Assembly: GCF_947493565.1 (NCBI RefSeq)
Contig: NZ_CANLRG010000002.1
Coordinates: forward strand, 248,001 to 312,000
Length of the DNA: 64,000 nt
DNA from: an uncultured Lutibacter sp.
GTDB lineage: Bacteria; Bacteroidota; Bacteroidia; Flavobacteriales; Flavobacteriaceae
Direction of reading: 5' to 3'
Numbering within the stretch: position 1 is the first letter of the stretch; the number at the start of each line of letters is the position of its first letter. The position numbers and the translations under genes are program-made. Under the pieces are notes generated by a model that did not search any database, was not told where the DNA came from, and saw only the letters and a list, made by a program, of their open reading frames with translations. Shown piece after piece: positions 1 to 64,000 of this stretch.

Positions 1-51
1 TTATTTCTTTACTTTTGGAAAGTTAAAAAAAGAATTACTACTATAAAAATT

Positions 52-1089
52 ATGAAATACACCTACATTCCAAATACCGATATAAAAGTTAGTAAAATTT
101 GTTTAGGAACTATGACTTTTGGTCAACAAAATACAGAAGAAGAAGCGCATGAACAGTTAAATTTTGCAAAGGAAAAAGGAGTAAACTTTATTGATACTGC
201 TGAAATGTATTCCATACCAGGAAGAAAAGAAACTCAAGGTAGTACAGAGCGCTATATAGGATCTTGGTTAAAGGATCAACAAAGAGATGATTTAGTAATT
301 GCAACCAAAATAACCGGGCCTAATGAGTATTTTAAATTTATTAGAGAAGATTTGGGTTTTTCTAAAAAGGTACTTACCGAAGCATTAAATAACAGCTTAA
401 GTCGTTTACAAACTAATTATGTAGATATTTATCAATTACATTGGCCAGAAAGAAATACCAACTTTTTTGGGAAAAGGAATTATGTACATGATGCCAATGA
501 AAAGTGGGAAGATAATTTTAAAGAAGTAATTGAAACACTAGATAGTTTTGTAAAAGAAGGTAAAATTCGTCATTATGGGGTTTCCAATGAAACCTCCTGG
601 GGTGTTATGCGCCATTTATCAGAAAGCACAACGCACAATTTAACACGTTGTAAAACTATTCAAAATGCTTATTCACTAATAAACCGTTTATTTGAAATTA
701 ATTTAGCAGAAGTTTCCATACGTGAAAAGGTTGGTTTATTAGCTTACTCTCCTTTAGCTTTTGGAGTTTTATCTGGAAAATATTTACATGGAAATTTACC
801 CGAAAATTCCCGTTTAAAATTATTCCCTCAATATAGCAGATACAGCAGTAAACAATCTTATTTTTTAACTGAAAAGTATATGGAGTTGGCAAAAGAATTA
901 AATTTAAGTTTAGTGCAATTGGCTTTGGCTTTTGTTAATCAACAAGAGTTTGTAACTGCAAATATTATTGGAGCAACTACACTCAACCAATTAAAAGAAA
1001 ATATTTCAAGCATTGAGGTAAAATTATCTTCAGAAATATTAAACAAAATAGATCAAATACAAGAATTGCAACCAAATCCTGCTCCATAA
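52..1089 (+). CDS. Aldo/keto reductase, Tas-like
   Basis: This is a 345-residue cytosolic NAD(P)H-dependent aldo/keto reductase. The TIM-barrel family signature is visible: Asp48 and Tyr53 in the FIDTAEMY segment, Lys86 in the ATKI strand and a His in the YQLHWPE strand, which together form the usual catalytic tetrad. The long insert after Tyr53 and the overall length fit the Tas subgroup better than short AKRs. The physiological substrate cannot be inferred. It precedes the nrf operon with a 157-bp gap that contains that operon's promoter, so it is probably transcribed separately. The family call is secure and the function is unknown. Confidence 0.88.
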   Translation: MKYTYIPNTDIKVSKICLGTMTFGQQNTEEEAHEQLNFAKEKGVNFIDTAEMYSIPGRKETQGSTERYIGSWLKDQQRDDLVIATKITGPNEYFKFIREDLGFSKKVLTEALNNSLSRLQTNYVDIYQLHWPERNTNFFGKRNYVHDANEKWEDNFKEVIETLDSFVKEGKIRHYGVSNETSWGVMRHLSESTTHNLTRCKTIQNAYSLINRLFEINLAEVSIREKVGLLAYSPLAFGVLSGKYLHGNLPENSRLKLFPQYSRYSSKQSYFLTEKYMELAKELNLSLVQLALAFVNQQEFVTANIIGATTLNQLKENISSIEVKLSSEILNKIDQIQELQPNPAP

Positions 1090-1137
1090 AATTCATTTCA
1101 AATAGTTTATAGTTACTTGCATAAATTTGTAACAATA

Positions 1138-1151
1138 ATGACATAAATCAT
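1138..1151. promoter_or_regulatory. FNR/CRP-like dyad upstream of nrfH
   Basis: The site reads ATGAC-ATAA-ATCAT, a 5-4-5 dyad that keeps the TGA-N6-TCA core of FNR/CRP-family operators. Its centre lies about 43 bp upstream of the transcription start implied by the -7-like element at 1174-1181. That is the class II activator position. Anaerobic activation of nrf by an FNR-type regulator is known in other bacteria; its use here is inferred. Confidence 0.4.
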
Positions 1152-1173
1152 AGTTTATACATTAAATTTTAAC

Positions 1174-1181
1174 AAATTTTG
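1174..1181 (+). promoter_or_regulatory. Probable -7 element of nrfHA promoter
   Basis: AAATTTTG matches seven of eight positions of the flavobacterial TAnnTTTG element and is followed by a C. It lies 66 bp before the nrfH start and just downstream of the FNR-like dyad. There is no stronger candidate in the gap. Confidence 0.4.
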
Positions 1182-1246
1182 CATATCGAAAAAGCATAAA
1201 AGATAATATTGTCTTAAACTCTTTTTCTGAATTTAATAGAAACTAT

Positions 1247-1855
1247 ATGAAAAGACTATTTCGATTTTTAATTCCACCAAAACAATGGCGTTTACCAGTA
1301 ATCATATTATTGGGGGCTATGTCTGGTCTTTCATTGTATGCACTTATCGAATCCAAAGCTGTTTCGTATTTATCAGATGACCCAAAAACTTGTGCAAATT
1401 GCCATGTAATGACACCACAGTACACAACTTGGCAAAACAGTTCTCATAGAGAGTGGGCCTCTTGTAATGATTGTCATGTTCCACAAGACAATGTATTTAA
1501 AAAATACCTTTTTAAAGCTAAAGATGGGATGTATCATGCCTCAGTGTTTACTACTCGTGGTGAACCTGAAGTAATTAGAATGAAAGAAGCAGGTGTTGAA
1601 GTTGTTCAAAATAATTGTATTCGATGTCATCAAGATCAAGTTACTGATGGTAGGTTAAGTGCTTCAGTTACCAATCATTTTGAAAGTAGAACTACCCGAA
1701 AATGTTGGGAATGTCATCAAGAAGTTCCGCATGGAAGTGTGCATAGCTTATCTTCTATAAAGTACTATGGAAAAGTACCTAAAGAACATCAAGAAACTGT
1801 GCCAGAATGGTTAAACAAATATTTAAATAAATCAGATAATAAAAACGACAAATAA
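1247..1855 (+). CDS. nrfH: NrfH, cytochrome c nitrite reductase small subunit
   Basis: This is a 202-residue NapC/NrfH-family membrane-anchored tetraheme quinol dehydrogenase. It passes electrons from menaquinol to NrfA on the outer face of the cytoplasmic membrane. One N-terminal membrane anchor lies at about residues 16-34. Four CXXCH heme sites start at Cys49, Cys73, Cys124 and Cys153. The first is followed by a Met (CANCHVM), as in NrfH, where that Met ligates the catalytic heme. The nrfA start is one base after its stop, so the two are translationally coupled. Length and heme count are normal for the family. Confidence 0.95.
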   Translation: MKRLFRFLIPPKQWRLPVIILLGAMSGLSLYALIESKAVSYLSDDPKTCANCHVMTPQYTTWQNSSHREWASCNDCHVPQDNVFKKYLFKAKDGMYHASVFTTRGEPEVIRMKEAGVEVVQNNCIRCHQDQVTDGRLSASVTNHFESRTTRKCWECHQEVPHGSVHSLSSIKYYGKVPKEHQETVPEWLNKYLNKSDNKNDK

Positions 1856-1856
1856 A

Positions 1857-3347
1857 ATGAATAATAAAAGAAAACCTTGGATGAACTGGATGCTGTTTTT
1901 TGCATCTTTAGTAGTAGTGTTTTTGTTAGGACTTTTAGTTTCTTCAATTACAGAGCGTAAAATGGAGGCTAAATTTGCATATACTCCAATGACAGAAATA
2001 AAAAAATTAGAACCAAGAAATGAAGTTTGGGGTGAAAATTTTCCTCGCGAATTTCAATCTTATTATAAAACAGCTGATACCACATTTAAATCTAAATACA
2101 ATGGTGGAGCTATGATTGACATGTTAGATGTAGATCCAAGATTAGTAGTACTTTGGGCTGGCTATGGTTTTGCAAAAGATTACAATCAAGGTCGTGGACA
2201 TGTGTATGCTGTTGAAGATGTAACAAATACCTTACGTACAGGTGGCCCAACAGGACCTGAAGATGGACCAATGCCTTCAACTTGTTGGACTTGTAAATCT
2301 CCAGATGTTCCACGTTTAATTAATGAAATTGGAGTTAACGAATATTATAGTGGAAAATGGGCAAGTAAAGGAGAACAAATTGTAAACCCAATAGGTTGTG
2401 CTAACTGTCATGATGAAAAATCTATGAATTTAACCATTACTCAACCTGCTTTAATTGAAGCTTTTGCACGTCAAGGAAAGGATATTACTAAATCTTCTCA
2501 TAATGAAATGCGTTCTTTAGTTTGTGCACAATGCCATGTTGAATATTATTTCAATAAAAATTTACCAGATAGTAAAGGTATTCCTTACTTAGTTTTCCCT
2601 TGGGATGATGGAATGACTTTAGAAGGTATGGAAGAATATTATGATAAAGTTGGTCACGTAGATTGGACACATAAAATTAGCAAGGCTCCAATGTTGAAAG
2701 CTCAACATCCAGGATACGAAGTTTATAAATTAGGAATACATGGTAAAAGAGGAGTTTCATGTGCAGATTGCCATATGCCTTATAAAACAGAGGGTGGACA
2801 AAAATTTACAGATCACCACATTCAATCTCCTTTAAATAATGTTGCCAATTCTTGTCAGGTTTGTCACCGTGAAGAAAAAGATGAATTAATTGCCAATGTT
2901 TTTGATAACCAAGATCGTATTATTGAAAATCGTGATCAATTAGAGCGTTTATTAGTTCGTGCTCATGTAGAAGCTGGAAAATGCTGGGAATTAGGAGCAA
3001 CTGAAGATCAAATGAAAGATATTTTAAAAGGAATTAGATTAGGACAATGGCGTTGGGATTTTGCTGCGGCATCTCACGGAGGATCATTCCATGCTCCAGT
3101 TGAAATAGGTAGAGTTATTGGTAAAGGAATTGATATTACTCAAGAAACAAGAATTAAGTTAGCTAAGTTATTGATGGAGCTTGGATTTAAAGGAGAAGTT
3201 CCTTATCCGCCAATTGAAACAAAAGAGGCTGCTCAAAAATTTATTGGGTTACCAATGGACAAGTTAGAAGCTGAAAAAGAAAAATTCTTAAAAGAATTAC
3301 AGCCAAAGTGGATAGAAGCTGCTAAAAAGAGAGAAGCAAATTATTAA
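1857..3347 (+). CDS. nrfA: NrfA, ammonia-forming cytochrome c nitrite reductase
   Basis: This 496-residue pentaheme enzyme reduces nitrite to ammonium with six electrons and acts in the periplasm with NrfH. An N-terminal hydrophobic segment (about 11-29) acts as signal or anchor. The catalytic heme site is CWTCK at 143-147, the hallmark Lys-ligated heme. Four CXXCH sites follow at Cys181, Cys223, Cys302 and Cys333. Downstream genes supply cytochrome c maturation functions. All expected heme motifs are present, so the enzyme should be active. The organism is therefore probably able to perform dissimilatory nitrite reduction to ammonium under low oxygen. Confidence 0.97.
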   Translation: MNNKRKPWMNWMLFFASLVVVFLLGLLVSSITERKMEAKFAYTPMTEIKKLEPRNEVWGENFPREFQSYYKTADTTFKSKYNGGAMIDMLDVDPRLVVLWAGYGFAKDYNQGRGHVYAVEDVTNTLRTGGPTGPEDGPMPSTCWTCKSPDVPRLINEIGVNEYYSGKWASKGEQIVNPIGCANCHDEKSMNLTITQPALIEAFARQGKDITKSSHNEMRSLVCAQCHVEYYFNKNLPDSKGIPYLVFPWDDGMTLEGMEEYYDKVGHVDWTHKISKAPMLKAQHPGYEVYKLGIHGKRGVSCADCHMPYKTEGGQKFTDHHIQSPLNNVANSCQVCHREEKDELIANVFDNQDRIIENRDQLERLLVRAHVEAGKCWELGATEDQMKDILKGIRLGQWRWDFAAASHGGSFHAPVEIGRVIGKGIDITQETRIKLAKLLMELGFKGEVPYPPIETKEAAQKFIGLPMDKLEAEKEKFLKELQPKWIEAAKKREANY

Positions 3348-3372
3348 TACTTTTTTATATATTTGAACTCAT

Positions 3373-4617
3373 ATGAGTGAAAATAATTACAAAGTTCAAC
3401 GTAATCTTTGGGAAAATCCTTGGGGTTACGTTGAATCTTTTTTTATAGGATTTGGTTTATTGGTAACAGGCTTTTTTTTAGAAATGTTTGTCGCTTCAGA
3501 TACACCGTTTACAATTTCATACCCCTATAATATTGTTTTTTTAGTTGGGTATATTATTATTTTATTTATTTTATATAAATGGTTTTCTACAACTCAATTA
3601 ATACGATGGTTAACTAAAGTACCTGCATCTATTTCAAGTATAGTATTAGTTACTTTATTGGTGATGATAATGGGTATTATACCTCAAATCCCTTCTGAAA
3701 GTAATTTTATCAATAACCTTGGATTAAATCATATCACAAGTAATTGGGCTTTTTTATTAATTGTATTTCAGTTTTTAACCTGTTTGGGTCTAATTTCTAT
3801 TAAAAGAATCTTACAATTTAAATGGTCTAATTTTGGGTTTATTTTGAATCATGTAGGTTTATTTTTAGCACTTGTTTCAGGAATGTTAGGCACTGGAGAT
3901 TTGCAACGTTTATCAATAAATGTTTATGAAGGAGAACCAAGTTGGATTGCTACCGATGCCAAAAAAAATAAAGTTGAATTACCTTTTGCATTTTATTTAA
4001 ATGATTTTGTAATTGAAGAATACCACCCAAAATTGGCTTTGGTTGATAATAAAACAGGTAGCATAGCACATAACAATGGTAAAAATTTGTATTTGGTAAA
4101 TGAAGGGGAAACCTATTATTTTCAAAACTTTGAAGTAACTATAAATAAATTTTTAACTTCAGCTGGAAGAATTGGAGATCAATATTTTCCTGTAAATGAA
4201 TTAGGTTCTCCTCCAGCAGCATCAATAACAGTAAAAAACACGAAAAATGACTCTATTCAAAACGCTTGGATAAGTAGTGGGAGTTTTAGATACCCTTACG
4301 AATCTTTAAAAATAAGTGAGGAATATTCTGTTGTAATGACCATTCCTGAAGTGAAAAAGTTTAGTTCCAACATTGATATTTTAACCAAAGAAGGTGAGCG
4401 TATTAGTACTGTTTTAGAAGTTAATAAACCTTTTAAATTTAAAGGATATAAAATTTACCAATTAAGTTACGATGAAAAGATGGGGAAATGGAGCAATTTA
4501 AGTGTTTTAGAGTTGGTAAAAGACCCTTGGCTACCGGTAATATATATTGGTATTTTTATGATGATTGCAGGAGCTATATATATGTTTTGGGTTGGAAATA
4601 AAATAACAAAAAATTAA
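3373..4617 (+). CDS. ResB/CcsB-like cytochrome c biogenesis protein
   Basis: This 414-residue membrane protein resembles the ResB (Ccs1) half of the system II cytochrome c synthetase. About five membrane segments fill the first 170 residues, including one with the LNHVG motif, whose His is a plausible heme contact. A large extracytoplasmic domain (about 175-385) and a final C-terminal membrane segment follow. It starts 25 bp after nrfA and ends 3 bp before a CcsA/ResC homologue, so the pair is probably dedicated to or co-regulated with the nrf cytochromes. Residue similarity to canonical ResB is modest, and the assignment rests on topology and context. Confidence 0.8.
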   Translation: MSENNYKVQRNLWENPWGYVESFFIGFGLLVTGFFLEMFVASDTPFTISYPYNIVFLVGYIIILFILYKWFSTTQLIRWLTKVPASISSIVLVTLLVMIMGIIPQIPSESNFINNLGLNHITSNWAFLLIVFQFLTCLGLISIKRILQFKWSNFGFILNHVGLFLALVSGMLGTGDLQRLSINVYEGEPSWIATDAKKNKVELPFAFYLNDFVIEEYHPKLALVDNKTGSIAHNNGKNLYLVNEGETYYFQNFEVTINKFLTSAGRIGDQYFPVNELGSPPAASITVKNTKNDSIQNAWISSGSFRYPYESLKISEEYSVVMTIPEVKKFSSNIDILTKEGERISTVLEVNKPFKFKGYKIYQLSYDEKMGKWSNLSVLELVKDPWLPVIYIGIFMMIAGAIYMFWVGNKITKN

Positions 4618-4620
4618 AAA

Positions 4621-5424
4621 ATGACTTGGATAGATTTTCCCTTATATAGTACTATTATTGGCATTCTTTGGGTTTTAGGCCTAATTTTTTTACTATTTTC
4701 CTATAAAAAACAAACAGTGATAAAATTTGCAAACTTGTTATTTCTCTCTGGATGGTTTGTTTTAATTGTTTTTGTAGTAAAATTATGGCTAGAGTTGGAT
4801 AGACCTCCAATGAGAACTTTGGGAGAAACCCGTTTATGGTATGCTACTTTTTTGCCTCTAATAGGATTTCTAACTTATTTCCATTGGAAATATAAATGGT
4901 TTTTAGCTTATAGTATAGCAATGGCAGGAATGTTTTTAGCAATAAATTATTTAAATCCAGAAACCTATTCAAAAACATTAATGCCAGCTTTACAAAGTCC
5001 TTGGTTTATTCCTCATGTGCTTGTTTATTTATTTTCTTATGCAGTTTTAGCAGCTTCAAGTATTGTAGCAATTAAAGGGTGGTATGATAATTATAAAGGA
5101 AATTTCAATATTGAAACTTTAAAATTAGCAGATAATTTAGTATATATAGGTTTCGCATTTTTAACTTTAGGATTACTTTTTGGAGCGTTATGGGCTAAAG
5201 AAGCTTGGGGGCATTACTGGACTTGGGATCCTAAAGAGGTTTGGGCATTTTTAACTTGGATGGGCTATTTAATTTATATTCATTATCGCTATTTTCATAT
5301 GCATAAATCCAAACAAGCATTAACTATTTTGGCACTTGCTTTTGTAGTTTTATTAGTCTGTTGGTTTGGTGTTAATTATTTACCAGTTGCTAATACAAGT
5401 GTACACACTTATACAAATTATTGA
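4621..5424 (+). CDS. ccsA: CcsA/ResC-type cytochrome c synthetase subunit
   Basis: This is a 267-residue polytopic membrane protein of the heme-handling protein family. It carries the WWD motif as WGHYWTWDPKEVWAFLTW near residues 198-215, which binds heme for attachment to apocytochromes. About eight hydrophobic segments and conserved His residues flank the motif. With the preceding ResB-like protein it forms a two-piece system II synthetase. In Wolinella the equivalent for NrfA is the fused protein NrfI. It is the last gene of the nrf operon and is followed by a bidirectional terminator. Confidence 0.88.
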   Translation: MTWIDFPLYSTIIGILWVLGLIFLLFSYKKQTVIKFANLLFLSGWFVLIVFVVKLWLELDRPPMRTLGETRLWYATFLPLIGFLTYFHWKYKWFLAYSIAMAGMFLAINYLNPETYSKTLMPALQSPWFIPHVLVYLFSYAVLAASSIVAIKGWYDNYKGNFNIETLKLADNLVYIGFAFLTLGLLFGALWAKEAWGHYWTWDPKEVWAFLTWMGYLIYIHYRYFHMHKSKQALTILALAFVVLLVCWFGVNYLPVANTSVHTYTNY

Positions 5425-5467
5425 AACTAAACCTTTATTGTTAAAGTAGTTTCTTTAATGAATATTT

Positions 5468-5499
5468 AAAAGGCGGATTTTAACTAAAACCCGACTTTT
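5468..5499. terminator. Bidirectional terminator between ccsA and glnS
   Basis: A 14-bp stem with two mismatches (left arm 5468-5481, right arm 5486-5499, loop AACT) has an A-tract on one side and a T-tract on the other. It separates two convergent genes and can serve both. Confidence 0.6.
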
Positions 5500-5522
5500 A
5501 AGTGTTGTTTATATGAAGTATT

Positions 5523-7208
5523 TTAAACTCCTTTTTTTGCCCAACTATCTCTTAAGGGCACGGTTCTATTAAAAACTAAATTAGATTCATTAGTCTCTTT
5601 ATCTACACAAAAATACCCTAAGCGTTGAAATTGAAAACGATCTAATATTTTAGCAGTTTTTAAACTAGGTTCAACATAAGCTGTGATTATTTTTAAAGAG
5701 TTTGGGTTTAGAAATTCTTTAAAATCTTTGTCTTTATGTCCATCAGGTGCTTCATCAGTAAATAAACGGTCATACAATCTAACTTCAGCTTTTACTGCAT
5801 GTTTTATTGAAACCCAATGCAGTGTTCCTTTTACTCTGCGTTTACTTGCTTCTGTTCCACTTCCACTTCTACTATCCTCATCATAAGTACAATGTATTTC
5901 AGTTATTTCTCCATTGGCATCTTTAACAACTGATTCTCCTTTAATAATGTAGGCATTTTTTAAGCGAACTTCTTTACCTAAAGTTAGCCTAAAGAATTTT
6001 TTATTTGCTTCTTCTTTAAAATCTTCTTTTTCAATAAATAATTCTCTACTAAATGGAACTTCTCTGTATCCAGCATTTTCATCTTCTTGGTTGTTCTCAG
6101 CAGTTAGCCATTCTTCTTTCCCTTCAGGGTAATTGGTAATCACTAATTTGATAGGGTTTAAAACAGCCATTACACGTGGTGCCGTTTTGTTTAAATCATC
6201 TTTAATGCAGTGTTCTAATAAGGCTACATCGGTCACATTATCTCTTTTAGAAATTCCAGCAGTATCACTAAATGTTCTGATTGATGACGGGGTATATCCT
6301 CTTCTTCTTAAACCTGAAATAGTAGGCATACGAGGATCATCCCAACCATTTACAATATTTTCTTCTACTAATTGTAGTAATTTACGTTTACTCATAACGG
6401 TATAACTTAAATTTCTACGTGCAAATTCTCTTTGTTTTGGACGTAATGCTAGTTTTGTTTCATTAAAAACTTGGTCAACATACCAATCATATAAATCTCT
6501 ATGACTTTTAAATTCTAACGTACAGATAGAATGTGAAATTTGTTCTAAATAATCGCTTTCACCATGCGTCCAATCATACATTGGATAAATACACCAATTA
6601 TTACCAGTTCTATGGTGTGCTCTTTTTAAAATACGATACATAATTGGATCACGCATATGCATATTTACATGTTCCATATCAATTTTTGCACGTAGTACGT
6701 GGGAACCCTCTTCAAACTCACCGTTTTTCATTTTTAAAAACAGCTCCAAATTTTCCTCAACGCTTCTATTTCTATTAGGACTATTGATTCCGGGCTGAGT
6801 AGGCGTTCCTTTTTGTTTTGCCATCTCTTCAGAAGATTGATTGTCTACATAGGCTTTTCCTTCTTTAATAAGCTCAATGGTCCAATTGTACAATTGTTGA
6901 AAATAATCAGAAGAAAAAAGTATTTTATCCCATTTAAACCCTAACCATTGGACATCATATTTAATTGCATCAACATATTCCTGCTCTTCTTTTGCTGGGT
7001 TGGTATCATCAAAACGTAAATTTACAGGAGCATTGTAACGTAATCCTAATCCAAAATTCAAACAAATGGAGGCTGCATGACCAATATGCAAATATCCATT
7101 AGGTTCAGGAGGAAAACGAAAACGCAATTTCTCTTTAGGTAAACCATTAGCTAAATCATCTTCAATAATTTGTTCTATAAAATTTAGCGACTTTTTTTCT
7201 TCACTCAT
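5523..7208 (-). CDS. glnS: Glutamine--tRNA ligase
   Basis: This is a 561-residue class I aminoacyl-tRNA synthetase that charges tRNA-Gln. The signature PPEPNGYLHIGHA lies at 33-45, including the HIGH motif. The KMSKS-equivalent is MSKRK at 272-276. A C-terminal anticodon-binding beta-barrel region follows from about residue 340. Length is normal for bacterial GlnRS. Presence of GlnRS means the organism does not depend solely on the GatCAB transamidation route for Gln-tRNA. The gene is monocistronic and divergent from folB. Confidence 0.97.
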   Translation of the reverse strand: MSEEKKSLNFIEQIIEDDLANGLPKEKLRFRFPPEPNGYLHIGHAASICLNFGLGLRYNAPVNLRFDDTNPAKEEQEYVDAIKYDVQWLGFKWDKILFSSDYFQQLYNWTIELIKEGKAYVDNQSSEEMAKQKGTPTQPGINSPNRNRSVEENLELFLKMKNGEFEEGSHVLRAKIDMEHVNMHMRDPIMYRILKRAHHRTGNNWCIYPMYDWTHGESDYLEQISHSICTLEFKSHRDLYDWYVDQVFNETKLALRPKQREFARRNLSYTVMSKRKLLQLVEENIVNGWDDPRMPTISGLRRRGYTPSSIRTFSDTAGISKRDNVTDVALLEHCIKDDLNKTAPRVMAVLNPIKLVITNYPEGKEEWLTAENNQEDENAGYREVPFSRELFIEKEDFKEEANKKFFRLTLGKEVRLKNAYIIKGESVVKDANGEITEIHCTYDEDSRSGSGTEASKRRVKGTLHWVSIKHAVKAEVRLYDRLFTDEAPDGHKDKDFKEFLNPNSLKIITAYVEPSLKTAKILDRFQFQRLGYFCVDKETNESNLVFNRTVPLRDSWAKKGV

Positions 7209-7311
7209 AATTGTAAACTAAATAAGCCACAAAATTATTGATTTTTTTACCAATACAACTATAAAATAATTCAATCAGTTAAAATAACCATTTTTTATAC
7301 CTAATTCTAAG

Positions 7312-7319
7312 TATCTTTG
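7312..7319 (+). promoter_or_regulatory. -7 element upstream of folB
   Basis: TATCTTTG is an exact match to the flavobacterial TAnnTTTG consensus. It lies 18 bp before the folB start, which implies a very short leader. Confidence 0.55.
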
Positions 7320-7337
7320 TCAAAATTTTAGTACTAA

Positions 7338-7697
7338 ATGGGAGTAATTAAAGTAAAAAATATACGTGTATACGCTTATCATGGTTGTTTAATTGAAGAA
7401 GGAAAAATAGGCTCAGATTATAGGGTAGATGTTACTGTAAAGGCAAATTTATCAAAATCGGCACAAACCGATAATTTATCAGATACTGTAGATTATGTGC
7501 ATTTAAACAAAATTGTGAAGCAAGAAATGGCCATACGGTCAAAATTATTAGAAGAAGTTGCAAAGCGAATACTTAATAGAATTTTAGATGAAATTCCATT
7601 AGTTGATAAAGCAGATGTGGCAGTTTCTAAACTCAATCCGCCTATTGGTGGAAATGTAGCAATGGTTACCATTGAAATGAGTAAAAAAAGAAAGTAG
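7338..7697 (+). CDS. folB: Dihydroneopterin aldolase
   Basis: This 119-residue enzyme of folate biosynthesis converts 7,8-dihydroneopterin to 6-hydroxymethyl-7,8-dihydropterin and glycolaldehyde. The family pattern is visible: an N-terminal IRVYAYHGCLIEEGKIGSDYRV stretch with the conserved Tyr-His-Gly, the DTVDY segment that follows a strand, and the C-terminal KLNPPIGG motif with the conserved Lys. Length is typical. No other folate gene is adjacent. It is followed by the tRNA-Cys gene in the same direction. Confidence 0.92.
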   Translation: MGVIKVKNIRVYAYHGCLIEEGKIGSDYRVDVTVKANLSKSAQTDNLSDTVDYVHLNKIVKQEMAIRSKLLEEVAKRILNRILDEIPLVDKADVAVSKLNPPIGGNVAMVTIEMSKKRK

Positions 7698-7752
7698 ATT
7701 TACAATTTAGAAATAAATCAATTTAACAAATAAACAATATTTACAAAAAATC

Positions 7753-7782
7753 TTGTCAGCTTATTAAAAATAGTTAAATTTG
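7753..7782 (+). promoter_or_regulatory. Promoter of tRNA-Cys
   Basis: A TTG at 7753-7755 and an exact -7 element TAAATTTG at 7775-7782 are separated by 19 bp. This matches the flavobacterial promoter layout. The tRNA begins 13 bp further on. Confidence 0.6.
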
Positions 7783-7795
7783 CAATCCAATTTAT

Positions 7796-7866
7796 GGCGT
7801 CGTGGCCGAGTGGCTAGGCTGGGCTCTGCAAAAGCTCCTACAGCGGTTCGAATCCGCTCGACGCCT
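7796..7866 (+). tRNA. tRNA-Cys (GCA)
   Basis: A complete cloverleaf can be drawn. The acceptor stem pairs 7796-7802 with 7859-7865, the D stem pairs 7805-7807 with 7817-7819, the anticodon stem pairs 7821-7825 with 7833-7837, and the T stem pairs 7842-7846 with 7854-7858. The anticodon GCA at 7828-7830 specifies cysteine, and the discriminator base is U, as expected for tRNA-Cys. CCA is not encoded. A terminator follows within 5 bp. Confidence 0.96.
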
Positions 7867-7870
7867 CTAC

Positions 7871-7899
7871 AAAACCAAAGCAATTGCTTTGGTTTTTTT
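7871..7899 (+). terminator. Terminator of tRNA-Cys
   Basis: A perfect 11-bp stem (7871-7881 with 7886-7896, loop AATT) is followed by a T-tract immediately after the tRNA. Confidence 0.8.
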
Positions 7900-7934
7900 G
7901 ATTTCTTTAACACATTCTTACTTATAAAATCATG

Positions 7935-7942
7935 TATCTTTG
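7935..7942 (+). promoter_or_regulatory. -7 element upstream of the MBL-fold hydrolase
   Basis: TATCTTTG matches TAnnTTTG exactly and lies 18 bp before the ATG at 7961. It probably drives the hydrolase and the S8 peptidase gene 10 bp downstream of it. Confidence 0.5.
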
Positions 7943-7960
7943 TAGTTATAACATGAATGT

Positions 7961-8821
7961 ATGAAAATTTACCCTATTGAAACAGGAAACTTCAAGTTAG
8001 ATGGTGGCGCAATGTTTGGTGTAGTTCCTAAAACTATTTGGCAACGTACAAACCCTGCAGACAGTAATAATTTAATAGACATGAGTATGCGATGCATGCT
8101 TATTGAAGACGGCAATCGGCTTATATTAATAGACAATGGTACTGGTAATAAACAATCTGATAAGTTTTTTGGATATTATTACTTTTTTGGAGGATTTTCT
8201 TTAGACACTTCATTAGCTAAATACGGTTTCCACAGAGATGATATTACGGATGTTTTTTTAACTCATCTTCATTTTGACCATTGTGGAGGAAGTATTCAAT
8301 GGAATAAAGATAGAACAGGTTACGAGCCAGCATTTAAAAATGCTAAATTTTGGAGTAATAAAAAGCATTGGAAATGGGCTACAGAACCAAATGTAAGAGA
8401 AAAAGCATCATTTTTAAAAGAAAATATCAACCCTATTGAAGCAAGTGGACAATTAAAATTTGTAAATCTACCAGAAGTTGACTTTGGGATTAATACAGAG
8501 CTTGGTTTTGATATTTTATTTGCAGATGGTCATACAGAAAAACAAATGATACCTCACATAGAATATAAAGGAAAAACCCTTGTATTTATGGCAGATTTGT
8601 TACCTACAGTAGGACATATTCCGTTACCTTATGTAATGGGGTATGATACACGACCATTACTTACCATGGATGAAAAAGCAAAATTTCTTAACAATGCTGC
8701 AGACAAAAACTATCTGTTGTTTTTAGAACATGACGCAAGTAATGAACTTTGTACTGTAAAGCATACTGAAAAAGGAGTTCGATTAGATCAAACCTATAAA
8801 TTTAACGAAGTATTTAATTAA
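7961..8821 (+). CDS. Metallo-beta-lactamase-fold hydrolase
   Basis: This 286-residue cytosolic protein has the HXHXDH metal-binding motif as His102, His104, Asp106 and His107 in the THLHFDHCGG segment. Further family ligands are seen in FADGHTEKQ (about 190) and FMADLLPTVGH, and a late His lies in FLEHDAS. The architecture resembles the AHL-lactonase/quorum-quenching-like subgroup of MBL hydrolases, but that subgroup is functionally mixed and the substrate is unknown. It probably forms an operon with the S8 peptidase gene 10 bp downstream. Confidence 0.85.
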   Translation: MKIYPIETGNFKLDGGAMFGVVPKTIWQRTNPADSNNLIDMSMRCMLIEDGNRLILIDNGTGNKQSDKFFGYYYFFGGFSLDTSLAKYGFHRDDITDVFLTHLHFDHCGGSIQWNKDRTGYEPAFKNAKFWSNKKHWKWATEPNVREKASFLKENINPIEASGQLKFVNLPEVDFGINTELGFDILFADGHTEKQMIPHIEYKGKTLVFMADLLPTVGHIPLPYVMGYDTRPLLTMDEKAKFLNNAADKNYLLFLEHDASNELCTVKHTEKGVRLDQTYKFNEVFN

Positions 8822-8831
8822 AATAAGTAAT

Positions 8832-10475
8832 ATGAGAATATTTAAACCTATGTATGTAGCGGCACTCGCTACTATAACTCTAGCTAGTTGCGGTTCTGTA
8901 AAAAATATGGCAGTACCAACTATGGACACATCTGTTTCCTTAACTGTAGCAAAAAAAGGAACTGTAAGTGAAGAACAATTTAATCATTGGGCACATGCCG
9001 ATTTAATGACTGATACAATTCCTGGTATAAGTGTTGAAAAGGCCTATAAATTTTTAGAAGGGAAAAAAGGTACAACAGTTATTGTTGGTGTTATAGATTC
9101 AGGAATTGATGTAGAACATGAAGACTTAAAAGATGTTGTTTGGACGAACCCAAAAGAAATTGCTGGAAACGGAATTGATGACGATAAAAATGGATATGTA
9201 GATGATATTTATGGATGGAATTTCTTAGGAGGGAATGGTGTAGCAGCTCCTGAACAATTAGAAATTACTCGAATTGTAGCTAAACTAAATCCTAAATTTA
9301 AAGGAAAAACTATCAATGATATTAGTGCAGAAGATAAAGCTGATTTTGAACAATACCAAAAATATGTTAAGGCATATGAAGCTTCTGGTTCTAGACATTT
9401 CCAAACGTTAGACCGTCTAGTTCAAATAGAAGAAACATTAAATGCAGTTAAAAAGTTTACTGGAAAAAGCAGCCTTACTATGGAAGACCTAAAAGCTGTT
9501 GAAACTGAAGATGAAACTTTAAAAGGACAAGTGCAAGGCTTAATTGGGTTGTTTGGAAGAGGTGTTGATGAAGAGCAGTTTTATGAGTATTACGAGGCTC
9601 AAAAGAAAAATAAAAACTACGATTTTGATTTTGACGGTAGAGCAATTGTAGGTGATAACCCTGAAGATATCACAGATACTAATTATGGAAATGGTAATGT
9701 AATAGGTTCTAAAGATGATGAAATCCACGGAACGCATGTTGCAGGTATTATTTTAGCAACTCGTAATAATGGTGTTGGAATGAATGGAGTTGCAACAAAT
9801 GCAAAATTAATGTCTATAAGAGCTGTACCAGATGGAGATGAGAGAGATAAAGATGTTGCTTTAGCAATTAGATATGCAGTAGATAATGGAGCAAAAGTTA
9901 TAAATATGAGTTTTGGTAAAAACTATTCTCCTAACAAAGAGTGGGTTTTTGATGCTATAAAATATGCTGAAAAACACGACGTTTTATTAGTACATGCTGC
10001 TGGTAATGATAGTAAAGATATTGATGTTAAACCAAATTGGCCAAATGATTCTGAAGATAAAATTACAGAATATGCTGATAATGTTTTAACAGTTGGAGCA
10101 ATGAGTGTTAATTACAATGAAAATTTACCTGCGGTATTTTCTAATTATGGTAAAACAAATGTAGATGTATTTGCTCCTGGGGTTCAAATTTACTCTACAT
10201 TCCCAAAAAACGAATATCAAAAAATTAGCGGTACATCAATGGCTTCTCCTGAGGTAGCTGGTATTGCAGCTTTGGTTAGATCTTACTACCCTCAATTATC
10301 TGCAAGTCAGGTAAAATATATTATTATGAATTCAGGAACTAAAATTGATATGGAAGTATTGGTACCAGGAGAAAAAGGGAAAAAAGCACCTTTTTCGGAA
10401 CTATCAATTTCAGGAAAAATAGCAAATGCATACAATGCATTGGTTTTAGCTGATAAAATGGTAAACGGAAAGTAA
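8832..10475 (+). CDS. S8 subtilisin-like peptidase, lipoprotein
   Basis: This is a 547-residue secreted serine protease. An N-terminal lipobox (TLASC, Cys20) predicts lipidation. The catalytic triad is Asp89 in GVIDSGID, His299 in HGTHVAG and Ser469 in GTSMASP. About 200 residues separate Asp and His, far more than in subtilisin. The insert (about 125-280) is rich in charged residues and is common in Bacteroidota S8 proteins. There is no obvious type IX C-terminal sorting domain, so a lipid anchor is the likely means of retention. The role may be envelope protein turnover or nutrient scavenging, and the sequence does not decide. Confidence 0.92.
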   Translation: MRIFKPMYVAALATITLASCGSVKNMAVPTMDTSVSLTVAKKGTVSEEQFNHWAHADLMTDTIPGISVEKAYKFLEGKKGTTVIVGVIDSGIDVEHEDLKDVVWTNPKEIAGNGIDDDKNGYVDDIYGWNFLGGNGVAAPEQLEITRIVAKLNPKFKGKTINDISAEDKADFEQYQKYVKAYEASGSRHFQTLDRLVQIEETLNAVKKFTGKSSLTMEDLKAVETEDETLKGQVQGLIGLFGRGVDEEQFYEYYEAQKKNKNYDFDFDGRAIVGDNPEDITDTNYGNGNVIGSKDDEIHGTHVAGIILATRNNGVGMNGVATNAKLMSIRAVPDGDERDKDVALAIRYAVDNGAKVINMSFGKNYSPNKEWVFDAIKYAEKHDVLLVHAAGNDSKDIDVKPNWPNDSEDKITEYADNVLTVGAMSVNYNENLPAVFSNYGKTNVDVFAPGVQIYSTFPKNEYQKISGTSMASPEVAGIAALVRSYYPQLSASQVKYIIMNSGTKIDMEVLVPGEKGKKAPFSELSISGKIANAYNALVLADKMVNGK

Positions 10476-10492
10476 ACTTATAATTTTCTGTT

Positions 10493-10524
10493 AAAAAAGC
10501 ACATTCATTTGAATGTGCTTTTTT
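10493..10524. terminator. Terminator after the S8 peptidase gene
   Basis: A perfect 14-bp stem (10493-10506 with 10511-10524, loop ATTT) is followed by further T residues. It contains the in-frame TTG at 10509 that could otherwise be taken as the start of the next gene. Confidence 0.85.
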
Positions 10525-10568
10525 GTTTTTATAGCTTAATGGTTATATTCGCCGCAAACTACTACTCA

Positions 10569-12404
10569 ATGAAAAAATTATTTCTTGTAATTTTAATAAT
10601 TACAACCCCTTTTTTAGCTGCTCAAAATAATACAACCTATTGGCAACAACATGTAGATTATACTATGGATGTAGATGTAGATGCTAAAAATTATCAATAT
10701 AAAGGAACTCAACAGTTAGTTTATACCAATAATTCTCCAGATGTTTTAAATAAAGTGTTTTATCACTTATACTACAATGCATTCCAACCTGGAAGTGAAA
10801 TGGATTTACGTTTGCAAAGTATTATAGATCCAGATAAAAGAATGGTTACTAATATAGGTTCGAGAGATAATCCTATTTATGAAAGTAGAATAGCAAAGTT
10901 AAAACCTAATGAAATAGGATATCTTAAAGTTTTATCACTTCAGCAAAATGGTATTGATGTTAGTTTTGAAACAGAAGGAACAGTTTTAGAAGTTAAATTA
11001 AATAAAGCAATTCAACCAGGTGAGAAAGTAACTTTTAATATGAGTTTTGAAGGACAAGTTCCTGTGATGATTAGAAGAGCAGGTAGAAATAGTGAAGATA
11101 ATGTGGCACTCTCTATGGCACAATGGTATCCAAAAATGGCAGAATATGATTTTGAAGGATGGCATGCCGATGCTTATATTGCTCGTGAATTCCATGGTGT
11201 TTGGGGTAATTTTGATGTAACACTTCATATCGATAAAAATTATGTAGTTGGAGGTACAGGTTATCTTCAAAACCCTCAAGAAATTGGTCATGGATATGAA
11301 GACAAAACAAAACCTTTAACAATAAAAAAAGGGAAAAAGTTATCTTGGCATTTTATAGCTCCCAATGTTCATGATTTTACGTGGGCAGGAGATCCTAATT
11401 TTAAGCATGATGTTTTAAAAACAAAGAGTGGGACAACACTTCATTTTTTATATAAAAACAATAAAAAATATTTAGAAGCCTGGAAAGAAGTTCAACCTTT
11501 AACAGAAAAAGCTTTAGATTATTTTAATGAAAACATTGGTCAATATCCTTGGAAACAATACTCTGTTATACAAGGAGGTGATGGTGGAATGGAATACGCA
11601 ATGTGTACATTAATTGCAGGTGGAGAAACTTTAAGAAGTATTGTTGGTACTGTTTTTCATGAGTTAGCACATGCGTGGTTTCAACATGCACTTGCCACAA
11701 ATGAAAGCAAACACTCTTGGATGGATGAAGGATTTACGTCCTATATTTCAACATTAGCATCAAGTAAAATATTAAAAAATAAAGGAGATGAACCATCATC
11801 AAGCAGTTATAGAAGTTATTTTTATTTAGTAAATGCTGAAATTGAAGAACCTTTAACCACTCATGCAGATAGATTCCATACAAATTTTGCTTTTAGTACT
11901 GGAAGTTATACTAAGGGAAGTATGTTTTTAACACAATTAAACTACATTGTTGGTAAAGAAAATGTAAAAAAGATCCTAAAAAAGTATTTTCAAGAATTTA
12001 AATTTAAGCATCCAACCCCTAATGATTTTAAACGTGTTGCTGAAAAAGAATCTGGAATTCAATTAGATTGGTATTTAAATGAATGGATAGAAACTGCACA
12101 TACTATAGATTATGCAGTTGCTGATGTTGAAGGAAGTACTATTACTCTAGCAAGAGTAGGTCAAATGCCTATGCCAATTGATGTAACAGTAACTTATACA
12201 GATGAAACTATTGAAAAGTTTAATATTTCATTAAAAATGATGCGTGGTGAAAAACCAACAAAAGCTACTAAACTAAAAGATTGGGCTTGGGCCAACCCGC
12301 TATACACCTTCTCAACATCAAAAGAAATTAAAAAAGTTGAAATAGATGATTCTGGATTGATGGCTGATATAGAAAGATCTAATAATATATTTATAGTAAA
12401 TTAA
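10569..12404 (+). CDS. M1 family metallopeptidase (aminopeptidase N-like)
   Basis: This is a 611-residue exported zinc aminopeptidase. The zinc motif HEXXH is His364-Glu365-Leu-Ala-His368, with the third ligand Glu387 18 residues later (WMDEGF), which is exact for M1. The exopeptidase motif appears as GGMEYAM, a variant of GAMEN. The start chosen is the ATG at 10569, which gives a signal peptide (MKKLFLVILIITTPFLAAQ). An upstream in-frame TTG at 10509 falls inside the preceding terminator and is rejected. It probably trims peptides in the periplasm or at the surface. Confidence 0.92.
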   Translation: MKKLFLVILIITTPFLAAQNNTTYWQQHVDYTMDVDVDAKNYQYKGTQQLVYTNNSPDVLNKVFYHLYYNAFQPGSEMDLRLQSIIDPDKRMVTNIGSRDNPIYESRIAKLKPNEIGYLKVLSLQQNGIDVSFETEGTVLEVKLNKAIQPGEKVTFNMSFEGQVPVMIRRAGRNSEDNVALSMAQWYPKMAEYDFEGWHADAYIAREFHGVWGNFDVTLHIDKNYVVGGTGYLQNPQEIGHGYEDKTKPLTIKKGKKLSWHFIAPNVHDFTWAGDPNFKHDVLKTKSGTTLHFLYKNNKKYLEAWKEVQPLTEKALDYFNENIGQYPWKQYSVIQGGDGGMEYAMCTLIAGGETLRSIVGTVFHELAHAWFQHALATNESKHSWMDEGFTSYISTLASSKILKNKGDEPSSSSYRSYFYLVNAEIEEPLTTHADRFHTNFAFSTGSYTKGSMFLTQLNYIVGKENVKKILKKYFQEFKFKHPTPNDFKRVAEKESGIQLDWYLNEWIETAHTIDYAVADVEGSTITLARVGQMPMPIDVTVTYTDETIEKFNISLKMMRGEKPTKATKLKDWAWANPLYTFSTSKEIKKVEIDDSGLMADIERSNNIFIVN

Positions 12405-12425
12405 AGTTGAATACTTTAAAATTTT

Positions 12426-12461
12426 AAAAACCCTTTTTTAAGAATTAAAAAAGGGTTTTTT
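12426..12461. terminator. Bidirectional terminator between the M1 gene and alr
   Basis: A perfect 15-bp inverted repeat (12426-12440 with 12446-12460, loop AGAAT) has T-tracts in both orientations. It separates convergent genes. Confidence 0.85.
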
Positions 12462-12470
12462 CTATGTTTT

Positions 12471-13622
12471 TTAATCCACTACAAACCTTGGTAGGCTTTG
12501 AGGCAACCTGGTTAATAACTCATAATTTACTTGATCGCTAAATTCACTAAATGAGGAAACACTAATTTCTAAATCACCTTGTTTTCCAATTAAAACTACT
12601 TCATCACCTTTTTGTACTTGTTCAATTTTAGTAACATCTACTGTAATCATATTCATATTTACAACACCAATAATACTTACCCTTTGACTGTGAATTAACA
12701 CACGACCTTGATTACTTAAATCTCTACTAAATCCGTGGCTATAACCCACAGGAATTGTTGCTATTTTTAAATTTGAATTGGCTAGATATGAAGTTCCATA
12801 GCCAACAAATTCTCCTGCCTTAACAGTTTTAATATCCATAACTTTACTTTTCCATGAAATAAGTCTTTTTAAAGGATGTTCGGTTATTTTCTTTTTGGTT
12901 AAGTACTCTATATATATTTCTTTATTTGGGAAAAAACCATATTGAACAATCCCTAGTCTTACCATATCCATTTGGCTTTTTGGATACCGTAATGCGGCTG
13001 CAGAACAAGCAGTATGTAATTGAAGTGGAATTACCTTTTTATCAGTAAATTTTTGTACTGATTTTTGGAAGCTTTTTTGCTGTTTTTTTATCCTGTAATA
13101 ATTTGTAATGCTTTCAGCTCCAGCATAGTGAGTGCATAAACCTTTAAAAGTAATATGAGCGCTATTTTGAGTGATAAATTGGCAAATTTTACCAATATTT
13201 TTTTGACTAAAACCAGTTCTATTCATGCCAGTTTCAATTTCAATATGAATACACGCTTTTTTATGTAATTTTTTTGCTAGTTCAACCGCTTTTTCTAACC
13301 TATCAAATTCAAAAACATAAAATTCAATCTCATTTTCAATGGCCCAAGCTAATTGTTCATCTTCAACCAAACCCATAATCATAATGGTATTGTTATTTGT
13401 TGAAGATTTTTGAACTCTAAATGCTTCATCTGCGCTAAAAACTGAAAAATGATTGATACCACATGATTCAGCTAAAGGAATGTAAACTTCAATTCCGTGC
13501 CCATACGCATTTCCTTTTACTACAGAGGATATTTGTACGTTTTTACGAATATGATTTTTTAAAAAACTTAAATTATGAATTAAAGCTGATTTACTAATTT
13601 CTAAGTAGGAGGTATAAAACAT
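12471..13622 (-). CDS. alr: Alanine racemase
   Basis: This 383-residue PLP enzyme makes D-alanine for peptidoglycan. The PLP-binding Lys36 lies in SSVVKGNAYGHG, the standard N-terminal motif. The C-terminal domain carries the VGYGTSY segment, IPVGYSHGF and the Met-rich VNMNMITVDVT strand typical of Alr. It starts 3 bp after the M20 amidohydrolase stop, so the two are co-transcribed. Length is normal and nothing is missing. Confidence 0.95.
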   Translation of the reverse strand: MFYTSYLEISKSALIHNLSFLKNHIRKNVQISSVVKGNAYGHGIEVYIPLAESCGINHFSVFSADEAFRVQKSSTNNNTIMIMGLVEDEQLAWAIENEIEFYVFEFDRLEKAVELAKKLHKKACIHIEIETGMNRTGFSQKNIGKICQFITQNSAHITFKGLCTHYAGAESITNYYRIKKQQKSFQKSVQKFTDKKVIPLQLHTACSAAALRYPKSQMDMVRLGIVQYGFFPNKEIYIEYLTKKKITEHPLKRLISWKSKVMDIKTVKAGEFVGYGTSYLANSNLKIATIPVGYSHGFSRDLSNQGRVLIHSQRVSIIGVVNMNMITVDVTKIEQVQKGDEVVLIGKQGDLEISVSSFSEFSDQVNYELLTRLPQSLPRFVVD

Positions 13623-13625
13623 AGG

Positions 13626-14768
13626 TTAATTTAAAAGTTGTAAACTTATTTGATGAAATAATTGAATAGTAGTTGGTAAAATTTTATCTGGGAAATCATA
13701 CTCTGGATTATGTAAGGGAGCACAATGTTTTCCAGCACCAATACCAAACATAGCTCCTTTAAATTGTTGTGTAAACAACCCAAAATCTTCACCAAATTTA
13801 AAAGGTTCTTTTTTTAATTGTACCTCTAACTTTTGATGTTTGGCTGCTAACAAAATAATATTAATAGCGTCATTGTTATTTTTTGTAGCCTTAAATTCTT
13901 CAGTCCATTCAGTTTCAATTTTAACGTTGTGTTTAATTGAAATTTTCTGTAAAATAGTTATAATTGTTGAAGATAATATATTCATTTTTTCTTGAGTCCA
14001 AGTTCTTAAAGTAAACCTTAATTCGCCATATCCAGCAGCAGTACCATAGGCAATTTCTCCCATAGTTATATGAATAGGAGTTATTATTGAAAAATTTTCA
14101 CTTTTAGGATGATTATTGGAAAGTGTTTCAAACGTTTGAATAATTTTGGAAATTGATAAAGCTGGATTTATTCCTTTTTCTGGTTCAGCAGCATGGGCAT
14201 TTTTACCATAAATTTTTATGATAATACTTTTTACAGCAGCTGTAAAGGAATCCTTTTTAATAATTACCTGATGTAAAGTTTCTCCTGGAATGTTGTGAAA
14301 AGCAAAGATATAGCTAGGATTTAAATTTTTAAATTTAGGATCATTTATAACTCTATTGGCACCTTCTCCAGTTTCTTCCGCAGGTTGAAATAACAATATT
14401 ATTTTCCCTTTTTTTGGTGGGTTTTTAGATAATAATTTTGCAAAACCTAGCAAGGTGGTTGTATGTCCATCATGACCGCATTTGTGGGAAATACCTTTAG
14501 TTAAAGATTGGTGTTTAAACGTATTGGTTTCCGTTATAGGTAATGCATCCATATCTGCCCTAAAAAGAATGGTTTCCCCCTTTTTTTTACTATCAAAAAT
14601 TGCCAATATACCATATCCACCAATGTTGGTTAATAGTGTAGTTGGGGTGCAAGTTTTTAGGAATGTATAAATAACTTTTGAGGTATTAGTTTCTTTTCCA
14701 GACAACTCAGGATTTGCATGTAACTTGTGCCTTAGTGGAATTAGTTCTTGAAATAATTTTTCATCCAT
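13626..14768 (-). CDS. M20 family amidohydrolase/peptidase
   Basis: This 380-residue zinc hydrolase belongs to the M20D (IAA-amino acid hydrolase/N-acyl amino acid amidohydrolase) group. Visible landmarks are LRHKLHANPELSGKE at the N terminus, FRADMDALPI, KCGHDGHT (metal-binding Cys-His) and PAEETGEGA, with a C-terminal His-containing APLHNPEYDF segment. The dimerisation insert lies at about 180-290. It is the upstream gene of a two-gene operon with alr. The substrate may be an acylated amino acid or peptide, but the family does not fix it. Confidence 0.9.
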   Translation of the reverse strand: MDEKLFQELIPLRHKLHANPELSGKETNTSKVIYTFLKTCTPTTLLTNIGGYGILAIFDSKKKGETILFRADMDALPITETNTFKHQSLTKGISHKCGHDGHTTTLLGFAKLLSKNPPKKGKIILLFQPAEETGEGANRVINDPKFKNLNPSYIFAFHNIPGETLHQVIIKKDSFTAAVKSIIIKIYGKNAHAAEPEKGINPALSISKIIQTFETLSNNHPKSENFSIITPIHITMGEIAYGTAAGYGELRFTLRTWTQEKMNILSSTIITILQKISIKHNVKIETEWTEEFKATKNNNDAINIILLAAKHQKLEVQLKKEPFKFGEDFGLFTQQFKGAMFGIGAGKHCAPLHNPEYDFPDKILPTTIQLFHQISLQLLN

Positions 14769-14847
14769 TATCGTTTAGAAGGTTTTTAAATTTAAGAAAC
14801 TATAAAATAAAAATTACCAATAGACTTCCTAATTTAAGGGCTTTAAT

Positions 14848-15057
14848 TTAAATTAAAATCCATTTCACTCTACCAATTTCTCCTGTTTCTAGCTGAACTT
14901 TTATACCATGTGGGTGTGATGCAGAGCTTGTTAACAATCGTTTTACAATACCTTTGGTTAATTCGCCACTACGTTGATGATGTTTTTGAACAATTTCTAC
15001 TTGAGCTCCTATTCTAATATTTTTTCTAGTTTTTCCATCTATCTTTTTAATTTCCAT
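14848..15057 (-). CDS. YwbE family protein
   Basis: This 69-residue basic protein contains the conserved pattern G-x-V-x-I-V-x-K-x-x-Q-x-S-G-x-L-T-x-G and SxxHPHGIKV of the YwbE (DUF2196) family. The fold is probably a small beta-barrel, and the biochemical role is unknown. It is the last gene of a minus-strand run that starts at 19751 and lies 16 bp downstream of the aldo/keto reductase gene. Confidence 0.88.
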   Translation of the reverse strand: MEIKKIDGKTRKNIRIGAQVEIVQKHHQRSGELTKGIVKRLLTSSASHPHGIKVQLETGEIGRVKWILI

Positions 15058-15073
15058 TTCTTTAAACTGTATT

Positions 15074-15976
15074 TTAAGGTAGGTTTTTACCTACAGAGGC
15101 AATGTAAATTTTTAACCATTGTTCCGTACTCATAGTTATTTTTAAAGCACTCATTGCATTTTTTATTCTTTCAATATGTCGACTTCCTACTACTGGAATA
15201 ATTTGGCTAGGATGTGCTAAAAGCCAAGCATAAATAACAGTATCTATATTCTCAACTTCTAATTCTGTGGCAATTTCTTTTAAAGTTTTTACAATTCTAT
15301 GTTCTTTTTCAGTAGTTGGTTTAATTAATTTTCCACCTGCTAAAGGAGACCAAGCCATAGGTTTAATTCTTTTATTTAAAAAGTAATCGATATTACCATT
15401 GTCAAAATGTTCTAAGCAATAAGGTGAAATTTCTACTTGATTTGTAACTAAAGGCATTTCAACATATGAAGATAACATTTCAAATTGTTGAGGTGTAAAA
15501 TTAGAAACTCCAAAATTTAATACCTTACCATGTTGTTTTAATTCATTAAAAGCTTTTGCAACTTCTTCTGGGTTAAAAAATGGAGATGGGCGATGTAGTA
15601 ATAAAACATCTATATAATCTGTTTTAAAGTTATTTAAAGAGCTTTCTACAGTTGAAATAATATGATGATAGCTATAATCGTATGAGTTAATACTTCTTGT
15701 AGGAAATTTATCTGTTGCTAGTTTAATTCCACATTTGGTAACAATTTGAATATTTTGACGAAGTGAAGGCTTTAAAGCCAAAGCATCACCAAATAATTTT
15801 TCACAGGAATAATTTCCATAAATATCTGCGTGGTCAAAGGTTGTTATTCCTAATTCTTGTGTTTGTTGAATTAATTTTAAAAGCTCTTGATTGGATAAAT
15901 TCCATTCTGCTAACCTCCAATACCCATGAACTATTTTAGAAAATTTTAATTGTGGTGTTAAACTAATTTGATTCAT
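15074..15976 (-). CDS. Aldo/keto reductase, YdhF-like
   Basis: This is a 300-residue cytosolic NAD(P)H-dependent oxidoreductase. The AKR tetrad is visible: Asp48 and Tyr53 in TFDHADIYG, Lys81 in IVTKCG and a His in LLLHRPSP. The C-terminal IIPVVGSRHIERI segment is the usual cofactor-binding motif. The length matches the compact YdhF subgroup. Its start overlaps the end of the ATP-grasp gene by 14 bp, implying translational coupling and possibly a shared pathway. The substrate is unknown. Confidence 0.9.
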   Translation of the reverse strand: MNQISLTPQLKFSKIVHGYWRLAEWNLSNQELLKLIQQTQELGITTFDHADIYGNYSCEKLFGDALALKPSLRQNIQIVTKCGIKLATDKFPTRSINSYDYSYHHIISTVESSLNNFKTDYIDVLLLHRPSPFFNPEEVAKAFNELKQHGKVLNFGVSNFTPQQFEMLSSYVEMPLVTNQVEISPYCLEHFDNGNIDYFLNKRIKPMAWSPLAGGKLIKPTTEKEHRIVKTLKEIATELEVENIDTVIYAWLLAHPSQIIPVVGSRHIERIKNAMSALKITMSTEQWLKIYIASVGKNLP

Positions 15977-17159
15977 TATTTACACGGCTTTTTAAGATGA
16001 TGTATTTTTGAAGATCAGAAGTTAAAATTGTTGAAAGTTCGTGTTCATTTTCGGCAGTAGTTTCTACAAAAACAAATCCGAAAATAGGATATTTTTTAAA
16101 ATCTGTTTTTCTAAGAGTCAGAGGTTTTTTAAAATCTTTGAGTAACTTTTCAAAATCAAAATGTGAAATTGTATTTTCAGGAATTCCCAAACCATTATCC
16201 AGTAAAACAATGCTGTATTTTTGAGATTCTCTAGTTTTAAAAATCTCGTTCCAATCAGGTTTTTTTCCTTTTAAAAAATACTCATAAGAATTAATTCCAT
16301 AAGCATACCAAGCCAAATCTCCTGTTGTACACCAACCACCAAAACGTAATGGATTAACTTCAATTGGATATACTTTTCCTTCAGGATTTACTCTAATTTC
16401 AATATGAATTGGAAAGTTTTTTAAGTTGGCTTTTTTACCTATTAATTGTAAAAATGACTGAATTTGTGTAAAATAAGTTTCAATAATTGTTTTTGAAGTA
16501 GAGTAAACACGGTCGCTTACATCATTAGCAGATGAAAAAATATGATGTAAAACATTTAATATAACAGGTTCACCTTTATTATTAAAATAACAATCTACCG
16601 CATATTCTTCTCCGTCAATATATTCTTCAATTATAAAATCGGTGATGTCAATAACTTGTTTTGGATAATGACTTTTAAAGTTGGAAACTTCATTTTCAAT
16701 AGCATTTAAAACGCTTTCCCATTCCTTAGCACTATCAACTTTATGCACTGCAATACTAAAAAATCCAACGGTTGGTTTTATAATAAAAGGAAATTTTAAA
16801 TGGTGAACGTTTATATTTTTTAAGTCTGTAAATTTGATACCTTTAAAAAAATACTCAGGAAAAATATCTGCTATTAACGCTCTAAATTTTAATTTGTTTT
16901 TAAACAATGAAATTTGTTGAGGCAATTTTGTAAAATGTAGATGTTCTTCAACCCAACCTATTGAATTTTCAGAATTTGAATAGATTGGAATTGTTGGATT
17001 ATCTTTAATTTTTTGGATTGCTTTTTGTTCTGAAATCCAATTTAGTGAGGGATCTGCAATCATTAATTTTGCAGCCTCTGTGGCTATAATTTCAAAATTA
17101 TTTTCTTTGATAGTTTGTATCAAAAAATCTGAAGCATAGGGTTTATCAATAAGTATCAT
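15963..17159 (-). CDS. ATP-grasp domain protein of unknown substrate
   Basis: This 398-residue protein has an ATP-grasp core: FPFIIKPTVGFFSIAVHKV (nucleotide-binding lysine and loop) near 125-145, IIEEYIDGEEYAVDCYF near 190-205, and an Mg-ligand strand IHIEIRVNPEGKVYPIEVNPLRFGG near 255-280. These support ATP-dependent carboxylate-amine or carboxylate-thiol ligation. The N-terminal 110 residues form a divergent pre-ATP-grasp domain. It does not match a named pathway enzyme that I recognise. The overlap with an aldo/keto reductase gene suggests a small-molecule pathway, which is inference only. Confidence 0.8.
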   Translation of the reverse strand: MILIDKPYASDFLIQTIKENNFEIIATEAAKLMIADPSLNWISEQKAIQKIKDNPTIPIYSNSENSIGWVEEHLHFTKLPQQISLFKNKLKFRALIADIFPEYFFKGIKFTDLKNINVHHLKFPFIIKPTVGFFSIAVHKVDSAKEWESVLNAIENEVSNFKSHYPKQVIDITDFIIEEYIDGEEYAVDCYFNNKGEPVILNVLHHIFSSANDVSDRVYSTSKTIIETYFTQIQSFLQLIGKKANLKNFPIHIEIRVNPEGKVYPIEVNPLRFGGWCTTGDLAWYAYGINSYEYFLKGKKPDWNEIFKTRESQKYSIVLLDNGLGIPENTISHFDFEKLLKDFKKPLTLRKTDFKKYPIFGFVFVETTAENEHELSTILTSDLQKYIILKSRVNNESN

Positions 17160-17167
17160 TTTATAAA

Positions 17168-17377
17168 TTAATCTTTTTTTATTCTTTGATTTCTACCAAT
17201 TAAAAAATATAAGATTGTACCAATAAAACTGGTAAACAATACCACTAAAACCCAAATAAGCTTTTCGTTTCCTTTAAAGTCGCTTCTTAAAATATCAATC
17301 AATGCAATTATGGGTATTAAAAACGCGCAAAGTATTAAAATTAATTGCCAAGGGCCAATTATTCCTAAAAAATTCAT
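17168..17377 (-). CDS. Small PLDc_N-type membrane protein
   Basis: This 69-residue protein has two membrane segments (about 8-28 and 41-62) with the D-x-x-R-S-D-F-x-G-N-E-K-L-x-W loop and the GTILYFLIGRNQR end typical of the PLDc_N domain. That domain is normally at the N terminus of cardiolipin synthases. Here it stands alone without a catalytic domain, which is common in Bacteroidota. Function unknown. It lies 8 bp before the ATP-grasp gene. Confidence 0.75.
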   Translation of the reverse strand: MNFLGIIGPWQLILILCAFLIPIIALIDILRSDFKGNEKLIWVLVVLFTSFIGTILYFLIGRNQRIKKD

Positions 17378-17415
17378 CTTTTTCTATTTTTTAATTAAAG
17401 AATAAAGGTAGCTAA

Positions 17416-17988
17416 TTAATTTCTACTATTTTTTAATTTTTTTGGTCCATACCATAACCAAAAACCAGTAATGGTAAAAAGTAGTAGAGCCAATCCCATA
17501 AGAGTTGTATAAACCAATTCAAATTGTTTATTCGAAGTTGAAAAAGTATCATCTAAAATCGATCCATCATGAATGTCTTCAAATAAATCTGAATACCTTT
17601 TTCCAATATTTAATACATTTCCAGTAGCACCATCTAATTGAATTTCCCAGTAATGATTTTCAAAAATAAACTTCACTATTCCTTTATTTTTTCTAACATC
17701 TATACGGTCAAGCTCTGATGACAAATCTGTAGAAATAGAGTCTCTTAAAATTGTGATTGCATTTTTGTGCAAACTATCTAACGGAAGCCATTTTTGTAAG
17801 TTAGTTGAAGAACCTTTATAAGATTGCGGTATCATTATATCATTACTATGGCTTTTCCATCCTAATAGGATGCCTGTTATAGCAATTATAAAAAAGAATA
17901 TAAAAAGTAATGCACCAGTTATTCGGTGTATTTTTCTGAAAATTCTTAAAATTTTTGCTTGTTTTTTTCTTGAGGTATTTTTTGTCAT
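17416..17988 (-). CDS. PepSY-domain membrane protein
   Basis: This 190-residue protein has an N-terminal basic region, a membrane helix with a conserved His (about 15-45, KIHRITGALLF), a periplasmic domain with PepSY-like beta strands and a C-terminal membrane helix (about 158-180) with GFWLWYGPKK. This is the layout of small PepSY-associated membrane proteins linked to reductases or iron handling. Its start abuts the LysE-like gene stop with no gap. The function is not established. Confidence 0.7.
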   Translation of the reverse strand: MTKNTSRKKQAKILRIFRKIHRITGALLFIFFFIIAITGILLGWKSHSNDIMIPQSYKGSSTNLQKWLPLDSLHKNAITILRDSISTDLSSELDRIDVRKNKGIVKFIFENHYWEIQLDGATGNVLNIGKRYSDLFEDIHDGSILDDTFSTSNKQFELVYTTLMGLALLLFTITGFWLWYGPKKLKNSRN

Positions 17989-18663
17989 TTATTCAACTTT
18001 TTCAATTACCTTTTTTAGGTTTAATTTTTCTTTGGGAAGAAAACCTTTAACCATTAAAGCAATTCCAAATATCATTAATAAAACTCCCATAATACGTTTT
18101 ATTTTATAGGTAACTTTTGGAGTTAATTTTTTCTTTAATTGCTTGGCTAATACTATTTTTCCAACATCAGTTACTAAATAACTTATTAAAATAAGTGCAA
18201 AATAGTTGAATATTTTATTGGAATCCATTTCAAAGTTTGGACCTACCACTAAAATCATTCCTAACCAAAATGCTAAAACGCCTACATTAATAAAATTGAG
18301 CAAAAATCCTTTTAAAAACAATTTTGTATAATTTGTTTTTTCAGGCAATACCAAACTTTCATCTTGAATGGCTCTTTTTTGACTTTTATCTAAAAAAGTA
18401 ATGATACCATACACTAATAAAATGAGACCTCCTATTAAAAATAAACGAGGATCATCTTTAATTTTTTCCAATAAACTTTTGCTTCCAAAATAGGCAATTA
18501 AGATAAAAACAACATCTCCTAACATAACACCTAAATCAAACACAATAGCTGCTCTAGCTCCTTTAATTATGCTTGTTTGTATTAGCATAAAAAAAACAGG
18601 ACCTATCATAAATGCTAGGAAAAATCCGATTACTACTGCCTCTTTAAGTTCGTTAAAAGCCAT
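17989..18663 (-). CDS. LysE family transporter
   Basis: This 224-residue polytopic protein has about six membrane helices. The first half resembles the LysE/RhtB exporter signature: FFLAFMIGPVFFML near residues 14-27, followed by GARAAIVFDLGVMLGDVVF. These exporters usually expel amino acids or related small metabolites, and the substrate here is unknown. It lies in a same-strand run between a ferredoxin-type reductase and a PepSY protein. Confidence 0.8.
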   Translation of the reverse strand: MAFNELKEAVVIGFFLAFMIGPVFFMLIQTSIIKGARAAIVFDLGVMLGDVVFILIAYFGSKSLLEKIKDDPRLFLIGGLILLVYGIITFLDKSQKRAIQDESLVLPEKTNYTKLFLKGFLLNFINVGVLAFWLGMILVVGPNFEMDSNKIFNYFALILISYLVTDVGKIVLAKQLKKKLTPKVTYKIKRIMGVLLMIFGIALMVKGFLPKEKLNLKKVIEKVE

Positions 18664-18698
18664 TTTTTGTTTACTAAAATGTGAAAATACTATAAATA

Positions 18699-19751
18699 TT
18701 AAACATCATCATAGTCAACTGTTATTTTTTCAGTTATTGGGTGCGCCTGACAGGTTAAAATAAATCCATCTTTAATTTCTTCTTCGGTTAAAATAGTATT
18801 TTTATCCATGACTGCTTTTCCTTCAGTTACTTTTGCTAAACAGCTGCTACAAATTCCACCTTGGCAAGAATAAGGTGCGTCGATACCTTCTTTTAATGCT
18901 GCGGTTAAAATAGAAGTTTTAGTTTCCATGTTAAATGAAGTTTCTTCATCATCAACTAGTACAGTAATTTGGCATGAACCTTCGAATGTTTGAGCGGGTT
19001 CATTAGATGAAGTTGGGGTTGAAAACAATTCAAACAAAATGGTGTTTTTATTAAAACCATTTTCAAGTAAAGTTTCTTTAGCGGTTTCAATCATTTGCTC
19101 TGGACCACATAAAAAAGCGCTGTCAAAAGTTAAATTTTTAAATTTATTTTTTACAATATAGTTGATGTTTCCAGTATCAACTCTTCCAAAAAGTGCATTT
19201 TCTTGTTGTTCACGACTGTAAACATATTGAACATTAAATTGATTTTGAAAATTGGAAGCCAACTCATCTATTTCAGATTTAAAAATAGTTTCACTAGTAG
19301 TTTTATTTCCATAAATAAGTGTAAAAGTACTGTTAGGCTCTTTAGCTAAAACATCTTTCACCATTGCCATTATAGGTGTAATTCCACTTCCAGCAGCAAT
19401 TGCTAAATAATTTTTTGAATGTGATGTTGAGGTTTCTAAAATAAATTTTCCTTCAGGCTTTTGCACATCTAAAGTATCTCCTTCTTTTAAAATGGTATTT
19501 GCAAAGACGGAAAAAGTTCCATTATCAACTGCTTTAATAGCTATTCTAAGCTCTCCGCTATTTGGCGATGAACAAATTGAATAAGCTCTTCTTAATTCTT
19601 CTCCAGCAATTGTTTTTTTAATATTTAAATATTGTCCAGCTTTAAATTGAAATTCATTTTTTAATTCCAAAGGAATATCAAATACTAAAGAAACAGCATT
19701 TGGGGTTTCTTTTTTAAGTTCTTTTATAGTTAGTGTGTAAAATTTTGACAT
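18699..19751 (-). CDS. PaaE-like ferredoxin-NADP reductase with 2Fe-2S domain
   Basis: This 350-residue flavoprotein has an FAD domain (about 5-105, with the RRAYSICSSP motif), an NAD(P)-binding domain (about 110-235, AAGSGITPIMAM) and a C-terminal plant-type 2Fe-2S ferredoxin domain with CQGGICSSC and a later TCQAHP. The order matches PaaE/PaaK of the phenylacetyl-CoA epoxidase. No other paa genes are in the window, so it may serve another oxygenase or a general electron-transfer role. It is divergent from padR, and the padR promoter lies between them. Confidence 0.85.
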   Translation of the reverse strand: MSKFYTLTIKELKKETPNAVSLVFDIPLELKNEFQFKAGQYLNIKKTIAGEELRRAYSICSSPNSGELRIAIKAVDNGTFSVFANTILKEGDTLDVQKPEGKFILETSTSHSKNYLAIAAGSGITPIMAMVKDVLAKEPNSTFTLIYGNKTTSETIFKSEIDELASNFQNQFNVQYVYSREQQENALFGRVDTGNINYIVKNKFKNLTFDSAFLCGPEQMIETAKETLLENGFNKNTILFELFSTPTSSNEPAQTFEGSCQITVLVDDEETSFNMETKTSILTAALKEGIDAPYSCQGGICSSCLAKVTEGKAVMDKNTILTEEEIKDGFILTCQAHPITEKITVDYDDV

Positions 19752-19824
19752 GGTAATTTTATTAAGGGTACAAAAGTAGTTAAACTAAATAAAAACATTT
19801 TGTTAAAAATATACCTAAGAAAGT

Positions 19825-19847
19825 TATACATAAGAAAATTATGTATA
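19825..19847. promoter_or_regulatory. PadR-type operator
   Basis: A perfect inverted repeat has 9-bp arms, TATACATAA and TTATGTATA, around the spacer GAAAA. It contains the ATAC/ATGT half-sites typical of PadR-family operators and ends inside the -7 element of the padR promoter. Binding there would block transcription, so autorepression is the likely mode. Confidence 0.65.
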
Positions 19848-19853
19848 TATTTG
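19846..19853 (+). promoter_or_regulatory. -7 element of the padR operon promoter
   Basis: TATATTTG matches TAnnTTTG exactly, 19 bp before the padR start. Its first two bases overlap the right arm of the inverted repeat. Confidence 0.6.
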
Positions 19854-19872
19854 AATTAGTAATAAACATCAC

Positions 19873-20211
19873 ATGGGAAATCAAAAACTATACAAAGGCT
19901 CTTTACAAACCATTATTTTAAAGTTATTAGCAAAAAATGAGAAAATGTATGGTTATGAAATTACTCAAAAAGTTAAAGAATTAACCAAAGGCGAGCTCTC
20001 AATAACCGAAGGCGCTTTATATCCTGCATTGCACAAATTGGAAGCCGAAGGGTTTTTAGATGTTGAAGTAGCTAAAGTTGATAATCGTTTAAGAAAGTAT
20101 TACAAACTTACTAAAAATGGGACTAAAGAAACCGTGAATCGATTGGCTGAGATGGAAGAGTTTTTAAAAACCATGCAACAAATTGTAAATCCAAAGTTTA
20201 GTTTAGAATAA
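19873..20211 (+). CDS. PadR family transcriptional regulator
   Basis: This 112-residue winged-helix repressor contains the PadR pattern: GSLQTIILKLLAKNEKMYGYEITQKV for helices 1-3, then LSITEGALYPALHKLEAEGFL for the recognition helix and wing, then YYKLTKNG. The short C-terminal helix provides dimerisation. It is the first gene of an operon with an ABC transporter, a frequent arrangement in which PadR senses a drug or membrane stress and controls its own transporter. An operator-like dyad overlaps its promoter. Confidence 0.93.
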   Translation: MGNQKLYKGSLQTIILKLLAKNEKMYGYEITQKVKELTKGELSITEGALYPALHKLEAEGFLDVEVAKVDNRLRKYYKLTKNGTKETVNRLAEMEEFLKTMQQIVNPKFSLE

Positions 20212-20222
20212 AATTGCTTAGA

Positions 20223-20912
20223 ATGAAACTAACTAAAGAACAAATTCAACAACTATATAAGTTTACACGTCAACATTATGTAGAACATTTTGATGTGCAA
20301 ACTGAGTTGGTTGACCATTTAGCCAACGATATAGAACAAATTTGGAAAGAAAAACCAAATCTTTCTTTTGAACACGCAAGAGATATCAGTTTTAAAAAAT
20401 TTGGTGTTTTTGGTTTTATGGATGTGTATGGAGCTAGACAAGGTACATTGCAAAAAAAGTATATAAAAATATTATGGCAGCACGCTAAAGATTGGTTTAA
20501 ATTGCCAAAAATTATAGCAACTTTTACATTCTTTTATTTTTTCTACAAAGGATTAATTCAGTTTGGAGATACATTTGCACTTTCAGTTTTAGTGGTTTTA
20601 ATTTTATTTGGTTTAGTAAAACATATTCTGTTATTACAAAAAGTTAAAAAAAGACAAAAATTGAATGGCAAAAAATGGCTGTTAGAAGATATAATTTTTA
20701 AAGGCCTGTTCTTAGGAGGAGGAATGATAGGCATTAATTTGTTTAATATTATTAATATATCAAGTCCAAAAGTTTATAACACATATTGGGCAATTTTTTA
20801 TGCAGCTATATTTACAATAATGGTAGTTTACGTTTATATGAGTGCAGTTGTTTTGCCACAAAAAGCCGAAAATTTATTGGTTGAAAATTATCCAGAATAT
20901 AAATTAGTGTAA
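20223..20912 (+). CDS. Membrane protein of the PadR-ABC operon
   Basis: This 229-residue protein has a soluble N-terminal helical domain (about 1-75) with the pattern of a permease-prefix or DUF1048-like segment (QTELVDHLANDIE, then FKKFGVFGFMDVYG). About four membrane helices follow at 95-225. The chosen start is ATG 20223; an in-frame TTG at 20214 is less likely. It begins 11 bp after padR. The N-terminal domain type is often encoded beside PadR regulators and may interact with the regulator or transporter. Exact function is unknown. Confidence 0.7.
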   Translation: MKLTKEQIQQLYKFTRQHYVEHFDVQTELVDHLANDIEQIWKEKPNLSFEHARDISFKKFGVFGFMDVYGARQGTLQKKYIKILWQHAKDWFKLPKIIATFTFFYFFYKGLIQFGDTFALSVLVVLILFGLVKHILLLQKVKKRQKLNGKKWLLEDIIFKGLFLGGGMIGINLFNIINISSPKVYNTYWAIFYAAIFTIMVVYVYMSAVVLPQKAENLLVENYPEYKLV

Positions 20913-20963
20913 CAAATAGTTATAAATAGCTACGTATAACCCAAAGTCATAAAACCAAAACTA

Positions 20964-22442
20964 ATGATTAAGCATTTTATAAATTTTGAATGGAAACAAT
21001 TTTTTCGTTCATCCTATTGGCAAAAAAGTATAGCACTAAATATTTTAATGGCTTTTTTAGCTGTTTATTTTATGTTAGTTTTTTTGGCTTTAGGAATTAG
21101 TATTTACCCTTTATTGAAAAAGCAATTTCCAGAATCTGATCCGCTATTAATGGTAAATAGCTTTTTATTTTATTGGTTTTTAGGCGATTTATTAATGCGA
21201 TTTTTCTTGCAAAAATTGCCAGTTATGAATATTAAACCTTTACTAATTTTACCATTAAAGCGAAATAAAATTTTAAACTATGTATTGGGTAGGTCTGCCC
21301 TTTCATTTTTTAATTTTTTACCACTTTTTGCAATTATTCCTTTTGGAGTTATATTAATTTTTGAAGATTATAATACTACAACAACCATAGTTTGGATGGT
21401 TTTAATGTATGTGTTCACTTTAATAATTAATTTTTTAAACTTTATTATTGAAGCAAAATCAGCCGAAACAGAATTATCTTTTTTACCATTAATACTAATA
21501 GCTTCATTATTATTTGCAGTAAACTATTTTGAATTAATTGAATTTACAACCTTACTAGGAAACGCTATCAATGTTATAGTTGAAAATCCAATTTATTTAA
21601 GTATTCCAATAGCAATTTTAGCGTTAGTATACTATTTTAATTACACGATGCTAAAAACTAAATTATATGTAGATGGTTCTTTAAAAGCGAAGGCCGATGT
21701 TGCAACAACTACTGATTTAGCGTGGACCAGAAGATTTGGTGATATAGCTCCTTTTTTACAGCTTGATTTAAAATTACTGTGGAGAAACAAGCGTCCAAGA
21801 TCTTCAATATTTATTTTAGTAATTGGACTGTTGTATGGGTTGTTCTTTTACCCAAACCCAATGTATAAAGACTGGATTCCTATGTTTGTTTTTGTTGGTA
21901 TTTTTGTTACTGGAATTTTTATGATCAATTTCGGACAATTTATCCCAGCATGGGACAGTGGGTATTATAAGCTATTAATGAGCCAGAATATTAAGTATAA
22001 AGAATACTTAAATTCAAAATTCTCATTAATGTTAATTAGCGCCATTATTATGTTTGTGCTAAGTATTCCTTATGTTTACTTTGGCTGGAAAATATTAACC
22101 ATCCATTTTGCAGCTATGATTTATAATATTGGAATAAATTCTCATGTTTTACTCTTAGGAGGTTCTTTTAATAGAAAAAAGATAGACTTAACACAGCGTG
22201 CAGCATTTAATTACCAAGGGACTGGAGCTGTTCAATGGTTAATAGGTTTTCCTTTGCTTTTAATTCCAATTTTACTGTTTTATGTTCCCTATAAGTTTTT
22301 AGGGTTTGAAGCAGGAATTGCTACCTTAATAATTTTAGGAATTATCGGCATTGTATTTCATCAAAAAATAATGAATTTTATTACAAAAAAATACCTGAAT
22401 TCAAAATATAAAATGATTAGCGCTTTTGACCAAAGTAATTAA
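20964..22442 (+). CDS. DUF5687 ABC transporter permease
   Basis: This 492-residue integral membrane protein has about twelve hydrophobic segments. The N-terminal FINFEWKQFFRSSYWQKS stretch and the central LDLKLLWRNKRPRSS cytoplasmic loop are typical of the Bacteroidota DUF5687 family, which pairs with an ABC ATPase. The ATPase gene follows after 30 bp. Together they form an ABC-2-like exporter under PadR control. The substrate is unknown. Confidence 0.82.
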   Translation: MIKHFINFEWKQFFRSSYWQKSIALNILMAFLAVYFMLVFLALGISIYPLLKKQFPESDPLLMVNSFLFYWFLGDLLMRFFLQKLPVMNIKPLLILPLKRNKILNYVLGRSALSFFNFLPLFAIIPFGVILIFEDYNTTTTIVWMVLMYVFTLIINFLNFIIEAKSAETELSFLPLILIASLLFAVNYFELIEFTTLLGNAINVIVENPIYLSIPIAILALVYYFNYTMLKTKLYVDGSLKAKADVATTTDLAWTRRFGDIAPFLQLDLKLLWRNKRPRSSIFILVIGLLYGLFFYPNPMYKDWIPMFVFVGIFVTGIFMINFGQFIPAWDSGYYKLLMSQNIKYKEYLNSKFSLMLISAIIMFVLSIPYVYFGWKILTIHFAAMIYNIGINSHVLLLGGSFNRKKIDLTQRAAFNYQGTGAVQWLIGFPLLLIPILLFYVPYKFLGFEAGIATLIILGIIGIVFHQKIMNFITKKYLNSKYKMISAFDQSN

Positions 22443-22472
22443 ATCTTTCAAACAACTTTAAAAATTTTACGA

Positions 22473-23168
22473 ATGATAAAAGTAACTGAACTTTCAAAAA
22501 AATATAGCGGAAATATAGTTTTAAATATTGATGAATTAGAAATCCCAAAAGGACAAACTTTTGGTTTGGTTGGAAACAATGGAGCTGGAAAAACTACCTT
22601 TTTTAATTTATTGTTGGATTTAATAAACCCAACTACCGGACAAATAATTACTCATGAAATTCAAGTGAATAAAAGTGAAGACTGGAAACCATTTACAGCA
22701 GCTTTTATTGATGAAAGCTTTTTAATTGGTTACCTAACACCGGAAGAATATTTTTATTTTATTGGAGAATTAAGAGGCTTAAACAAAGCAGATATTGATA
22801 CGTTTTTAATACAATTTGAAGAAATTTTTAATGGTGAAATTTTAGGAGGGAAAAAATATTTAAGAGATTTATCCAAAGGAAATCAGAAAAAAGCAGGCAT
22901 AGTTGCAGCTTTAATTGGAAATCCTGAAGTTATTGTGTTAGACGAACCCTTTGCAAATTTAGACCCAACAACTCAAATTAGACTAAAAAAAATGCTGAAA
23001 GATTTAACAACAAATAGTCAAGCAACAGTATTAATTTCTAGCCATGATTTAGGTCATGTAACCGAAGTGTGTGAACGAATTGTTGTATTGGATAAAGGAA
23101 ATGTTGTAAAAGATATTCAAACCTCACAAGAAACCTTAAAAGAGTTAGAAACCTATTTTTCAGTGTAA
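22473..23168 (+). CDS. ABC transporter ATP-binding protein
   Basis: This is a 231-residue ABC ATPase. Walker A is GNNGAGKTT (about residue 35), the signature is a degenerate LSKGNQKK in place of LSGGQ, and Walker B is VIVLDEPFANLDP, followed by the SSHD switch region. It is the last gene of the padR operon and the partner of the DUF5687 permease. The degenerate signature is common in Bacteroidota exporters of this type and should not abolish activity. Confidence 0.93.
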   Translation: MIKVTELSKKYSGNIVLNIDELEIPKGQTFGLVGNNGAGKTTFFNLLLDLINPTTGQIITHEIQVNKSEDWKPFTAAFIDESFLIGYLTPEEYFYFIGELRGLNKADIDTFLIQFEEIFNGEILGGKKYLRDLSKGNQKKAGIVAALIGNPEVIVLDEPFANLDPTTQIRLKKMLKDLTTNSQATVLISSHDLGHVTEVCERIVVLDKGNVVKDIQTSQETLKELETYFSV

Positions 23169-23261
23169 GTCAATTAAATACATAGTTTTTTGTATTTTTA
23201 CATCCCGCTTACAATAATTTGATAACCTAATTAGTTAAGAGGGAAGTAAAAACAGATTCTA

Positions 23262-25508
23262 TTGAAAAATATTTTTAAAATAGCAACTCCTTTTTTAGCT
23301 TTTTTTTTGGTATTAAGTTGTTCAACAAAAAAAGACGCATTTATAAATAGAAGTTATCATTCAGTTACTACAAAATATAATGTGCTTTATAATGGTAATG
23401 AAGCTTTGCGCATTGGATTAGAGCAACTAAATTCAAATTACGAAGACAATTTTTGGGAAGTTTTACCAATTGAACCTTTAAAAATTGATGTATTGGCTTT
23501 GCCTGGAATGAATGTTGATGAAGACAGCTCTCCTCAAGAATTTGAAAAGGCAGAAGAAAAAGCCGTAAAAGCCATACAAATGCATTCTATGTTAATTGCA
23601 AGACAAGAACGCAATAAACAAATTGATGATGCTTATTTGTTATTAGGTAAATCACGTTATTACTCTAAAAGATTTGTACCCGCATTAGAAGCCTTTAATT
23701 ATATTGTAATCAATTATCCAAAGGCTAGTTTAATTAATGAAACTAAAATTTGGCAAGCCAAAACTCAAATTCGTTTACAAAATGAAGAACAGGCTATTGA
23801 AGATTTAAAAAAACTATTAAAAAAACAAGATCTACCTGAAGAAATAAGTGAATCAGCTCAAACAGCCATTGCAATGGCTTATGCACAAATTGGTGAAAAT
23901 CAAGAAGTAATTAATCATTTAAATAAAGCAGTTTTTAAAACCAAAAAAAACCTTTTTATACCTGCAATGATTACCAAAAATAAAAAGGTTAGCAGTGAAA
24001 AAATAATAAGCACAAAAAATAACGAGCAAACTGCTAGAAATTTATTCATTTTAGGTCAATTGTATAGAGAAAAAAATGCAATAGATTCTTCAAACACAGC
24101 ATTTCAAAGCCTAATTGAATTTAAAAAGGCACCGTATAAATATAAAATACAAGCTCAAATTGAAAAAGCAAAAAACGTTACCACTTCTGAAGATGAATTA
24201 GCGACTATAGAGTTATTAAAAAAATTAATAAAAAACAGAGATAATCGTCCATATTTAGGAGAACTATATTATCACCTTGGAAGCCTTCAAAAAAATCAAA
24301 ATTTTGAAGTAGCTATTGAAAGTTTTAAAAAATCAATTGCAGCCAAGCAAATTTCTAAATTTCAAAAAGAATTATCCTACGAAGCAGCTGGAGATTTATT
24401 TTTTGAAAAAGCCCAGTTTTTAAAAGCAGGTTCTTATTATGATAGTGTATTAAGAGCTACAGAAAGTGAAAATTCAAAAAGAATAAGACGATTGGCTAGA
24501 AGAAGAAATAATTTAAACGAAGTTATTTTATATGAAAACATAGCTAAAACAAGCGATAGTATCCTTAAATTGGTTCAAATGAGTAAAGAGGATCAAACAG
24601 CTTATTTTAACAAGTATATAGAAAATTTAAAATCAAAAGAAGAAAAAGCAACACCCATCAAAAATACTGGAAAAGGGTTTATTTTTTCAAAAGATAATAA
24701 TAAAAAAGTATCAAGTACTTGGTACTTTTATAATATACAAACTGTTGGTTTTGGAGAACAAGAATTTCAACAAATTTGGGGAAATAGACCTTTAGAAGAT
24801 AATTGGCGGTTAAGTGATAAAACACAATTTAAATTAATCGATACTAAATTGAAAGCTGATGAAGAGAATTTAAATGTAGTAGAAAACGAAAAATACAATG
24901 TGGAGTATTATTTAAAAAATATTCCAACCAATACCATTGAAATAGATAGTTTATATAACGAAAGAAACAACGCTTATTTTAAATTAGGTGTTATTTATAA
25001 AGAACAATTTAAAGAAGAAAACTTAGCGCTTAGCAAATTAGAAAAACTACTCACATTTAATCCAAAAACAACTCTTTTAATTCCAGCAAAATATCATTTA
25101 TATAAAATTTATAACAATCAGGGTAATGCAAAAGCAACAATATTGAAAAATGATATTGTTTCAAATTACCCAACATCAAAATATGCTAAAATAATTTTAA
25201 ACCCTAATGCATCATTAATTCAAGAAAATGAAAACTTACCCGAAAATATTTATGCCGAAGTTTTTTATGAATATAAAGATGAAATGTACGACAGTGTTAT
25301 AAAAAAATCTACCAATGCAATTAGCAGATTTGAAGGACACGAAATAATTCCTAAATTTGAACTTTTAAAAGCGTATGCTATAGGTAAAAAAGAAGGGATA
25401 GTTGCTTTTAAAGAAGCATTAGATTTTGTTGCTATGAATTACCCAAATACCGAAGAAGGAAAAAAAGCATTGGAAGTAATAAACACCATAAAAACAAAAA
25501 TTCAATAA
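23262..25508 (+). CDS. porW: PorW/SprE, type IX secretion and gliding lipoprotein
   Basis: This 748-residue tetratricopeptide-rich lipoprotein is related to PorW (SprE in gliding flavobacteria), a periplasmic part of the type IX secretion system. The lipobox is LVLSC with Cys20. TPR-like helical repeats run through about 95-450 and again at 575-740. The start is a TTG at 23262: no in-frame ATG occurs before residue 85 or so, and only this start keeps the signal peptide. The conserved opening SCSTKKDAFINRSYHSVTTKYN is characteristic. It is transcribed with the bactofilin gene 20 bp downstream, or just upstream of it. Confidence 0.85.
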   Translation: MKNIFKIATPFLAFFLVLSCSTKKDAFINRSYHSVTTKYNVLYNGNEALRIGLEQLNSNYEDNFWEVLPIEPLKIDVLALPGMNVDEDSSPQEFEKAEEKAVKAIQMHSMLIARQERNKQIDDAYLLLGKSRYYSKRFVPALEAFNYIVINYPKASLINETKIWQAKTQIRLQNEEQAIEDLKKLLKKQDLPEEISESAQTAIAMAYAQIGENQEVINHLNKAVFKTKKNLFIPAMITKNKKVSSEKIISTKNNEQTARNLFILGQLYREKNAIDSSNTAFQSLIEFKKAPYKYKIQAQIEKAKNVTTSEDELATIELLKKLIKNRDNRPYLGELYYHLGSLQKNQNFEVAIESFKKSIAAKQISKFQKELSYEAAGDLFFEKAQFLKAGSYYDSVLRATESENSKRIRRLARRRNNLNEVILYENIAKTSDSILKLVQMSKEDQTAYFNKYIENLKSKEEKATPIKNTGKGFIFSKDNNKKVSSTWYFYNIQTVGFGEQEFQQIWGNRPLEDNWRLSDKTQFKLIDTKLKADEENLNVVENEKYNVEYYLKNIPTNTIEIDSLYNERNNAYFKLGVIYKEQFKEENLALSKLEKLLTFNPKTTLLIPAKYHLYKIYNNQGNAKATILKNDIVSNYPTSKYAKIILNPNASLIQENENLPENIYAEVFYEYKDEMYDSVIKKSTNAISRFEGHEIIPKFELLKAYAIGKKEGIVAFKEALDFVAMNYPNTEEGKKALEVINTIKTKIQ

Positions 25509-25528
25509 CCCTAATAAGCACAAACATC

Positions 25529-25927
25529 ATGTTTTCAGAAAAAAAAGAAAAGCAACCACAAGTTTTAGAACGAAATATTATAGGAAAAAACACTTCAATT
25601 GTTGGAGATGTTATCTCAGAAGGCGATTTTAGAATTGATGGAAGTGTTGAAGGAACTATTAAAACATCAGGTCGTGTAGTTATTGGAAAAGATGGAACTG
25701 TAAAAGGTAAAGTATTTTGTGAAAATGCGGATGTAGAAGGAAAATTTTCAGGAGAATTACAAGTAAGTAGTTTATTAACATTAAAAGCAACAGCCGTAAT
25801 TTCAGGAGATGTAATTATAAGTAAATTATCTGTTGAGCCAGGAGCTGAATTCAATGCAACTTGTGCAATGAAAGGTTCAGTTAAGGAATTAAAAAATGAG
25901 CAATCCAAAAAAGAAAAAACAGCTTAA
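25529..25927 (+). CDS. Bactofilin (polymer-forming cytoskeletal protein)
   Basis: This 132-residue protein has the bactofilin beta-helix core at about 20-115, built from short repeated strands such as DFRIDGSVEGTIKTSGRVVIG and VKGKVFCENADVEGKFSG. The flanking tails are short and charged. Bactofilins polymerise without nucleotide and often scaffold envelope or cell-shape functions. Its end overlaps the following AtpZ-like gene by 32 bp, so it appears to head the atp operon. This placement next to porW and atp genes is common in Flavobacteriia. Confidence 0.88.
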   Translation: MFSEKKEKQPQVLERNIIGKNTSIVGDVISEGDFRIDGSVEGTIKTSGRVVIGKDGTVKGKVFCENADVEGKFSGELQVSSLLTLKATAVISGDVIISKLSVEPGAEFNATCAMKGSVKELKNEQSKKEKTA

Positions 25928-26126
25928 TAAGTATCTACAACTAACTGGAGTAGCTTTTCAAATGGGCATTACTATTTATTTGGGAGTCTATTTTGGAAAA
26001 TGGTTAGATAGTTATTTTGAAACTTCTAATAAAATTTACACCATAATTTTAACATTACTCTCTTTGTTTGCTGCAATTTGGAGTGTTTTAGCTCAGTTAA
26101 AAAGAATCAATGATAAATACGATTAA
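25896..26126 (+). CDS. AtpZ/AtpI family protein
   Basis: This 76-residue protein has two membrane helices (about 15-36 and 46-67) and the GVYFGKWLDSYF motif of the AtpZ/AtpI family. These proteins help F-ATPase c-ring assembly or supply Mg/Ca to it. The gene overlaps bactofilin by 32 bp and the next gene by 17 bp, which implies tight coupling within the operon. Confidence 0.85.
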   Translation: MSNPKKKKQLNKYLQLTGVAFQMGITIYLGVYFGKWLDSYFETSNKIYTIILTLLSLFAAIWSVLAQLKRINDKYD

Positions 26127-26505
26127 GCCAATTCTACAATTTTCAATACTATTATTAATTGTTTTAAGCATAGTGTTTGGAATTCATTTAGCTATTTTAT
26201 CATATTTTAATTATCCTCTTTTTGAAAATATGATCATTGCTTCTTATATCGTAAATTATTTATTGGCATTTATAATTTTTATAGCTCTTTATTTTTTACG
26301 AAAAAAGTATTTAGATTTACTAGGCTTTATTTTTATGGGAGGAAGTTTTTTAAAATTTGGCGTGTTCTTTATTTTTTTCTTTCCAGTTTTTAAACAAAAT
26401 GGTGAAATAAATACGTTGGAATCGGTTTCATTTTTACTGCCTTACATTACTTGTTTAATTCTTGAAACCTTCTACGTTTCAAGGCTGTTAAATAACAAGC
26501 TATAA
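26110..26505 (+). CDS. DUF6168-type membrane protein in the atp operon
   Basis: This 131-residue protein has four membrane helices spaced evenly across its length. It occupies the position of AtpI between AtpZ and AtpB. The topology resembles AtpI but the residues do not match closely, and a DUF6168 assignment is likely. It may aid Fo assembly. It is the last gene before the strong promoter of atpB. Confidence 0.7.
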   Translation: MINTIKPILQFSILLLIVLSIVFGIHLAILSYFNYPLFENMIIASYIVNYLLAFIIFIALYFLRKKYLDLLGFIFMGGSFLKFGVFFIFFFPVFKQNGEINTLESVSFLLPYITCLILETFYVSRLLNNKL

Positions 26506-26555
26506 GTCAATTAAAACCAAAAAAAATAAGATAAAAAAACATAGAAAAAATATTT

Positions 26556-26585
26556 TTTGGTTTCTAATATAAAACCGTACATTTG
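26556..26585 (+). promoter_or_regulatory. Promoter of atpB
   Basis: A TTTG at 26556-26559 and an exact -7 element TACATTTG at 26578-26585 are separated by 18 bp, matching the flavobacterial consensus. It lies 37 bp before the atpB start and could drive the main structural genes separately from atpZ. Confidence 0.7.
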
Positions 26586-26621
26586 CAAAATATTTTTAGA
26601 GAACACTATTAATAAAGTGAT

Positions 26622-27719
26622 ATGCATAGAATTAACTTGGTAAAAATACTTTCGTTACTACTATTAACTGTAACAATTTCAGTAAATGCTCAACATGATG
26701 CTTCAACAAAAGCTCATGAAGAAACAACTCCTCAAGAGAAAGATCTTAAAACTGAAATTAAAGAATATATAGCACATCACTTGCTAGATTCTTACGATTT
26801 TACATTGTTTTCTTGGACTACAGACGCAGGTGAACATAAATATTTTAGTGCACCATTACCAGTAATTATTTACGATGGTGGTTTAAAAATATTTTCTTCT
26901 TCTAAGTTTCACCACGGAGAAACAGTAGCCGAAGTTGATGGTAACTACTACAAGTTATACCATAATAAAATATATAAAACAGATGCTGAAGGAACCATTT
27001 CTTATGATGAAGAGCATCACCCAACCAATGCAAAACCTCTAGATTTTTCTATCACCAAAAACGTTGTTTTTATTATTATAGTAGCGGTTTTAATGTTTTT
27101 TATGTTTACCCGTATGGCAAAATCATACAAAGGAAACCTGATGCCAAAAGGTATGGGTCGTATGTTAGAGCCAATAATTTTATACATAAGAGATGATATT
27201 GCGATTCCTAATATTGGTGAAAAAAAATATAAAAAATATATGGGTTACTTATTAACGGTATTTTTCTTTGTATGGATTATCAACCTATTGGGTTTAACGC
27301 CACTTGGTGTAAATGTTACTAACAATATTGCAGTTACATTAGCGTTGGCTTTAATCACTTATTTCCTAACAACATTTACCGCTAATAAAAATTATTGGAA
27401 ACATATTTTTTGGATGCCAGATGTTCCAGTATTAATGAAAATTATATTAGCTCCAATAGAGTTATTAGGAACTTTTATTAAACCTTTTGCTTTAATGATT
27501 CGTTTGTATGCAAATATTACAGCAGGTCATATTGTATTAATGAGTATTATAGGTTTAATGTTTGTGTTTAAAAGTTGGATTGGTAGTCCATTATCGTTTG
27601 GGTTAGCATTTGCACTAGCTTTATTAGAATTATTAGTAGCAGCGCTACAAGCATATATTTTCACCATGTTATCGGCATTATACTTTGGTATGGCAGTTGA
27701 AGAACATGACGATCACTAA
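26622..27719 (+). CDS. atpB: F-type ATP synthase subunit a
   Basis: This 365-residue membrane subunit forms the proton half-channels of Fo. An N-terminal cleavable signal peptide (ending VNAQ) and a periplasmic extension of about 115 residues precede the conserved core, as is usual for Bacteroidota AtpB. The essential arginine lies in the ALMIRLYANITAGHI segment. The C-terminal helix carries the conserved Gln in LVAALQAYIFTMLSALYF. It is followed by atpE, atpF, atpH, atpA and atpG. Confidence 0.95.
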   Translation: MHRINLVKILSLLLLTVTISVNAQHDASTKAHEETTPQEKDLKTEIKEYIAHHLLDSYDFTLFSWTTDAGEHKYFSAPLPVIIYDGGLKIFSSSKFHHGETVAEVDGNYYKLYHNKIYKTDAEGTISYDEEHHPTNAKPLDFSITKNVVFIIIVAVLMFFMFTRMAKSYKGNLMPKGMGRMLEPIILYIRDDIAIPNIGEKKYKKYMGYLLTVFFFVWIINLLGLTPLGVNVTNNIAVTLALALITYFLTTFTANKNYWKHIFWMPDVPVLMKIILAPIELLGTFIKPFALMIRLYANITAGHIVLMSIIGLMFVFKSWIGSPLSFGLAFALALLELLVAALQAYIFTMLSALYFGMAVEEHDDH

Positions 27720-27752
27720 AAATTGAATGTTTAATTAATTAATATATATATT

Positions 27753-27944
27753 ATGACAGGTTTAAATTTCGTAGGAGCAGGTTTAATTGTAATCGGTGCT
27801 GGTTTAGGTATCGGTAGAATTGGTGGTTCAGCAATGGACGCTATTGCACGTCAACCAGAAGCTTCTGGAAAAATCCAAACAGCGATGCTTATTGCAGCAG
27901 CACTTATTGAAGGTATTGGATTTGCTGCGTTATTTGCAGCTTAA
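27753..27944 (+). CDS. atpE: F-type ATP synthase subunit c
   Basis: This is a 63-residue hairpin of two membrane helices, with the glycine-rich first helix (GAGLIVIGAGLGIGRIGG), the polar loop RQPE and the ion-binding Glu53 in ALIEGIGFAA. The Gln and Ser/Thr ligands of sodium-type rings are not seen at the expected places, so proton coupling is more likely. Length is at the short end of normal. Confidence 0.95.
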   Translation: MTGLNFVGAGLIVIGAGLGIGRIGGSAMDAIARQPEASGKIQTAMLIAAALIEGIGFAALFAA

Positions 27945-28022
27945 GAAAAACAAGCAAATAGCTACAACGGTTGGTTGTAGCTATTGTTTAAACTATTAAT
28001 TAAAGAATAACAAAACAAAAAA

Positions 28023-28523
28023 ATGGAGAAGTTAATAGAACAATTTTCTTTAGGTTTATTTTTTTGGCAATTAATTTTATTTATTGCCTTAGTACTTTTA
28101 TTACAAAAATTTGCTTGGAAACCTATTTTAAATTCTGTAAATGAAAGAGAAAAAGGTATAAAAAATGCATTAGATGAAGCTGAAAATGCACGTAAAGAAA
28201 TGCAAAACCTAAATGCTGATAACGAGCGCATTTTAAAAGAAGCACGTGCACAACGTGATACGCTTTTAAAAGAAGCACGTGAAATGAAAGAGGGTATTAT
28301 TTCTGAAGCAAAAAATGAAGCTCAAGTACAAGCTGCTAAAATTGTTGAACAAGCGCAAGCAACTATAGAGGCTGAAAAACAAGCTGCAATTACAGATTTA
28401 AAAAATCAAGTTGCTGAATTATCAGTAGGTATTGCAGAAAAAGTAGTGAGAGGTGAATTAGCAGATAAAAACAAGCAAACTAAACTTGTTGAAGAGCTAT
28501 TAAAAGAAGTAACTATTAGTTAA
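28023..28523 (+). CDS. atpF: F-type ATP synthase subunit b
   Basis: This 166-residue protein has one N-terminal membrane helix (about 10-28) followed by a long, charged, alanine-rich coiled coil that forms the peripheral stalk. The segment after the membrane helix (KFAWKPILNSVNEREKGI) is conserved in the family. It lies directly before atpH with a 10-bp gap. Confidence 0.95.
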   Translation: MEKLIEQFSLGLFFWQLILFIALVLLLQKFAWKPILNSVNEREKGIKNALDEAENARKEMQNLNADNERILKEARAQRDTLLKEAREMKEGIISEAKNEAQVQAAKIVEQAQATIEAEKQAAITDLKNQVAELSVGIAEKVVRGELADKNKQTKLVEELLKEVTIS

Positions 28524-28533
28524 TTAATTCATA

Positions 28534-29076
28534 ATGAGCGGATCTAGAGCAGCAGTAAGATATGCAAAAGCAATATTAAGTTTTGCACTTGAACAATCAA
28601 AAGAGGTTGAAGTGAATAACGACATGTTGTTAATGGCAAATACAATTGAAGAAAGTAAAGATTTACAACTGATTTTAAGCAGTCCAGTGTTAAAATCGGA
28701 AGAAAAAAAATCAACCTTAAAAGAAGTTTTTTCTTCAAAAGTATCTGGTTTAACTATTGGCTTAATAGATCTTTTAGTTGAAAATAAAAGATTGTCTATT
28801 TTAACTGATGTAGCAAAAAAGTACACAGTTATTTATGACGAGTTAAAAGGTATTGAAGTAGCAAAAGTTACAACAGCAGTTCCTTTAACAGAAGAGTTGA
28901 ACAATAAGGTGCTTGACAAAGTAAAAGAAATTACTGGTAAAGAAGCAACCATTGAAAATATTGTAAATCCAGATATTATTGGCGGATTTATACTACGTAT
29001 TGGAGATGTTCAATACGATGCAAGTATTACAAATAAATTACAAGTATTAAAAAGACAATTTGAAAAGGTTAATTAA
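28534..29076 (+). CDS. atpH: F-type ATP synthase subunit delta
   Basis: This 180-residue stator subunit links the peripheral stalk to the F1 head. The N-terminal RAAVRYAKAILSFALEQ helix and the C-terminal NPDIIGGFILRIGDVQYDASI motif are typical of delta/OSCP. Length is normal. It lies between atpF and atpA in the canonical order. Confidence 0.95.
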   Translation: MSGSRAAVRYAKAILSFALEQSKEVEVNNDMLLMANTIEESKDLQLILSSPVLKSEEKKSTLKEVFSSKVSGLTIGLIDLLVENKRLSILTDVAKKYTVIYDELKGIEVAKVTTAVPLTEELNNKVLDKVKEITGKEATIENIVNPDIIGGFILRIGDVQYDASITNKLQVLKRQFEKVN

Positions 29077-29128
29077 CCAATTTTCAAAATGTAAATTAAA
29101 TAGATTTTAGTTTTAAAAAATATAAAAA

Positions 29129-30706
29129 ATGGCATCAATAAAACCAGCTGAAGTATCAGCGATTTTAAAACAACAATTAGCAGGGTTTGAAGCATCAGCT
29201 TCATTAGACGAAGTAGGAACAGTATTACAAGTAGGTGACGGTATTGCACGTGTATATGGTTTATCAAACGTACAATACGGTGAGTTAGTTGAGTTTGAAG
29301 ATGGATTAGAAGGAATTGTACTTAACTTGGAAGAAGACAATGTAGGAGTTGTTTTATTAGGTCATTCTATTTCAATCAAAGAAGGAGCTACAGTAAAACG
29401 TACTGAAAGAATTGCTTCATTAAAAGTTGGTGAAGGAATTGTTGGACGTGTTGTAAATACATTAGGATTTCCTATTGATGGTAAAGGTGCTATTCAAGGT
29501 GAAACTTTTGAAATGCCACTTGAGCGTAAAGCTCCAGGGGTAATTTATCGTGAACCTGTAACAGAGCCATTACAAACAGGAGTAAAGGCAGTTGATGCTA
29601 TGATTCCTGTAGGTAGAGGACAACGTGAGCTTATTATTGGTGACCGTCAAACAGGTAAATCTACTGTTGCCATTGATACTATTATCAACCAAAAAGAATT
29701 TTACGATGCAGGTGAACCAGTTTATTGTATTTATGTAGCAATCGGACAAAAAGCTTCTACAGTTGCAGGTATTGCAAATTTACTAGAAGAAAAAGGAGCT
29801 TTAGCTTATACAACAATTGTTGCTGCTAATGCATCAGATCCTGCTGCAATGCAAGTATATGCTCCAATGGCTGGTGCTGCAATTGGTGAATATTTTAGAG
29901 ATACGGGTCGTCCAGCTTTAATTGTTTATGATGATTTATCTAAACAAGCAGTTGCATACCGTGAAATTTCATTATTATTACGTCGTCCACCAGGACGTGA
30001 GGCGTATCCAGGAGATGTTTTCTACTTACATTCAAGATTGTTAGAGCGTGCTGCAAAAGTAATTAATGATGATACTATTGCTGCTCAAATGAATGATGTA
30101 CCAAATTCGTTAGAAGGCAAAGTAAAAGGAGGAGGTTCTCTAACAGCTTTACCAATTATTGAAACACAAGCTGGTGACGTTTCTGCATATATTCCAACCA
30201 ACGTAATTTCAATTACTGACGGACAAATTTTCTTAGAATCTGATTTATTTAACTCTGGGGTGCGTCCTGCTATTAACGTAGGTATTTCTGTATCTCGTGT
30301 TGGTGGTAATGCACAAATCAAATCCATGAAAAAAGTAGCAGGAACATTAAAATTAGACCAAGCGCAATATCGTGAGTTAGAAGCGTTTGCTAAGTTTGGT
30401 TCCGATTTAGATGCTGCAACTATGAATGTTATTGAAAAAGGAAAACGTAATGTGGAAATTTTGAAGCAAAATCAATCAGATCCATTTACTGTTGAAGATC
30501 AAATTGCAATTATTTATGCAGGTTCAAAAAACTTGTTAAGAAGTGTACCTGTTGAAAAAGTAAAAGAATTTGAAACTGATTACATTCAATATTTAAATGC
30601 TAAACATAGAGGAACATTAGATACGCTAAAAGCAGGTAAATTAACAGATGAAGTTATTGATACTTTAACTAGCGCGGCTAAAGAAGTTTCAGCAAAATAC
30701 GCTTAA
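29129..30706 (+). CDS. atpA: F-type ATP synthase subunit alpha
   Basis: This 525-residue F1 subunit carries a non-catalytic nucleotide site. The P-loop is [10 protein letters not shown] (about 170-180), and the family signature [14 protein letters not shown] is near 378-391. The [11 protein letters not shown] and [30 protein letters not shown] segments match alpha rather than beta. It is followed by an unusual 141-bp gap holding a palindromic repeat before atpG. Confidence 0.97.
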
Positions 30707-30711
30707 AACTA

Positions 30712-30836
30712 TTGTCATTCCCGTAAAATCGAAGATTATGAATTCATTAATTTAAAATGTGATTCAATGAGTAAAACGGGAATCTCATGATTAGAAGCTC
30801 ATATAAAAAGATTCCGTATCAAATGCGGAATGACAA
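30712..30836. repeat. REP/MITE-like palindromic element between atpA and atpG
   Basis: The outer arms TTGTCATTCCCG (30712-30723) and GCGGAATGACAA (30825-30836) are near-perfect inverted repeats. Inside, ATTCCCGT (30717-30724) pairs with ACGGGAAT (30776-30783), and ACGGGAATCT (30776-30785) nearly pairs with AGATTCCGT (30809-30817). The element can fold into nested hairpins, carries no ORF and fills almost the whole intergenic gap. Similar GTCATTCC-ended palindromes occur as dispersed repeats in many bacteria. Other copies cannot be seen in this window. Confidence 0.7.
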
Positions 30837-30847
30837 ATTAAATTAGA

Positions 30848-31708
30848 ATGGCAAACTTAAAAGAAATACGTAACAGAATTACATCCATTGGATCAACAAT
30901 GCAAATTACCAGTGCCATGAAAATGGTATCGGCTGCAAAGTTGAAAAAAGCGCAAGATGCAATTACCCAAATGCGTCCGTATGCTAATAAGTTAACTGAA
31001 CTTTTACAAAGTTTAAGTGCTACTTTAGAAGGCGACGTTGGAGGTGTATATTCTGAACAAAGAGAAGTTTCAAAAGTACTTTTGGTTGTAATTACATCAA
31101 ATAGAGGTTTGTGTGGTGGTTTTAATTCATCGGTAATTAAAGCAGCTGTGAAAAATGTAGAGGACAATTATAAAGGAAAACAAGTTGAGCTTTTAACAAT
31201 AGGTAAAAAAGGAAACGATTTGTTATCTAAAGATTTTTCAGTTGTTGAAAATCACAATGAAATTTTTGACGATTTGACCTTTGATAACGTTGCTGCTATA
31301 GCGGAAACTATTATGACTTTATTTGCCGAAGGGAAATATGATAAAGTTGAATTGGTTTATAACCAATTTAAAAATGCCGCAACTCAAATAGAAACAATTG
31401 AACAGTTTTTACCAATTGAGCCTATTAAAGGAAACGTAAATGTAAACACAGATTATATTTTTGAGCCAGGAAAAGCTGAAATTGTTTTAGAATTAATTCC
31501 AAAGTCTTTAAAAACACAATTGTATAAAGCAATTAGAGATTCTTTTGCTTCTGAACATGGTGCTCGAATGACAGCAATGCACAAAGCAACGGATAATGCT
31601 ACTGAATTGCGTGATGATTTACTACTAACGTACAACAAAGCACGTCAGGCAGCAATTACCAATGAAATTTTAGAAATTGTTGGTGGAGCGGAAGCCCTTA
31701 ACAATTAG
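30848..31708 (+). CDS. atpG: F-type ATP synthase subunit gamma
   Basis: This 286-residue central-stalk subunit has the N-terminal coiled-coil helix (MANLKEIRNRITSIGSTMQITSAMKMVSAAKL), the SNRGLCGGFN motif and the C-terminal helix ending ARQAAITNEILEIVGGAEAL. It is the last atp gene here. The beta (atpD) and epsilon (atpC) genes are absent and, as in other Bacteroidota, presumably lie elsewhere. A terminator follows. Confidence 0.96.
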   Translation: MANLKEIRNRITSIGSTMQITSAMKMVSAAKLKKAQDAITQMRPYANKLTELLQSLSATLEGDVGGVYSEQREVSKVLLVVITSNRGLCGGFNSSVIKAAVKNVEDNYKGKQVELLTIGKKGNDLLSKDFSVVENHNEIFDDLTFDNVAAIAETIMTLFAEGKYDKVELVYNQFKNAATQIETIEQFLPIEPIKGNVNVNTDYIFEPGKAEIVLELIPKSLKTQLYKAIRDSFASEHGARMTAMHKATDNATELRDDLLLTYNKARQAAITNEILEIVGGAEALNN

Positions 31709-31791
31709 GCGGATTATTTATGAGCCAAATTTTTAACAGTATATAAGCTTTTAATATTTAGAAATAAAGATAATTATAACAAAGCATATTT

Positions 31792-31827
31792 AAAGAGTTT
31801 ATCATTTTTTGATAAACTCTTTTTTTG
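31792..31827 (+). terminator. Terminator of the atp operon
   Basis: A perfect 13-bp stem (31792-31804 with 31810-31822, T-rich loop) is followed by a T-tract, 83 bp after atpG. Confidence 0.8.
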
Positions 31828-31873
31828 TAGTTTGGTATATGATTTGATATAACTGTAGTATAAGTAAATAATT

Positions 31874-32362
31874 ATGAAAAAAATAATACACTTTATAATG
31901 TTTTTAGGAGCATCATTCCTATTTACTTTTTGTGGATCATCTAAAGGTCTTAAATTACAAAAAGAACCACCTTTTAAAGTTATATCAGCAACGTATAATT
32001 CTTGGGTTGGTGGAAAACCTAATTCTAAAGGATATACAATTTCTGTTTCCATAGATAATCCAGAAATCACCTTGGATTCTGTTTTTTTTAGAGGATTAAA
32101 ATCAGAATTTAAAGTTGAAGAATTTAAATCAAAATTGGTTTTTACAAGTCTTTTAACACAGCCAAAACCACATGATTATAATTTAGATATAGATGAGAAA
32201 AAAGAATTTGGAAATAAGCCACCTGAAGCAACGTCAAAAATCCCTTTTGAATTAAACGAAAATGAAGCAGTTGTTAGTTATACATTAAATGGTAAAATCA
32301 ATTACTTTAAAATTACTTCGTTACAAAAAACAGCAACGGTTTATATGTATTCAAAAAATTAG
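31874..32362 (+). CDS. Small lipoprotein of unknown function
   Basis: This 162-residue protein has a signal peptide and a lipobox-like FTFCGSS with Cys at about residue 20. The rest is a predicted beta-rich domain without recognisable motifs or repeats. It ends 4 bp inside the convergent oxidoreductase gene. I do not recognise the family. It is probably a periplasmic or outer-membrane lipoprotein. Confidence 0.7.
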   Translation: MKKIIHFIMFLGASFLFTFCGSSKGLKLQKEPPFKVISATYNSWVGGKPNSKGYTISVSIDNPEITLDSVFFRGLKSEFKVEEFKSKLVFTSLLTQPKPHDYNLDIDEKKEFGNKPPEATSKIPFELNENEAVVSYTLNGKINYFKITSLQKTATVYMYSKN

Positions 32363-33330
32363 TCTTCAAAATAGGTTAAATTGATTTCTTTTCTAACTAA
32401 ATCTAATAAAGAAATCAATTCAATACTATGGTTATGAGACCAAAGGTTACTTTCAATTTTACCATTATTTAAGCATTTATTGCATTCTATAATCTCATGA
32501 GTATATCCTTTTCCTAATTTTGGATATTCAAATTTTTGTTTTTTTTCATCTTTAGTTAAAGTAAAACAAACTGTTTCGTTCCAAGGATTATTTATAATAA
32601 TTTCACCCAAAGTACCACTAATTTTAGCAACCCTTTTTGAGCTTGAATTAAAACTACTAAAAAGTAGTGCTTGAGCATTTTTATAATTAAATATCATTGC
32701 TAATTGTGAATCTACTCCAGAGTCAAAATACGTTGCACTCGCCATAATTTTAATAGGATTTCCTAATAAAAAATAACTTAAAAAAATAGGATAAATTCCA
32801 ATATCTAATAGAGAGCCGCCACCTAAACTTTTGTCATGTACACGTTGGATGGTTAAAGGCGCTTTAAAGGCAAAATCAGCATTAATGTATTTTAACTCAC
32901 CAATTTCTCCAGTATCAATTCTTTTTTTTATTTCTACCATTGCAGGCATAAATCGAGTCCATAAAGCTTCCATTAAAAAGGTGTTATTTTCTTTTGAAGC
33001 ATCAATCATGCTTAGAACTTGAGTTTTATTAATAGCAAAAGGTTTTTCACATAAAACTGCCTTTTTATGTTGTAAAGCTAAAACAGTAATGGATTGGTGT
33101 AAGTTATTTGGAGTGGCAATATAAATAATTTCCACGTTTTTATCTTGGATTAACTCTAGATACGATCCATAATGTTTATTTGCATAATATTTTTTAGAAA
33201 AAGAGGCTGCTTTTGAAATATCTCTTGAAGCAACAGCTTCTAATTCAATGTCTTCAAGTAACAGTAAATCATTCGCAAATTTATGTGCAATTTTTCCTAA
33301 GCCAATAATTCCCCATTTAATTTTATTCAT
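32359..33330 (-). CDS. Gfo/Idh/MocA family oxidoreductase
   Basis: This 323-residue NAD(P)-dependent oxidoreductase has an N-terminal Rossmann fold (KWGIIGLGKIAHKFAND, residues 5-21) and the CEKPFA motif near residue 93 with the conserved catalytic Lys. The C-terminal alpha/beta dimerisation domain begins near residue 125. The family usually acts on sugars or inositols, or as dihydrodiol dehydrogenases. No sugar-pathway genes flank it, so the substrate is undetermined. Confidence 0.88.
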   Translation of the reverse strand: MNKIKWGIIGLGKIAHKFANDLLLLEDIELEAVASRDISKAASFSKKYYANKHYGSYLELIQDKNVEIIYIATPNNLHQSITVLALQHKKAVLCEKPFAINKTQVLSMIDASKENNTFLMEALWTRFMPAMVEIKKRIDTGEIGELKYINADFAFKAPLTIQRVHDKSLGGGSLLDIGIYPIFLSYFLLGNPIKIMASATYFDSGVDSQLAMIFNYKNAQALLFSSFNSSSKRVAKISGTLGEIIINNPWNETVCFTLTKDEKKQKFEYPKLGKGYTHEIIECNKCLNNGKIESNLWSHNHSIELISLLDLVRKEINLTYFED

Positions 33331-33421
33331 ATAAAAGCAGCTTTTTAGTATTAATTAGTAAATATAATTTTTTTGGCATAGAATTTGAAATTCCTTGAAC
33401 ATAACCTAAAAATAAATGAAT

Positions 33422-34342
33422 ATGAAGACTTTAAAATTACTTTTTGCAACACTGGTTTTAGGTATAACTTTTACTTCTTGTAGTATTAGAATTAATGACG
33501 ATGATGATTATTATGTTTCTTTAGAAGAAATTGTTACAGATTTTGATTTATGGTATATTGATTATAACAAAACAACAGGAAACGGTGATGTGCCATTTTT
33601 ATCGAAAGCTTTTACCATATCATTTATTAATGGAAAATTATATGCAAATAATAATTTAGTAGGTATAGGCTCTACAGGAAATGGTTATGGTATTCAAATA
33701 GGATACTACGACACCTATAATGGCTATTTAGAAGTGGATCACAATTTAGATGGTTATTACGATTTTGATGTGGTTCAAATAACGAGAGACAGAATAAAAT
33801 TAGTGGACAATTACAACAACGTAACGTATTATTTAGAAGGGTATCAAAAATATAATTTTGATTACGATCAAATATTTTATGATAATATTGAATACTTTTT
33901 ACAAGAGTATGATGCTTGGGAAAAAACATTTGTAAGCGATACAGGTGAATTAAACGAATTTGATAATGAAAACTTTTTAAGTTTTACACCAGAAAATATA
34001 ACTACTTTTTATTCATCTCAAGATCAAATTGGCACGAATGTTGCTAATATTTATTGGGACTATGTAGGTAGCTACACTGTTGCAAATGTTCAAGGATATG
34101 ACAATCTAAAAATTTTAACATTAGATTATGATTCTTATGGCAATGAAGAGTTTGAATTGAGCGTTATAAATGATGGAAAGATTAGTTTGTACCACATAGA
34201 CTCTGGAACAACCTATGAGTTTACAGGAAGAGGTTATATTCAATACTTAAAAAATAGTTCGTCAAAAGGTACTGTAAGGAATGATGAAAGAAAACGAACT
34301 AAAGTATATAGAGAAACGAAAATTAGAAGAAATTTAAAATAA
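33422..34342 (+). CDS. Lipoprotein of unknown function
   Basis: This 306-residue exported lipoprotein starts at ATG 33422 (an in-frame ATG two codons upstream is possible). The lipobox is FTSC (Cys near residue 20), followed by the acidic tract NDDDDYY. The body is rich in Tyr, Asn and Asp and seems to hold two related beta-rich halves, each ending in an EG/TGRGYxxY segment. This suggests a lipocalin-like or repeated beta fold. The last 25 residues are strongly basic. I do not recognise the family. Confidence 0.65.
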   Translation: MKTLKLLFATLVLGITFTSCSIRINDDDDYYVSLEEIVTDFDLWYIDYNKTTGNGDVPFLSKAFTISFINGKLYANNNLVGIGSTGNGYGIQIGYYDTYNGYLEVDHNLDGYYDFDVVQITRDRIKLVDNYNNVTYYLEGYQKYNFDYDQIFYDNIEYFLQEYDAWEKTFVSDTGELNEFDNENFLSFTPENITTFYSSQDQIGTNVANIYWDYVGSYTVANVQGYDNLKILTLDYDSYGNEEFELSVINDGKISLYHIDSGTTYEFTGRGYIQYLKNSSSKGTVRNDERKRTKVYRETKIRRNLK

Positions 34343-34393
34343 AGTTTGGTTAGTTGATTTTTGGTTGGTTATTTTTAATAACCAATTGATGAG

Positions 34394-34420
34394 ACCGCTC
34401 CTCCCCGGAGCGGTTTTTTT
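34394..34420 (+). terminator. Terminator after the lipoprotein gene
   Basis: A GC-rich 8-bp stem, ACCGCTCC with GGAGCGGT (34394-34401 and 34407-34414), has the loop TCCCC and is followed by a T-tract. It is one of the few GC-rich spots in the window. An AT-rich hairpin with TTGGTTATT arms lies just upstream. Confidence 0.85.
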
Positions 34421-34451
34421 GTATCTTTATATCCATAAAAAAAATTAAAAA

Positions 34452-35207
34452 ATGAATTCAAAAACAGCATTTATAACAGGAGCAACTTCTGGTATTGGAA
34501 AAGCAACTGCAGAAATTTTTGCAAAAAATAATATGAATTTAATTCTATGTGGAAGAAGACAAGATCGACTTAATGAATTAAAAGAGCAATTAGGTAAATT
34601 AACCAAAGTTATAACTTTGCAATTTGATGTAAGAGACAAAGAAGCAATTTTTAAAGCAATTAACTCTTTACCTACAGAATTTAAAACAATTGATATTTTA
34701 ATTAATAATGCAGGGAATGCCCATGGTTTAAGTACCCTACAAGATGGAAATATGGATGATTGGGATGCTATGATAGATATCAATGTAAAAGGTTTGTTAT
34801 ACGTATCTAAAGCCATCTTACCTCAAATGGTTGAAAGAAATCAAGGGTTTGTAATAAATATTGGCTCTATTGCTGGAAAAGAGGTGTATCCTAATGGAAA
34901 TGTCTATTGTGCATCAAAGTACGCTGTAAACGCTTTAAATAAGGCTATGCGATTAGATTTAAACAAACATAACATTAGAGTTGCAGCCATACATCCAGGA
35001 GCTGTAGAAACCGAGTTTTCTGAGGTACGTTTTAAAGGGGATGCTGAAAGAGCAAAAAATGTTTATGCAGGATATAAAGCATTGCAACCTGAAGATATAG
35101 CAGAGATTATTTATTTTGTTGTTACTAGACCAGCTCATGTAAATATTGAAGATTTAATAGTGTATCCTACTGCACAAGCAAGCGCAACTATTTTACATAA
35201 AGAATAG
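34452..35207 (+). CDS. SDR family oxidoreductase, YdfG-like
   Basis: This 251-residue short-chain dehydrogenase has the cofactor motif TGATSGIG (9-16), the NNAGNA motif near 89-94 and the catalytic Tyr152-x3-Lys156 in VYCASKYA. The C-terminal part (EDIAEIIYFVVTRPAHVNIEDLIVYPTAQ) matches the YdfG/serine dehydrogenase-like subgroup, which oxidises 3-hydroxy acids such as L-allo-threonine or 3-hydroxypropionate. An AlbA-like gene starts 6 bp downstream and is likely co-transcribed. Confidence 0.92.
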   Translation: MNSKTAFITGATSGIGKATAEIFAKNNMNLILCGRRQDRLNELKEQLGKLTKVITLQFDVRDKEAIFKAINSLPTEFKTIDILINNAGNAHGLSTLQDGNMDDWDAMIDINVKGLLYVSKAILPQMVERNQGFVINIGSIAGKEVYPNGNVYCASKYAVNALNKAMRLDLNKHNIRVAAIHPGAVETEFSEVRFKGDAERAKNVYAGYKALQPEDIAEIIYFVVTRPAHVNIEDLIVYPTAQASATILHKE

Positions 35208-35213
35208 TTTAAT

Positions 35214-36356
35214 ATGATTAACAAACGTCTTTTAATAAAAAACTTATTAGCTCATAACGATGAGAATAGCTTTTACGATAAAAAGCAAAAAATATCGTTA
35301 GACTCCAAAGAAGGAAAAGCAAAGTTTTTAAAACACGTTTGCGCATTATCAAACTCAAACCCTGAGAATAATTCTTATATTGTAATTGGAGTGGAAGATC
35401 AACTCAATAAAATTGAAGGTGTAGATTTTTTTGATGATAGTAAAATTCAAAATTTAATAAATTCGTATTTAGAAAATCCTCCCAAAATTCAATATGAAAA
35501 TATAGCATTTCCAACACTTCCAAGGTACAAAGTGGTGGGCTTGGTCACGATTCAACCAAATGATAAAATAACATCATTAAAAAAACCAATTTGGAAATAT
35601 GTTAGAGGAACCGTTTTTTTTAGAAGAGGAAGTAACTCAATGTCAACATTAGGGAAATTTGAATTAAAAAGTACCAATAAAGAAATAGTTGAAGCTATAG
35701 AAATTAATGCAAGTAACAATATTCAACTTACTTTAGATGGTGTTTTTGATTTTTTTAAAAGGCATAAAGAAGAATATCATCCAACCTATAAAGTTTTTAA
35801 TGAACAATTTGTGTTGTGTTGGGCTGGGAAAAAGAAAAAGGTAGATGATAAAATTTTTTACTCACGAGTTGATATTGAGCTAATTAATGAGCAAGTTCGT
35901 TTATTTTATTCGGCTTTAGACGAAGTAAAAATTGAATTCAATCATAAATCATTTATCATTACCGAGTATATTTTTTTAAGAATGCAAGATGAATTTGATT
36001 TTTATCCTTTTGAAAAAACGGTGATACATTTTAAAGAAAATGGAAAACACGACATTGTTACCGAGCTTTTATTTAAACCTCCTCAATTTAATAAAACTGA
36101 ATTGTACCATGTATTTAACAATTGCAATGCCATTTTATTAAAGCTGAAAAAAAACTTACCACTTACAGAAACGGAATTAATTGATTTAGAGGAGCTACCA
36201 ACCAACTATTTAATTTGTGTTTTAAATAAAATACCAAATGCATTGTTAAAATTAAAAGAAGCTAAAAAATATTTAAAAGAATTAGATGATAAAACAAGTT
36301 ATATAAAGTATAAGGAAGCTTTACGAGTATTACGAAAAGTTACCTATCAAAAATAA
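35214..36356 (+). CDS. AlbA_2/Schlafen-like ATP-binding domain protein
   Basis: This is a 380-residue protein. The N-terminal 140 residues match the AlbA_2 (Schlafen) domain: FLKHVCALSNSNPENNSYIVIGVED for the core strand and loop, then LINSYLENPPKIQYE, then KYVRGTVFFRRGSNS. The remaining 240 residues are helical and charged with no motif that I recognise. AlbA_2 proteins occur as regulators and in antiviral or toxin contexts, but no partner nuclease or ATPase is adjacent here. It overlaps functionally only with the upstream SDR gene by proximity. Confidence 0.75.
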   Translation: MINKRLLIKNLLAHNDENSFYDKKQKISLDSKEGKAKFLKHVCALSNSNPENNSYIVIGVEDQLNKIEGVDFFDDSKIQNLINSYLENPPKIQYENIAFPTLPRYKVVGLVTIQPNDKITSLKKPIWKYVRGTVFFRRGSNSMSTLGKFELKSTNKEIVEAIEINASNNIQLTLDGVFDFFKRHKEEYHPTYKVFNEQFVLCWAGKKKKVDDKIFYSRVDIELINEQVRLFYSALDEVKIEFNHKSFIITEYIFLRMQDEFDFYPFEKTVIHFKENGKHDIVTELLFKPPQFNKTELYHVFNNCNAILLKLKKNLPLTETELIDLEELPTNYLICVLNKIPNALLKLKEAKKYLKELDDKTSYIKYKEALRVLRKVTYQK

Positions 36357-36359
36357 CTG

Positions 36360-37694
36360 TTATTTTCCATTTAACTTTTGATACAACTGTAGTGCAAAAC
36401 CATCGGTTAAACTAGCTACATAGCCACTTATTGCTAATAATCTTAAATATAAAGTATCTTTAGGTTGTTGTAAACTTTCAGGTAAAATTGCAATGATTAA
36501 TTTGTCATAATTTGTTAAATTATTTTCATAATTATTATTTGTAGCTGTTATAAAAACATCTAATAAATTTGCAATTACATTGTAGCCTGCTAGCTCTTTT
36601 TCAATAACTTCTCTACTTTTATAAATTTTTTCAACACTAATTTTAATAATATCGTTTATTTGTGCTTCATAGTTACATTTATCAAGTAATGAGTAAGGAT
36701 ATTCTCCTTTTAAAATAGCTTCTTCATTTTCTAAAAATACTTTAGAAGCTTCATTAATGAGGGTGCCAATTGCTAAAGCACGTAAATAACTCAGTCTATC
36801 TTTTTTATGTTCTAATTGGTAATATTTATTAGAATCAATAGTATCTTTTACTAATTTAATTAAGTATTCAAGTGCAAATTCTTCTTCAATTAAACCTAAA
36901 TTTATACCATCCTCAAAATCTATAATAGTATAACAAATATCGTCCGCTGCTTCAACTAAGTACGATAAAGGGTGTCTTTTATAGGCCATATTTCCTTCTT
37001 TACCAGAAGAAATTAAACCCAATTCTTGTGCAACTTCATTAAAAAAAGAAACTTCAGATTGAAAAACACCATATTTTTTATCGGCAATATGATTGGAAGG
37101 TTTTTTTGGTAACGATTCTTTAGGATATTTGGTAAAAGCTCCTAAAGTAGCATAAGATAAACGGAGTCCTCCTTCACTTCCTTTTTGACTTTTATTTAAA
37201 ATTCTAAAGCCGTTAGCATTTCCTTCAAAGTCAATTAAATCTTGCCATTGTTTGTCTGTAAGGGATTCTTTAAATTTTTTACCCTTTCCATTTTTAAAAT
37301 ATTCACCAATAGCTTTTTCGCCACTATGTCCAAAAGGAGGGTTTCCAATATCATGAGCCAAAGCTGCAGTTGCAACAATAGCACCAAAGTCGTTCATTTT
37401 ATAACCTTCTTTAACAAGTTTTGGGTGCTTTTTTAAAAGTTGCTCACCAACAATTCTTCCTAATGACCGAGCTACTACACTAACTTCTAAACTATGTGTT
37501 AACCTAGTATGAACAAAATCTGTTTTAGAATGCGGAATAACTTGTGTTTTGTCTTGCAAACTTCTAAATGAATCCGAAAAAATAATTCGGTCATAATCTA
37601 CTTCAAAACCAAGCCTGTGTTCATCTTGTTCGCAACGCAATCTTTTATGTTTATCTCCAAAACGTTTAAGAGATAATAATTGGATCCAATTCAT
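36360..37694 (-). CDS. dgt: Deoxyguanosinetriphosphate triphosphohydrolase family protein
   Basis: This 444-residue HD-domain enzyme hydrolyses dNTPs to nucleosides and triphosphate. Metal-binding residues are visible as His67 in TRLTHSLEV and His114-Asp115 in ALAHDIGNPPFGHSGE, with a downstream Asp in EAADDICYTIIDFEDG. Length matches the Bacteroidota Dgt branch. The enzyme tunes dNTP pools and may also contribute to phage restriction, though nothing nearby suggests a defence island. It is convergent with the AlbA_2 gene with a 3-bp gap. Confidence 0.92.
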   Translation of the reverse strand: MNWIQLLSLKRFGDKHKRLRCEQDEHRLGFEVDYDRIIFSDSFRSLQDKTQVIPHSKTDFVHTRLTHSLEVSVVARSLGRIVGEQLLKKHPKLVKEGYKMNDFGAIVATAALAHDIGNPPFGHSGEKAIGEYFKNGKGKKFKESLTDKQWQDLIDFEGNANGFRILNKSQKGSEGGLRLSYATLGAFTKYPKESLPKKPSNHIADKKYGVFQSEVSFFNEVAQELGLISSGKEGNMAYKRHPLSYLVEAADDICYTIIDFEDGINLGLIEEEFALEYLIKLVKDTIDSNKYYQLEHKKDRLSYLRALAIGTLINEASKVFLENEEAILKGEYPYSLLDKCNYEAQINDIIKISVEKIYKSREVIEKELAGYNVIANLLDVFITATNNNYENNLTNYDKLIIAILPESLQQPKDTLYLRLLAISGYVASLTDGFALQLYQKLNGK

Positions 37695-37770
37695 TTTGAA
37701 TTTTTTTGAAAATTTTGTTGCAATATAGTTAATAATTTATTCTTTTTTAAAATGGATCTCTTTAATAAAT

Positions 37771-37837
37771 TTAACATTGAATATACAAAAGGGTAAGTTA
37801 CATTTAACTGTAAGTTAACATTGGTTTTGTTGCTTTG
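37771..37837 (+). promoter_or_regulatory. Pho-box-like promoter of the 129-residue protein gene
   Basis: TTAAC occurs at 37771, 37804 and 37815. The spacings are 33 and 11 bp, and two degenerate repeats (37782 TATAC, 37793 GTAAG) fill the grid. The last repeat begins exactly 19 bp before the TTTG (37834-37837) of a -7 element TTGCTTTG. The same layout is found before three other genes of the island. Confidence 0.55.
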
Positions 37838-37857
37838 TAGCAAATAAAAACCTAGAG

Positions 37858-38247
37858 ATGAAATCATTTTTAATTTATATAGTATTATTTTTTAGCACTT
37901 CGTTATTCAGTCAATCTTTTAATGTAAGTTCTTTAGTATCAGATGTTAATAATGAAGGAGTTATTGAAGGAGTTGTATATGACACTAATTTAACTTCCGA
38001 ACTAGCTTTTGCAAATGTGTCAATTAAAAATACAACTATTGAAGTTGAAACTGATTTTGATGGCTCTTTTTCAATAAATTTAAAACCAGGAAATTATACC
38101 TTAATTTTTAGTTTTTTAGGGTATAAAACGGTTGAAGTTGATAATGTAAAAGTAACCGCTAGTGGAGTGGTAAAATGCAATCAGGTTTTAGAAGCTTTAA
38201 AAATAGAAGCCGATATTTCATCAATTAATAATAGTTTTAAAGGTTAA
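37858..38247 (+). CDS. Secreted stand-alone CarboxypepD_reg-like domain protein
   Basis: This 129-residue protein has a signal peptide (about 1-19) and then a single carboxypeptidase regulatory-like beta-sandwich (about 33-115), with landmarks FANVSIKNTTIEVETDFDGSF and YTLIFSFLGYKTVEVDNV. The domain is strongly similar to the N-terminal domain of the TonB receptor encoded 115 bp downstream, but there is no plug or barrel. It has its own Pho-box-like promoter. It may be a free paralogue that binds the same partner as the receptor domain, which is inference. Confidence 0.8.
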   Translation: MKSFLIYIVLFFSTSLFSQSFNVSSLVSDVNNEGVIEGVVYDTNLTSELAFANVSIKNTTIEVETDFDGSFSINLKPGNYTLIFSFLGYKTVEVDNVKVTASGVVKCNQVLEALKIEADISSINNSFKG

Positions 38248-38262
38248 ATTAATCTTAATTTG

Positions 38263-38340
38263 CTAACATTAAATTAACTCTTTTATTAACTTTATATAAC
38301 AACAGTTTAACTTTTCATTTACGTAGTTGCAATTCCTTTG
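38263..38340 (+). promoter_or_regulatory. Pho-box-like promoter of the TonB receptor gene
   Basis: Six NTAAC/TTTAC repeats start at 38263, 38274, 38286, 38296, 38307 and 38318, with spacings of 11, 12, 10, 11 and 11 bp. The last lies exactly 19 bp before the TTTG (38337-38340) of a -7 element TTCCTTTG, followed by C. The receptor ATG is 23 bp further on. Confidence 0.65.
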
Positions 38341-38362
38341 CAAGAAGAAATTAATACTTAAA

Positions 38363-41182
38363 ATGAAGAAAATACTTACCGTTATATTTTTACTACTAAC
38401 TATCACTATTATAGGTCAAACAAAAGGTACAATTTCAGGTACTGTATATGATAAAGAAGTTAATAATGAACCCTTACCTTTTGCGAATGTGTTTATTAAA
38501 GGAACTTCAATAGGAACAACTACCGAATTTGAAGGAACATATACCTTTCAAGCGGAACCAGGAACTTATACCTTGGTTTTTAGTTTTATTGGTTATAAAA
38601 CAGTTGAAGTATCAAATGTAATTGTTAAATCTGGAGAAACAGTTATTATTAATCAAATACTAAGTGCAAGTGAAGGAGTTTCTTTAAGCGAAATTCAAAT
38701 TACAGCAACGGCCAATAAAGAATCGGAAAGTGCTTTATTAACTGAGCAGAAAAAAGCCGTAGCAATTGAACAAAAAATTGGAGCTCAAGAATTATCGAGA
38801 AAAGGGGTTAGTGATGTTGCAACAGCTTTAATCAAAACTACAGGGATTTCAAAACAAGAAGGATCTGGAGGTGTATTTGTAAGAGGTTTAGGTGATCGTT
38901 ATAATGTAACTACATTAAATGGATTACCATTACCATCAAATAAACCTTCAAAGAAAAATATTGATCTGGATATTTTTTCAACAGATATTGTAGAATATAT
39001 AAGCATTGATAAAACGTACAATACTAAAAATTATGGAGATTTTGCAGGCGCAAATGTAAATATTGCAACTAAAAATTATAAAGGAAATGGGTTTTTAGAA
39101 ATAGGGATAGGTACAGGAGCAAATATAGAAGTAATTTCTCAAAACAATTTTTATTTAAATGATGGTCCAAATTTTTCAGGATTTTATAACAAAAACCATC
39201 CTAAATTTCCTCTAAGTAATTACAATTTTACAACAAGTTGGAATCGAGAAAAAGTAAACAGCCCAATTAATATAAGTGCATCCTTAAAGGGAGGAGATTC
39301 TTATACATTTGGAGAGGACAGTAAAATAAGTTTTTTTACAGTAGCTAGTTTTGACAATGGCTACAAGTTTAGAGAAGGAATTTCAAAAGGAAGCACATCG
39401 CCTTATGGACTTACAGCCAAAGAGTTTGATTTTACTAGTTATGAGTACAATACCAACTCTACTGTAATGGGTAACATTGCATTCAGCAATCAAGGAACCA
39501 CTTTAAAATATAACACTTTGTTTATCAATACTTCAAGTCAAAAGCAACAAGAGTATGATGGGATAATTGATGTGTTTGATTATGCTTCTAATGGAGGTGG
39601 ATTGATTCAACGAAGTACTTTTGAAAAAACAGCACTTTTTGTAAATCAGCTTTTAGGAAATCATAAAATAAAAGAACGATTTGAAGCTGATTGGGGAATT
39701 TCTTACAATACCGTTAAAAATGATGTTCCAAATAGAAGGCAAACAACACTATCACCAGATAACCCAAATGAACCAGAAGGTCCAAAATCTTTTAAAAACG
39801 TATTAAGTACCTCAGATAATCATAGGTTTTATCATGAATTGACTGAAGATGAACTTGCAGCAAATATTTCAGGAACATATAAGTTTGATGAAAACGAAGA
39901 AGAAGAATTTAATGGAAAAGTAACTGTTGGTTATAGTGGAAAAATTAAAAACATAAATTTTGAAGCTATACAATTCAACTTTGATATTTTAATTAATAAC
40001 AATGGCACTCCAATTAACCAACCAACTATAGAAGATGTATATAATCTTGATGCCTATTTTAATCAAGAAAATTTTAATGCAGGATTATTTAAAATAAATA
40101 CTTTTAGAGGAGGTGCAAATGTTCCAATTGCTTTAGATCCTCAAACCTATGAAGGAAACCAAGACATCCACGCAGCTTTTGTTTCTTTTGAATATTCATT
40201 TTCTCCAAAATTAATTGTAGTTGCTGGTGTAAGAGCAGAGGAAATAACACAATTTATTAAATGGAGTACAGCGCTAGACCCTGAAGGTGGGGAAAGTGAA
40301 TTTAATACTACAGAAATTCTTCCAATGTTATCGTTAAAATATAAATTAAATGATAAACAGAATTTAAAATTTGCAGCAAGTAAAACATATACGCTACCTC
40401 AATTTAAAGAAAGAGCACCCTTTTTATACGATGAAATAACACAAACATCATTTGGAAATCCAACGCTATATGCTTCTAAAGATTATAATGCAGATTTTAA
40501 GTGGGAGCTGTTTCCAAAATCTAATGAAATTATTTCTTTAGGTGCTTTTGGAAAATACATACAAGATCCTATCAATGAGTTTACTGTAAATTCAGCATCT
40601 AATGATGTAAGTTATGTTAATTCAGGAGATTATGCAGTTGCTTATGGAGCGGAACTAGAGTATCGAAAAGGTGTTTTTGAAAGTGAAATTGAAAAAGGAG
40701 ATGATTTTTTAAAAAGCACGTTATCTATTGGTTTTAATGCTTCCTATATGAATACCAATCAAAAACTTGATGATGAAAAAGTTTTAAAAGAAACTACCGA
40801 AGCAGGATTTCCTTTAAGTACTTTTTTTACAAATGATGAAGATAAATTAACAGGCGCATCAGATCTTTTACTAAATGCAGATATTAGTTTTTTTAAAGAA
40901 TACGCTGCAGATAAAAATTTATTATCAACACTTACATTCAATTATTTTTCAGACAGAGTTTATGCTTTGGGTACTCAAGGAAAAGGAAATTTAGTTGAGA
41001 AAGGAGTTGGTTCTTTAGATTTTATTACAAAATACCAAATGAATAAAAATTTAACAATTGGTATTACGGCTAAAAATATTTTAAACCCAACAATTAAAAG
41101 GTTTCAAGAAACACAAGATGTAACAGTTTCATCTTATAAAGCAGGGATAAGTACTAAATTATCAATATCCTATAACTTTTAA
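38363..41182 (+). CDS. TonB-dependent outer-membrane receptor
   Basis: This 939-residue receptor has a signal peptide ending near IIGQ, a CarboxypepD_reg-like domain (about 20-110), a plug with GGVFVRGLGDRYNVTTLNG and DLDIFSTDIVEYISIDKT (about 150-240), and a C-terminal beta-barrel ending in an aromatic residue (ISYNF). The start is ATG 38363; an in-frame TTG at 38327 lies within the promoter and is rejected. The ligand is unknown. Its position in a Pho-box-controlled island beside pstSCAB suggests a phosphorus-containing substrate. Confidence 0.9.
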   Translation: MKKILTVIFLLLTITIIGQTKGTISGTVYDKEVNNEPLPFANVFIKGTSIGTTTEFEGTYTFQAEPGTYTLVFSFIGYKTVEVSNVIVKSGETVIINQILSASEGVSLSEIQITATANKESESALLTEQKKAVAIEQKIGAQELSRKGVSDVATALIKTTGISKQEGSGGVFVRGLGDRYNVTTLNGLPLPSNKPSKKNIDLDIFSTDIVEYISIDKTYNTKNYGDFAGANVNIATKNYKGNGFLEIGIGTGANIEVISQNNFYLNDGPNFSGFYNKNHPKFPLSNYNFTTSWNREKVNSPINISASLKGGDSYTFGEDSKISFFTVASFDNGYKFREGISKGSTSPYGLTAKEFDFTSYEYNTNSTVMGNIAFSNQGTTLKYNTLFINTSSQKQQEYDGIIDVFDYASNGGGLIQRSTFEKTALFVNQLLGNHKIKERFEADWGISYNTVKNDVPNRRQTTLSPDNPNEPEGPKSFKNVLSTSDNHRFYHELTEDELAANISGTYKFDENEEEEFNGKVTVGYSGKIKNINFEAIQFNFDILINNNGTPINQPTIEDVYNLDAYFNQENFNAGLFKINTFRGGANVPIALDPQTYEGNQDIHAAFVSFEYSFSPKLIVVAGVRAEEITQFIKWSTALDPEGGESEFNTTEILPMLSLKYKLNDKQNLKFAASKTYTLPQFKERAPFLYDEITQTSFGNPTLYASKDYNADFKWELFPKSNEIISLGAFGKYIQDPINEFTVNSASNDVSYVNSGDYAVAYGAELEYRKGVFESEIEKGDDFLKSTLSIGFNASYMNTNQKLDDEKVLKETTEAGFPLSTFFTNDEDKLTGASDLLLNADISFFKEYAADKNLLSTLTFNYFSDRVYALGTQGKGNLVEKGVGSLDFITKYQMNKNLTIGITAKNILNPTIKRFQETQDVTVSSYKAGISTKLSISYNF

Positions 41183-41249
41183 TTTACATTAAATTAATCC
41201 AAAAATAAATTTTAAACAATACCTAAATTATACGAGTGCAATTAATTTG
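41172..41249 (+). promoter_or_regulatory. Weak Pho-box-like repeats before the beta-helix lipoprotein gene
   Basis: ATAAC (41172), TTTAC (41183) and TTAAT (41194) are spaced by 11 bp. More degenerate steps on the same grid lead to ATTAT at 41227, which is 19 bp before a TTTG (41246-41249). The first repeat overlaps the receptor stop region. The match is much weaker than for the other promoters and may reflect AT richness. Confidence 0.3.
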
Positions 41250-41271
41250 TAAAATAAATAAATAAAACAAA

Positions 41272-43497
41272 ATGAAAAAACAACTTTTAACTTTAATGAT
41301 AATGATAGCCGCAATGGCTGTTGTAATTTCTTGTGGCAATGATGATGATGAAAGTACATTAGCAACTTGTTCAGATGGAATTCAAAATGGAGATGAAACA
41401 GGAATTGACTGTGGTGGATCTTCTTGTCAACCTTGTGAGGTAAACACGACTTTAGAAGGTGAAATTACAGGAACTGTTAATTTAGATCCAAATTTAGAAT
41501 ATCAACTTACAGCGGCCTATGTTGTTCTTGATGGTGCTACACTTAACATCCCTGCAGGAACTGTAATTAAAGCTACAGGTGGTACTGCAGCTTATATTGC
41601 TGTTGCTCAAGGAGGTAAAATTAATATTCAAGGAACTTCTGACAATCCTGTTATTATGACTTCAGGTGAGGCTTCTCCTGCACCTGCTGATTGGGGAGGA
41701 TTGGTTGTTTGTGGAAAAGCACCTACTAATAAAGGAGCTTCTGTAACTTCAGAAGTAGCAGGCCTAACTTATGGAGGAACAGAAAATAATGATAACTCAG
41801 GGTCAATCAGATACTTAAGAATTGAATACACAGGAGCTGAGTTTTCTGCAGATAAACAATTTAATGGATTGTCTTTATTTGGAGTTGGTTCAGGAACGAC
41901 CGTTGAATATGTACAATCTTACAATGGAAAAGACGATGGTATCGAATTTTTTGGAGGTACAGTAAACGGTAGATATTTAATTTCTACAAATGCAGGTGAT
42001 GATGGTATTGACTTTGCAGATGGATGGAATGGAAATGGTGAATATTGGTATGTTTCAGGTTCAGCCAAAGCAGGTTTAGAAGGATCAAACCTTAAAGATG
42101 AAACAGCATCCGTTAACCCTATAACAACTACTACAATTAGTAACGTTACAGTGGTTGGTCCAGTAACTGAAGGAGCACTTTACTATAAAGAAGGTGGTGG
42201 AAAATTTACAATTGATAATTTTTATACTTCAGCTGTTGATTTAGGGATTAAAGTTAAAAGTACTGATATTCCTGCTGTAACAAGAATTGAAGCAGGCGAT
42301 TTAACAATAACAAATATGCAATTTGCTGAAGCTGTTTCTGGGTTAGTTAAAACAGATTATACAGGTGCAAATCAAACTTTTTACACAGAAGGAATTGCTA
42401 CTGGTGCTGGTAATGGAGCAGCGGCTCCAGATTGGGCTGCAGGTTGGACAAAAGGTCTTACTAATAGTGCGGCAACTACTGAAAATCTTCAAGGTAAAAT
42501 TTCAAATGAAGTATCGTTAAAATCAGAGGTAACTTATTTATTAACTAGTTCGTTGGAAATTGAAAATGGTGGAAAATTAACAATCCCAGCGGGAACTGTA
42601 ATTAAAGCTACAGGTGGTACTGCTGCTTATATTGCTGTTGCTCAAGGTGGTCAAATTTTTGTAGAAGGAACTTCTGACAATCCTGTTATTATGACTTCAG
42701 GAGAAACTTCTCCTGCACCTGCTGATTGGGGAGGATTGGTTGTTTGTGGAAAAGCACCTACTAATAAAGGAGCTTCTGTAACTTCAGAAGTAGCAGGCCT
42801 AACTTATGGAGGTACAGTTATTGATGATAACTCAGGGTCAATCAAATATTTAAGATTAGAATATACAGGAGCTGAGTTTTCTGCAGATAAACAATTTAAT
42901 GGATTGTCTTTATTTGGAGTTGGTTCAGGAACGACCGTTGAATATGTACAATCTTATAATGGAAAAGACGATGGTATCGAATTTTTTGGAGGTACAGTAA
43001 ACGGTAGATATTTAATTTCTACAAATGCAGGTGATGATGGTATTGATTTTGCAGATGGATGGAATGGAAATGGTGAATATTGGTATGTTTCAGGTTCAGC
43101 CAAAGCAGGTTTAGAAGGATCAAACCTTAAAGATGAAACAGCATCTGTTAACCCTATAACAACTACTACAATTAGTAATGTTACAGTGGTTGGTCCAGTA
43201 ACTGAAGGAGCACTTTACTATAAAGAAGGTGGTGGAAAATTTACAATTGATAATTTTTATACAACAGGTATTGATTTAGGTATTAAAGTTAAGAGTAGTG
43301 ATGCTCCTGCAGTATCTAGGATTGAAGCAGGTGATTTAACAATTACAAATATACAATTTGATAGTCCAGCTACAGACTTTGTAGCAACAGATCATACAGG
43401 TGCAAATCAAACTTTTTACACAGAAGGTACTGCAACTGGTGCTGGTAATGGAGCAGCGGCTCCAGACTGGGCTACAGGATGGGCAAGATTTAATTAA
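41272..43497 (+). CDS. Surface lipoprotein with duplicated beta-helix-like module
   Basis: This 741-residue lipoprotein has the lipobox VVISC (Cys21) and an acidic NDDDE tract. Next come a six-Cys linker (CSDGIQNGDETGIDCGG, about 34-60) and two tandem modules of about 300 residues, near 93-393 and 438-738. Each module has IPAGTVIKATGGTAAYIAV, ADWGGLVVCGKAPTN and GDDGIDFADGWNGNGEYW, a pattern suggesting a parallel beta-helix. It follows the TonB receptor gene by 89 bp and may act as its surface partner, in the manner of SusD-type lipoproteins though unrelated to SusD. The binding target is unknown. Confidence 0.75.
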   Translation: MKKQLLTLMIMIAAMAVVISCGNDDDESTLATCSDGIQNGDETGIDCGGSSCQPCEVNTTLEGEITGTVNLDPNLEYQLTAAYVVLDGATLNIPAGTVIKATGGTAAYIAVAQGGKINIQGTSDNPVIMTSGEASPAPADWGGLVVCGKAPTNKGASVTSEVAGLTYGGTENNDNSGSIRYLRIEYTGAEFSADKQFNGLSLFGVGSGTTVEYVQSYNGKDDGIEFFGGTVNGRYLISTNAGDDGIDFADGWNGNGEYWYVSGSAKAGLEGSNLKDETASVNPITTTTISNVTVVGPVTEGALYYKEGGGKFTIDNFYTSAVDLGIKVKSTDIPAVTRIEAGDLTITNMQFAEAVSGLVKTDYTGANQTFYTEGIATGAGNGAAAPDWAAGWTKGLTNSAATTENLQGKISNEVSLKSEVTYLLTSSLEIENGGKLTIPAGTVIKATGGTAAYIAVAQGGQIFVEGTSDNPVIMTSGETSPAPADWGGLVVCGKAPTNKGASVTSEVAGLTYGGTVIDDNSGSIKYLRLEYTGAEFSADKQFNGLSLFGVGSGTTVEYVQSYNGKDDGIEFFGGTVNGRYLISTNAGDDGIDFADGWNGNGEYWYVSGSAKAGLEGSNLKDETASVNPITTTTISNVTVVGPVTEGALYYKEGGGKFTIDNFYTTGIDLGIKVKSSDAPAVSRIEAGDLTITNIQFDSPATDFVATDHTGANQTFYTEGTATGAGNGAAAPDWATGWARFN
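41547..43485 (+). repeat. Intragenic tandem duplication, offset 1035 bp
   Basis: Bases about 41547-42450 recur at 42582-43485 with a constant offset of 1035 bp and no visible indels. Large stretches, including the region encoding the NGRYLISTNAG segment, are identical or nearly so at the nucleotide level, including synonymous positions. This points to recent duplication or gene conversion. Confidence 0.85.
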
Positions 43498-43518
43498 GAA
43501 AGTAATCTTTTACGTATA

Positions 43519-43554
43519 AAAAAAGGAGCTATTTTAAAAACAGCTCCTTTTTTC
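43519..43554. terminator. Bidirectional terminator after the lipoprotein gene
   Basis: A 12-bp stem (43519-43530 with 43542-43553) has A and T tracts on either side. It lies between convergent genes and can end both. Confidence 0.75.
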
Positions 43555-43578
43555 TTTTAAAGAAATTTAATTTTAGGA

Positions 43579-43926
43579 CTAATTAATAACGAGTGCTTTT
43601 TCTTCAACATTAGTTATTTTATTGTGGTTGTAAGTTACAACACTTATTTTATCTTCTTTAAAGTAGGTCCAAACACCTTCTTTAACTCCATTATTGTAAT
43701 TTGCAATAACCTTTTTATTTCCTTGCAAATCGTAGCTAATCCATGTTCCATGTAATTTTTCAGCAGCATTAAAATAACCTTCTCGTTCTACCAAATTATT
43801 GTTTTCAGAAAAGTAATAGGTAGCTTTTACTAAATTGTTAGCTACTTTTTTATATTCAACTTTTTGTTCTTGAGAAAAAGCAGTAAACCCAACTAATAAT
43901 ACCAATGTGTATATAAATGTTTTCAT
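43579..43926 (-). CDS. Small secreted YwqK/MORN-like protein
   Basis: This 115-residue protein has a signal peptide (about 1-18, ending AFSQ) and short strand-turn repeats such as REGYFNAAEKLHGTWISYD and VIANYNNGVKEGVWTYFKED. These resemble MORN/YwqK-type repeats, here as two or three units. The function is unknown and the exported location is likely. It is divergent from the porin gene across a 494-bp gap that carries a phased repeat array. Confidence 0.75.
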   Translation of the reverse strand: MKTFIYTLVLLVGFTAFSQEQKVEYKKVANNLVKATYYFSENNNLVEREGYFNAAEKLHGTWISYDLQGNKKVIANYNNGVKEGVWTYFKEDKISVVTYNHNKITNVEEKALVIN

Positions 43927-43982
43927 AATCTATTTTAATTTTCAGTTAATGTAAAATTTAATTCTACACTAAAAATAAAAAA

Positions 43983-44026
43983 TTTACACATAATTTACGT
44001 TTAGTTAACATTAAGTTTACATTAAA
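43983..44026. promoter_or_regulatory. Perfect 11-bp phased TTTAC/TTAAC array
   Basis: TTTAC at 43983, TTTAC at 43994, TTAAC at 44005 and TTTAC at 44016 are spaced by exactly 11 bp, the most regular array in the window. It matches the repeats found before the phosphate genes. It lies 57 bp upstream of the minus-strand gene ending at 43926 and 395 bp before the porin start. No TTTG lies 19 bp after the last repeat on the plus strand, so its target gene is unresolved. Confidence 0.5.
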
Positions 44027-44068
44027 TTTTTTCAAATGAAACATAATCACTTGAAAAACAGTAATTTG

Positions 44069-44331
44069 ACGAATTGTTAATTACGACTTAAAAATTTGCA
44101 TATTAATGAAATGATACTTTGTAAATAGGATGATGACTAATAAATGACCTTTAACTTTTTAAAAAATATTAATGTTTAAATAATGTTTTGGTTACATAAA
44201 TTAGAGTTTATTTAATGATTTTTGTGAGTGTTATTTAAATAAGAAATAAAAATCATTTCATATTAATTTGTTAGTTTTTGTCGACTCAATTATTGAAATG
44301 TATAGGCTGCTTTTAAAAAGTGGCCTTTTTT
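44069..44331 (+). ncRNA. Candidate small RNA upstream of the porin gene
   Basis: The candidate is defined by an orphan plus-strand terminator at its 3' end and TTTG-containing -7-like sequences upstream (for example GTAATTTG at 44061-44068). The phased Pho-like array precedes it. The 5' end is a guess, and a start nearer 44127 is equally possible. No conserved secondary structure or known RNA family was recognised. This is inference from signals alone. Confidence 0.2.
44304..44331 (+). terminator. Orphan intrinsic terminator
   Basis: A stem pairs 44305-44313 with 44317-44325, including two G-T wobbles, and closes on a TAA loop. Six T residues (44326-44331) follow. The nearest upstream plus-strand protein gene ends at 43497 and already has its own terminator at 43519-43554. 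It therefore has no obvious coding transcript to terminate. Confidence 0.6.
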
Positions 44332-44354
44332 GGTTACCAAAAAGTAGTGTAAAA

Positions 44355-44399
44355 ATAACAACTTGATAACGTTAATTTAACAAATGTATTGGTTCTTTG
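44355..44399 (+). promoter_or_regulatory. Pho-box-like promoter of the OprO/P porin gene
   Basis: ATAAC at 44355, ATAAC at 44366 and TTAAC at 44377 are spaced by exactly 11 bp. The last begins 19 bp before the TTTG (44396-44399) of the -7 element GTTCTTTG, followed by C. The porin ATG lies 21 bp downstream. Confidence 0.65.
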
Positions 44400-44420
44400 C
44401 AGTGACAAAAACTAATAATT

Positions 44421-45623
44421 ATGAAATTAAAGAATGTTCTTTTGGTAGCATTATTTTTTAGCTACTTTTTTATGAATTCTCAAGAGAATCCTTTCTCTAC
44501 TAAATGGGATAATGGATTTAAAATCGAGAATGCTGATAAAAGCATTAAAATGAAATTTGGAGGTCGTTTAATGTACGATTTTGGTTTTTTCTCATTAAAT
44601 AATAAGGCTGAGACCAATGGGTACACACTAGCTTCTGAAAACGGAAATGAATTTCGTAGAGCACGTTTATTTACTTCAGGAACGATTTATAAAAATATTG
44701 ACTTTAAACTTCAAGTAGATTTTACAGGTGGTGAAGTTACTTTAAAAGATGCCTATATAACCTTAAAAAAATTGCCTGCTGTTGGAAACTTACGAGTTGG
44801 GCATTTTAAAGAACCTTATAGATTAGAAGCGCTTACTAGTAGTAAGTACATTACATTTATGGAAAGAGCGTTACCAATTTCAATGATTCCTGAAAGAAAT
44901 TCTGGATTTATGCTTTTTAATGAAAGTGCTAATAAAAGAATGTCCTGGCAAATAGGCTTGTTTAGAGGTGCTGATAAAGCAACTTCAGACAGTCCTGAAG
45001 CAAATGGTGATTATGCCATAACATCTAGAATAGCAGGTGCCGTGTTGAATAAAGAAAATTCATTACTTCATTTAGGTCTTTCATACAGTTATAGAAAACC
45101 ACAAGAAAACCATTCTTTTGGTTATTCAGTAAGACCAGAAGTTCACATCTCAAATAAATATATCCAAACAAATGTAAGTGGTGTTGATAATGTACATCTT
45201 TTCAATTTTGAAACAGCTTGGGTGGCTAATTCATTTTCATTACAAGGAGAATACTCAGCAGCCAATGTAAATTCATCTTTAAACGATGAAAACTTTACCA
45301 GTTATTATCTACAAGCTAGTTATTTTTTAACAGGAGAAAAAAGAGTGTATAAAAATTCTATGGATGGATTTGACCGTGTAAAACCTGCATCAAATTTTGG
45401 AGAAAATGGAATAGGTGCTTTAGAAGTTGCATTACGATATTCTGGAATTGATGGGATGAATAATGATAAGATGGGCAATATTACTGCTGGTTTAAATTGG
45501 CATTTAAATCCTGCAACACGAATTATGGCCAATTATGTGATTTCTAATATAGAAAATAATACTCAATACCATGGAGATGGACAATTTAACGCTTTTCAAA
45601 TGCGTTTTCAAATAGATTTTTAA
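44421..45623 (+). CDS. Phosphate-selective porin OprO/OprP-like
   Basis: This 400-residue outer-membrane beta-barrel has a signal peptide (about 1-20). The porin O/P family pattern begins at FKIENADKSIKMKFGGRLMYDFGFF and continues through RRARLFTSGTIYKNIDFKLQVDF and LRVGHFKEPYRLE, and the protein ends in a C-terminal Phe (RFQIDF). In Pseudomonas, OprP and OprO take up phosphate and pyrophosphate. Here the gene precedes pstSCAB and has a Pho-box-like promoter, which supports a phosphate role. The ligand is inferred from family and context. Confidence 0.9.
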   Translation: MKLKNVLLVALFFSYFFMNSQENPFSTKWDNGFKIENADKSIKMKFGGRLMYDFGFFSLNNKAETNGYTLASENGNEFRRARLFTSGTIYKNIDFKLQVDFTGGEVTLKDAYITLKKLPAVGNLRVGHFKEPYRLEALTSSKYITFMERALPISMIPERNSGFMLFNESANKRMSWQIGLFRGADKATSDSPEANGDYAITSRIAGAVLNKENSLLHLGLSYSYRKPQENHSFGYSVRPEVHISNKYIQTNVSGVDNVHLFNFETAWVANSFSLQGEYSAANVNSSLNDENFTSYYLQASYFLTGEKRVYKNSMDGFDRVKPASNFGENGIGALEVALRYSGIDGMNNDKMGNITAGLNWHLNPATRIMANYVISNIENNTQYHGDGQFNAFQMRFQIDF

Positions 45624-45696
45624 AGTAAAATATATTTAAAAATCTAATTATCAAATAATTAAAATTAAAAAATATTGTTGTTTTAATCATTTTAAA

Positions 45697-45730
45697 TTAA
45701 CTAAAAATTAACGTTCAGTGCATTTATTTG
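45697..45730 (+). promoter_or_regulatory. Pho-box-like promoter of pstS
   Basis: TTAAC at 45697 and at 45708 are 11 bp apart. The second begins exactly 19 bp before the TTTG (45727-45730) of the -7 element TTTATTTG, followed by C. The pstS ATG is 23 bp downstream. Confidence 0.65.
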
Positions 45731-45753
45731 CAAGCAAATAATAAAAGACAAAA

Positions 45754-46710
45754 ATGAAAAAATTAGTATTTATTTTATCACTAGCATTTATAGTAGGTGC
45801 TTGTGGAGACAAAAAATCACAAAAAGAAAACAAAGAAGAAACTACAGGAAAACTTTCAGGAACTATTAAAGTTGATGGTTCAAGTACTGTGTTTCCTATT
45901 ACTGAAGCTGTAGCCGAAGAATTTAGAGCAGTTCAACCAGATGTTAAAGTAACGGTAGGTGTTTCAGGAACAGGGGGAGGTTTTAAAAAATTCTCAAGAG
46001 GGGAAACTAACCTATCAAATGCTTCTCGCCCAATTAAAGAAAAAGAAATTGCTGCCTGTAAAGAAAATAACATCAATTACTTAGAATTAGAAGTTGCTTA
46101 TGATGGCTTAGCAGTATTAGTAAACCCAGAAAATGATTGGGTAGATAGTTTTACTATTGAAGAACTAAAGAAAATATGGGAACCTGCCGCTCAGGGTGTA
46201 ATTATGAAATGGAATCAAATTAGACCAGAATGGCCTAATGAAGAAATTCATTTATTTGGTCCTGGAGTTGCTTCTGGTACCTACGATTATTTTACGGAAG
46301 CTATTGTTGGTAAAAGTGGTTCAAGTAGAGGTGACTTTACAGCTAGTGAAGATGATCATGTATTGGTTCAAGGTATTGCAGGAGATAAATTTGCCTTAGG
46401 ATTTTTTGGATTGGCATATTACACTGAGAACAAAGATAAATTAACATTGATAGGTGTTCATAATGGAGAAGAAGTGATTAAACCAACATTAGAAACCGTA
46501 AGTAACGGAACTTATAAACCACTATCTAGACCTTTATTTGTATATGTAAATAGTACTTCTGTAAAATCGAAAGAGGTAGTAGAGTTTGTTAATTTTTACA
46601 TTGATAACTCAGGTGAATTATCTAAAGATGTAGGATACATTCCTTTACCTTCTGAACTATACGTACAACAAAAAGAAAATTTTAAAAATTTTGTTGAAAA
46701 CAACCAATAA
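45754..46710 (+). CDS. pstS: Phosphate-binding lipoprotein PstS
   Basis: This 318-residue solute-binding protein for the high-affinity phosphate ABC transporter has a lipobox (VGACGDKK). Phosphate-contact motifs are visible: [40 protein letters not shown] and the [14 protein letters not shown] segment. It is the first gene of pstS-pstC-pstA-pstB-phoU, behind a Pho-box-like promoter. A hairpin separates it from pstC, which may let it be expressed above the permease genes. Confidence 0.96.
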
Positions 46711-46730
46711 ATTTTTGGTTTTATTTATAA

Positions 46731-46755
46731 ATCAGGCATTACCATAATGCCTGAT
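46731..46755 (+). promoter_or_regulatory. Hairpin between pstS and pstC
   Basis: A perfect 11-bp inverted repeat (46731-46741 with 46745-46755) has the loop CCA. It is followed only by a mixed sequence rather than a T-tract, so it is more likely an RNA-stabilising or partial attenuation element than a full terminator. It would favour pstS mRNA over pstCAB. Confidence 0.55.
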
Positions 46756-46780
46756 TCACATTCTTTAAATTATCTTTTTA

Positions 46781-47659
46781 ATGCGAAAAATTAGAGAACT
46801 AGTAATAGAAAAATCACTTTTAGGAAGTGCTTTAATTACTATTGCAGTTACTGTAGGTATCATTTCAGTTCTTGCAATTGAAGCAGTTCGTTTTTTTAAA
46901 GAAGTCTCTTTATTTGATTTTTTTACGGATACCCAATGGACTCCTTTATTTACAGATAAACATTACGGAATTTTACCATTACTTTCAGGAACATTTTTAA
47001 CATCTTTAATTGCTATTTCTGTTGCGTTACCTATTGGGTTATCAATAAGTATTTATTTAAGTGAATATGCTCCTAAAAGTTTCAGAAAAACAATCAAACC
47101 TTTATTAGAGCTTTTAGCAGCTATTCCAACAGTTGTTTATGGTTTTTTTGCTTTAATAGTAGTAACTCCATTTTTACAACAATTTATTCCAAACCTATCT
47201 GGGTTTAACTCACTTTCTGCAGGTGTTGTTATGGGAATTATGATAATTCCATTTGTATCTTCCATTAGTGAAGATGCTTTACATGCAGTTCCAAGAGCAT
47301 TAAGAGAAGCTTCTTATGGAATGGGGGCAACTAAATTGCAAACAGCTTTTAAAGTAGTGGTTCCAGCTGCTTCATCAGGAATTATAGTTTCTATAATTTT
47401 AGCTATTTCTAGAGCCATAGGAGAAACCATGATTGTTGCGGTAGCCGCAGGTCAGCAACCTCGTTTAACATTAGATCCTACTGTTCCAGTTGAAACTATA
47501 ACCGCTTATATTGTTCAGGTTAGTTTAGGTGATGTTGAACATGGTTCCATAGAGTATAGGACCATATTTGCTGCAGGTATTACCTTGTTTGTGTTTACGT
47601 TTTTGTTAAACACGTTGAGTTACAGAATCAGAAAAAAATACCAAGAAAAGTATGAATAG
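46781..47659 (+). CDS. pstC: Phosphate ABC transporter permease PstC
   Basis: This 292-residue inner-membrane permease has six membrane helices. It carries the MetI-type cytoplasmic loop with EASYGMGATKLQTAFKVVVPAASSGI (EAA motif) and the RAIGETMIVAVAAGQQP segment of phosphate permeases. It overlaps pstA by 8 bp, as expected for coupled subunits. Length is normal. Confidence 0.96.
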   Translation: MRKIRELVIEKSLLGSALITIAVTVGIISVLAIEAVRFFKEVSLFDFFTDTQWTPLFTDKHYGILPLLSGTFLTSLIAISVALPIGLSISIYLSEYAPKSFRKTIKPLLELLAAIPTVVYGFFALIVVTPFLQQFIPNLSGFNSLSAGVVMGIMIIPFVSSISEDALHAVPRALREASYGMGATKLQTAFKVVVPAASSGIIVSIILAISRAIGETMIVAVAAGQQPRLTLDPTVPVETITAYIVQVSLGDVEHGSIEYRTIFAAGITLFVFTFLLNTLSYRIRKKYQEKYE

Positions 47660-48506
47660 TATTCAAAAAAATAGATTGAAAGATCAACTGTTCAAAATCT
47701 GGGGAATAGTTTGTACACTTATAGGATTGGTGTTATTGATTATTTTTATTGGAGATATTTTTATTGATGGGATAAGTAGAATTGATTGGGAGTTTATAAC
47801 TGACTTGCCATCTAGAAAAGCTGAAAAATCTGGTATATATACAGCCCTAATGGGAAGCATTTGGATTTTAATTTTAACAACAATCATTTCTTTTCCAATT
47901 GGAGTTGCAGCAGGTGTTTATTTAGAAGAATATAGTAAAAAGAATAGGCTTTCAGCTTTGTTAGAAATTAATATTTCAAATTTAGCAGGTGTACCATCCA
48001 TTATTTATGGATTATTAGGACTCGAATTATTTGCTAGAATTATGAATTTAGGAGCCAGTGTTTTAACAGGAAGTTTAACACTGTCTTTATTAATTTTGCC
48101 AATTATAATTGTAGCAACTAGAGAAGCTATAAAATCAGTTCCAAACTCTATTAGAGACGCTTCATTTGCTTTAGGAGCTTCCAAATGGCAAACTATTTGG
48201 CATCAAATATTACCTGCTTCTGGAGGAGGTATTTTAACAGGTGTTATTTTAGCACTTTCAAGAGCAGTTGGTGAAACAGCACCATTAATAGTTATTGGAG
48301 CTTTGGCTTATGTGCCTTTTGCACCTTCTACACCAATGGATGAATTTTCGGTATTGCCTATCCAAATATTTAATTGGATTTCAAGACCACAACATGGATT
48401 TATTGAAAATGCAGCAGCAGCAATTATTATATTATTACTTATTACATTTGTAATGAATGGTATCGCTGTTTATTTTAGAAATAGATGGCAAAAGAAATGG
48501 AAATAA
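47652..48506 (+). CDS. pstA: Phosphate ABC transporter permease PstA
   Basis: This 284-residue permease has six membrane helices, the EAA loop ([27 protein letters not shown]) and the [14 protein letters not shown] motif specific to PstA. It overlaps pstC by 8 bp at its start. Its stop codon overlaps the likely pstB start in a TAATG arrangement. Confidence 0.96.
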
Positions 48507-49321
48507 TGGAAAAAATTAAAGAGAAAAAAGAAGTGAAGAATATAGTTGATAATAATCAATCTAAATCTTTACAAAAAATTGATATAAAAAATGTAAAAGT
48601 TTGGTACGATGATTTTAATGCCATTAAAGGTATTGATATGAACATAAAACCAAACAGTGTAACGGCTTTTATTGGTCCTTCAGGTTGTGGAAAATCTACG
48701 TTTTTGCGATTGTTTAATAGAATGAATGATTATGTTGATGGCTTTAAAATGGAAGGTAAAATTAAAATAGATGGTAAAAATATATACAAGAAGAAGGTGA
48801 ATGTTGAAGAACTTCGTAAAGAAATTGGAATGGTGTTTCAAAAACCAAACCCATTTCCTAAATCTATTTTCGAAAATGTAGCCTATGGTTTAAAAATCCA
48901 AGGAATAAAAGATAAAAAATTCATAGAAGCAAGAGTTGAAAAGGCTTTAAAGCAAGCAGATTTATGGGACGAAGTAAAAGATAACTTAAAAAAATCTGCC
49001 TTAGCTTTATCAGGAGGTCAACAACAGCGTTTATGTATTGCTAGAACCTTAGCAGTAGAGCCATCTATAATTTTAATGGATGAACCAACTTCAGCCCTAG
49101 ACCCCATATCAACAGCTAAAATTGAAGATCTTATCTTTGAGCTAAAAGAAAAATATACAATTATTATTGTAACTCATAACATGCAACAAGCTAGTAGAAT
49201 AAGTGATTATACGGCTTTTTTCTACCTTGGAGAATTAATTGAATACAATAAAACAAAAACAATTTTTACAAATCCAGAAAAAAAACAAACAGAGAATTAT
49301 ATTACTGGACGTTTTGGATAA
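48506..49321 (+). CDS. pstB: Phosphate ABC transporter ATPase PstB
   Basis: This 271-residue ATPase has Walker [10 protein letters not shown], signature LSGGQQQR and Walker [14 protein letters not shown], plus the [16 protein letters not shown] start typical of PstB. The start is taken as the ATG at 48506 because it overlaps the pstA stop (TAATG). An in-frame ATG at 48485 would add seven residues and cannot be excluded. It energises PstSCA and, with PhoU, normally reports phosphate status to PhoR. Confidence 0.95.
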
Positions 49322-49333
49322 AAAATATACATT

Positions 49334-49999
49334 ATGGTTATAAATGCTGAACAACAAAGAGCCTCTTTAAATCAAACAGGGCTTGAAATGCTTAATTTGT
49401 GTACTTCACAATTGGAAAAAGCCACAGAAGCTTTAAAGAATCACGACAGTGATTTAGCCGAAGAAGTTATGAATGGCGAAACTCGTGTAAATGCACTTGA
49501 TTTAAAAATTGAACGTGATTGTGAAAAATTTTTAGCACTTTACAATCCTGTTGCAATAGATTTGCGTTTTATCATGGCTATTAGAAAAATTAACCTAGAC
49601 CTAGAAAGAATGGGAGATATAGCTTATGAGATTTCTAATTATGTGGTTGATGAAGATAAAAAAATACCTGCAAGTTTGTTTAAGGCGTTAAGTTTTGATA
49701 AAATGTACGAAACCTTAACTTCAATGCTTGAAGATATTACTGTTGCATATGAAGAAAACGATGTTAAAATTTCAAGAAAAGTTTTTAAAAAAGGAAAAGC
49801 ATTAAATAAAATAAATGCCAAAGCATTTGATATTTTAGAGGCAGAAATTAAAAAGGATAATGAAATTATTAAACAAGCATTATTATTATTTGTTGTTGTA
49901 AAAAAATTAGAACGTGTTGGTGGTTTAATAAAAAATATTGCTGAAGAAATTATTTTTTATATTGATGCTGAAGTGTTAAAACACAAAAAGAAAAAGTAA
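49334..49999 (+). CDS. phoU: Phosphate signalling protein PhoU
   Basis: This 221-residue all-helical protein has two PhoU repeats. The metal-binding motif is visible in the first (DLRFIMAIRKINLDLERMGDIAYEI), while the second (VKKLERVGGLIKNIAEEIIFYI) is slightly degenerate. PhoU represses the Pho response by acting on PstB and the PhoR kinase. It lies 12 bp after pstB. No phoB or phoR gene is present in the window. Confidence 0.95.
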   Translation: MVINAEQQRASLNQTGLEMLNLCTSQLEKATEALKNHDSDLAEEVMNGETRVNALDLKIERDCEKFLALYNPVAIDLRFIMAIRKINLDLERMGDIAYEISNYVVDEDKKIPASLFKALSFDKMYETLTSMLEDITVAYEENDVKISRKVFKKGKALNKINAKAFDILEAEIKKDNEIIKQALLLFVVVKKLERVGGLIKNIAEEIIFYIDAEVLKHKKKK

Positions 50000-50020
50000 T
50001 AAGAATGTTATTTTATACGC

Positions 50021-50050
50021 AAAAAAGAGTGCTTTAAGCACTCTTTTTTT
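50021..50050. terminator. Bidirectional terminator after phoU
   Basis: A perfect 12-bp stem (50021-50032 with 50038-50049) has an A-tract and a T-tract. The stop codon of the convergent Na/Pi gene lies in its loop. Confidence 0.85.
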
Positions 50051-51815
50051 GTGCCTCATTACCATTGTTTTCAAAAATTGAATGTTTTTCATTATACAAT
50101 AATTCAGCAACTTCAATAAGCTTTTTAATCATTTCGTTAACATTGGCATAGTCGTTAAAAAGTGAAGATGCCATTTCAGACGTAATTAAATTTTTTCTAA
50201 TTAACCTATCAATGGATTTATTATTTTGTTTTATATTTTCTTTGGCTTGTTTTTTTAATTCAATTAATTTTTCTGCGTATTTCAAGGTTTTATCTTCAGT
50301 TCTAAACAAATAAATAATTCGTAAAACTTTAATTACTTTTTTTCTAAAACCATCATATTCTTTTAATAAGTACTTATTGTCTAAATTTAATGATTTGGTG
50401 ACGTTTTTATTTAACTCTCTAACTTCTTTAATAATTTCAACCATTTTTCGGTTAGCAATTTTTATGTTGGTAATTGTAGAATTTTGTTTTTTATTTAAAT
50501 GAAGTGTGTTTTGTGCAGTTGAAGCATATCTTATAATTTCTCCATAAATACTTTTTACTTTTTTATAGTACAATTCTTCAACATCAATTTGCATATCAGT
50601 TGTAGATTTTTTAACAATACTTTTAATTTTTTTATCAGAAATGATATCTTCTCTATGAATGTTTAATGCATGAGCTACAATTTCAAAAATGGCATTTTTA
50701 TACAAATGTTTGGTTTCATTTATTAGTGAGGATATGACTGTTCCTGGAAATTTTAAAACGGCTTCATTTAAGTATTTAGGTTCATCTGTACCTTTAATTT
50801 TTTCTTTAAAAATTCGTAATAAAAGAGTTTCAATAGATTTAATAAAAGGAATCATTAAAATAACACCTAAAATATTAAATATAGTATGAAATAAAGCCAG
50901 TTTTAAGGTATAATCACTATATTTTATTCCAAAAATTTCAGCTAAATAATTAACTAAACTTGCTAGTGGAAAAATAAATATAAGAGCAATTATACCTGTT
51001 ACAATGTTAAAAATTAAGTGAGCACCTGCCAATCTTTTACCAGAAACATTAGAGCTTATGGCTCCTAAAATAGCTGTTACTGTGGTGCCTATATTAGCGC
51101 CAATAGTTATGGCTAATGCATTTTCATAGGTTATTTGTCCAGCAGCTAAAGCTGTTAATACCAACACCAAGGAGGCAGCACTTGATTGTAGTAAAACCGT
51201 TATAATAATACCGATTGCTGTATATAATAAAACTCCTAAATATCCTGAAACGGCATATTGAGTTAAATCTATGTATTTGCTAAATACTTCAAATCCTTCT
51301 TTCATAAAATAGATACCTAAGAAAAAGAATCCTAAACCTGCTAATACATTACCAATACCTTTAAATACTTCATTTTTTTGAATAGAAAATATAATTCCAA
51401 ATACTAACATTGGCATTGCTAAAGCTGATATTTTTATTTTTAAACCAAAACCAGCAACTAACCATGCGGTTGCAGTACTACCAATATTTGCTCCAAATAT
51501 TAGACCTAAACCACCTGTTAAACTAATGAGTCCTGCACTAATGAATGAAATGGTAATTACGGAAACTAAAGAGCTAGATTGTAATAATGCTGTAACCAAA
51601 GCACCAACAGAAATACTTTTGTAAAGTTTATTTGTTGCTTTTTTTAATAGATTTTGAAGTGGTCCTTTAGTGAAAACTCTAAAACCTTCTTCTAACATTA
51701 TCATACCAAAAAGGAGTATGGCAATACCTGCAGAAATAGTTTTAAAATTTGGATTAAGTACTAATACCACAGCTAAAACAACTAAAAAAACAATAAATAG
51801 AAGCCTCCTAAACAT
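50034..51815 (-). CDS. Na/Pi cotransporter with C-terminal PhoU-like domain
   Basis: This 593-residue protein has an NptA-type membrane half. It contains two inverted QSSS-bearing repeats: VTALLQSSSLVSVITISFISAG near 57-78 and ITVLLQSSAASLVLVLTALAAG near 205-226. A cytoplasmic helical half (about 345-580) resembles PhoU. It would import phosphate with sodium, with built-in regulation. The start is ATG 51815; the in-frame TTG at 51827 is less likely. It lies downstream of the pit-like gene and convergent with phoU, so it belongs to the phosphate island. Confidence 0.9.
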   Translation of the reverse strand: MFRRLLFIVFLVVLAVVLVLNPNFKTISAGIAILLFGMIMLEEGFRVFTKGPLQNLLKKATNKLYKSISVGALVTALLQSSSLVSVITISFISAGLISLTGGLGLIFGANIGSTATAWLVAGFGLKIKISALAMPMLVFGIIFSIQKNEVFKGIGNVLAGLGFFFLGIYFMKEGFEVFSKYIDLTQYAVSGYLGVLLYTAIGIIITVLLQSSAASLVLVLTALAAGQITYENALAITIGANIGTTVTAILGAISSNVSGKRLAGAHLIFNIVTGIIALIFIFPLASLVNYLAEIFGIKYSDYTLKLALFHTIFNILGVILMIPFIKSIETLLLRIFKEKIKGTDEPKYLNEAVLKFPGTVISSLINETKHLYKNAIFEIVAHALNIHREDIISDKKIKSIVKKSTTDMQIDVEELYYKKVKSIYGEIIRYASTAQNTLHLNKKQNSTITNIKIANRKMVEIIKEVRELNKNVTKSLNLDNKYLLKEYDGFRKKVIKVLRIIYLFRTEDKTLKYAEKLIELKKQAKENIKQNNKSIDRLIRKNLITSEMASSLFNDYANVNEMIKKLIEVAELLYNEKHSIFENNGNEAQKKSA

Positions 51816-51854
51816 AAGTAAATACAAAAATTAAAAAGTAAATATAGCTAAAAT

Positions 51855-51886
51855 AAAAAAGGCCTTCAATTAAATTTGAAGACCCT
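51855..51886 (-). terminator. Terminator between the pit-like and Na/Pi genes
   Basis: A 9-bp stem with one mismatch (51861-51869 with 51876-51884) precedes a T-tract on the minus strand. It probably ends most transcripts from the pit-like gene. Confidence 0.6.
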
Positions 51887-51907
51887 TTAAAGTATGTTTA
51901 ACTAGTA

Positions 51908-54163
51908 TTACTTGTTTCTTTCTTCCATAATATGAAATTCTTGATATAGTTGTAATAAGCTCATTAAAGCTGATATTAAATCTTTAGTTTCAAGAAGAAT
52001 ACCAAAATATAAAGTACTGTTTTTAGGACTTGTTTCATCGGTTCTAATTCTTGAAATTTGTTTGTCAATAGATTCAGATACATGATTGAAAATATCTTGT
52101 TTTGCATCTATAATTTGTGCCAAATTGTGGAATGTATTTTCACTAAAATCTTTTTCAATTTGATTGAATAAAACTTTCAATTCTTCGTTAATAGCTTTTA
52201 AATCATTTATTTGAGGTTTCTTTAAATGTTTGTGTTGGTTATTAACGTGTTTATAACTTGTAGTGGATATGTATTCGATAGATTGTGTAATATCTTGTAA
52301 ATACCCTAAAACTAACAAATAGAACCTACTTGCTTTAACCGATGTATCATCAAGTGATTTAATAAAGTAGAAAACATCTTCTTTTAACTCATTAACTTCT
52401 TTATTTAGTTTTTTTACGTGTTTTTCAGTTTTAGAAAGCTTGTTTAAATCGTGAGTTGATAAATCGTTGACAACATTAGTAAACAGTTTATTTACTCTTC
52501 TAACTACTTCTGAAATATGATCTGTACTTTCATTTATAACTTCATTAATTGTAATCAACTCTGCACGCTCCATATATCTTTTAGCTTTCTTTTCCTTAGC
52601 TTTTCTAGTGTGTCTAATTGAACTGCGTCCAATTAAGAACAATACAATTATTAATAAAATTGATACTGATACTATTTCTCCAAGATAGATAATATATGCA
52701 AAAACTGCAGCAACGGTAAAAGCTGATAATGCAGTTAAAAACCAACCTCCAATCACATTAAATACACCAGCAACTCTGTAAACTGCGCTTTCTCTTCCCC
52801 AAGCTCTGTCTGCTAAAGAAGTACCCATAGCTACCATAAATGTAACATAGGTAGTAGATAAAGGTAATTTTAAGGAAGTACCGATAGAGATTAAAATACC
52901 TGCAACAAATAAATTTACTGAAGCTCTAACCATATCAAAAGCAGGCAACTCATATGATTTATCTTTTGGGAGTTCAATTACTGGTTTTTGAAATTTTGAA
53001 TCTACCCAATCTAAAGTTTTTTGAGGAAAAATTTTATTGATTCCTTGACTAAATAAAATAGCTCCTCTTACAACTGTTCTTGAAACTACATTTGCTTGAA
53101 ACTTTTCGTGCCCATCACCTTGTCTAGATAAGTTGATGCCTGTTTCAATAACTGATTTTGCTTTTTTTGAAAACCAAAGGGTAATCACCATAATCATTCC
53201 AGCTAGAAAAAGTAATGTTGGGTTTGAAGGTACTTTTTTAGCAAGTACACCCATAGAAAATTCATTAGCGGCGATACCAGATGCATCCCATTCTTGATAT
53301 GAATTCCAAGCAGCAATAGGAACACCAATAAAGTTTACTAAATCGTTTCCGGCAAAGGCCATGGCCAATGAAAATGTACCAATTATTACAATAAATTTTA
53401 GAATATTTACTTTAAATAGAGAAATTAATAGCTGTGATAAAATGGTCCAAAAAATAAATCCATAAATAATAATTTGATAGGTTCTACCTTCAATTAAGTG
53501 TTTAACATCATCGTAAAAAGGAGTTCCTTTTAATCCTTTTACAAAAATAAAATAGGTAATGGCAGTGATAGCAAAACCTCCAAATAGAGCATTTACATAA
53601 CTTTGTCTTTTATCAAATTGGAATGAATATAATAAACGCGACAAGAACTGTACAATAGCACCAACTGTAAAGGCTATAAAAACAGAAAGTAAAATTCCAG
53701 AGATAATAAGCAATGCTTTTTCAGAATTGATGTATTTACCTACATTTACTAATGTTTCTGCATCATTATTAGAAATTTTTATTAATGCCATAGCCACAGC
53801 TGCTCCTAATAATTCAAAAACTATAGATACTGTAGTTGATGTTGGCATTCCTAAGGAATTAAACACATCTAATAGCAAAATGTCTGTTATCATAACTGCC
53901 ATAAAAATGAACATAATTTCATTAAAATAGAATTCTGAAGGATTGAAAATCCCTTTTCTTGCAACTTCCATCATACCACTTGAAGTAATAGCTCCAAGTG
54001 CCACACCTATACTGGCAATTATTAAAATAGCTTTTATTGAAACGGCTTTTGAGCCAATTGCAGAGTTTAAAAAGTTAACGGCATCGTTGCTAACTCCTAC
54101 TACCAAATCAATTATTGCTAATACTGTAAGTGCAACAAGCATTAAAATGTAAATATCTCCCAT
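51908..54163 (-). CDS. Pit-type inorganic phosphate transporter with C-terminal regulatory domain
   Basis: This is a 751-residue transporter. Both PiT signature motifs are present: VGVSNDAVNFLNSAIGSKAVS near 22-42 and AGNDLVNFIGVPIAAW in the second half of the membrane domain. The membrane part covers about residues 1-515. The remaining 230 residues form a soluble helical domain resembling PhoU/DUF47, absent from short bacterial Pit proteins. It has its own Pho-box-like promoter. With PstSCAB and the Na/Pi protein it gives the cell three phosphate uptake routes within 9 kb. Confidence 0.9.
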   Translation of the reverse strand: MGDIYILMLVALTVLAIIDLVVGVSNDAVNFLNSAIGSKAVSIKAILIIASIGVALGAITSSGMMEVARKGIFNPSEFYFNEIMFIFMAVMITDILLLDVFNSLGMPTSTTVSIVFELLGAAVAMALIKISNNDAETLVNVGKYINSEKALLIISGILLSVFIAFTVGAIVQFLSRLLYSFQFDKRQSYVNALFGGFAITAITYFIFVKGLKGTPFYDDVKHLIEGRTYQIIIYGFIFWTILSQLLISLFKVNILKFIVIIGTFSLAMAFAGNDLVNFIGVPIAAWNSYQEWDASGIAANEFSMGVLAKKVPSNPTLLFLAGMIMVITLWFSKKAKSVIETGINLSRQGDGHEKFQANVVSRTVVRGAILFSQGINKIFPQKTLDWVDSKFQKPVIELPKDKSYELPAFDMVRASVNLFVAGILISIGTSLKLPLSTTYVTFMVAMGTSLADRAWGRESAVYRVAGVFNVIGGWFLTALSAFTVAAVFAYIIYLGEIVSVSILLIIVLFLIGRSSIRHTRKAKEKKAKRYMERAELITINEVINESTDHISEVVRRVNKLFTNVVNDLSTHDLNKLSKTEKHVKKLNKEVNELKEDVFYFIKSLDDTSVKASRFYLLVLGYLQDITQSIEYISTTSYKHVNNQHKHLKKPQINDLKAINEELKVLFNQIEKDFSENTFHNLAQIIDAKQDIFNHVSESIDKQISRIRTDETSPKNSTLYFGILLETKDLISALMSLLQLYQEFHIMEERNK

Positions 54164-54183
54164 TTTTTATTTTTTTAATTTTG

Positions 54184-54283
54184 CAAAATTACTTTCAAAT
54201 ATGTTAGTGTATATTAATTTAATGTTACCAACTTTAAATTAATGTTAAATTAATGTTACGTAATCATATTTTTATGATTGTTA
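54184..54283 (-). promoter_or_regulatory. Pho-box-like promoter of the pit-like gene
   Basis: On the minus strand an exact -7 element TAATTTTG lies at 54191-54184. TAAC sites lie at 54206-54203, 54227-54224, 54247-54244, 54258-54255 and 54283-54280. Successive spacings are 21, 20, 11 and 25 bp, mostly multiples of about 10.5. The nearest repeat is 20 bp from the TTTG, one base more than in the other phosphate promoters. Confidence 0.55.
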
Positions 54284-54323
54284 GTTGATATTTAAAGATA
54301 CTAATTAATTCAATTATTTTTTT

Positions 54324-54361
54324 AAAAAAGATCCCCAACTTTTAAAATAAAAGTTGGGGAT
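54324..54361 (-). terminator. Terminator of nrdA
   Basis: A perfect 12-bp GC-containing stem (54331-54342 with 54350-54361) is followed on the minus strand by a T-tract (54329-54324), 33 bp after the nrdA stop. Confidence 0.85.
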
Positions 54362-54393
54362 TCATTAAATAAAAGGGGTGATTTTAGTATTGT

Positions 54394-56775
54394 TTATGAT
54401 CCACACATTTCACAATCATCAGGATTATTTTGAGATGCAATTAACATGGCTTTTAATTCTTCAGGTGTTAAAGGCGCATCTTCTACTTTCTTTTTATTAG
54501 AAAGTGTAAATTGGATAGCGTTTACAGCACTTTTTGTTCTTAAATAATACATTCCTGTTTTTAAACCACTTTTCCAAGCGTAGAAATGCATAGATGTTAA
54601 TTTTGAGTAATTAGCATCTTGCATAAATAGGTTAAGTGATTGAGATTGATCAATGAAATATCCTCTTTGGCGAGACATATCAATAATGTCTTTCATACTC
54701 ATTTCCCAAACAGTTTTATACAAGTCTTTTAATTCTTGAGGAATTGCTTCAATATGTTGAATAGAACCATTGGCTCTCATAATACTTTCTTTCATTTCGT
54801 TATTCCACAATCCTAATTCTACTAGGTCTTCTAATAAATGTTTGTTTACAACAATAAATTCTCCACTTAAAACTCTTCGAGTATAAATATTAGAAGTATA
54901 AGGCTCAAAAGCTTCGTTGTTTCCTAAAATTTGGGAAGTAGAGGCTGTTGGCATTGGAGCTACTAAAAGTGAGTTTCTTACCCCATTTTCTTTTACATTT
55001 TTTCTAAGAGCTTTCCAATCCCATCGACCACTTAAATCATCTTCGGAAATTCCCCACATATTAAATTGGAATTCTCCTTGTGAAATTGGGGAACCTTCAT
55101 AAGTTGAGTATGGTTCTTTTGCTTTTGCTATTTCCATTGAAGAGGTAACAGCAGCGAAATAAATAGTTTCAAATATTTCTTCGTTTAATTTTTTAGCTTC
55201 ATCGCTTGTAAATGGCATACGCAACATAATAAAAGCATCGGCTAAACCTTGAATTCCAAGTCCAATTGGTCTGTGACGGAAGTTAGAGTTTTCTGCTTCT
55301 TTTACAGGGTAATAATTACGGTCAATAACCGTATCTAAGTTGCGCGTAATTTTTTTGGTTACTTCAAATAGTCTTTGGTGGTTGAAAAACTTCTCTCCTT
55401 TTTCATTTTCTTCTATAAACATGGGTATTGCAATTGAGGCTAAGTTACAAACAGCAACTTCATCTTTTGCAGTATATTCCATAATTTCGGTACATAAATT
55501 TGAGGAGCGAATAGTCCCTAAATTCTTTTGATTAGATTTGCGGTTGGCAGCATCTTTATATAACATATAAGGATTGCCTGTTTCAATTTGCGCTTCTAAT
55601 ATTTTTTCCCAAAGCTCACGAGCTTTGATAGTTTTACGTCCTTTGCCAACCTTTTCGTAACCAGTATATAGCTTTTCAAATTCATCTCCATAAGTGTCAA
55701 ATAAATGAGGGCACTCATTCGGACACATTAGTGTCCAATCTCCATTTTCTTCTACACGTTTCATAAATAAATCTGGAATCCACATTGCGTAGAATAAATC
55801 ACGAGCACGCATTTCTTCTTTTCCGGTGTTTTTTCTTAAATCAAGAAAATCAAAAACATCAGCGTGCCAAGGTTCCATATAAATAGCAAAGGATCCTTTA
55901 CGTTTACCTCCACCTTGATCTACATAACGAGCGGTATCATTATACACTTTTAGCATTGGTACAATTCCATTTGAAGTTCCATTAGTTCCACGAATATAAC
56001 TTCCTGTAGCTCTAACATTGTGAATAGATAACCCAATTCCTCCGGCAGATTGTGATATTTTAGCAGTTTGTTTCAAGGTATCGTATATACCATCAATACT
56101 GTCTTCTTGTATTTGTAGTAAAAAACATGAAGACATTTGTGGTTTTGGTGTTCCTGAATTAAATAGAGTTGGAGTGGCGTGTGTAAAAATTTTCTTCGAC
56201 ATTAACTCGTAAGTTTCAATCGCTTCATCAATATCTTCTTGATGAATACCAATTGCTACACGCATTAACATATGTTGAGGACGTTCGGCTATTTCTCCAT
56301 TTAATTTTAATAAATAAGATCGTTCTAAAGTTTTGAATCCAAAGTAATCGTATCCAAAATCTCTATTGTATATGATGGTTGAATCTAATTTAGCTGCGTT
56401 GTCCATAATTACCTTATAGGTTTCATCAGATAATAATGGGGCTTTTTTTCCAGTACGAGGATTTACATAATTGTATAAATCCGTCATTACTTCAGAAAAT
56501 GTTTTTTTAGTGTTTTTATGTAGGTTTGAAACAGCAATACGTGCGGCAAGTTTAGCGTAATCTGGATGTTGAACTGTCATAGTAGCAGCTGTTTCTGCAG
56601 CTAAGTTATCTAATTCTGAAGTTGTTACACCATCGTAAAGACCTTCAATAACTCTCATGGCTACTTTAACAGGATCCACTAAACTGTTTAATCCGTAACA
56701 CATTTTTCTAACTCTAGCTGTGATTTTATCGAACATCACAGGTTCTTTTCTTCCATCTCTTTTTAATACAAACAT
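54394..56775 (-). CDS. nrdA: Ribonucleoside-diphosphate reductase alpha subunit (class Ia)
   Basis: This 793-residue catalytic subunit has an N-terminal ATP-cone (about 1-90, [18 protein letters not shown]) for allosteric activity control. The active-site region carries the MSSCFLLQ cysteine, the NLCTEI loop and the radical-chain segments. The C-terminal redox pair is Cys788-Cys791 (CEMCGS). Length is normal. It lies 121 bp downstream of nrdB on the same strand and is probably co-transcribed with it. Confidence 0.97.
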
Positions 56776-56896
56776 AGGTTACACTTTATTAATTTTTAGT
56801 TAGTTTTTATTGTAATATACAAGTATGCCATTGATTTTGAAGTTTTCAAATTCAATAGGGGTTTATCTGTAATTTGATTTAAATTTTTATTGTTTT

Positions 56897-57868
56897 TTAG
56901 AAATCTGCATCAAAACTTATGCTTCCTGTTCCTCCACTTTTAACACCAGCTTTTTGGTATTCTGACACTCTTTTTTCAAAGAAATTAGTTTTACCTTCTA
57001 ATGAAATCATTTCCATAAAATCAAAAGGATTTGAAGCATTATATACTTTTTCACAGCCAAATTCAGTTAACAAACGATCGGTAACAAACTCTAAATATTG
57101 AGTCATTAATTTAGCATTCATTCCTATTAAACTTACAGGTAAAGATTCAGTAATAAATTTACGCTCAATATCTAACGCATCAACAATTATTTCCGTAATT
57201 CGTTCTTTGGAAACTTTATTTACAATGTGGTTGTTGTGTAGGTGTACTGCAAAATCACAATGTAAACCTTCATCTCTAGAAATAAGCTCATTAGAGAAAG
57301 TTAATCCAGGTAATAATCCTCTTTTCTTTAACCAAAATATTGAACAAAAACTTCCTGAAAAGAAAATACCTTCAACTGCTGCAAAAGCAATTAAACGTTC
57401 TGCAAAACTTGGACTTTCTATCCATTTTAAAGCCCATTCAGCTTTTAATTTAATGGCAGGAAAAACCTCAATAGCTTTAAATAGTTCGTTTTTTTCTTCT
57501 TCATTTTTAACATAAGTGTCAATTAATAATGAATATACTTCTGAATGAATATTTTCCATCATTATTTGAAATCCATAAAAGAATTTAGCTTCAGAATATT
57601 GAACTTCACTTACAAAATTTTCTGCTAAGTTTTCATTAACAATGCCATCTGATGCAGCAAAAAAGGCTAAAATATGTTTAATAAAATATCGTTCATCATC
57701 AGTTAATTTCTTTTCCCAATCTATAACATCTTGGTGTAAATCAATTTCCTCAGCAGTCCAAATACTTGCTTCTTGTTTTTTGTACCACTCCCATATATCA
57801 TGGTGTTGAATAGGAAAAATTACAAATCGATCTTTATTTTCTTGTAAAATAGGTTCAATAAACGACAT
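56897..57868 (-). CDS. nrdB: Ribonucleoside-diphosphate reductase beta subunit (class Ia)
   Basis: This 323-residue radical subunit has metal ligands within [11 protein letters not shown] (Asp43 region), [18 protein letters not shown] (Glu105, His108) and the later EGIFFSGSF and [12 protein letters not shown] segments. The radical tyrosine is retained as Tyr112 (HSEVY), at the E. coli Tyr122 position, which supports a class Ia Fe or Mn cofactor. The gene precedes nrdA, the reverse of the enterobacterial order but usual in Bacteroidota. Confidence 0.97.
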
Positions 57869-57963
57869 TTATCTTTCTTTTTTGATTTTTAAATTTAGGT
57901 TAGTTTTCGTAAAGTACGAGAAAAACAAATATTGAAAAAAATAAGACACCAAAAAAGGTTTAC

Positions 57964-57972
57964 TTATTCACA
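57964..57972 (+). promoter_or_regulatory. DnaA-box-like site upstream of nrdB
   Basis: TTATTCACA matches the DnaA-box consensus TTWTNCACA. It lies 96 bp upstream of the nrdB start. DnaA control of nrdAB is known in E. coli. A single site in AT-rich DNA may be coincidence. The rest of the 281-bp gap (57869-58149) shows only a weak -7-like AATATTTG near 57933-57926 (minus strand) and an AT-only hairpin near 58105-58134. Confidence 0.25.
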
Positions 57973-58149
57973 TTTGCTTATAAGTTTTTAACATTTTTAC
58001 TTTTTTTAATCTTTTTTCATTTTAGGTAAAATGCTGAAAAACAGTTAGATATTTTTTTAAAAACAAGCTCCCTAATTGATTTTGTTGGGTTTAAATAAAA
58101 GATCCTAAAACTTAAAAATAATTTTAAATTTTAGATTATTTTGATGTGG

Positions 58150-58716
58150 TTATTTTTTATAATTTTCAGCTACTTTTTCTAATTCACTATACCAATCTTT
58201 TCCAAACTTTCTTATTAAAGCATCTTTTACAAATTTATATACGGGAACTTGTAATTCTTGTCCTAAAACACAAGCATCATCACAAATAGGCCATTTGTGG
58301 TAGTTTACGGCTGTAAATTCACTATATTCCATTAACCTAACAGGATATAAGTGGCAAGAAATAGGCTTTTTCCATTTAATTTTACCTTGATTATAGGCTT
58401 CTTCAATACCACATTTAGCAATATTATTTTTATCAAAAATAACAAAAGCACAATCTTTATCATCAATTAATGGAGTTTCATATTCTCCTTCATTGGTAAT
58501 AAATAAACCTTGATCTTCTATAGCTGCAATCCCTTCTTTTCTTAAAAAAGGTTTAACTTTTGGATAAATATCCAAAAGTATTTGAAGTTCATTTTCTTCT
58601 AACGGAGCTCCAGCTTCGCCATCAATACAACATTTACCTTTGCAAGCATTTAAATTACAGACAAAGTCTTTTTCTATAATATCTTCTGAAACGATTGTTT
58701 TTCCTAATTGAAACAT
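58150..58716 (-). CDS. DUF3109 Cys-rich protein
   Basis: This 188-residue cytosolic protein has an N-terminal Cys cluster (FVCNLNACKGKCCIDGEAGAPL, about 20-41) and further Cys residues in DKDCAF, AKCGI, SCHLYP and CDDACVLG. The pattern matches DUF3109, related to the YkgJ zinc/iron-sulfur cluster-binding family. A metal cluster is likely but the function is unknown. It is divergent from the MarC gene. Confidence 0.88.
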   Translation of the reverse strand: MFQLGKTIVSEDIIEKDFVCNLNACKGKCCIDGEAGAPLEENELQILLDIYPKVKPFLRKEGIAAIEDQGLFITNEGEYETPLIDDKDCAFVIFDKNNIAKCGIEEAYNQGKIKWKKPISCHLYPVRLMEYSEFTAVNYHKWPICDDACVLGQELQVPVYKFVKDALIRKFGKDWYSELEKVAENYKK

Positions 58717-58774
58717 GTGGCAAAAATAAACTATTTTTTACATTATTTTTGTTATAATTTAAATTGTGAATGTA

Positions 58775-58782
58775 TAATTTTG
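58775..58782 (+). promoter_or_regulatory. -7 element upstream of the MarC gene
   Basis: TAATTTTG matches TAnnTTTG exactly, 23 bp before the ATG at 58806. Confidence 0.45.
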
Positions 58783-58805
58783 CCATTTAAATAAGATAAA
58801 ATGTT

Positions 58806-59387
58806 ATGGTAGTAGATTTTAAAGAAATTTTTACAGCAACTATGGTATTGTTTGCTGTTATTGATGTTGTTGGAAATATTCCTATTATAATTGATTTAAG
58901 AGCAAAGTTTGGACATATTCAATCTGAAAGAGCATCAATTGTTGCAGCGATTATTATGATTGCATTTTTATTTTTAGGAAAAAGTATTTTAAATTTGATA
59001 GGAATTGATGTGAATTCATTTGCTGTAGCAGGTGCTTTTATATTGTTTTTTATTGCTTTAGAAATGATTTTAGGGGTTTCGCTTTATAAAGAAGACGAAA
59101 CCAATGCTAAAACAGCGTCAGTATTTCCCTTAGCATTTCCATTAATTGCAGGCCCTGGAAGTTTAACATCTATTTTATCTTTAAGAGCAGAGTTTGAGAC
59201 TGTTAATATTATAATAGCTATAATAATTAATATTATATTTATGTATATAGTTCTCAAAACCTCTAATAAATTAGGAAGGTTAATTGGAGACAATGGTATT
59301 TTAATTATTAGAAAAATATTTGGTGTGATTCTTTTGGCAATAGCGGTTAAATTATTTGCGTCTAATATTCAAGGTTTAATTTCATAA
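58806..59387 (+). CDS. MarC family membrane protein
   Basis: This 193-residue protein has six membrane helices. The MarC family patterns include VIDVVGNIPIIIDL near the N terminus and FPLAFPLIAGPGSLTSIL in the middle. Family members were once linked to antibiotic resistance, but that role was not confirmed and the function is unknown. The start is ATG 58806; the ATG at 58801 is out of frame. It is followed 11 bp later by an FAD-binding protein gene, probably in one operon. Confidence 0.9.
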   Translation: MVVDFKEIFTATMVLFAVIDVVGNIPIIIDLRAKFGHIQSERASIVAAIIMIAFLFLGKSILNLIGIDVNSFAVAGAFILFFIALEMILGVSLYKEDETNAKTASVFPLAFPLIAGPGSLTSILSLRAEFETVNIIIAIIINIIFMYIVLKTSNKLGRLIGDNGILIIRKIFGVILLAIAVKLFASNIQGLIS

Positions 59388-59398
59388 ATTTTAGCATA

Positions 59399-60010
59399 AT
59401 GAAAGATTTTGATGTTTTAATTATTGGTGCTGGTGCGGCAGGTTTATCTTGTGCATTAATTTTAGGATCGGCTAATAACAAGCCTTTTACTGTTGATAAA
59501 AAAATAGGAATTTTAACACACCAAAAATCTTCAGCACTTCAAAATGCAGAATTAAATAATGTGTTAGGGTTTAAAAAAGGAACCAAGGGAGTTACAATAC
59601 TTAATGAAGGATTAAATCAATTGTCCAATCTATATCCTCATATAACTCAAATTGAAAAAGAAAAAGTGAATAAAATTGAAGGGAATGCGCCTAACTTTAC
59701 AATTTATACCAATAAAGAAGTTTATAAAGCAAAATTAATTGTGGTAGCAGTAGGGCCTTCAAATTTATTTAATATCAAGGGCTTAGAACAATTTGTAACA
59801 TTACATCCAAGTTTGCCGCCAAAAAAGGAACGAATTATGTTAAAAAACAACAATCATTTGGTAATAAATGGTATTTATGTTGCAGGAGTTTTAGCTGGCT
59901 GGAGAAGTCAGTTTTCCATTGCAGCAGGCAGTGGAGCTCAAGTGGCTACCGATATTTTGACTGCTTGGAATGATGGAAACCAAACCATGATTCATGATAG
60001 TGTTAATTAA
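59399..60010 (+). CDS. Short FAD-binding oxidoreductase-like protein
   Basis: This 203-residue protein has an N-terminal FAD motif DVLIIGAGAAGLSCAL (5-20) and a C-terminal GIYVAGVLAGWRSQFSIAAGSGAQVATDIL segment, like the FAD-closing motif of thioredoxin reductases. It lacks the inserted NAD(P)-binding domain and the CXXC pair, so it is far shorter than TrxB (about 310 residues). It may be a compact flavoprotein that takes electrons from another protein. Ends align well, so truncation by mutation is unlikely. Confidence 0.75.
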   Translation: MKDFDVLIIGAGAAGLSCALILGSANNKPFTVDKKIGILTHQKSSALQNAELNNVLGFKKGTKGVTILNEGLNQLSNLYPHITQIEKEKVNKIEGNAPNFTIYTNKEVYKAKLIVVAVGPSNLFNIKGLEQFVTLHPSLPPKKERIMLKNNNHLVINGIYVAGVLAGWRSQFSIAAGSGAQVATDILTAWNDGNQTMIHDSVN

Positions 60011-60558
60011 GGATTGATAAACCCAAACAATCGTTTAAAAAAACCTTTCTTTTCTTCTGTATTTACTCCAGAAATTAAAACTCCGTTTTCATCCCATTGT
60101 TTCCATAATCCTTCAATTTTATCATCTACATAATAAATTTCAGACTTTATTTTTCCATTTTTATACCATTCTTTGTGTTGTCCAATTTTTTTACCATACT
60201 CGAACCTTCCAATCCATTTTAATTGACCATTTTGGTAATATTCCTTATTTATTCCGTGGTATTTTTCATCAGAATAGTTTCTTTCATGTTTAATTTCACC
60301 ATTTTGAAAATATTCAATCCATTTGCCATCAATTTTCCCCTCATTTAAATTACCATCAACTTTAATGTTCCCTAAAGAATCTTTTATAATTAATGCTCCT
60401 GTGATGGGTTCATTGGAATTGAGAGAAACAGGATAAATTTTACTGGCATTTTGGTTTATTGAATTTGAATCGTGCGTATTTTTATGGCATCCAATAAATA
60501 GTATAAAAACACTTATTAGCTGTATAAATAAACTAAAAGGTTGCTTTCTTTTAAACAT
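60007..60558 (-). CDS. YwqK-family lipoprotein with MORN-like repeats
   Basis: This 183-residue protein has a signal peptide with a lipobox-like FIGC (Cys24). Five or so repeats of the form NG-x-I-K-x-E-x-x-Y-x-D-x-K-x-x-G follow, in about residues 60-165. The repeats match the YwqK antitoxin-type family, which is widespread in Bacteroidota without a proven toxin partner. The gene lies 15 bp after glmS in the same direction, and no toxin gene is adjacent. Confidence 0.82.
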   Translation of the reverse strand: MFKRKQPFSLFIQLISVFILFIGCHKNTHDSNSINQNASKIYPVSLNSNEPITGALIIKDSLGNIKVDGNLNEGKIDGKWIEYFQNGEIKHERNYSDEKYHGINKEYYQNGQLKWIGRFEYGKKIGQHKEWYKNGKIKSEIYYVDDKIEGLWKQWDENGVLISGVNTEEKKGFFKRLFGFINP

Positions 60559-60573
60559 TTATAAAGAATTAAA

Positions 60574-62424
60574 TTATTCTACAGTTACCGATTTTGCAAG
60601 GTTTCGAGGTTGATCCACATTACAGCCTCTCATAACTGCTATATGATAAGAAAGTAATTGCAATGGAATTGTTGTTAAAAGAGGGGTAAATGCTTCTTCG
60701 GTTTCAGGGATTTCAATTACATGGTCTGCAATTTCTTTTACAACGGTATCTCCTTTAGTAACAATCGCTATTATTTTACCATTACGAGATTTTATTTCTT
60801 GAATATTGCTTACCACTTTTTCATAATGTCCTTTTTTAGTTGCTATAACAACTACAGGCATAGATTCATCAATTAAGGCAATTGGGCCATGTTTCATTTC
60901 TGCGGCAGGGTATCCTTCAGCGTGGATGTATGAAATTTCTTTAAGTTTTAAAGCGCCTTCCAATGCTACTGGGAAATTATAACCTCTTCCTAAATATAAA
61001 CAATTAGGAGCATCTTTATAAATGGCAGCAATTTTTTCAATTTCTGTATTAATTTTTAATAAATCCTCTACTTTTGAAGGAATTAAGCTCATTTCTTGTA
61101 TGAAGTTATAATGCTCAGAATTTGAAAGTTCCCCTTTTAAATTACCTAGTTTTAATGCCATTAAAGCTAAAACGGTTATTTGAGTGGTAAATGCCTTAGT
61201 AGAAGCTACTCCAATTTCAGGACCTGCGTGCGTATAAGCACCGGTATCTGTTTCTCTGGCTATTGATGAACCAACCACATTACAAACTCCAAAAACAAAA
61301 GCGCCTTTAGATTTTGCTAATTTGATAGCTGCTAATGTATCAGCAGTTTCGCCAGATTGTGATATAGCAATTACAATATCATCTTTATTTATAATTGGGT
61401 TTCGATATCTAAATTCTGAAGCATACTCTACTTCAACGGGAATTCTTGCTAAATCTTCAAATAAATATTCTGCAACCAAACCAGCATGCCAAGAAGTACC
61501 ACAAGCAACAATTACAATTCTTTTTGCATTTAAAAATTTAGCAATGTGGTTATCTACACTACCCATTTTTATAATGCCTTTATCGGCTAATAATCGTCCT
61601 CTATAAGTATCTAATATTGCGTTTGGTTGTTCATGAATTTCTTTAAGCATAAAGTGGTCAAAACCACCTTTTTCAATTTGCTCTAAATTAAGCTTTAATT
61701 CCTGAATGTTTGGTTCTACAAAAGAATCATCTTGAATTTTTCTAATTCTTATATTTTTACCTAATTTAATAATCGCTAACTCCTCGTCATCTAAATATAC
61801 AGCATCTTTGGTATATTCAATAAAAGGTGAAGCATCAGATGCTACAAAAAATTCTTTATTATCTTCTCCAATTCCTATTGCAATAGGACTTCCCAAACGC
61901 GCTACAATTATTTCATCGGGTTTTTGAATGTCAAAAACAGCAATTGCATAGGCACCAACTACATTTGTTAGAGCTAACTGAACAGCTTTACCTAGTTTAC
62001 AGTTGTTTTTAAGTTTTACTTCTTCAATTAAATTAATTAAAACTTCTGTGTCTGTATCACTATTAAAAGTATATCCTCTTGCTGAAAGTTCTTTTTTGAT
62101 GGTATTGTAATTTTCAATAATACCATTATGAACAATCACTAGGTTTCCAGAATTGGAAAAGTGAGGATGAGAATTTATGTCATTTGGAATTCCATGGGTG
62201 GCCCAACGCGTATGCCCTAAACCTAACTTGCCTTTGGTGTTTTTATTTTCAGCAATTTTTTTTAAAGTTGCTACTTTTCCTTTAGCTTTATAAAGGTTAG
62301 TTTCATTGTCATTATTTAAAACAATTCCAGCACTATCATAACCCCTATATTCTAAGCGTTGTAAACCGCTTATTACAATTGGGTAGGCTTCTCTATTTCC
62401 TAAATATCCAACAATTCCACACAC
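60574..62424 (-). CDS. glmS: Glutamine--fructose-6-phosphate aminotransferase
   Basis: This 616-residue enzyme makes glucosamine-6-phosphate for the cell wall. The start codon is GTG, confirmed because Cys2 in MCGIVGYLG must be the second residue to act as N-terminal nucleophile. The glutaminase domain covers about 2-220, with HTRWATHG near 75-82. Two SIS domains follow (CGTSWHAG near 307, LGRGYNFPVALEGALKLKE near 478), and the C terminus ends in LAKSVTVE. The gene is probably co-transcribed with the upstream DUF4270 gene. No glmS ribozyme is visible in the 14-bp gap. Confidence 0.97.
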   Translation of the reverse strand: MCGIVGYLGNREAYPIVISGLQRLEYRGYDSAGIVLNNDNETNLYKAKGKVATLKKIAENKNTKGKLGLGHTRWATHGIPNDINSHPHFSNSGNLVIVHNGIIENYNTIKKELSARGYTFNSDTDTEVLINLIEEVKLKNNCKLGKAVQLALTNVVGAYAIAVFDIQKPDEIIVARLGSPIAIGIGEDNKEFFVASDASPFIEYTKDAVYLDDEELAIIKLGKNIRIRKIQDDSFVEPNIQELKLNLEQIEKGGFDHFMLKEIHEQPNAILDTYRGRLLADKGIIKMGSVDNHIAKFLNAKRIVIVACGTSWHAGLVAEYLFEDLARIPVEVEYASEFRYRNPIINKDDIVIAISQSGETADTLAAIKLAKSKGAFVFGVCNVVGSSIARETDTGAYTHAGPEIGVASTKAFTTQITVLALMALKLGNLKGELSNSEHYNFIQEMSLIPSKVEDLLKINTEIEKIAAIYKDAPNCLYLGRGYNFPVALEGALKLKEISYIHAEGYPAAEMKHGPIALIDESMPVVVIATKKGHYEKVVSNIQEIKSRNGKIIAIVTKGDTVVKEIADHVIEIPETEEAFTPLLTTIPLQLLSYHIAVMRGCNVDQPRNLAKSVTVE

Positions 62425-62438
62425 AGTAAGTTTGTATT

Positions 62439-63968
62439 TTAGTTATTAATTTCAGTATAAAATATTTCAAGTTTTACTTTTTTATCACCCGAAATTTCAG
62501 AACCATCATATAACACAACTCCTTTAGGATTCCAACTTTTATTTTCAATTTTAACATCGGTTATAGAGGTTGGAATATCGGTAGAGCTGTTGTATACTTT
62601 TAAACCTAGCTTAACTAATTCAGTTTCATCTTCAGAAGATAATAGACTTGAAATATAGTCTGTAATTTTAAATTTATAAAGGAATGGATTTCCATCTTCA
62701 TCTCTTTCAAGAGTACCACCAACAGCAGCTATCCCTTCTGTAATTATATCCCTAATTTGAAGGTTGTCTTCATAATTATATAAAAATAATTGTTCAGGTA
62801 CAATATTGCTTGAAGCGTTTTGATCTACATAAAAAGTTAAGTTAGCTTCATTAATTAACCAATTTTTACTTTTTAGATTTTCTAAATTTTCACTTTGTAA
62901 TAACTCAACGGTGGCTTCTGATCCAGCAGCACCTTGAACGTACAATCTATTATCTCCACTTTCTTTAGACTGGGTATAATCTCTTGTCAATACGTTTGAT
63001 TTCAAATTACTAAATAGAAATTTGAAATCATGTTTTGTACGTACACCTGTTTCTCCTGTTGTTCCATTTCCATCTAAATCTTCATCAGCATCTTCATCTT
63101 CGTCTTTAGAGTAGTAGATGGTCATTTTTGCATTGGTCATGCTTAATGAAATTAAGTGCGACTCTAAGCTGTTTAACTCAGTTGCTTCAATATATAAACC
63201 TCTAAAATAATGGTTAAAATCATCTAAACTTGAAAATTCTGAACCTGATGCGTTATCAACAAAAAGTTGTTGTATCATAGTTTCATTTAAAGGAATTTTT
63301 ATTGATGGACTTACATCGGTTTCTTTAATGGTGTCGGTATCATAAACCGTAATTGCATCAGCTTTATAGCGTTTGATATAAGCAACCGTATCACTCGGAT
63401 TTATTTTAAAAGCACCTGAATACAGTGGAGTATCGCCTTTTTGGAACTCTTTATCGGAATAGTAAATCGCTTTTTTTGAAGGGTCATTTGGATCGAGAGT
63501 GTTTAAAAAAGTTTTTAATTCATATACATTAATTAAAAATTCTTCATCTTTATTTCCAATGACAGAATCTATAGAGAATTTAGGTTTACCATCACTTTCA
63601 TCATCTTCTTTTGTAAATTGATAGGGGATATTAATTAATACAGAATCAATAGCTGGGTTTGTTCCAAAATTGTAATTATCACCTGTTGATGGAAGTATTA
63701 ATTGGCTTACTATAGAAGCCTTTAAAGAACCAAATTCTTTATCAGAATAAACACCTAATAAATATTGTTCTATTCCATTTGCAGGAACATTTTCAATATT
63801 TTTATTTTCAGTTATTACATTTGAAGTAAATTTATCGGTGCTAAATTTATCATTATCAACTAGGTTAACCCCTATACTTTCTATTTCTTTTTCACATGAA
63901 ATTATTGAAAAAAATACGAAAGAAAACAATCCAGCGTATTTAAAAGTGTTTATAACTTTAGTAATCAT
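62439..63968 (-). CDS. DUF4270 lipoprotein
   Basis: This 509-residue exported protein has a lipobox (IISC, Cys25) followed by EKEIESIGVNLVDND, the start of DUF4270. The body is beta-rich with an acidic tract (DEDEDADEDLDGNG) near 290-303. The family is confined to Bacteroidota, often beside cell-envelope or glycan genes, and has no assigned function. It precedes glmS by 14 bp in the same direction. The gene is complete, and the next 32 bp to the window end are non-coding. Confidence 0.88.
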   Translation of the reverse strand: MITKVINTFKYAGLFSFVFFSIISCEKEIESIGVNLVDNDKFSTDKFTSNVITENKNIENVPANGIEQYLLGVYSDKEFGSLKASIVSQLILPSTGDNYNFGTNPAIDSVLINIPYQFTKEDDESDGKPKFSIDSVIGNKDEEFLINVYELKTFLNTLDPNDPSKKAIYYSDKEFQKGDTPLYSGAFKINPSDTVAYIKRYKADAITVYDTDTIKETDVSPSIKIPLNETMIQQLFVDNASGSEFSSLDDFNHYFRGLYIEATELNSLESHLISLSMTNAKMTIYYSKDEDEDADEDLDGNGTTGETGVRTKHDFKFLFSNLKSNVLTRDYTQSKESGDNRLYVQGAAGSEATVELLQSENLENLKSKNWLINEANLTFYVDQNASSNIVPEQLFLYNYEDNLQIRDIITEGIAAVGGTLERDEDGNPFLYKFKITDYISSLLSSEDETELVKLGLKVYNSSTDIPTSITDVKIENKSWNPKGVVLYDGSEISGDKKVKLEIFYTEINN

Positions 63969-64000
63969 TTATAAATTCTGATTTTTTTTATTAAACTATA

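Follow-up and report, generated by a model that had tools for sequence, protein, structure and literature searches.

The phosphate-uptake genes in this stretch of 64,000 nucleotides, referred to here as the window, are preceded by short TTAAC-like repeats, and the question is whether these repeats are regulatory sites and, if so, which protein reads them. The genes and arrays are listed in Table 1. The ATG of the TonB receptor at 38363 was chosen by reading, where the list of open reading frames gives a TTG at 38327. The 741-aa lipoprotein gave no match in a Pfam search at 1e-3, and its name FII was taken solely from its position and from the description in the consulted part of PMC8115612.

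Table 1. Genes of the phosphate locus and repeat arrays (predicted Pho boxes A to F) in the window
Feature	Position	Strand	Evidence or arrangement
Box A	37805..37837	+	T.AC at 37805, 37816 (11 bp); TTTG 37834-37837; upstream of 129-aa gene
129-aa protein, mainly one carboxypeptidase-D regulatory-like domain	37858..38247	+	Pfam PF13715, E 1.9e-17
Box B	38264..38340	+	six T.AC, at 38264, 38275, 38287, 38297, 38308, 38319; TTTG 38337-38340; upstream of TonB receptor gene
TonB-dependent receptor	38363..41182	+	PF00593, PF07715, PF13715
741-aa lipoprotein (by reading)	41272..43497	+	positional counterpart of F. johnsoniae FII
115-aa protein, weakly MORN-like	43579..43926	-	PF07661, E 0.021, 15.4 bits, under cut-off 29.6
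Box F	43984..44020	+	four repeats in steps of 11 bp; inverted with respect to the 115-aa gene downstream of the array
Box C	44356..44399	+	T.AC at 44356, 44367, 44378 (11, 11); TTTG 44396-44399; upstream of porin gene
Porin, phosphate-selective porin O/P family	44421..45623	+	PF07396, E 2.3e-47
Box D	45698..45730	+	T.AC at 45698, 45709 (11 bp); TTTG 45727-45730; upstream of pstS
pstS	45754..46710	+	TIGR02136, 313.9 bits, cut-off 206.6
Two permease genes, ABC ATPase gene, phoU (3' of pstS)	46781..49999	+	PhoU PF01895, E 1.1e-31; others named by reading
Na+/Pi cotransporter	50034..51827	-	PF02690, E 2.9e-45
pit-like phosphate transporter	51908..54163	-	PF01384, E 9.2e-30, 104.2 bits, cut-off 33.7
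Box E	54184..54258	-	repeats at 54258, 54247, 54236 (TAAA), 54227, 54206; TTTG 54187-54184; register off by one base; upstream of pit-like gene

The distance from the last T.AC to TTTG is 18 bp in each of Boxes A-D, by direct reading as well as by script, which is the same as the 19 bp that the first-pass annotation had counted from the last TTAAC or TTTAC in all four genes. Its figure of 20 bp for the pit-like gene, from the 5-mer to TTTG at 54187, was also reproduced, as were the repeat steps of about 11 bp, which are 11 in Boxes A, C and D and 11, 12, 10, 11 and 11 in Box B. TTTG is followed by ATG after 24 (129-aa gene), 26 (TonB receptor), 25 (porin) and 27 bp (pstS). The array of Box F is absent from that annotation, and no box was found in the upstream stretch read for the Na+/Pi cotransporter gene. 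At least two direct repeats with an 11-bp period, a fixed position over the -35/-33 region of the promoter (T.AC exactly 18 or 29 bp before TTTG, the putative -7 element) and a location before phosphate uptake genes are the marks of a Pho box, and all three are found, in the window and in relatives. Judged from sequence, the repeats are very probably operators of a PhoB-type regulator, placed at a fixed distance from what is probably a -7 element of the Bacteroidota kind.

The pattern T.AC-N7-T.AC-N14-TTTG has exactly four matches in the window, one each for the 129-aa, TonB receptor, porin and pstS genes, while 40 dinucleotide shuffles of the window gave a mean of 0.33 and a maximum of 2. With spacings relaxed by one base, the six window matches are not striking (3.05 in shuffles, maximum 7). 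When only one repeat is required, 19 bp ahead of TTTG, the count is at chance level (six matches, 6.3 expected). Over the whole genome, the exact pattern is not enriched (12 matches vs 15 for the reversed pattern), nor are three repeats (18 vs 24 for the reversed control). The pattern alone therefore does not define sites, and the plain genome scan that had been proposed as a test was rejected as a stand-alone test because it is not specific by itself. A site at C5:309253 fits the pattern, but a convergent gene lies ahead of it. These genome-wide counts are what could be said for a chance origin in an AT-rich genome. Against it, a span of 8 kb, picked after the fact, holds 4 of the 12 exact matches (at the control rate, Poisson P ~9e-8), and the motif ranks and the conservation in relatives described below point the same way. 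Chance would have been favoured had the relatives lacked the exact 11- and 18-bp peaks, and these peaks are present. Chance thus has a negligible probability, and it is confirmed that the phased repeats of the phosphate locus are not a chance occurrence.

A motif model, R1, was made from the boxes of relatives, with the sequence of this genome excluded and same-genus loci included. From 55 candidate boxes, 42 entered alignment A1 and 36 entered A2, with near-duplicates and weak ones removed by eye. In A1, five pit boxes were out of step by one repeat, so it was abandoned in favour of A2, which omits those five and one near-duplicate porin box; R1 holds just one pit box. When 150 of the 6966 first-look candidates in the genome were scored, sites of the window took ranks 1, 2, 3, 5 and 9. 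Box C was the top match among these (32.1 bits, E 3.6e-7), and Box D reached 26.3 bits (E 2.4e-5), Box F 19.5-21 bits and Box A 18.8 bits. Four of the five ranked sites exceed the maximum of the reversed control model R2 (16.7 bits), and Box B, with 14.6-14.7 bits, lies under it. Box E had 11.9 bits in the window scan and is not among the matches listed in the genome scan. The number of matches at E below 1 was 23 for both R1 and the reversed control. All genome sites above the control maximum belong to the phosphate cluster except two, at 18.9 and 17.8 bits, which we take as chance. Four matches of at least 16 bits outside the window were taken as chance: C11:94118 and C3:189536 lie inside opposite-strand reading frames, C6:183459 stands before a gene read as aspartyl-protease-like and covers only model positions 2-41, and C4:176015 is antisense, just before a 220-aa ORF. 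A PhoD-like gene elsewhere in the genome has no box or array.

Conservation in relatives, one of the points that the first-pass annotation had singled out for checking, is borne out, and in relatives the repeats are concentrated before phosphate genes. Upstream of 80 pstS genes of relatives, T.AC pairs exactly 11 bp apart were found in 43 regions, compared with 5.0 in shuffles and with 3 and 1 at the neighbouring spacings. The distance from T.AC to TTTG was 18 bp in 23 regions (2.0 in shuffles) and 29 bp in 34 (1.5), and these spacing peaks are one base wide. For five other genes, taken together as a comparison set (n=169), there was no excess at 11 (12 vs 9.2), 18 (2 vs 4.7) or 29 bp (2 vs 4.5). 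This set also has unexplained peaks: T.AC pairs are 7 bp apart in 22 cases (vs 8.6), and T.AC stands 11 bp ahead of TTTG in 34 (vs 5.0). In 14 of the 23 loci where an ORF ends just before pstS, the region upstream of this ORF contains T.AC at 18 bp from TTTG, and shuffles gave 0.5. In 70 loci, after 10 labelled as other phyla had been left out, a forward box precedes 23 of 532 other ORFs, and of these 23, 15 are Porin_O_P and 2 are PHO4 by Pfam. The counts for the 129-aa gene are not independent of those for the receptor, because most matches of the 129-aa query fell on the beginning of the TonB receptor gene.

R1 itself found a match in 17 of the 25 genomes scanned and none at E 0.01 in 7 of 9 same-order genomes; the matches in relatives are not independent because the scanned genomes partly coincide with the training loci. 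A homologue of a window gene lies downstream of 33 of the 60 matches, and the other 27 comprise 11 before porin-like genes (by reading), 5 inverted at the 115-aa gene, 4 at phoB and 7 without an assigned gene.

The repeats are AT-rich, helically phased and close upstream of the promoter, so they might bend DNA or act in an UP-like manner without a specific regulator. The spacing of exactly 11 bp and a polarity that varies with gene class argue against this, as does the C at position -26, conserved in 85% of the sites of the motif table (which were chosen by the motif itself). In addition, the repeats are kept before pstS in some genomes with 46-59% GC in the upstream region (G038, G118), as seen among 40 pstS genes hand-picked out of 119 matching genomes, some genera more than once. 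We consider the bending explanation very improbable. The half-site given by the motif table is TTAAC(A), and there is no conserved TTG between its repeats.

The genome has a single putative PhoB orthologue, outside the window (C2:147481-148176), which scores below the NCBI PhoB cut-offs (209 vs 296.2 and 208.5 vs 270). At C2:147.5 kb, the best NCBI families are PhoB for the regulator gene and PnpS/PhoR for the kinase gene, all below cut-off, and relatives of either are near pstS in 9 of 80 loci. Each of 26 genomes of the genus has one phoB orthologue, and inverted repeats 11 bp apart precede it in 23 of 25, one locus having been dropped for want of upstream sequence. The same inverted repeats precede phoB in 44 of 55 other genera, where forward-oriented 11-bp repeats occur as well in 10 (2.5 expected). 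Homologues of the 115-aa gene have repeats 11 bp apart upstream in 17 of 17 cases. An excess of 17/28-bp spacings (4 of 14) falls within the divergently oriented gene and not at the array.

The genome encodes four Trans_reg_C matches, two of them RprY-like, and the Riemerella motif is likened to that of ArcA in the part of PMC9603813 consulted; the arrays could on these grounds bind another OmpR-family regulator, such as one of the RprY-like proteins, with the phosphate genes as part of a wider envelope response. We regard this as improbable, given the inverted repeats before phoB across genera and the boxes before phosphate genes in relatives. The claim of a PhoB-type operator is supported by the 11-bp period, the fixed register to the -7 element, the specificity that the boxes of relatives show for phosphate genes, and the repeats before phoB. 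Speaking against PhoB are the pit box, one base off register, the receptor box, under the best control match, and the low scores of the PhoB candidate. Also against it are the PhoD-like gene without an array, the plain patterns at no more than control frequency over the genome, the equal numbers of R1 and control matches at E below 1, the 7 of 9 same-order genomes with no R1 match, the forward repeats before phoB in 10 genera and, from the papers discussed below, F. johnsoniae OprP and the Riemerella peaks.

The PhoP box of Bacillus subtilis, TT(A/C/T)ACA, has a near-identical half-site and period, at sigma-A promoters. In the excerpts consulted of the papers cited here, a close described relative is the cyanobacterial SphR box, in which CTTAACCT repeats with 3-bp linkers share the TTAAC half-site, the 11-bp period, the direct orientation and the location before pst and other phosphate genes (PMC1906773). 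Unlike there, the repeats described here stand 18, 29 or 40 bp before the Bacteroidota -7 TTTG, the array at phoB is inverted, and the gene set is a different one, with a TonB receptor, a small domain protein and a porin. In the same phylum, DAP-seq of PhoP of Riemerella anatipestifer gave 583 peaks and the motif TTTAACA, with a site before the operon of PhoP itself, as for phoB here; the excerpted text gives no 11-bp register or -7 distance, the main text as consulted has no word beginning with pst, and the two are likened here by motif (PMC9603813). The boxes of E. coli PhoB are also 11-bp direct repeats at phosphate-gene promoters, but with the half-site CTGTCAT, which is not matched here, and a sigma-70 -10 element (PMC4415409). 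The recognition sequence, which the first-pass annotation held to be different from that of Proteobacteria, does differ from the E. coli one but matches CTTAACCT and TTTAACA: the TTAAC half-site is not new (PMC1906773; PMC9603813). Because TTAAC(A) fits CTTAACCT, CTGTCAT marks the E. coli subtype and not the whole kind of Pho box, and the agreement suggests a half-site common to cyanobacteria and Bacteroidota.

Other reports, again as excerpted, concern phosphate regulation in the phylum. Bacteroides fragilis does not express pstC normally without PhoB, which binds a fragment of 512 bp from the pst promoter; the excerpts place the site no more closely than this fragment (PMC3547664). In F. johnsoniae, the TonB receptor, the FII lipoprotein and PhoB are up in phosphate depletion, and OprP is not induced (log2 -1.3, P 0.25) (PMC8115612). 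In marine isolates, plcP is preceded by putative Pho boxes, which are, as here, predicted PhoB sites at phosphate-stress genes, and Bacteroidetes hold plcP (PMC4796936).

The arrays are thus most likely the landing sites of a protein that would switch on phosphate-uptake genes at low phosphate. When phosphate is scarce, subunits of phosphorylated PhoB would line up head to tail on the array, each on one 11-bp repeat. Because TTAAC(A) units begin at 18, at 29 and often also at 40 bp ahead of TTTG of the presumed -7 element, the array covers the region of a would-be -33 element, and bound PhoB may hold RNA polymerase at promoters without such an element. It would switch on an import set of both membranes (TonB receptor, small domain protein, porin, Pst and Pit); phoB itself and the 115-aa gene may come under its control as well, by way of oppositely oriented arrays. 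A more speculative and rather doubtful extension is that PhoB reads the polarity itself: forward arrays over -33 would switch the import genes on, and the inverted arrays, kept at phoB across the family and found at the 115-aa gene, would tune or hold back expression as a built-in brake.

The boxes provide a nucleotide-level, searchable definition of a predicted phosphate operator for Bacteroidota, whose promoters are of a type of their own, and with it the phosphate regulons of uncultured relatives could be predicted from sequence. They also link a TonB receptor to the scavenging of phosphate, and at phoB itself it is the opposite array polarity that has been conserved. Elsewhere in the genome, the candidate arrays at C4:52061 and C5:159537 look good as well.

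The first-pass annotation had placed the last repeat exactly 19 bp before the TTTG of a putative Bacteroidota -7 element at four promoters, those of the 129-residue protein gene, the TonB receptor, the porin and pstS, and this register held at all four, with the start of T.AC, the core of the TTAAC/TTTAC half-site, lying 18 bp from TTTG (19 bp from the 5-mer). The repeat numbers at steps of about 11 bp were likewise as claimed (2, 6, 3 and 2, respectively), and the pit-like promoter indeed had a register one base longer than the others. The exact pattern matched four times in the 64-kb window, all at these four promoters, versus a mean of 0.33 and a maximum of 2 in 40 dinucleotide shuffles. 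When the spacing was loosened by one base, the window gave 6 matches versus 3.05 in shuffles and the excess was gone, indicating that the exact spacing matters.

Conservation in related promoters, proposed as a check with the initial annotation, was examined in the 200 bp upstream of pstS at 80 loci around PstS relatives, most labelled Bacteroidota and ten otherwise, and the 11-bp, 18-bp and 29-bp peaks were all present. T.AC pairs 11 bp apart were found in 43 of the 80 regions (5.0 in shuffles), compared with 3 at 10 bp and 1 at 12 bp, and T.AC preceded TTTG by 18 bp in 23 regions and by 29 bp in 34 (shuffles, 2.0 and 1.5). The pattern was as for pstS before relatives of the TonB receptor, porin and pit genes, with 11-bp pairs in 10/13, 4/8 and 9/21, respectively; the 129-residue query gave pairs in 9/10, although it mostly matched the beginning of the receptor itself. 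At 11, 18 and 29 bp there was no excess for a set of five comparison genes (n = 169). The motif table, whose 77 rows hold 69 distinct sites, including 4 window sites, reads TAA[CT] at -40, TAAC at -29 and a looser TAAC at -18, followed by TTTG[CT]A, with no conserved TTG between the repeats in the 77 rows. In a hand-picked sample of 40 pstS upstream regions from across the phylum, 19 had T.AC at 11 bp (2.7 in shuffles), some in regions of 46-59% GC, and therefore the phylum has probably carried the repeat for a long time. One of the 80 loci, L076, is labelled as a Bordetella parapertussis MAG, a label that looks doubtful.

Gene specificity was measured within phosphate neighbourhoods, since all the loci screened are of this kind. 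By the test used below for all other ORFs, a forward box was found before pstS in 26/80, porin in 5/8, TonB receptor in 8/13, pit in 8/21, lipoprotein in 1/14, pstC in 0/76, phoU in 0/61 and Na/Pi in 0/6. At 23 loci (two labelled non-Bacteroidota) an ORF of at least 250 aa ends just before pstS, and upstream of this ORF T.AC lay 18 bp from TTTG in 14 (0.5 expected) and 29 bp in 12 (0.3 expected). All other ORFs of at least 150 aa in 70 loci gave 23 forward boxes in 532 upstream regions, and the genes behind them were 15 Porin_O_P, 2 PHO4, 1 general beta-barrel and 5 without a Pfam family at 1e-5.

Genes and arrays of the window cluster and other arrays of the same genome
Feature	Coordinates	Assignment	Basis
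dgt-like gene counterpart	36360-37694	HD domain	
129-residue protein	37858-38247	carboxypeptidase-D regulatory-like domain, free-standing	Pfam
TonB receptor		carboxypeptidase-D regulatory-like domain, N-terminal	Pfam
741-residue lipoprotein	41272-43497	two near-identical tandem halves	translation
Array before 115-residue protein gene	43984-44020	four inverted repeats	
Porin		porin O/P family	Pfam
pstS product		binding-protein domain; PstS	Pfam; above NCBI PstS cut-off
phoU product		PhoU	Pfam
Na/Pi cotransporter		Na/Pi cotransporter	Pfam
pit-like gene product		PHO4/Pit transporter	Pfam
Array, contig C5	159537-159562, minus (L291:2038-2063)	three TAAC repeats at 11 bp, a fourth nearby	
Array, contig C4	52061-52086, minus (L290:2062-2087)	three inverted repeats	

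A sequence-only model, R1, was built from 36 boxes of relatives, and its six best matches in the window were the six window boxes. Across the 3.1-Mb genome, the porin box ranked 1 (32.1 bits), the pstS box 2 (26.3), the box at 43991 3 (19.5), the 129-residue protein box 5 (18.8) and the TonB receptor box 9 (14.7); rank 4 (18.9 bits) fell inside a reading frame and was set aside. The reversed control, R2, reached at best 16.7 bits, so that four window boxes stand above it. Below this level R1 did no better than R2 (23 matches at E < 1 for each), and the TonB receptor and pit boxes, which do not exceed R2 by score, rest on conservation and repeat number. A gene of the 129-residue type, in the window the neighbour of the TonB receptor gene, sits downstream of 13 of 60 R1 matches in relatives.

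Upstream of phoB, the gene of the PhoB-like regulator described below, the repeats were inverted (GT.A): pairs spaced by 11 bp occurred in 23 of 25 genus genomes and 22-bp pairs in 22, and in 55 other genera the corresponding counts were 44 and 25 (shuffles, 3.8 and 3.5), with three strictly in a row in 20/25 and 19/55. The 55 genera also showed above-chance numbers of GT.A pairs spaced 16 bp (19) or 19 bp (17) and of forward repeats (10 versus 2.5). In 11 of 28 loci the gene divergent from phoB is a TonB receptor or FII-like gene, and the forward register faces it at 18, 29 and 40 bp before TTTG in 7, 8 and 5 of these; at 14 other loci the divergent gene reads as a PolB-type exonuclease homologue in 13, and the register toward it was found in 0/14 at each distance. 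The 11-bp pair is kept in all 14 of these, mostly at roughly 80-110 bp upstream of the phoB ATG, and the inverted array therefore most likely belongs to phoB itself. The element TATCTTTA, present in 33 of the 55 upstream regions at commonest distances of 53, 56 and 64 bp from the pair, may be the phoB -7 element. Among homologues of the 115-residue protein gene (weakly MORN-like), inverted repeats with 11-bp and 22-bp spacings precede 17/17, and three strictly in a row occur in 4/12.

In F. johnsoniae under phosphate depletion (PMC8115612), a TonB receptor (log2 8.0), lipoprotein FII (9.9) and PhoB (3.1) of one cluster rise, and OprP does not; by domains and gene order, these may be counterparts of the window genes. 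The reported rise of phoB argues against simple repression by the inverted array.

The own genome has four Trans_reg_C matches. Two are RprY-like, and L082 is without a receiver domain and reads as membrane-bound; that at C2:147481, followed by a PhoR-like kinase gene, is nearest to the PhoB models but below their cut-offs. It has a single orthologue in every one of 26 genus genomes and in 57 of the 60 that were sampled across the family. A relative of this regulator and/or kinase lies near pstS in 9 of the 80 loci (regulator in eight, 53-60% identical; kinase in six).

The kind of operator proposed is itself already known: cyanobacterial Pho boxes consist of CTTAACCT with 3-bp linkers (PMC1906773), Riemerella PhoP DAP-seq gave the motif TTTAACA with a site spanning -156 to -121 upstream of phoPR (PMC9603813), the PhoB protein of B. 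fragilis binds a pst fragment of 512 bp (PMC3547664), and Pho boxes are predicted before plcP in marine isolates (PMC4796936). Searches of open-access PMC papers, judged by title or passages, yielded no mapped Bacteroidota Pho box, and no match for the gene set, the inverted arrays or the fixed tie to the -7 element of Bacteroidota.

Other arrays were also seen. That on C5, which may be a real site or chance, lies between a gene reading as dapF-like and a DegP/HtrA-like protease gene, and that on C4 before a gene reading as ankyrin-like. At four loci of relatives (L007, L008, L011 and L014), inverted three-repeat arrays precede a dgt-like gene, which reads like a dGTPase and whose window counterpart is divergent from the 129-residue protein gene.
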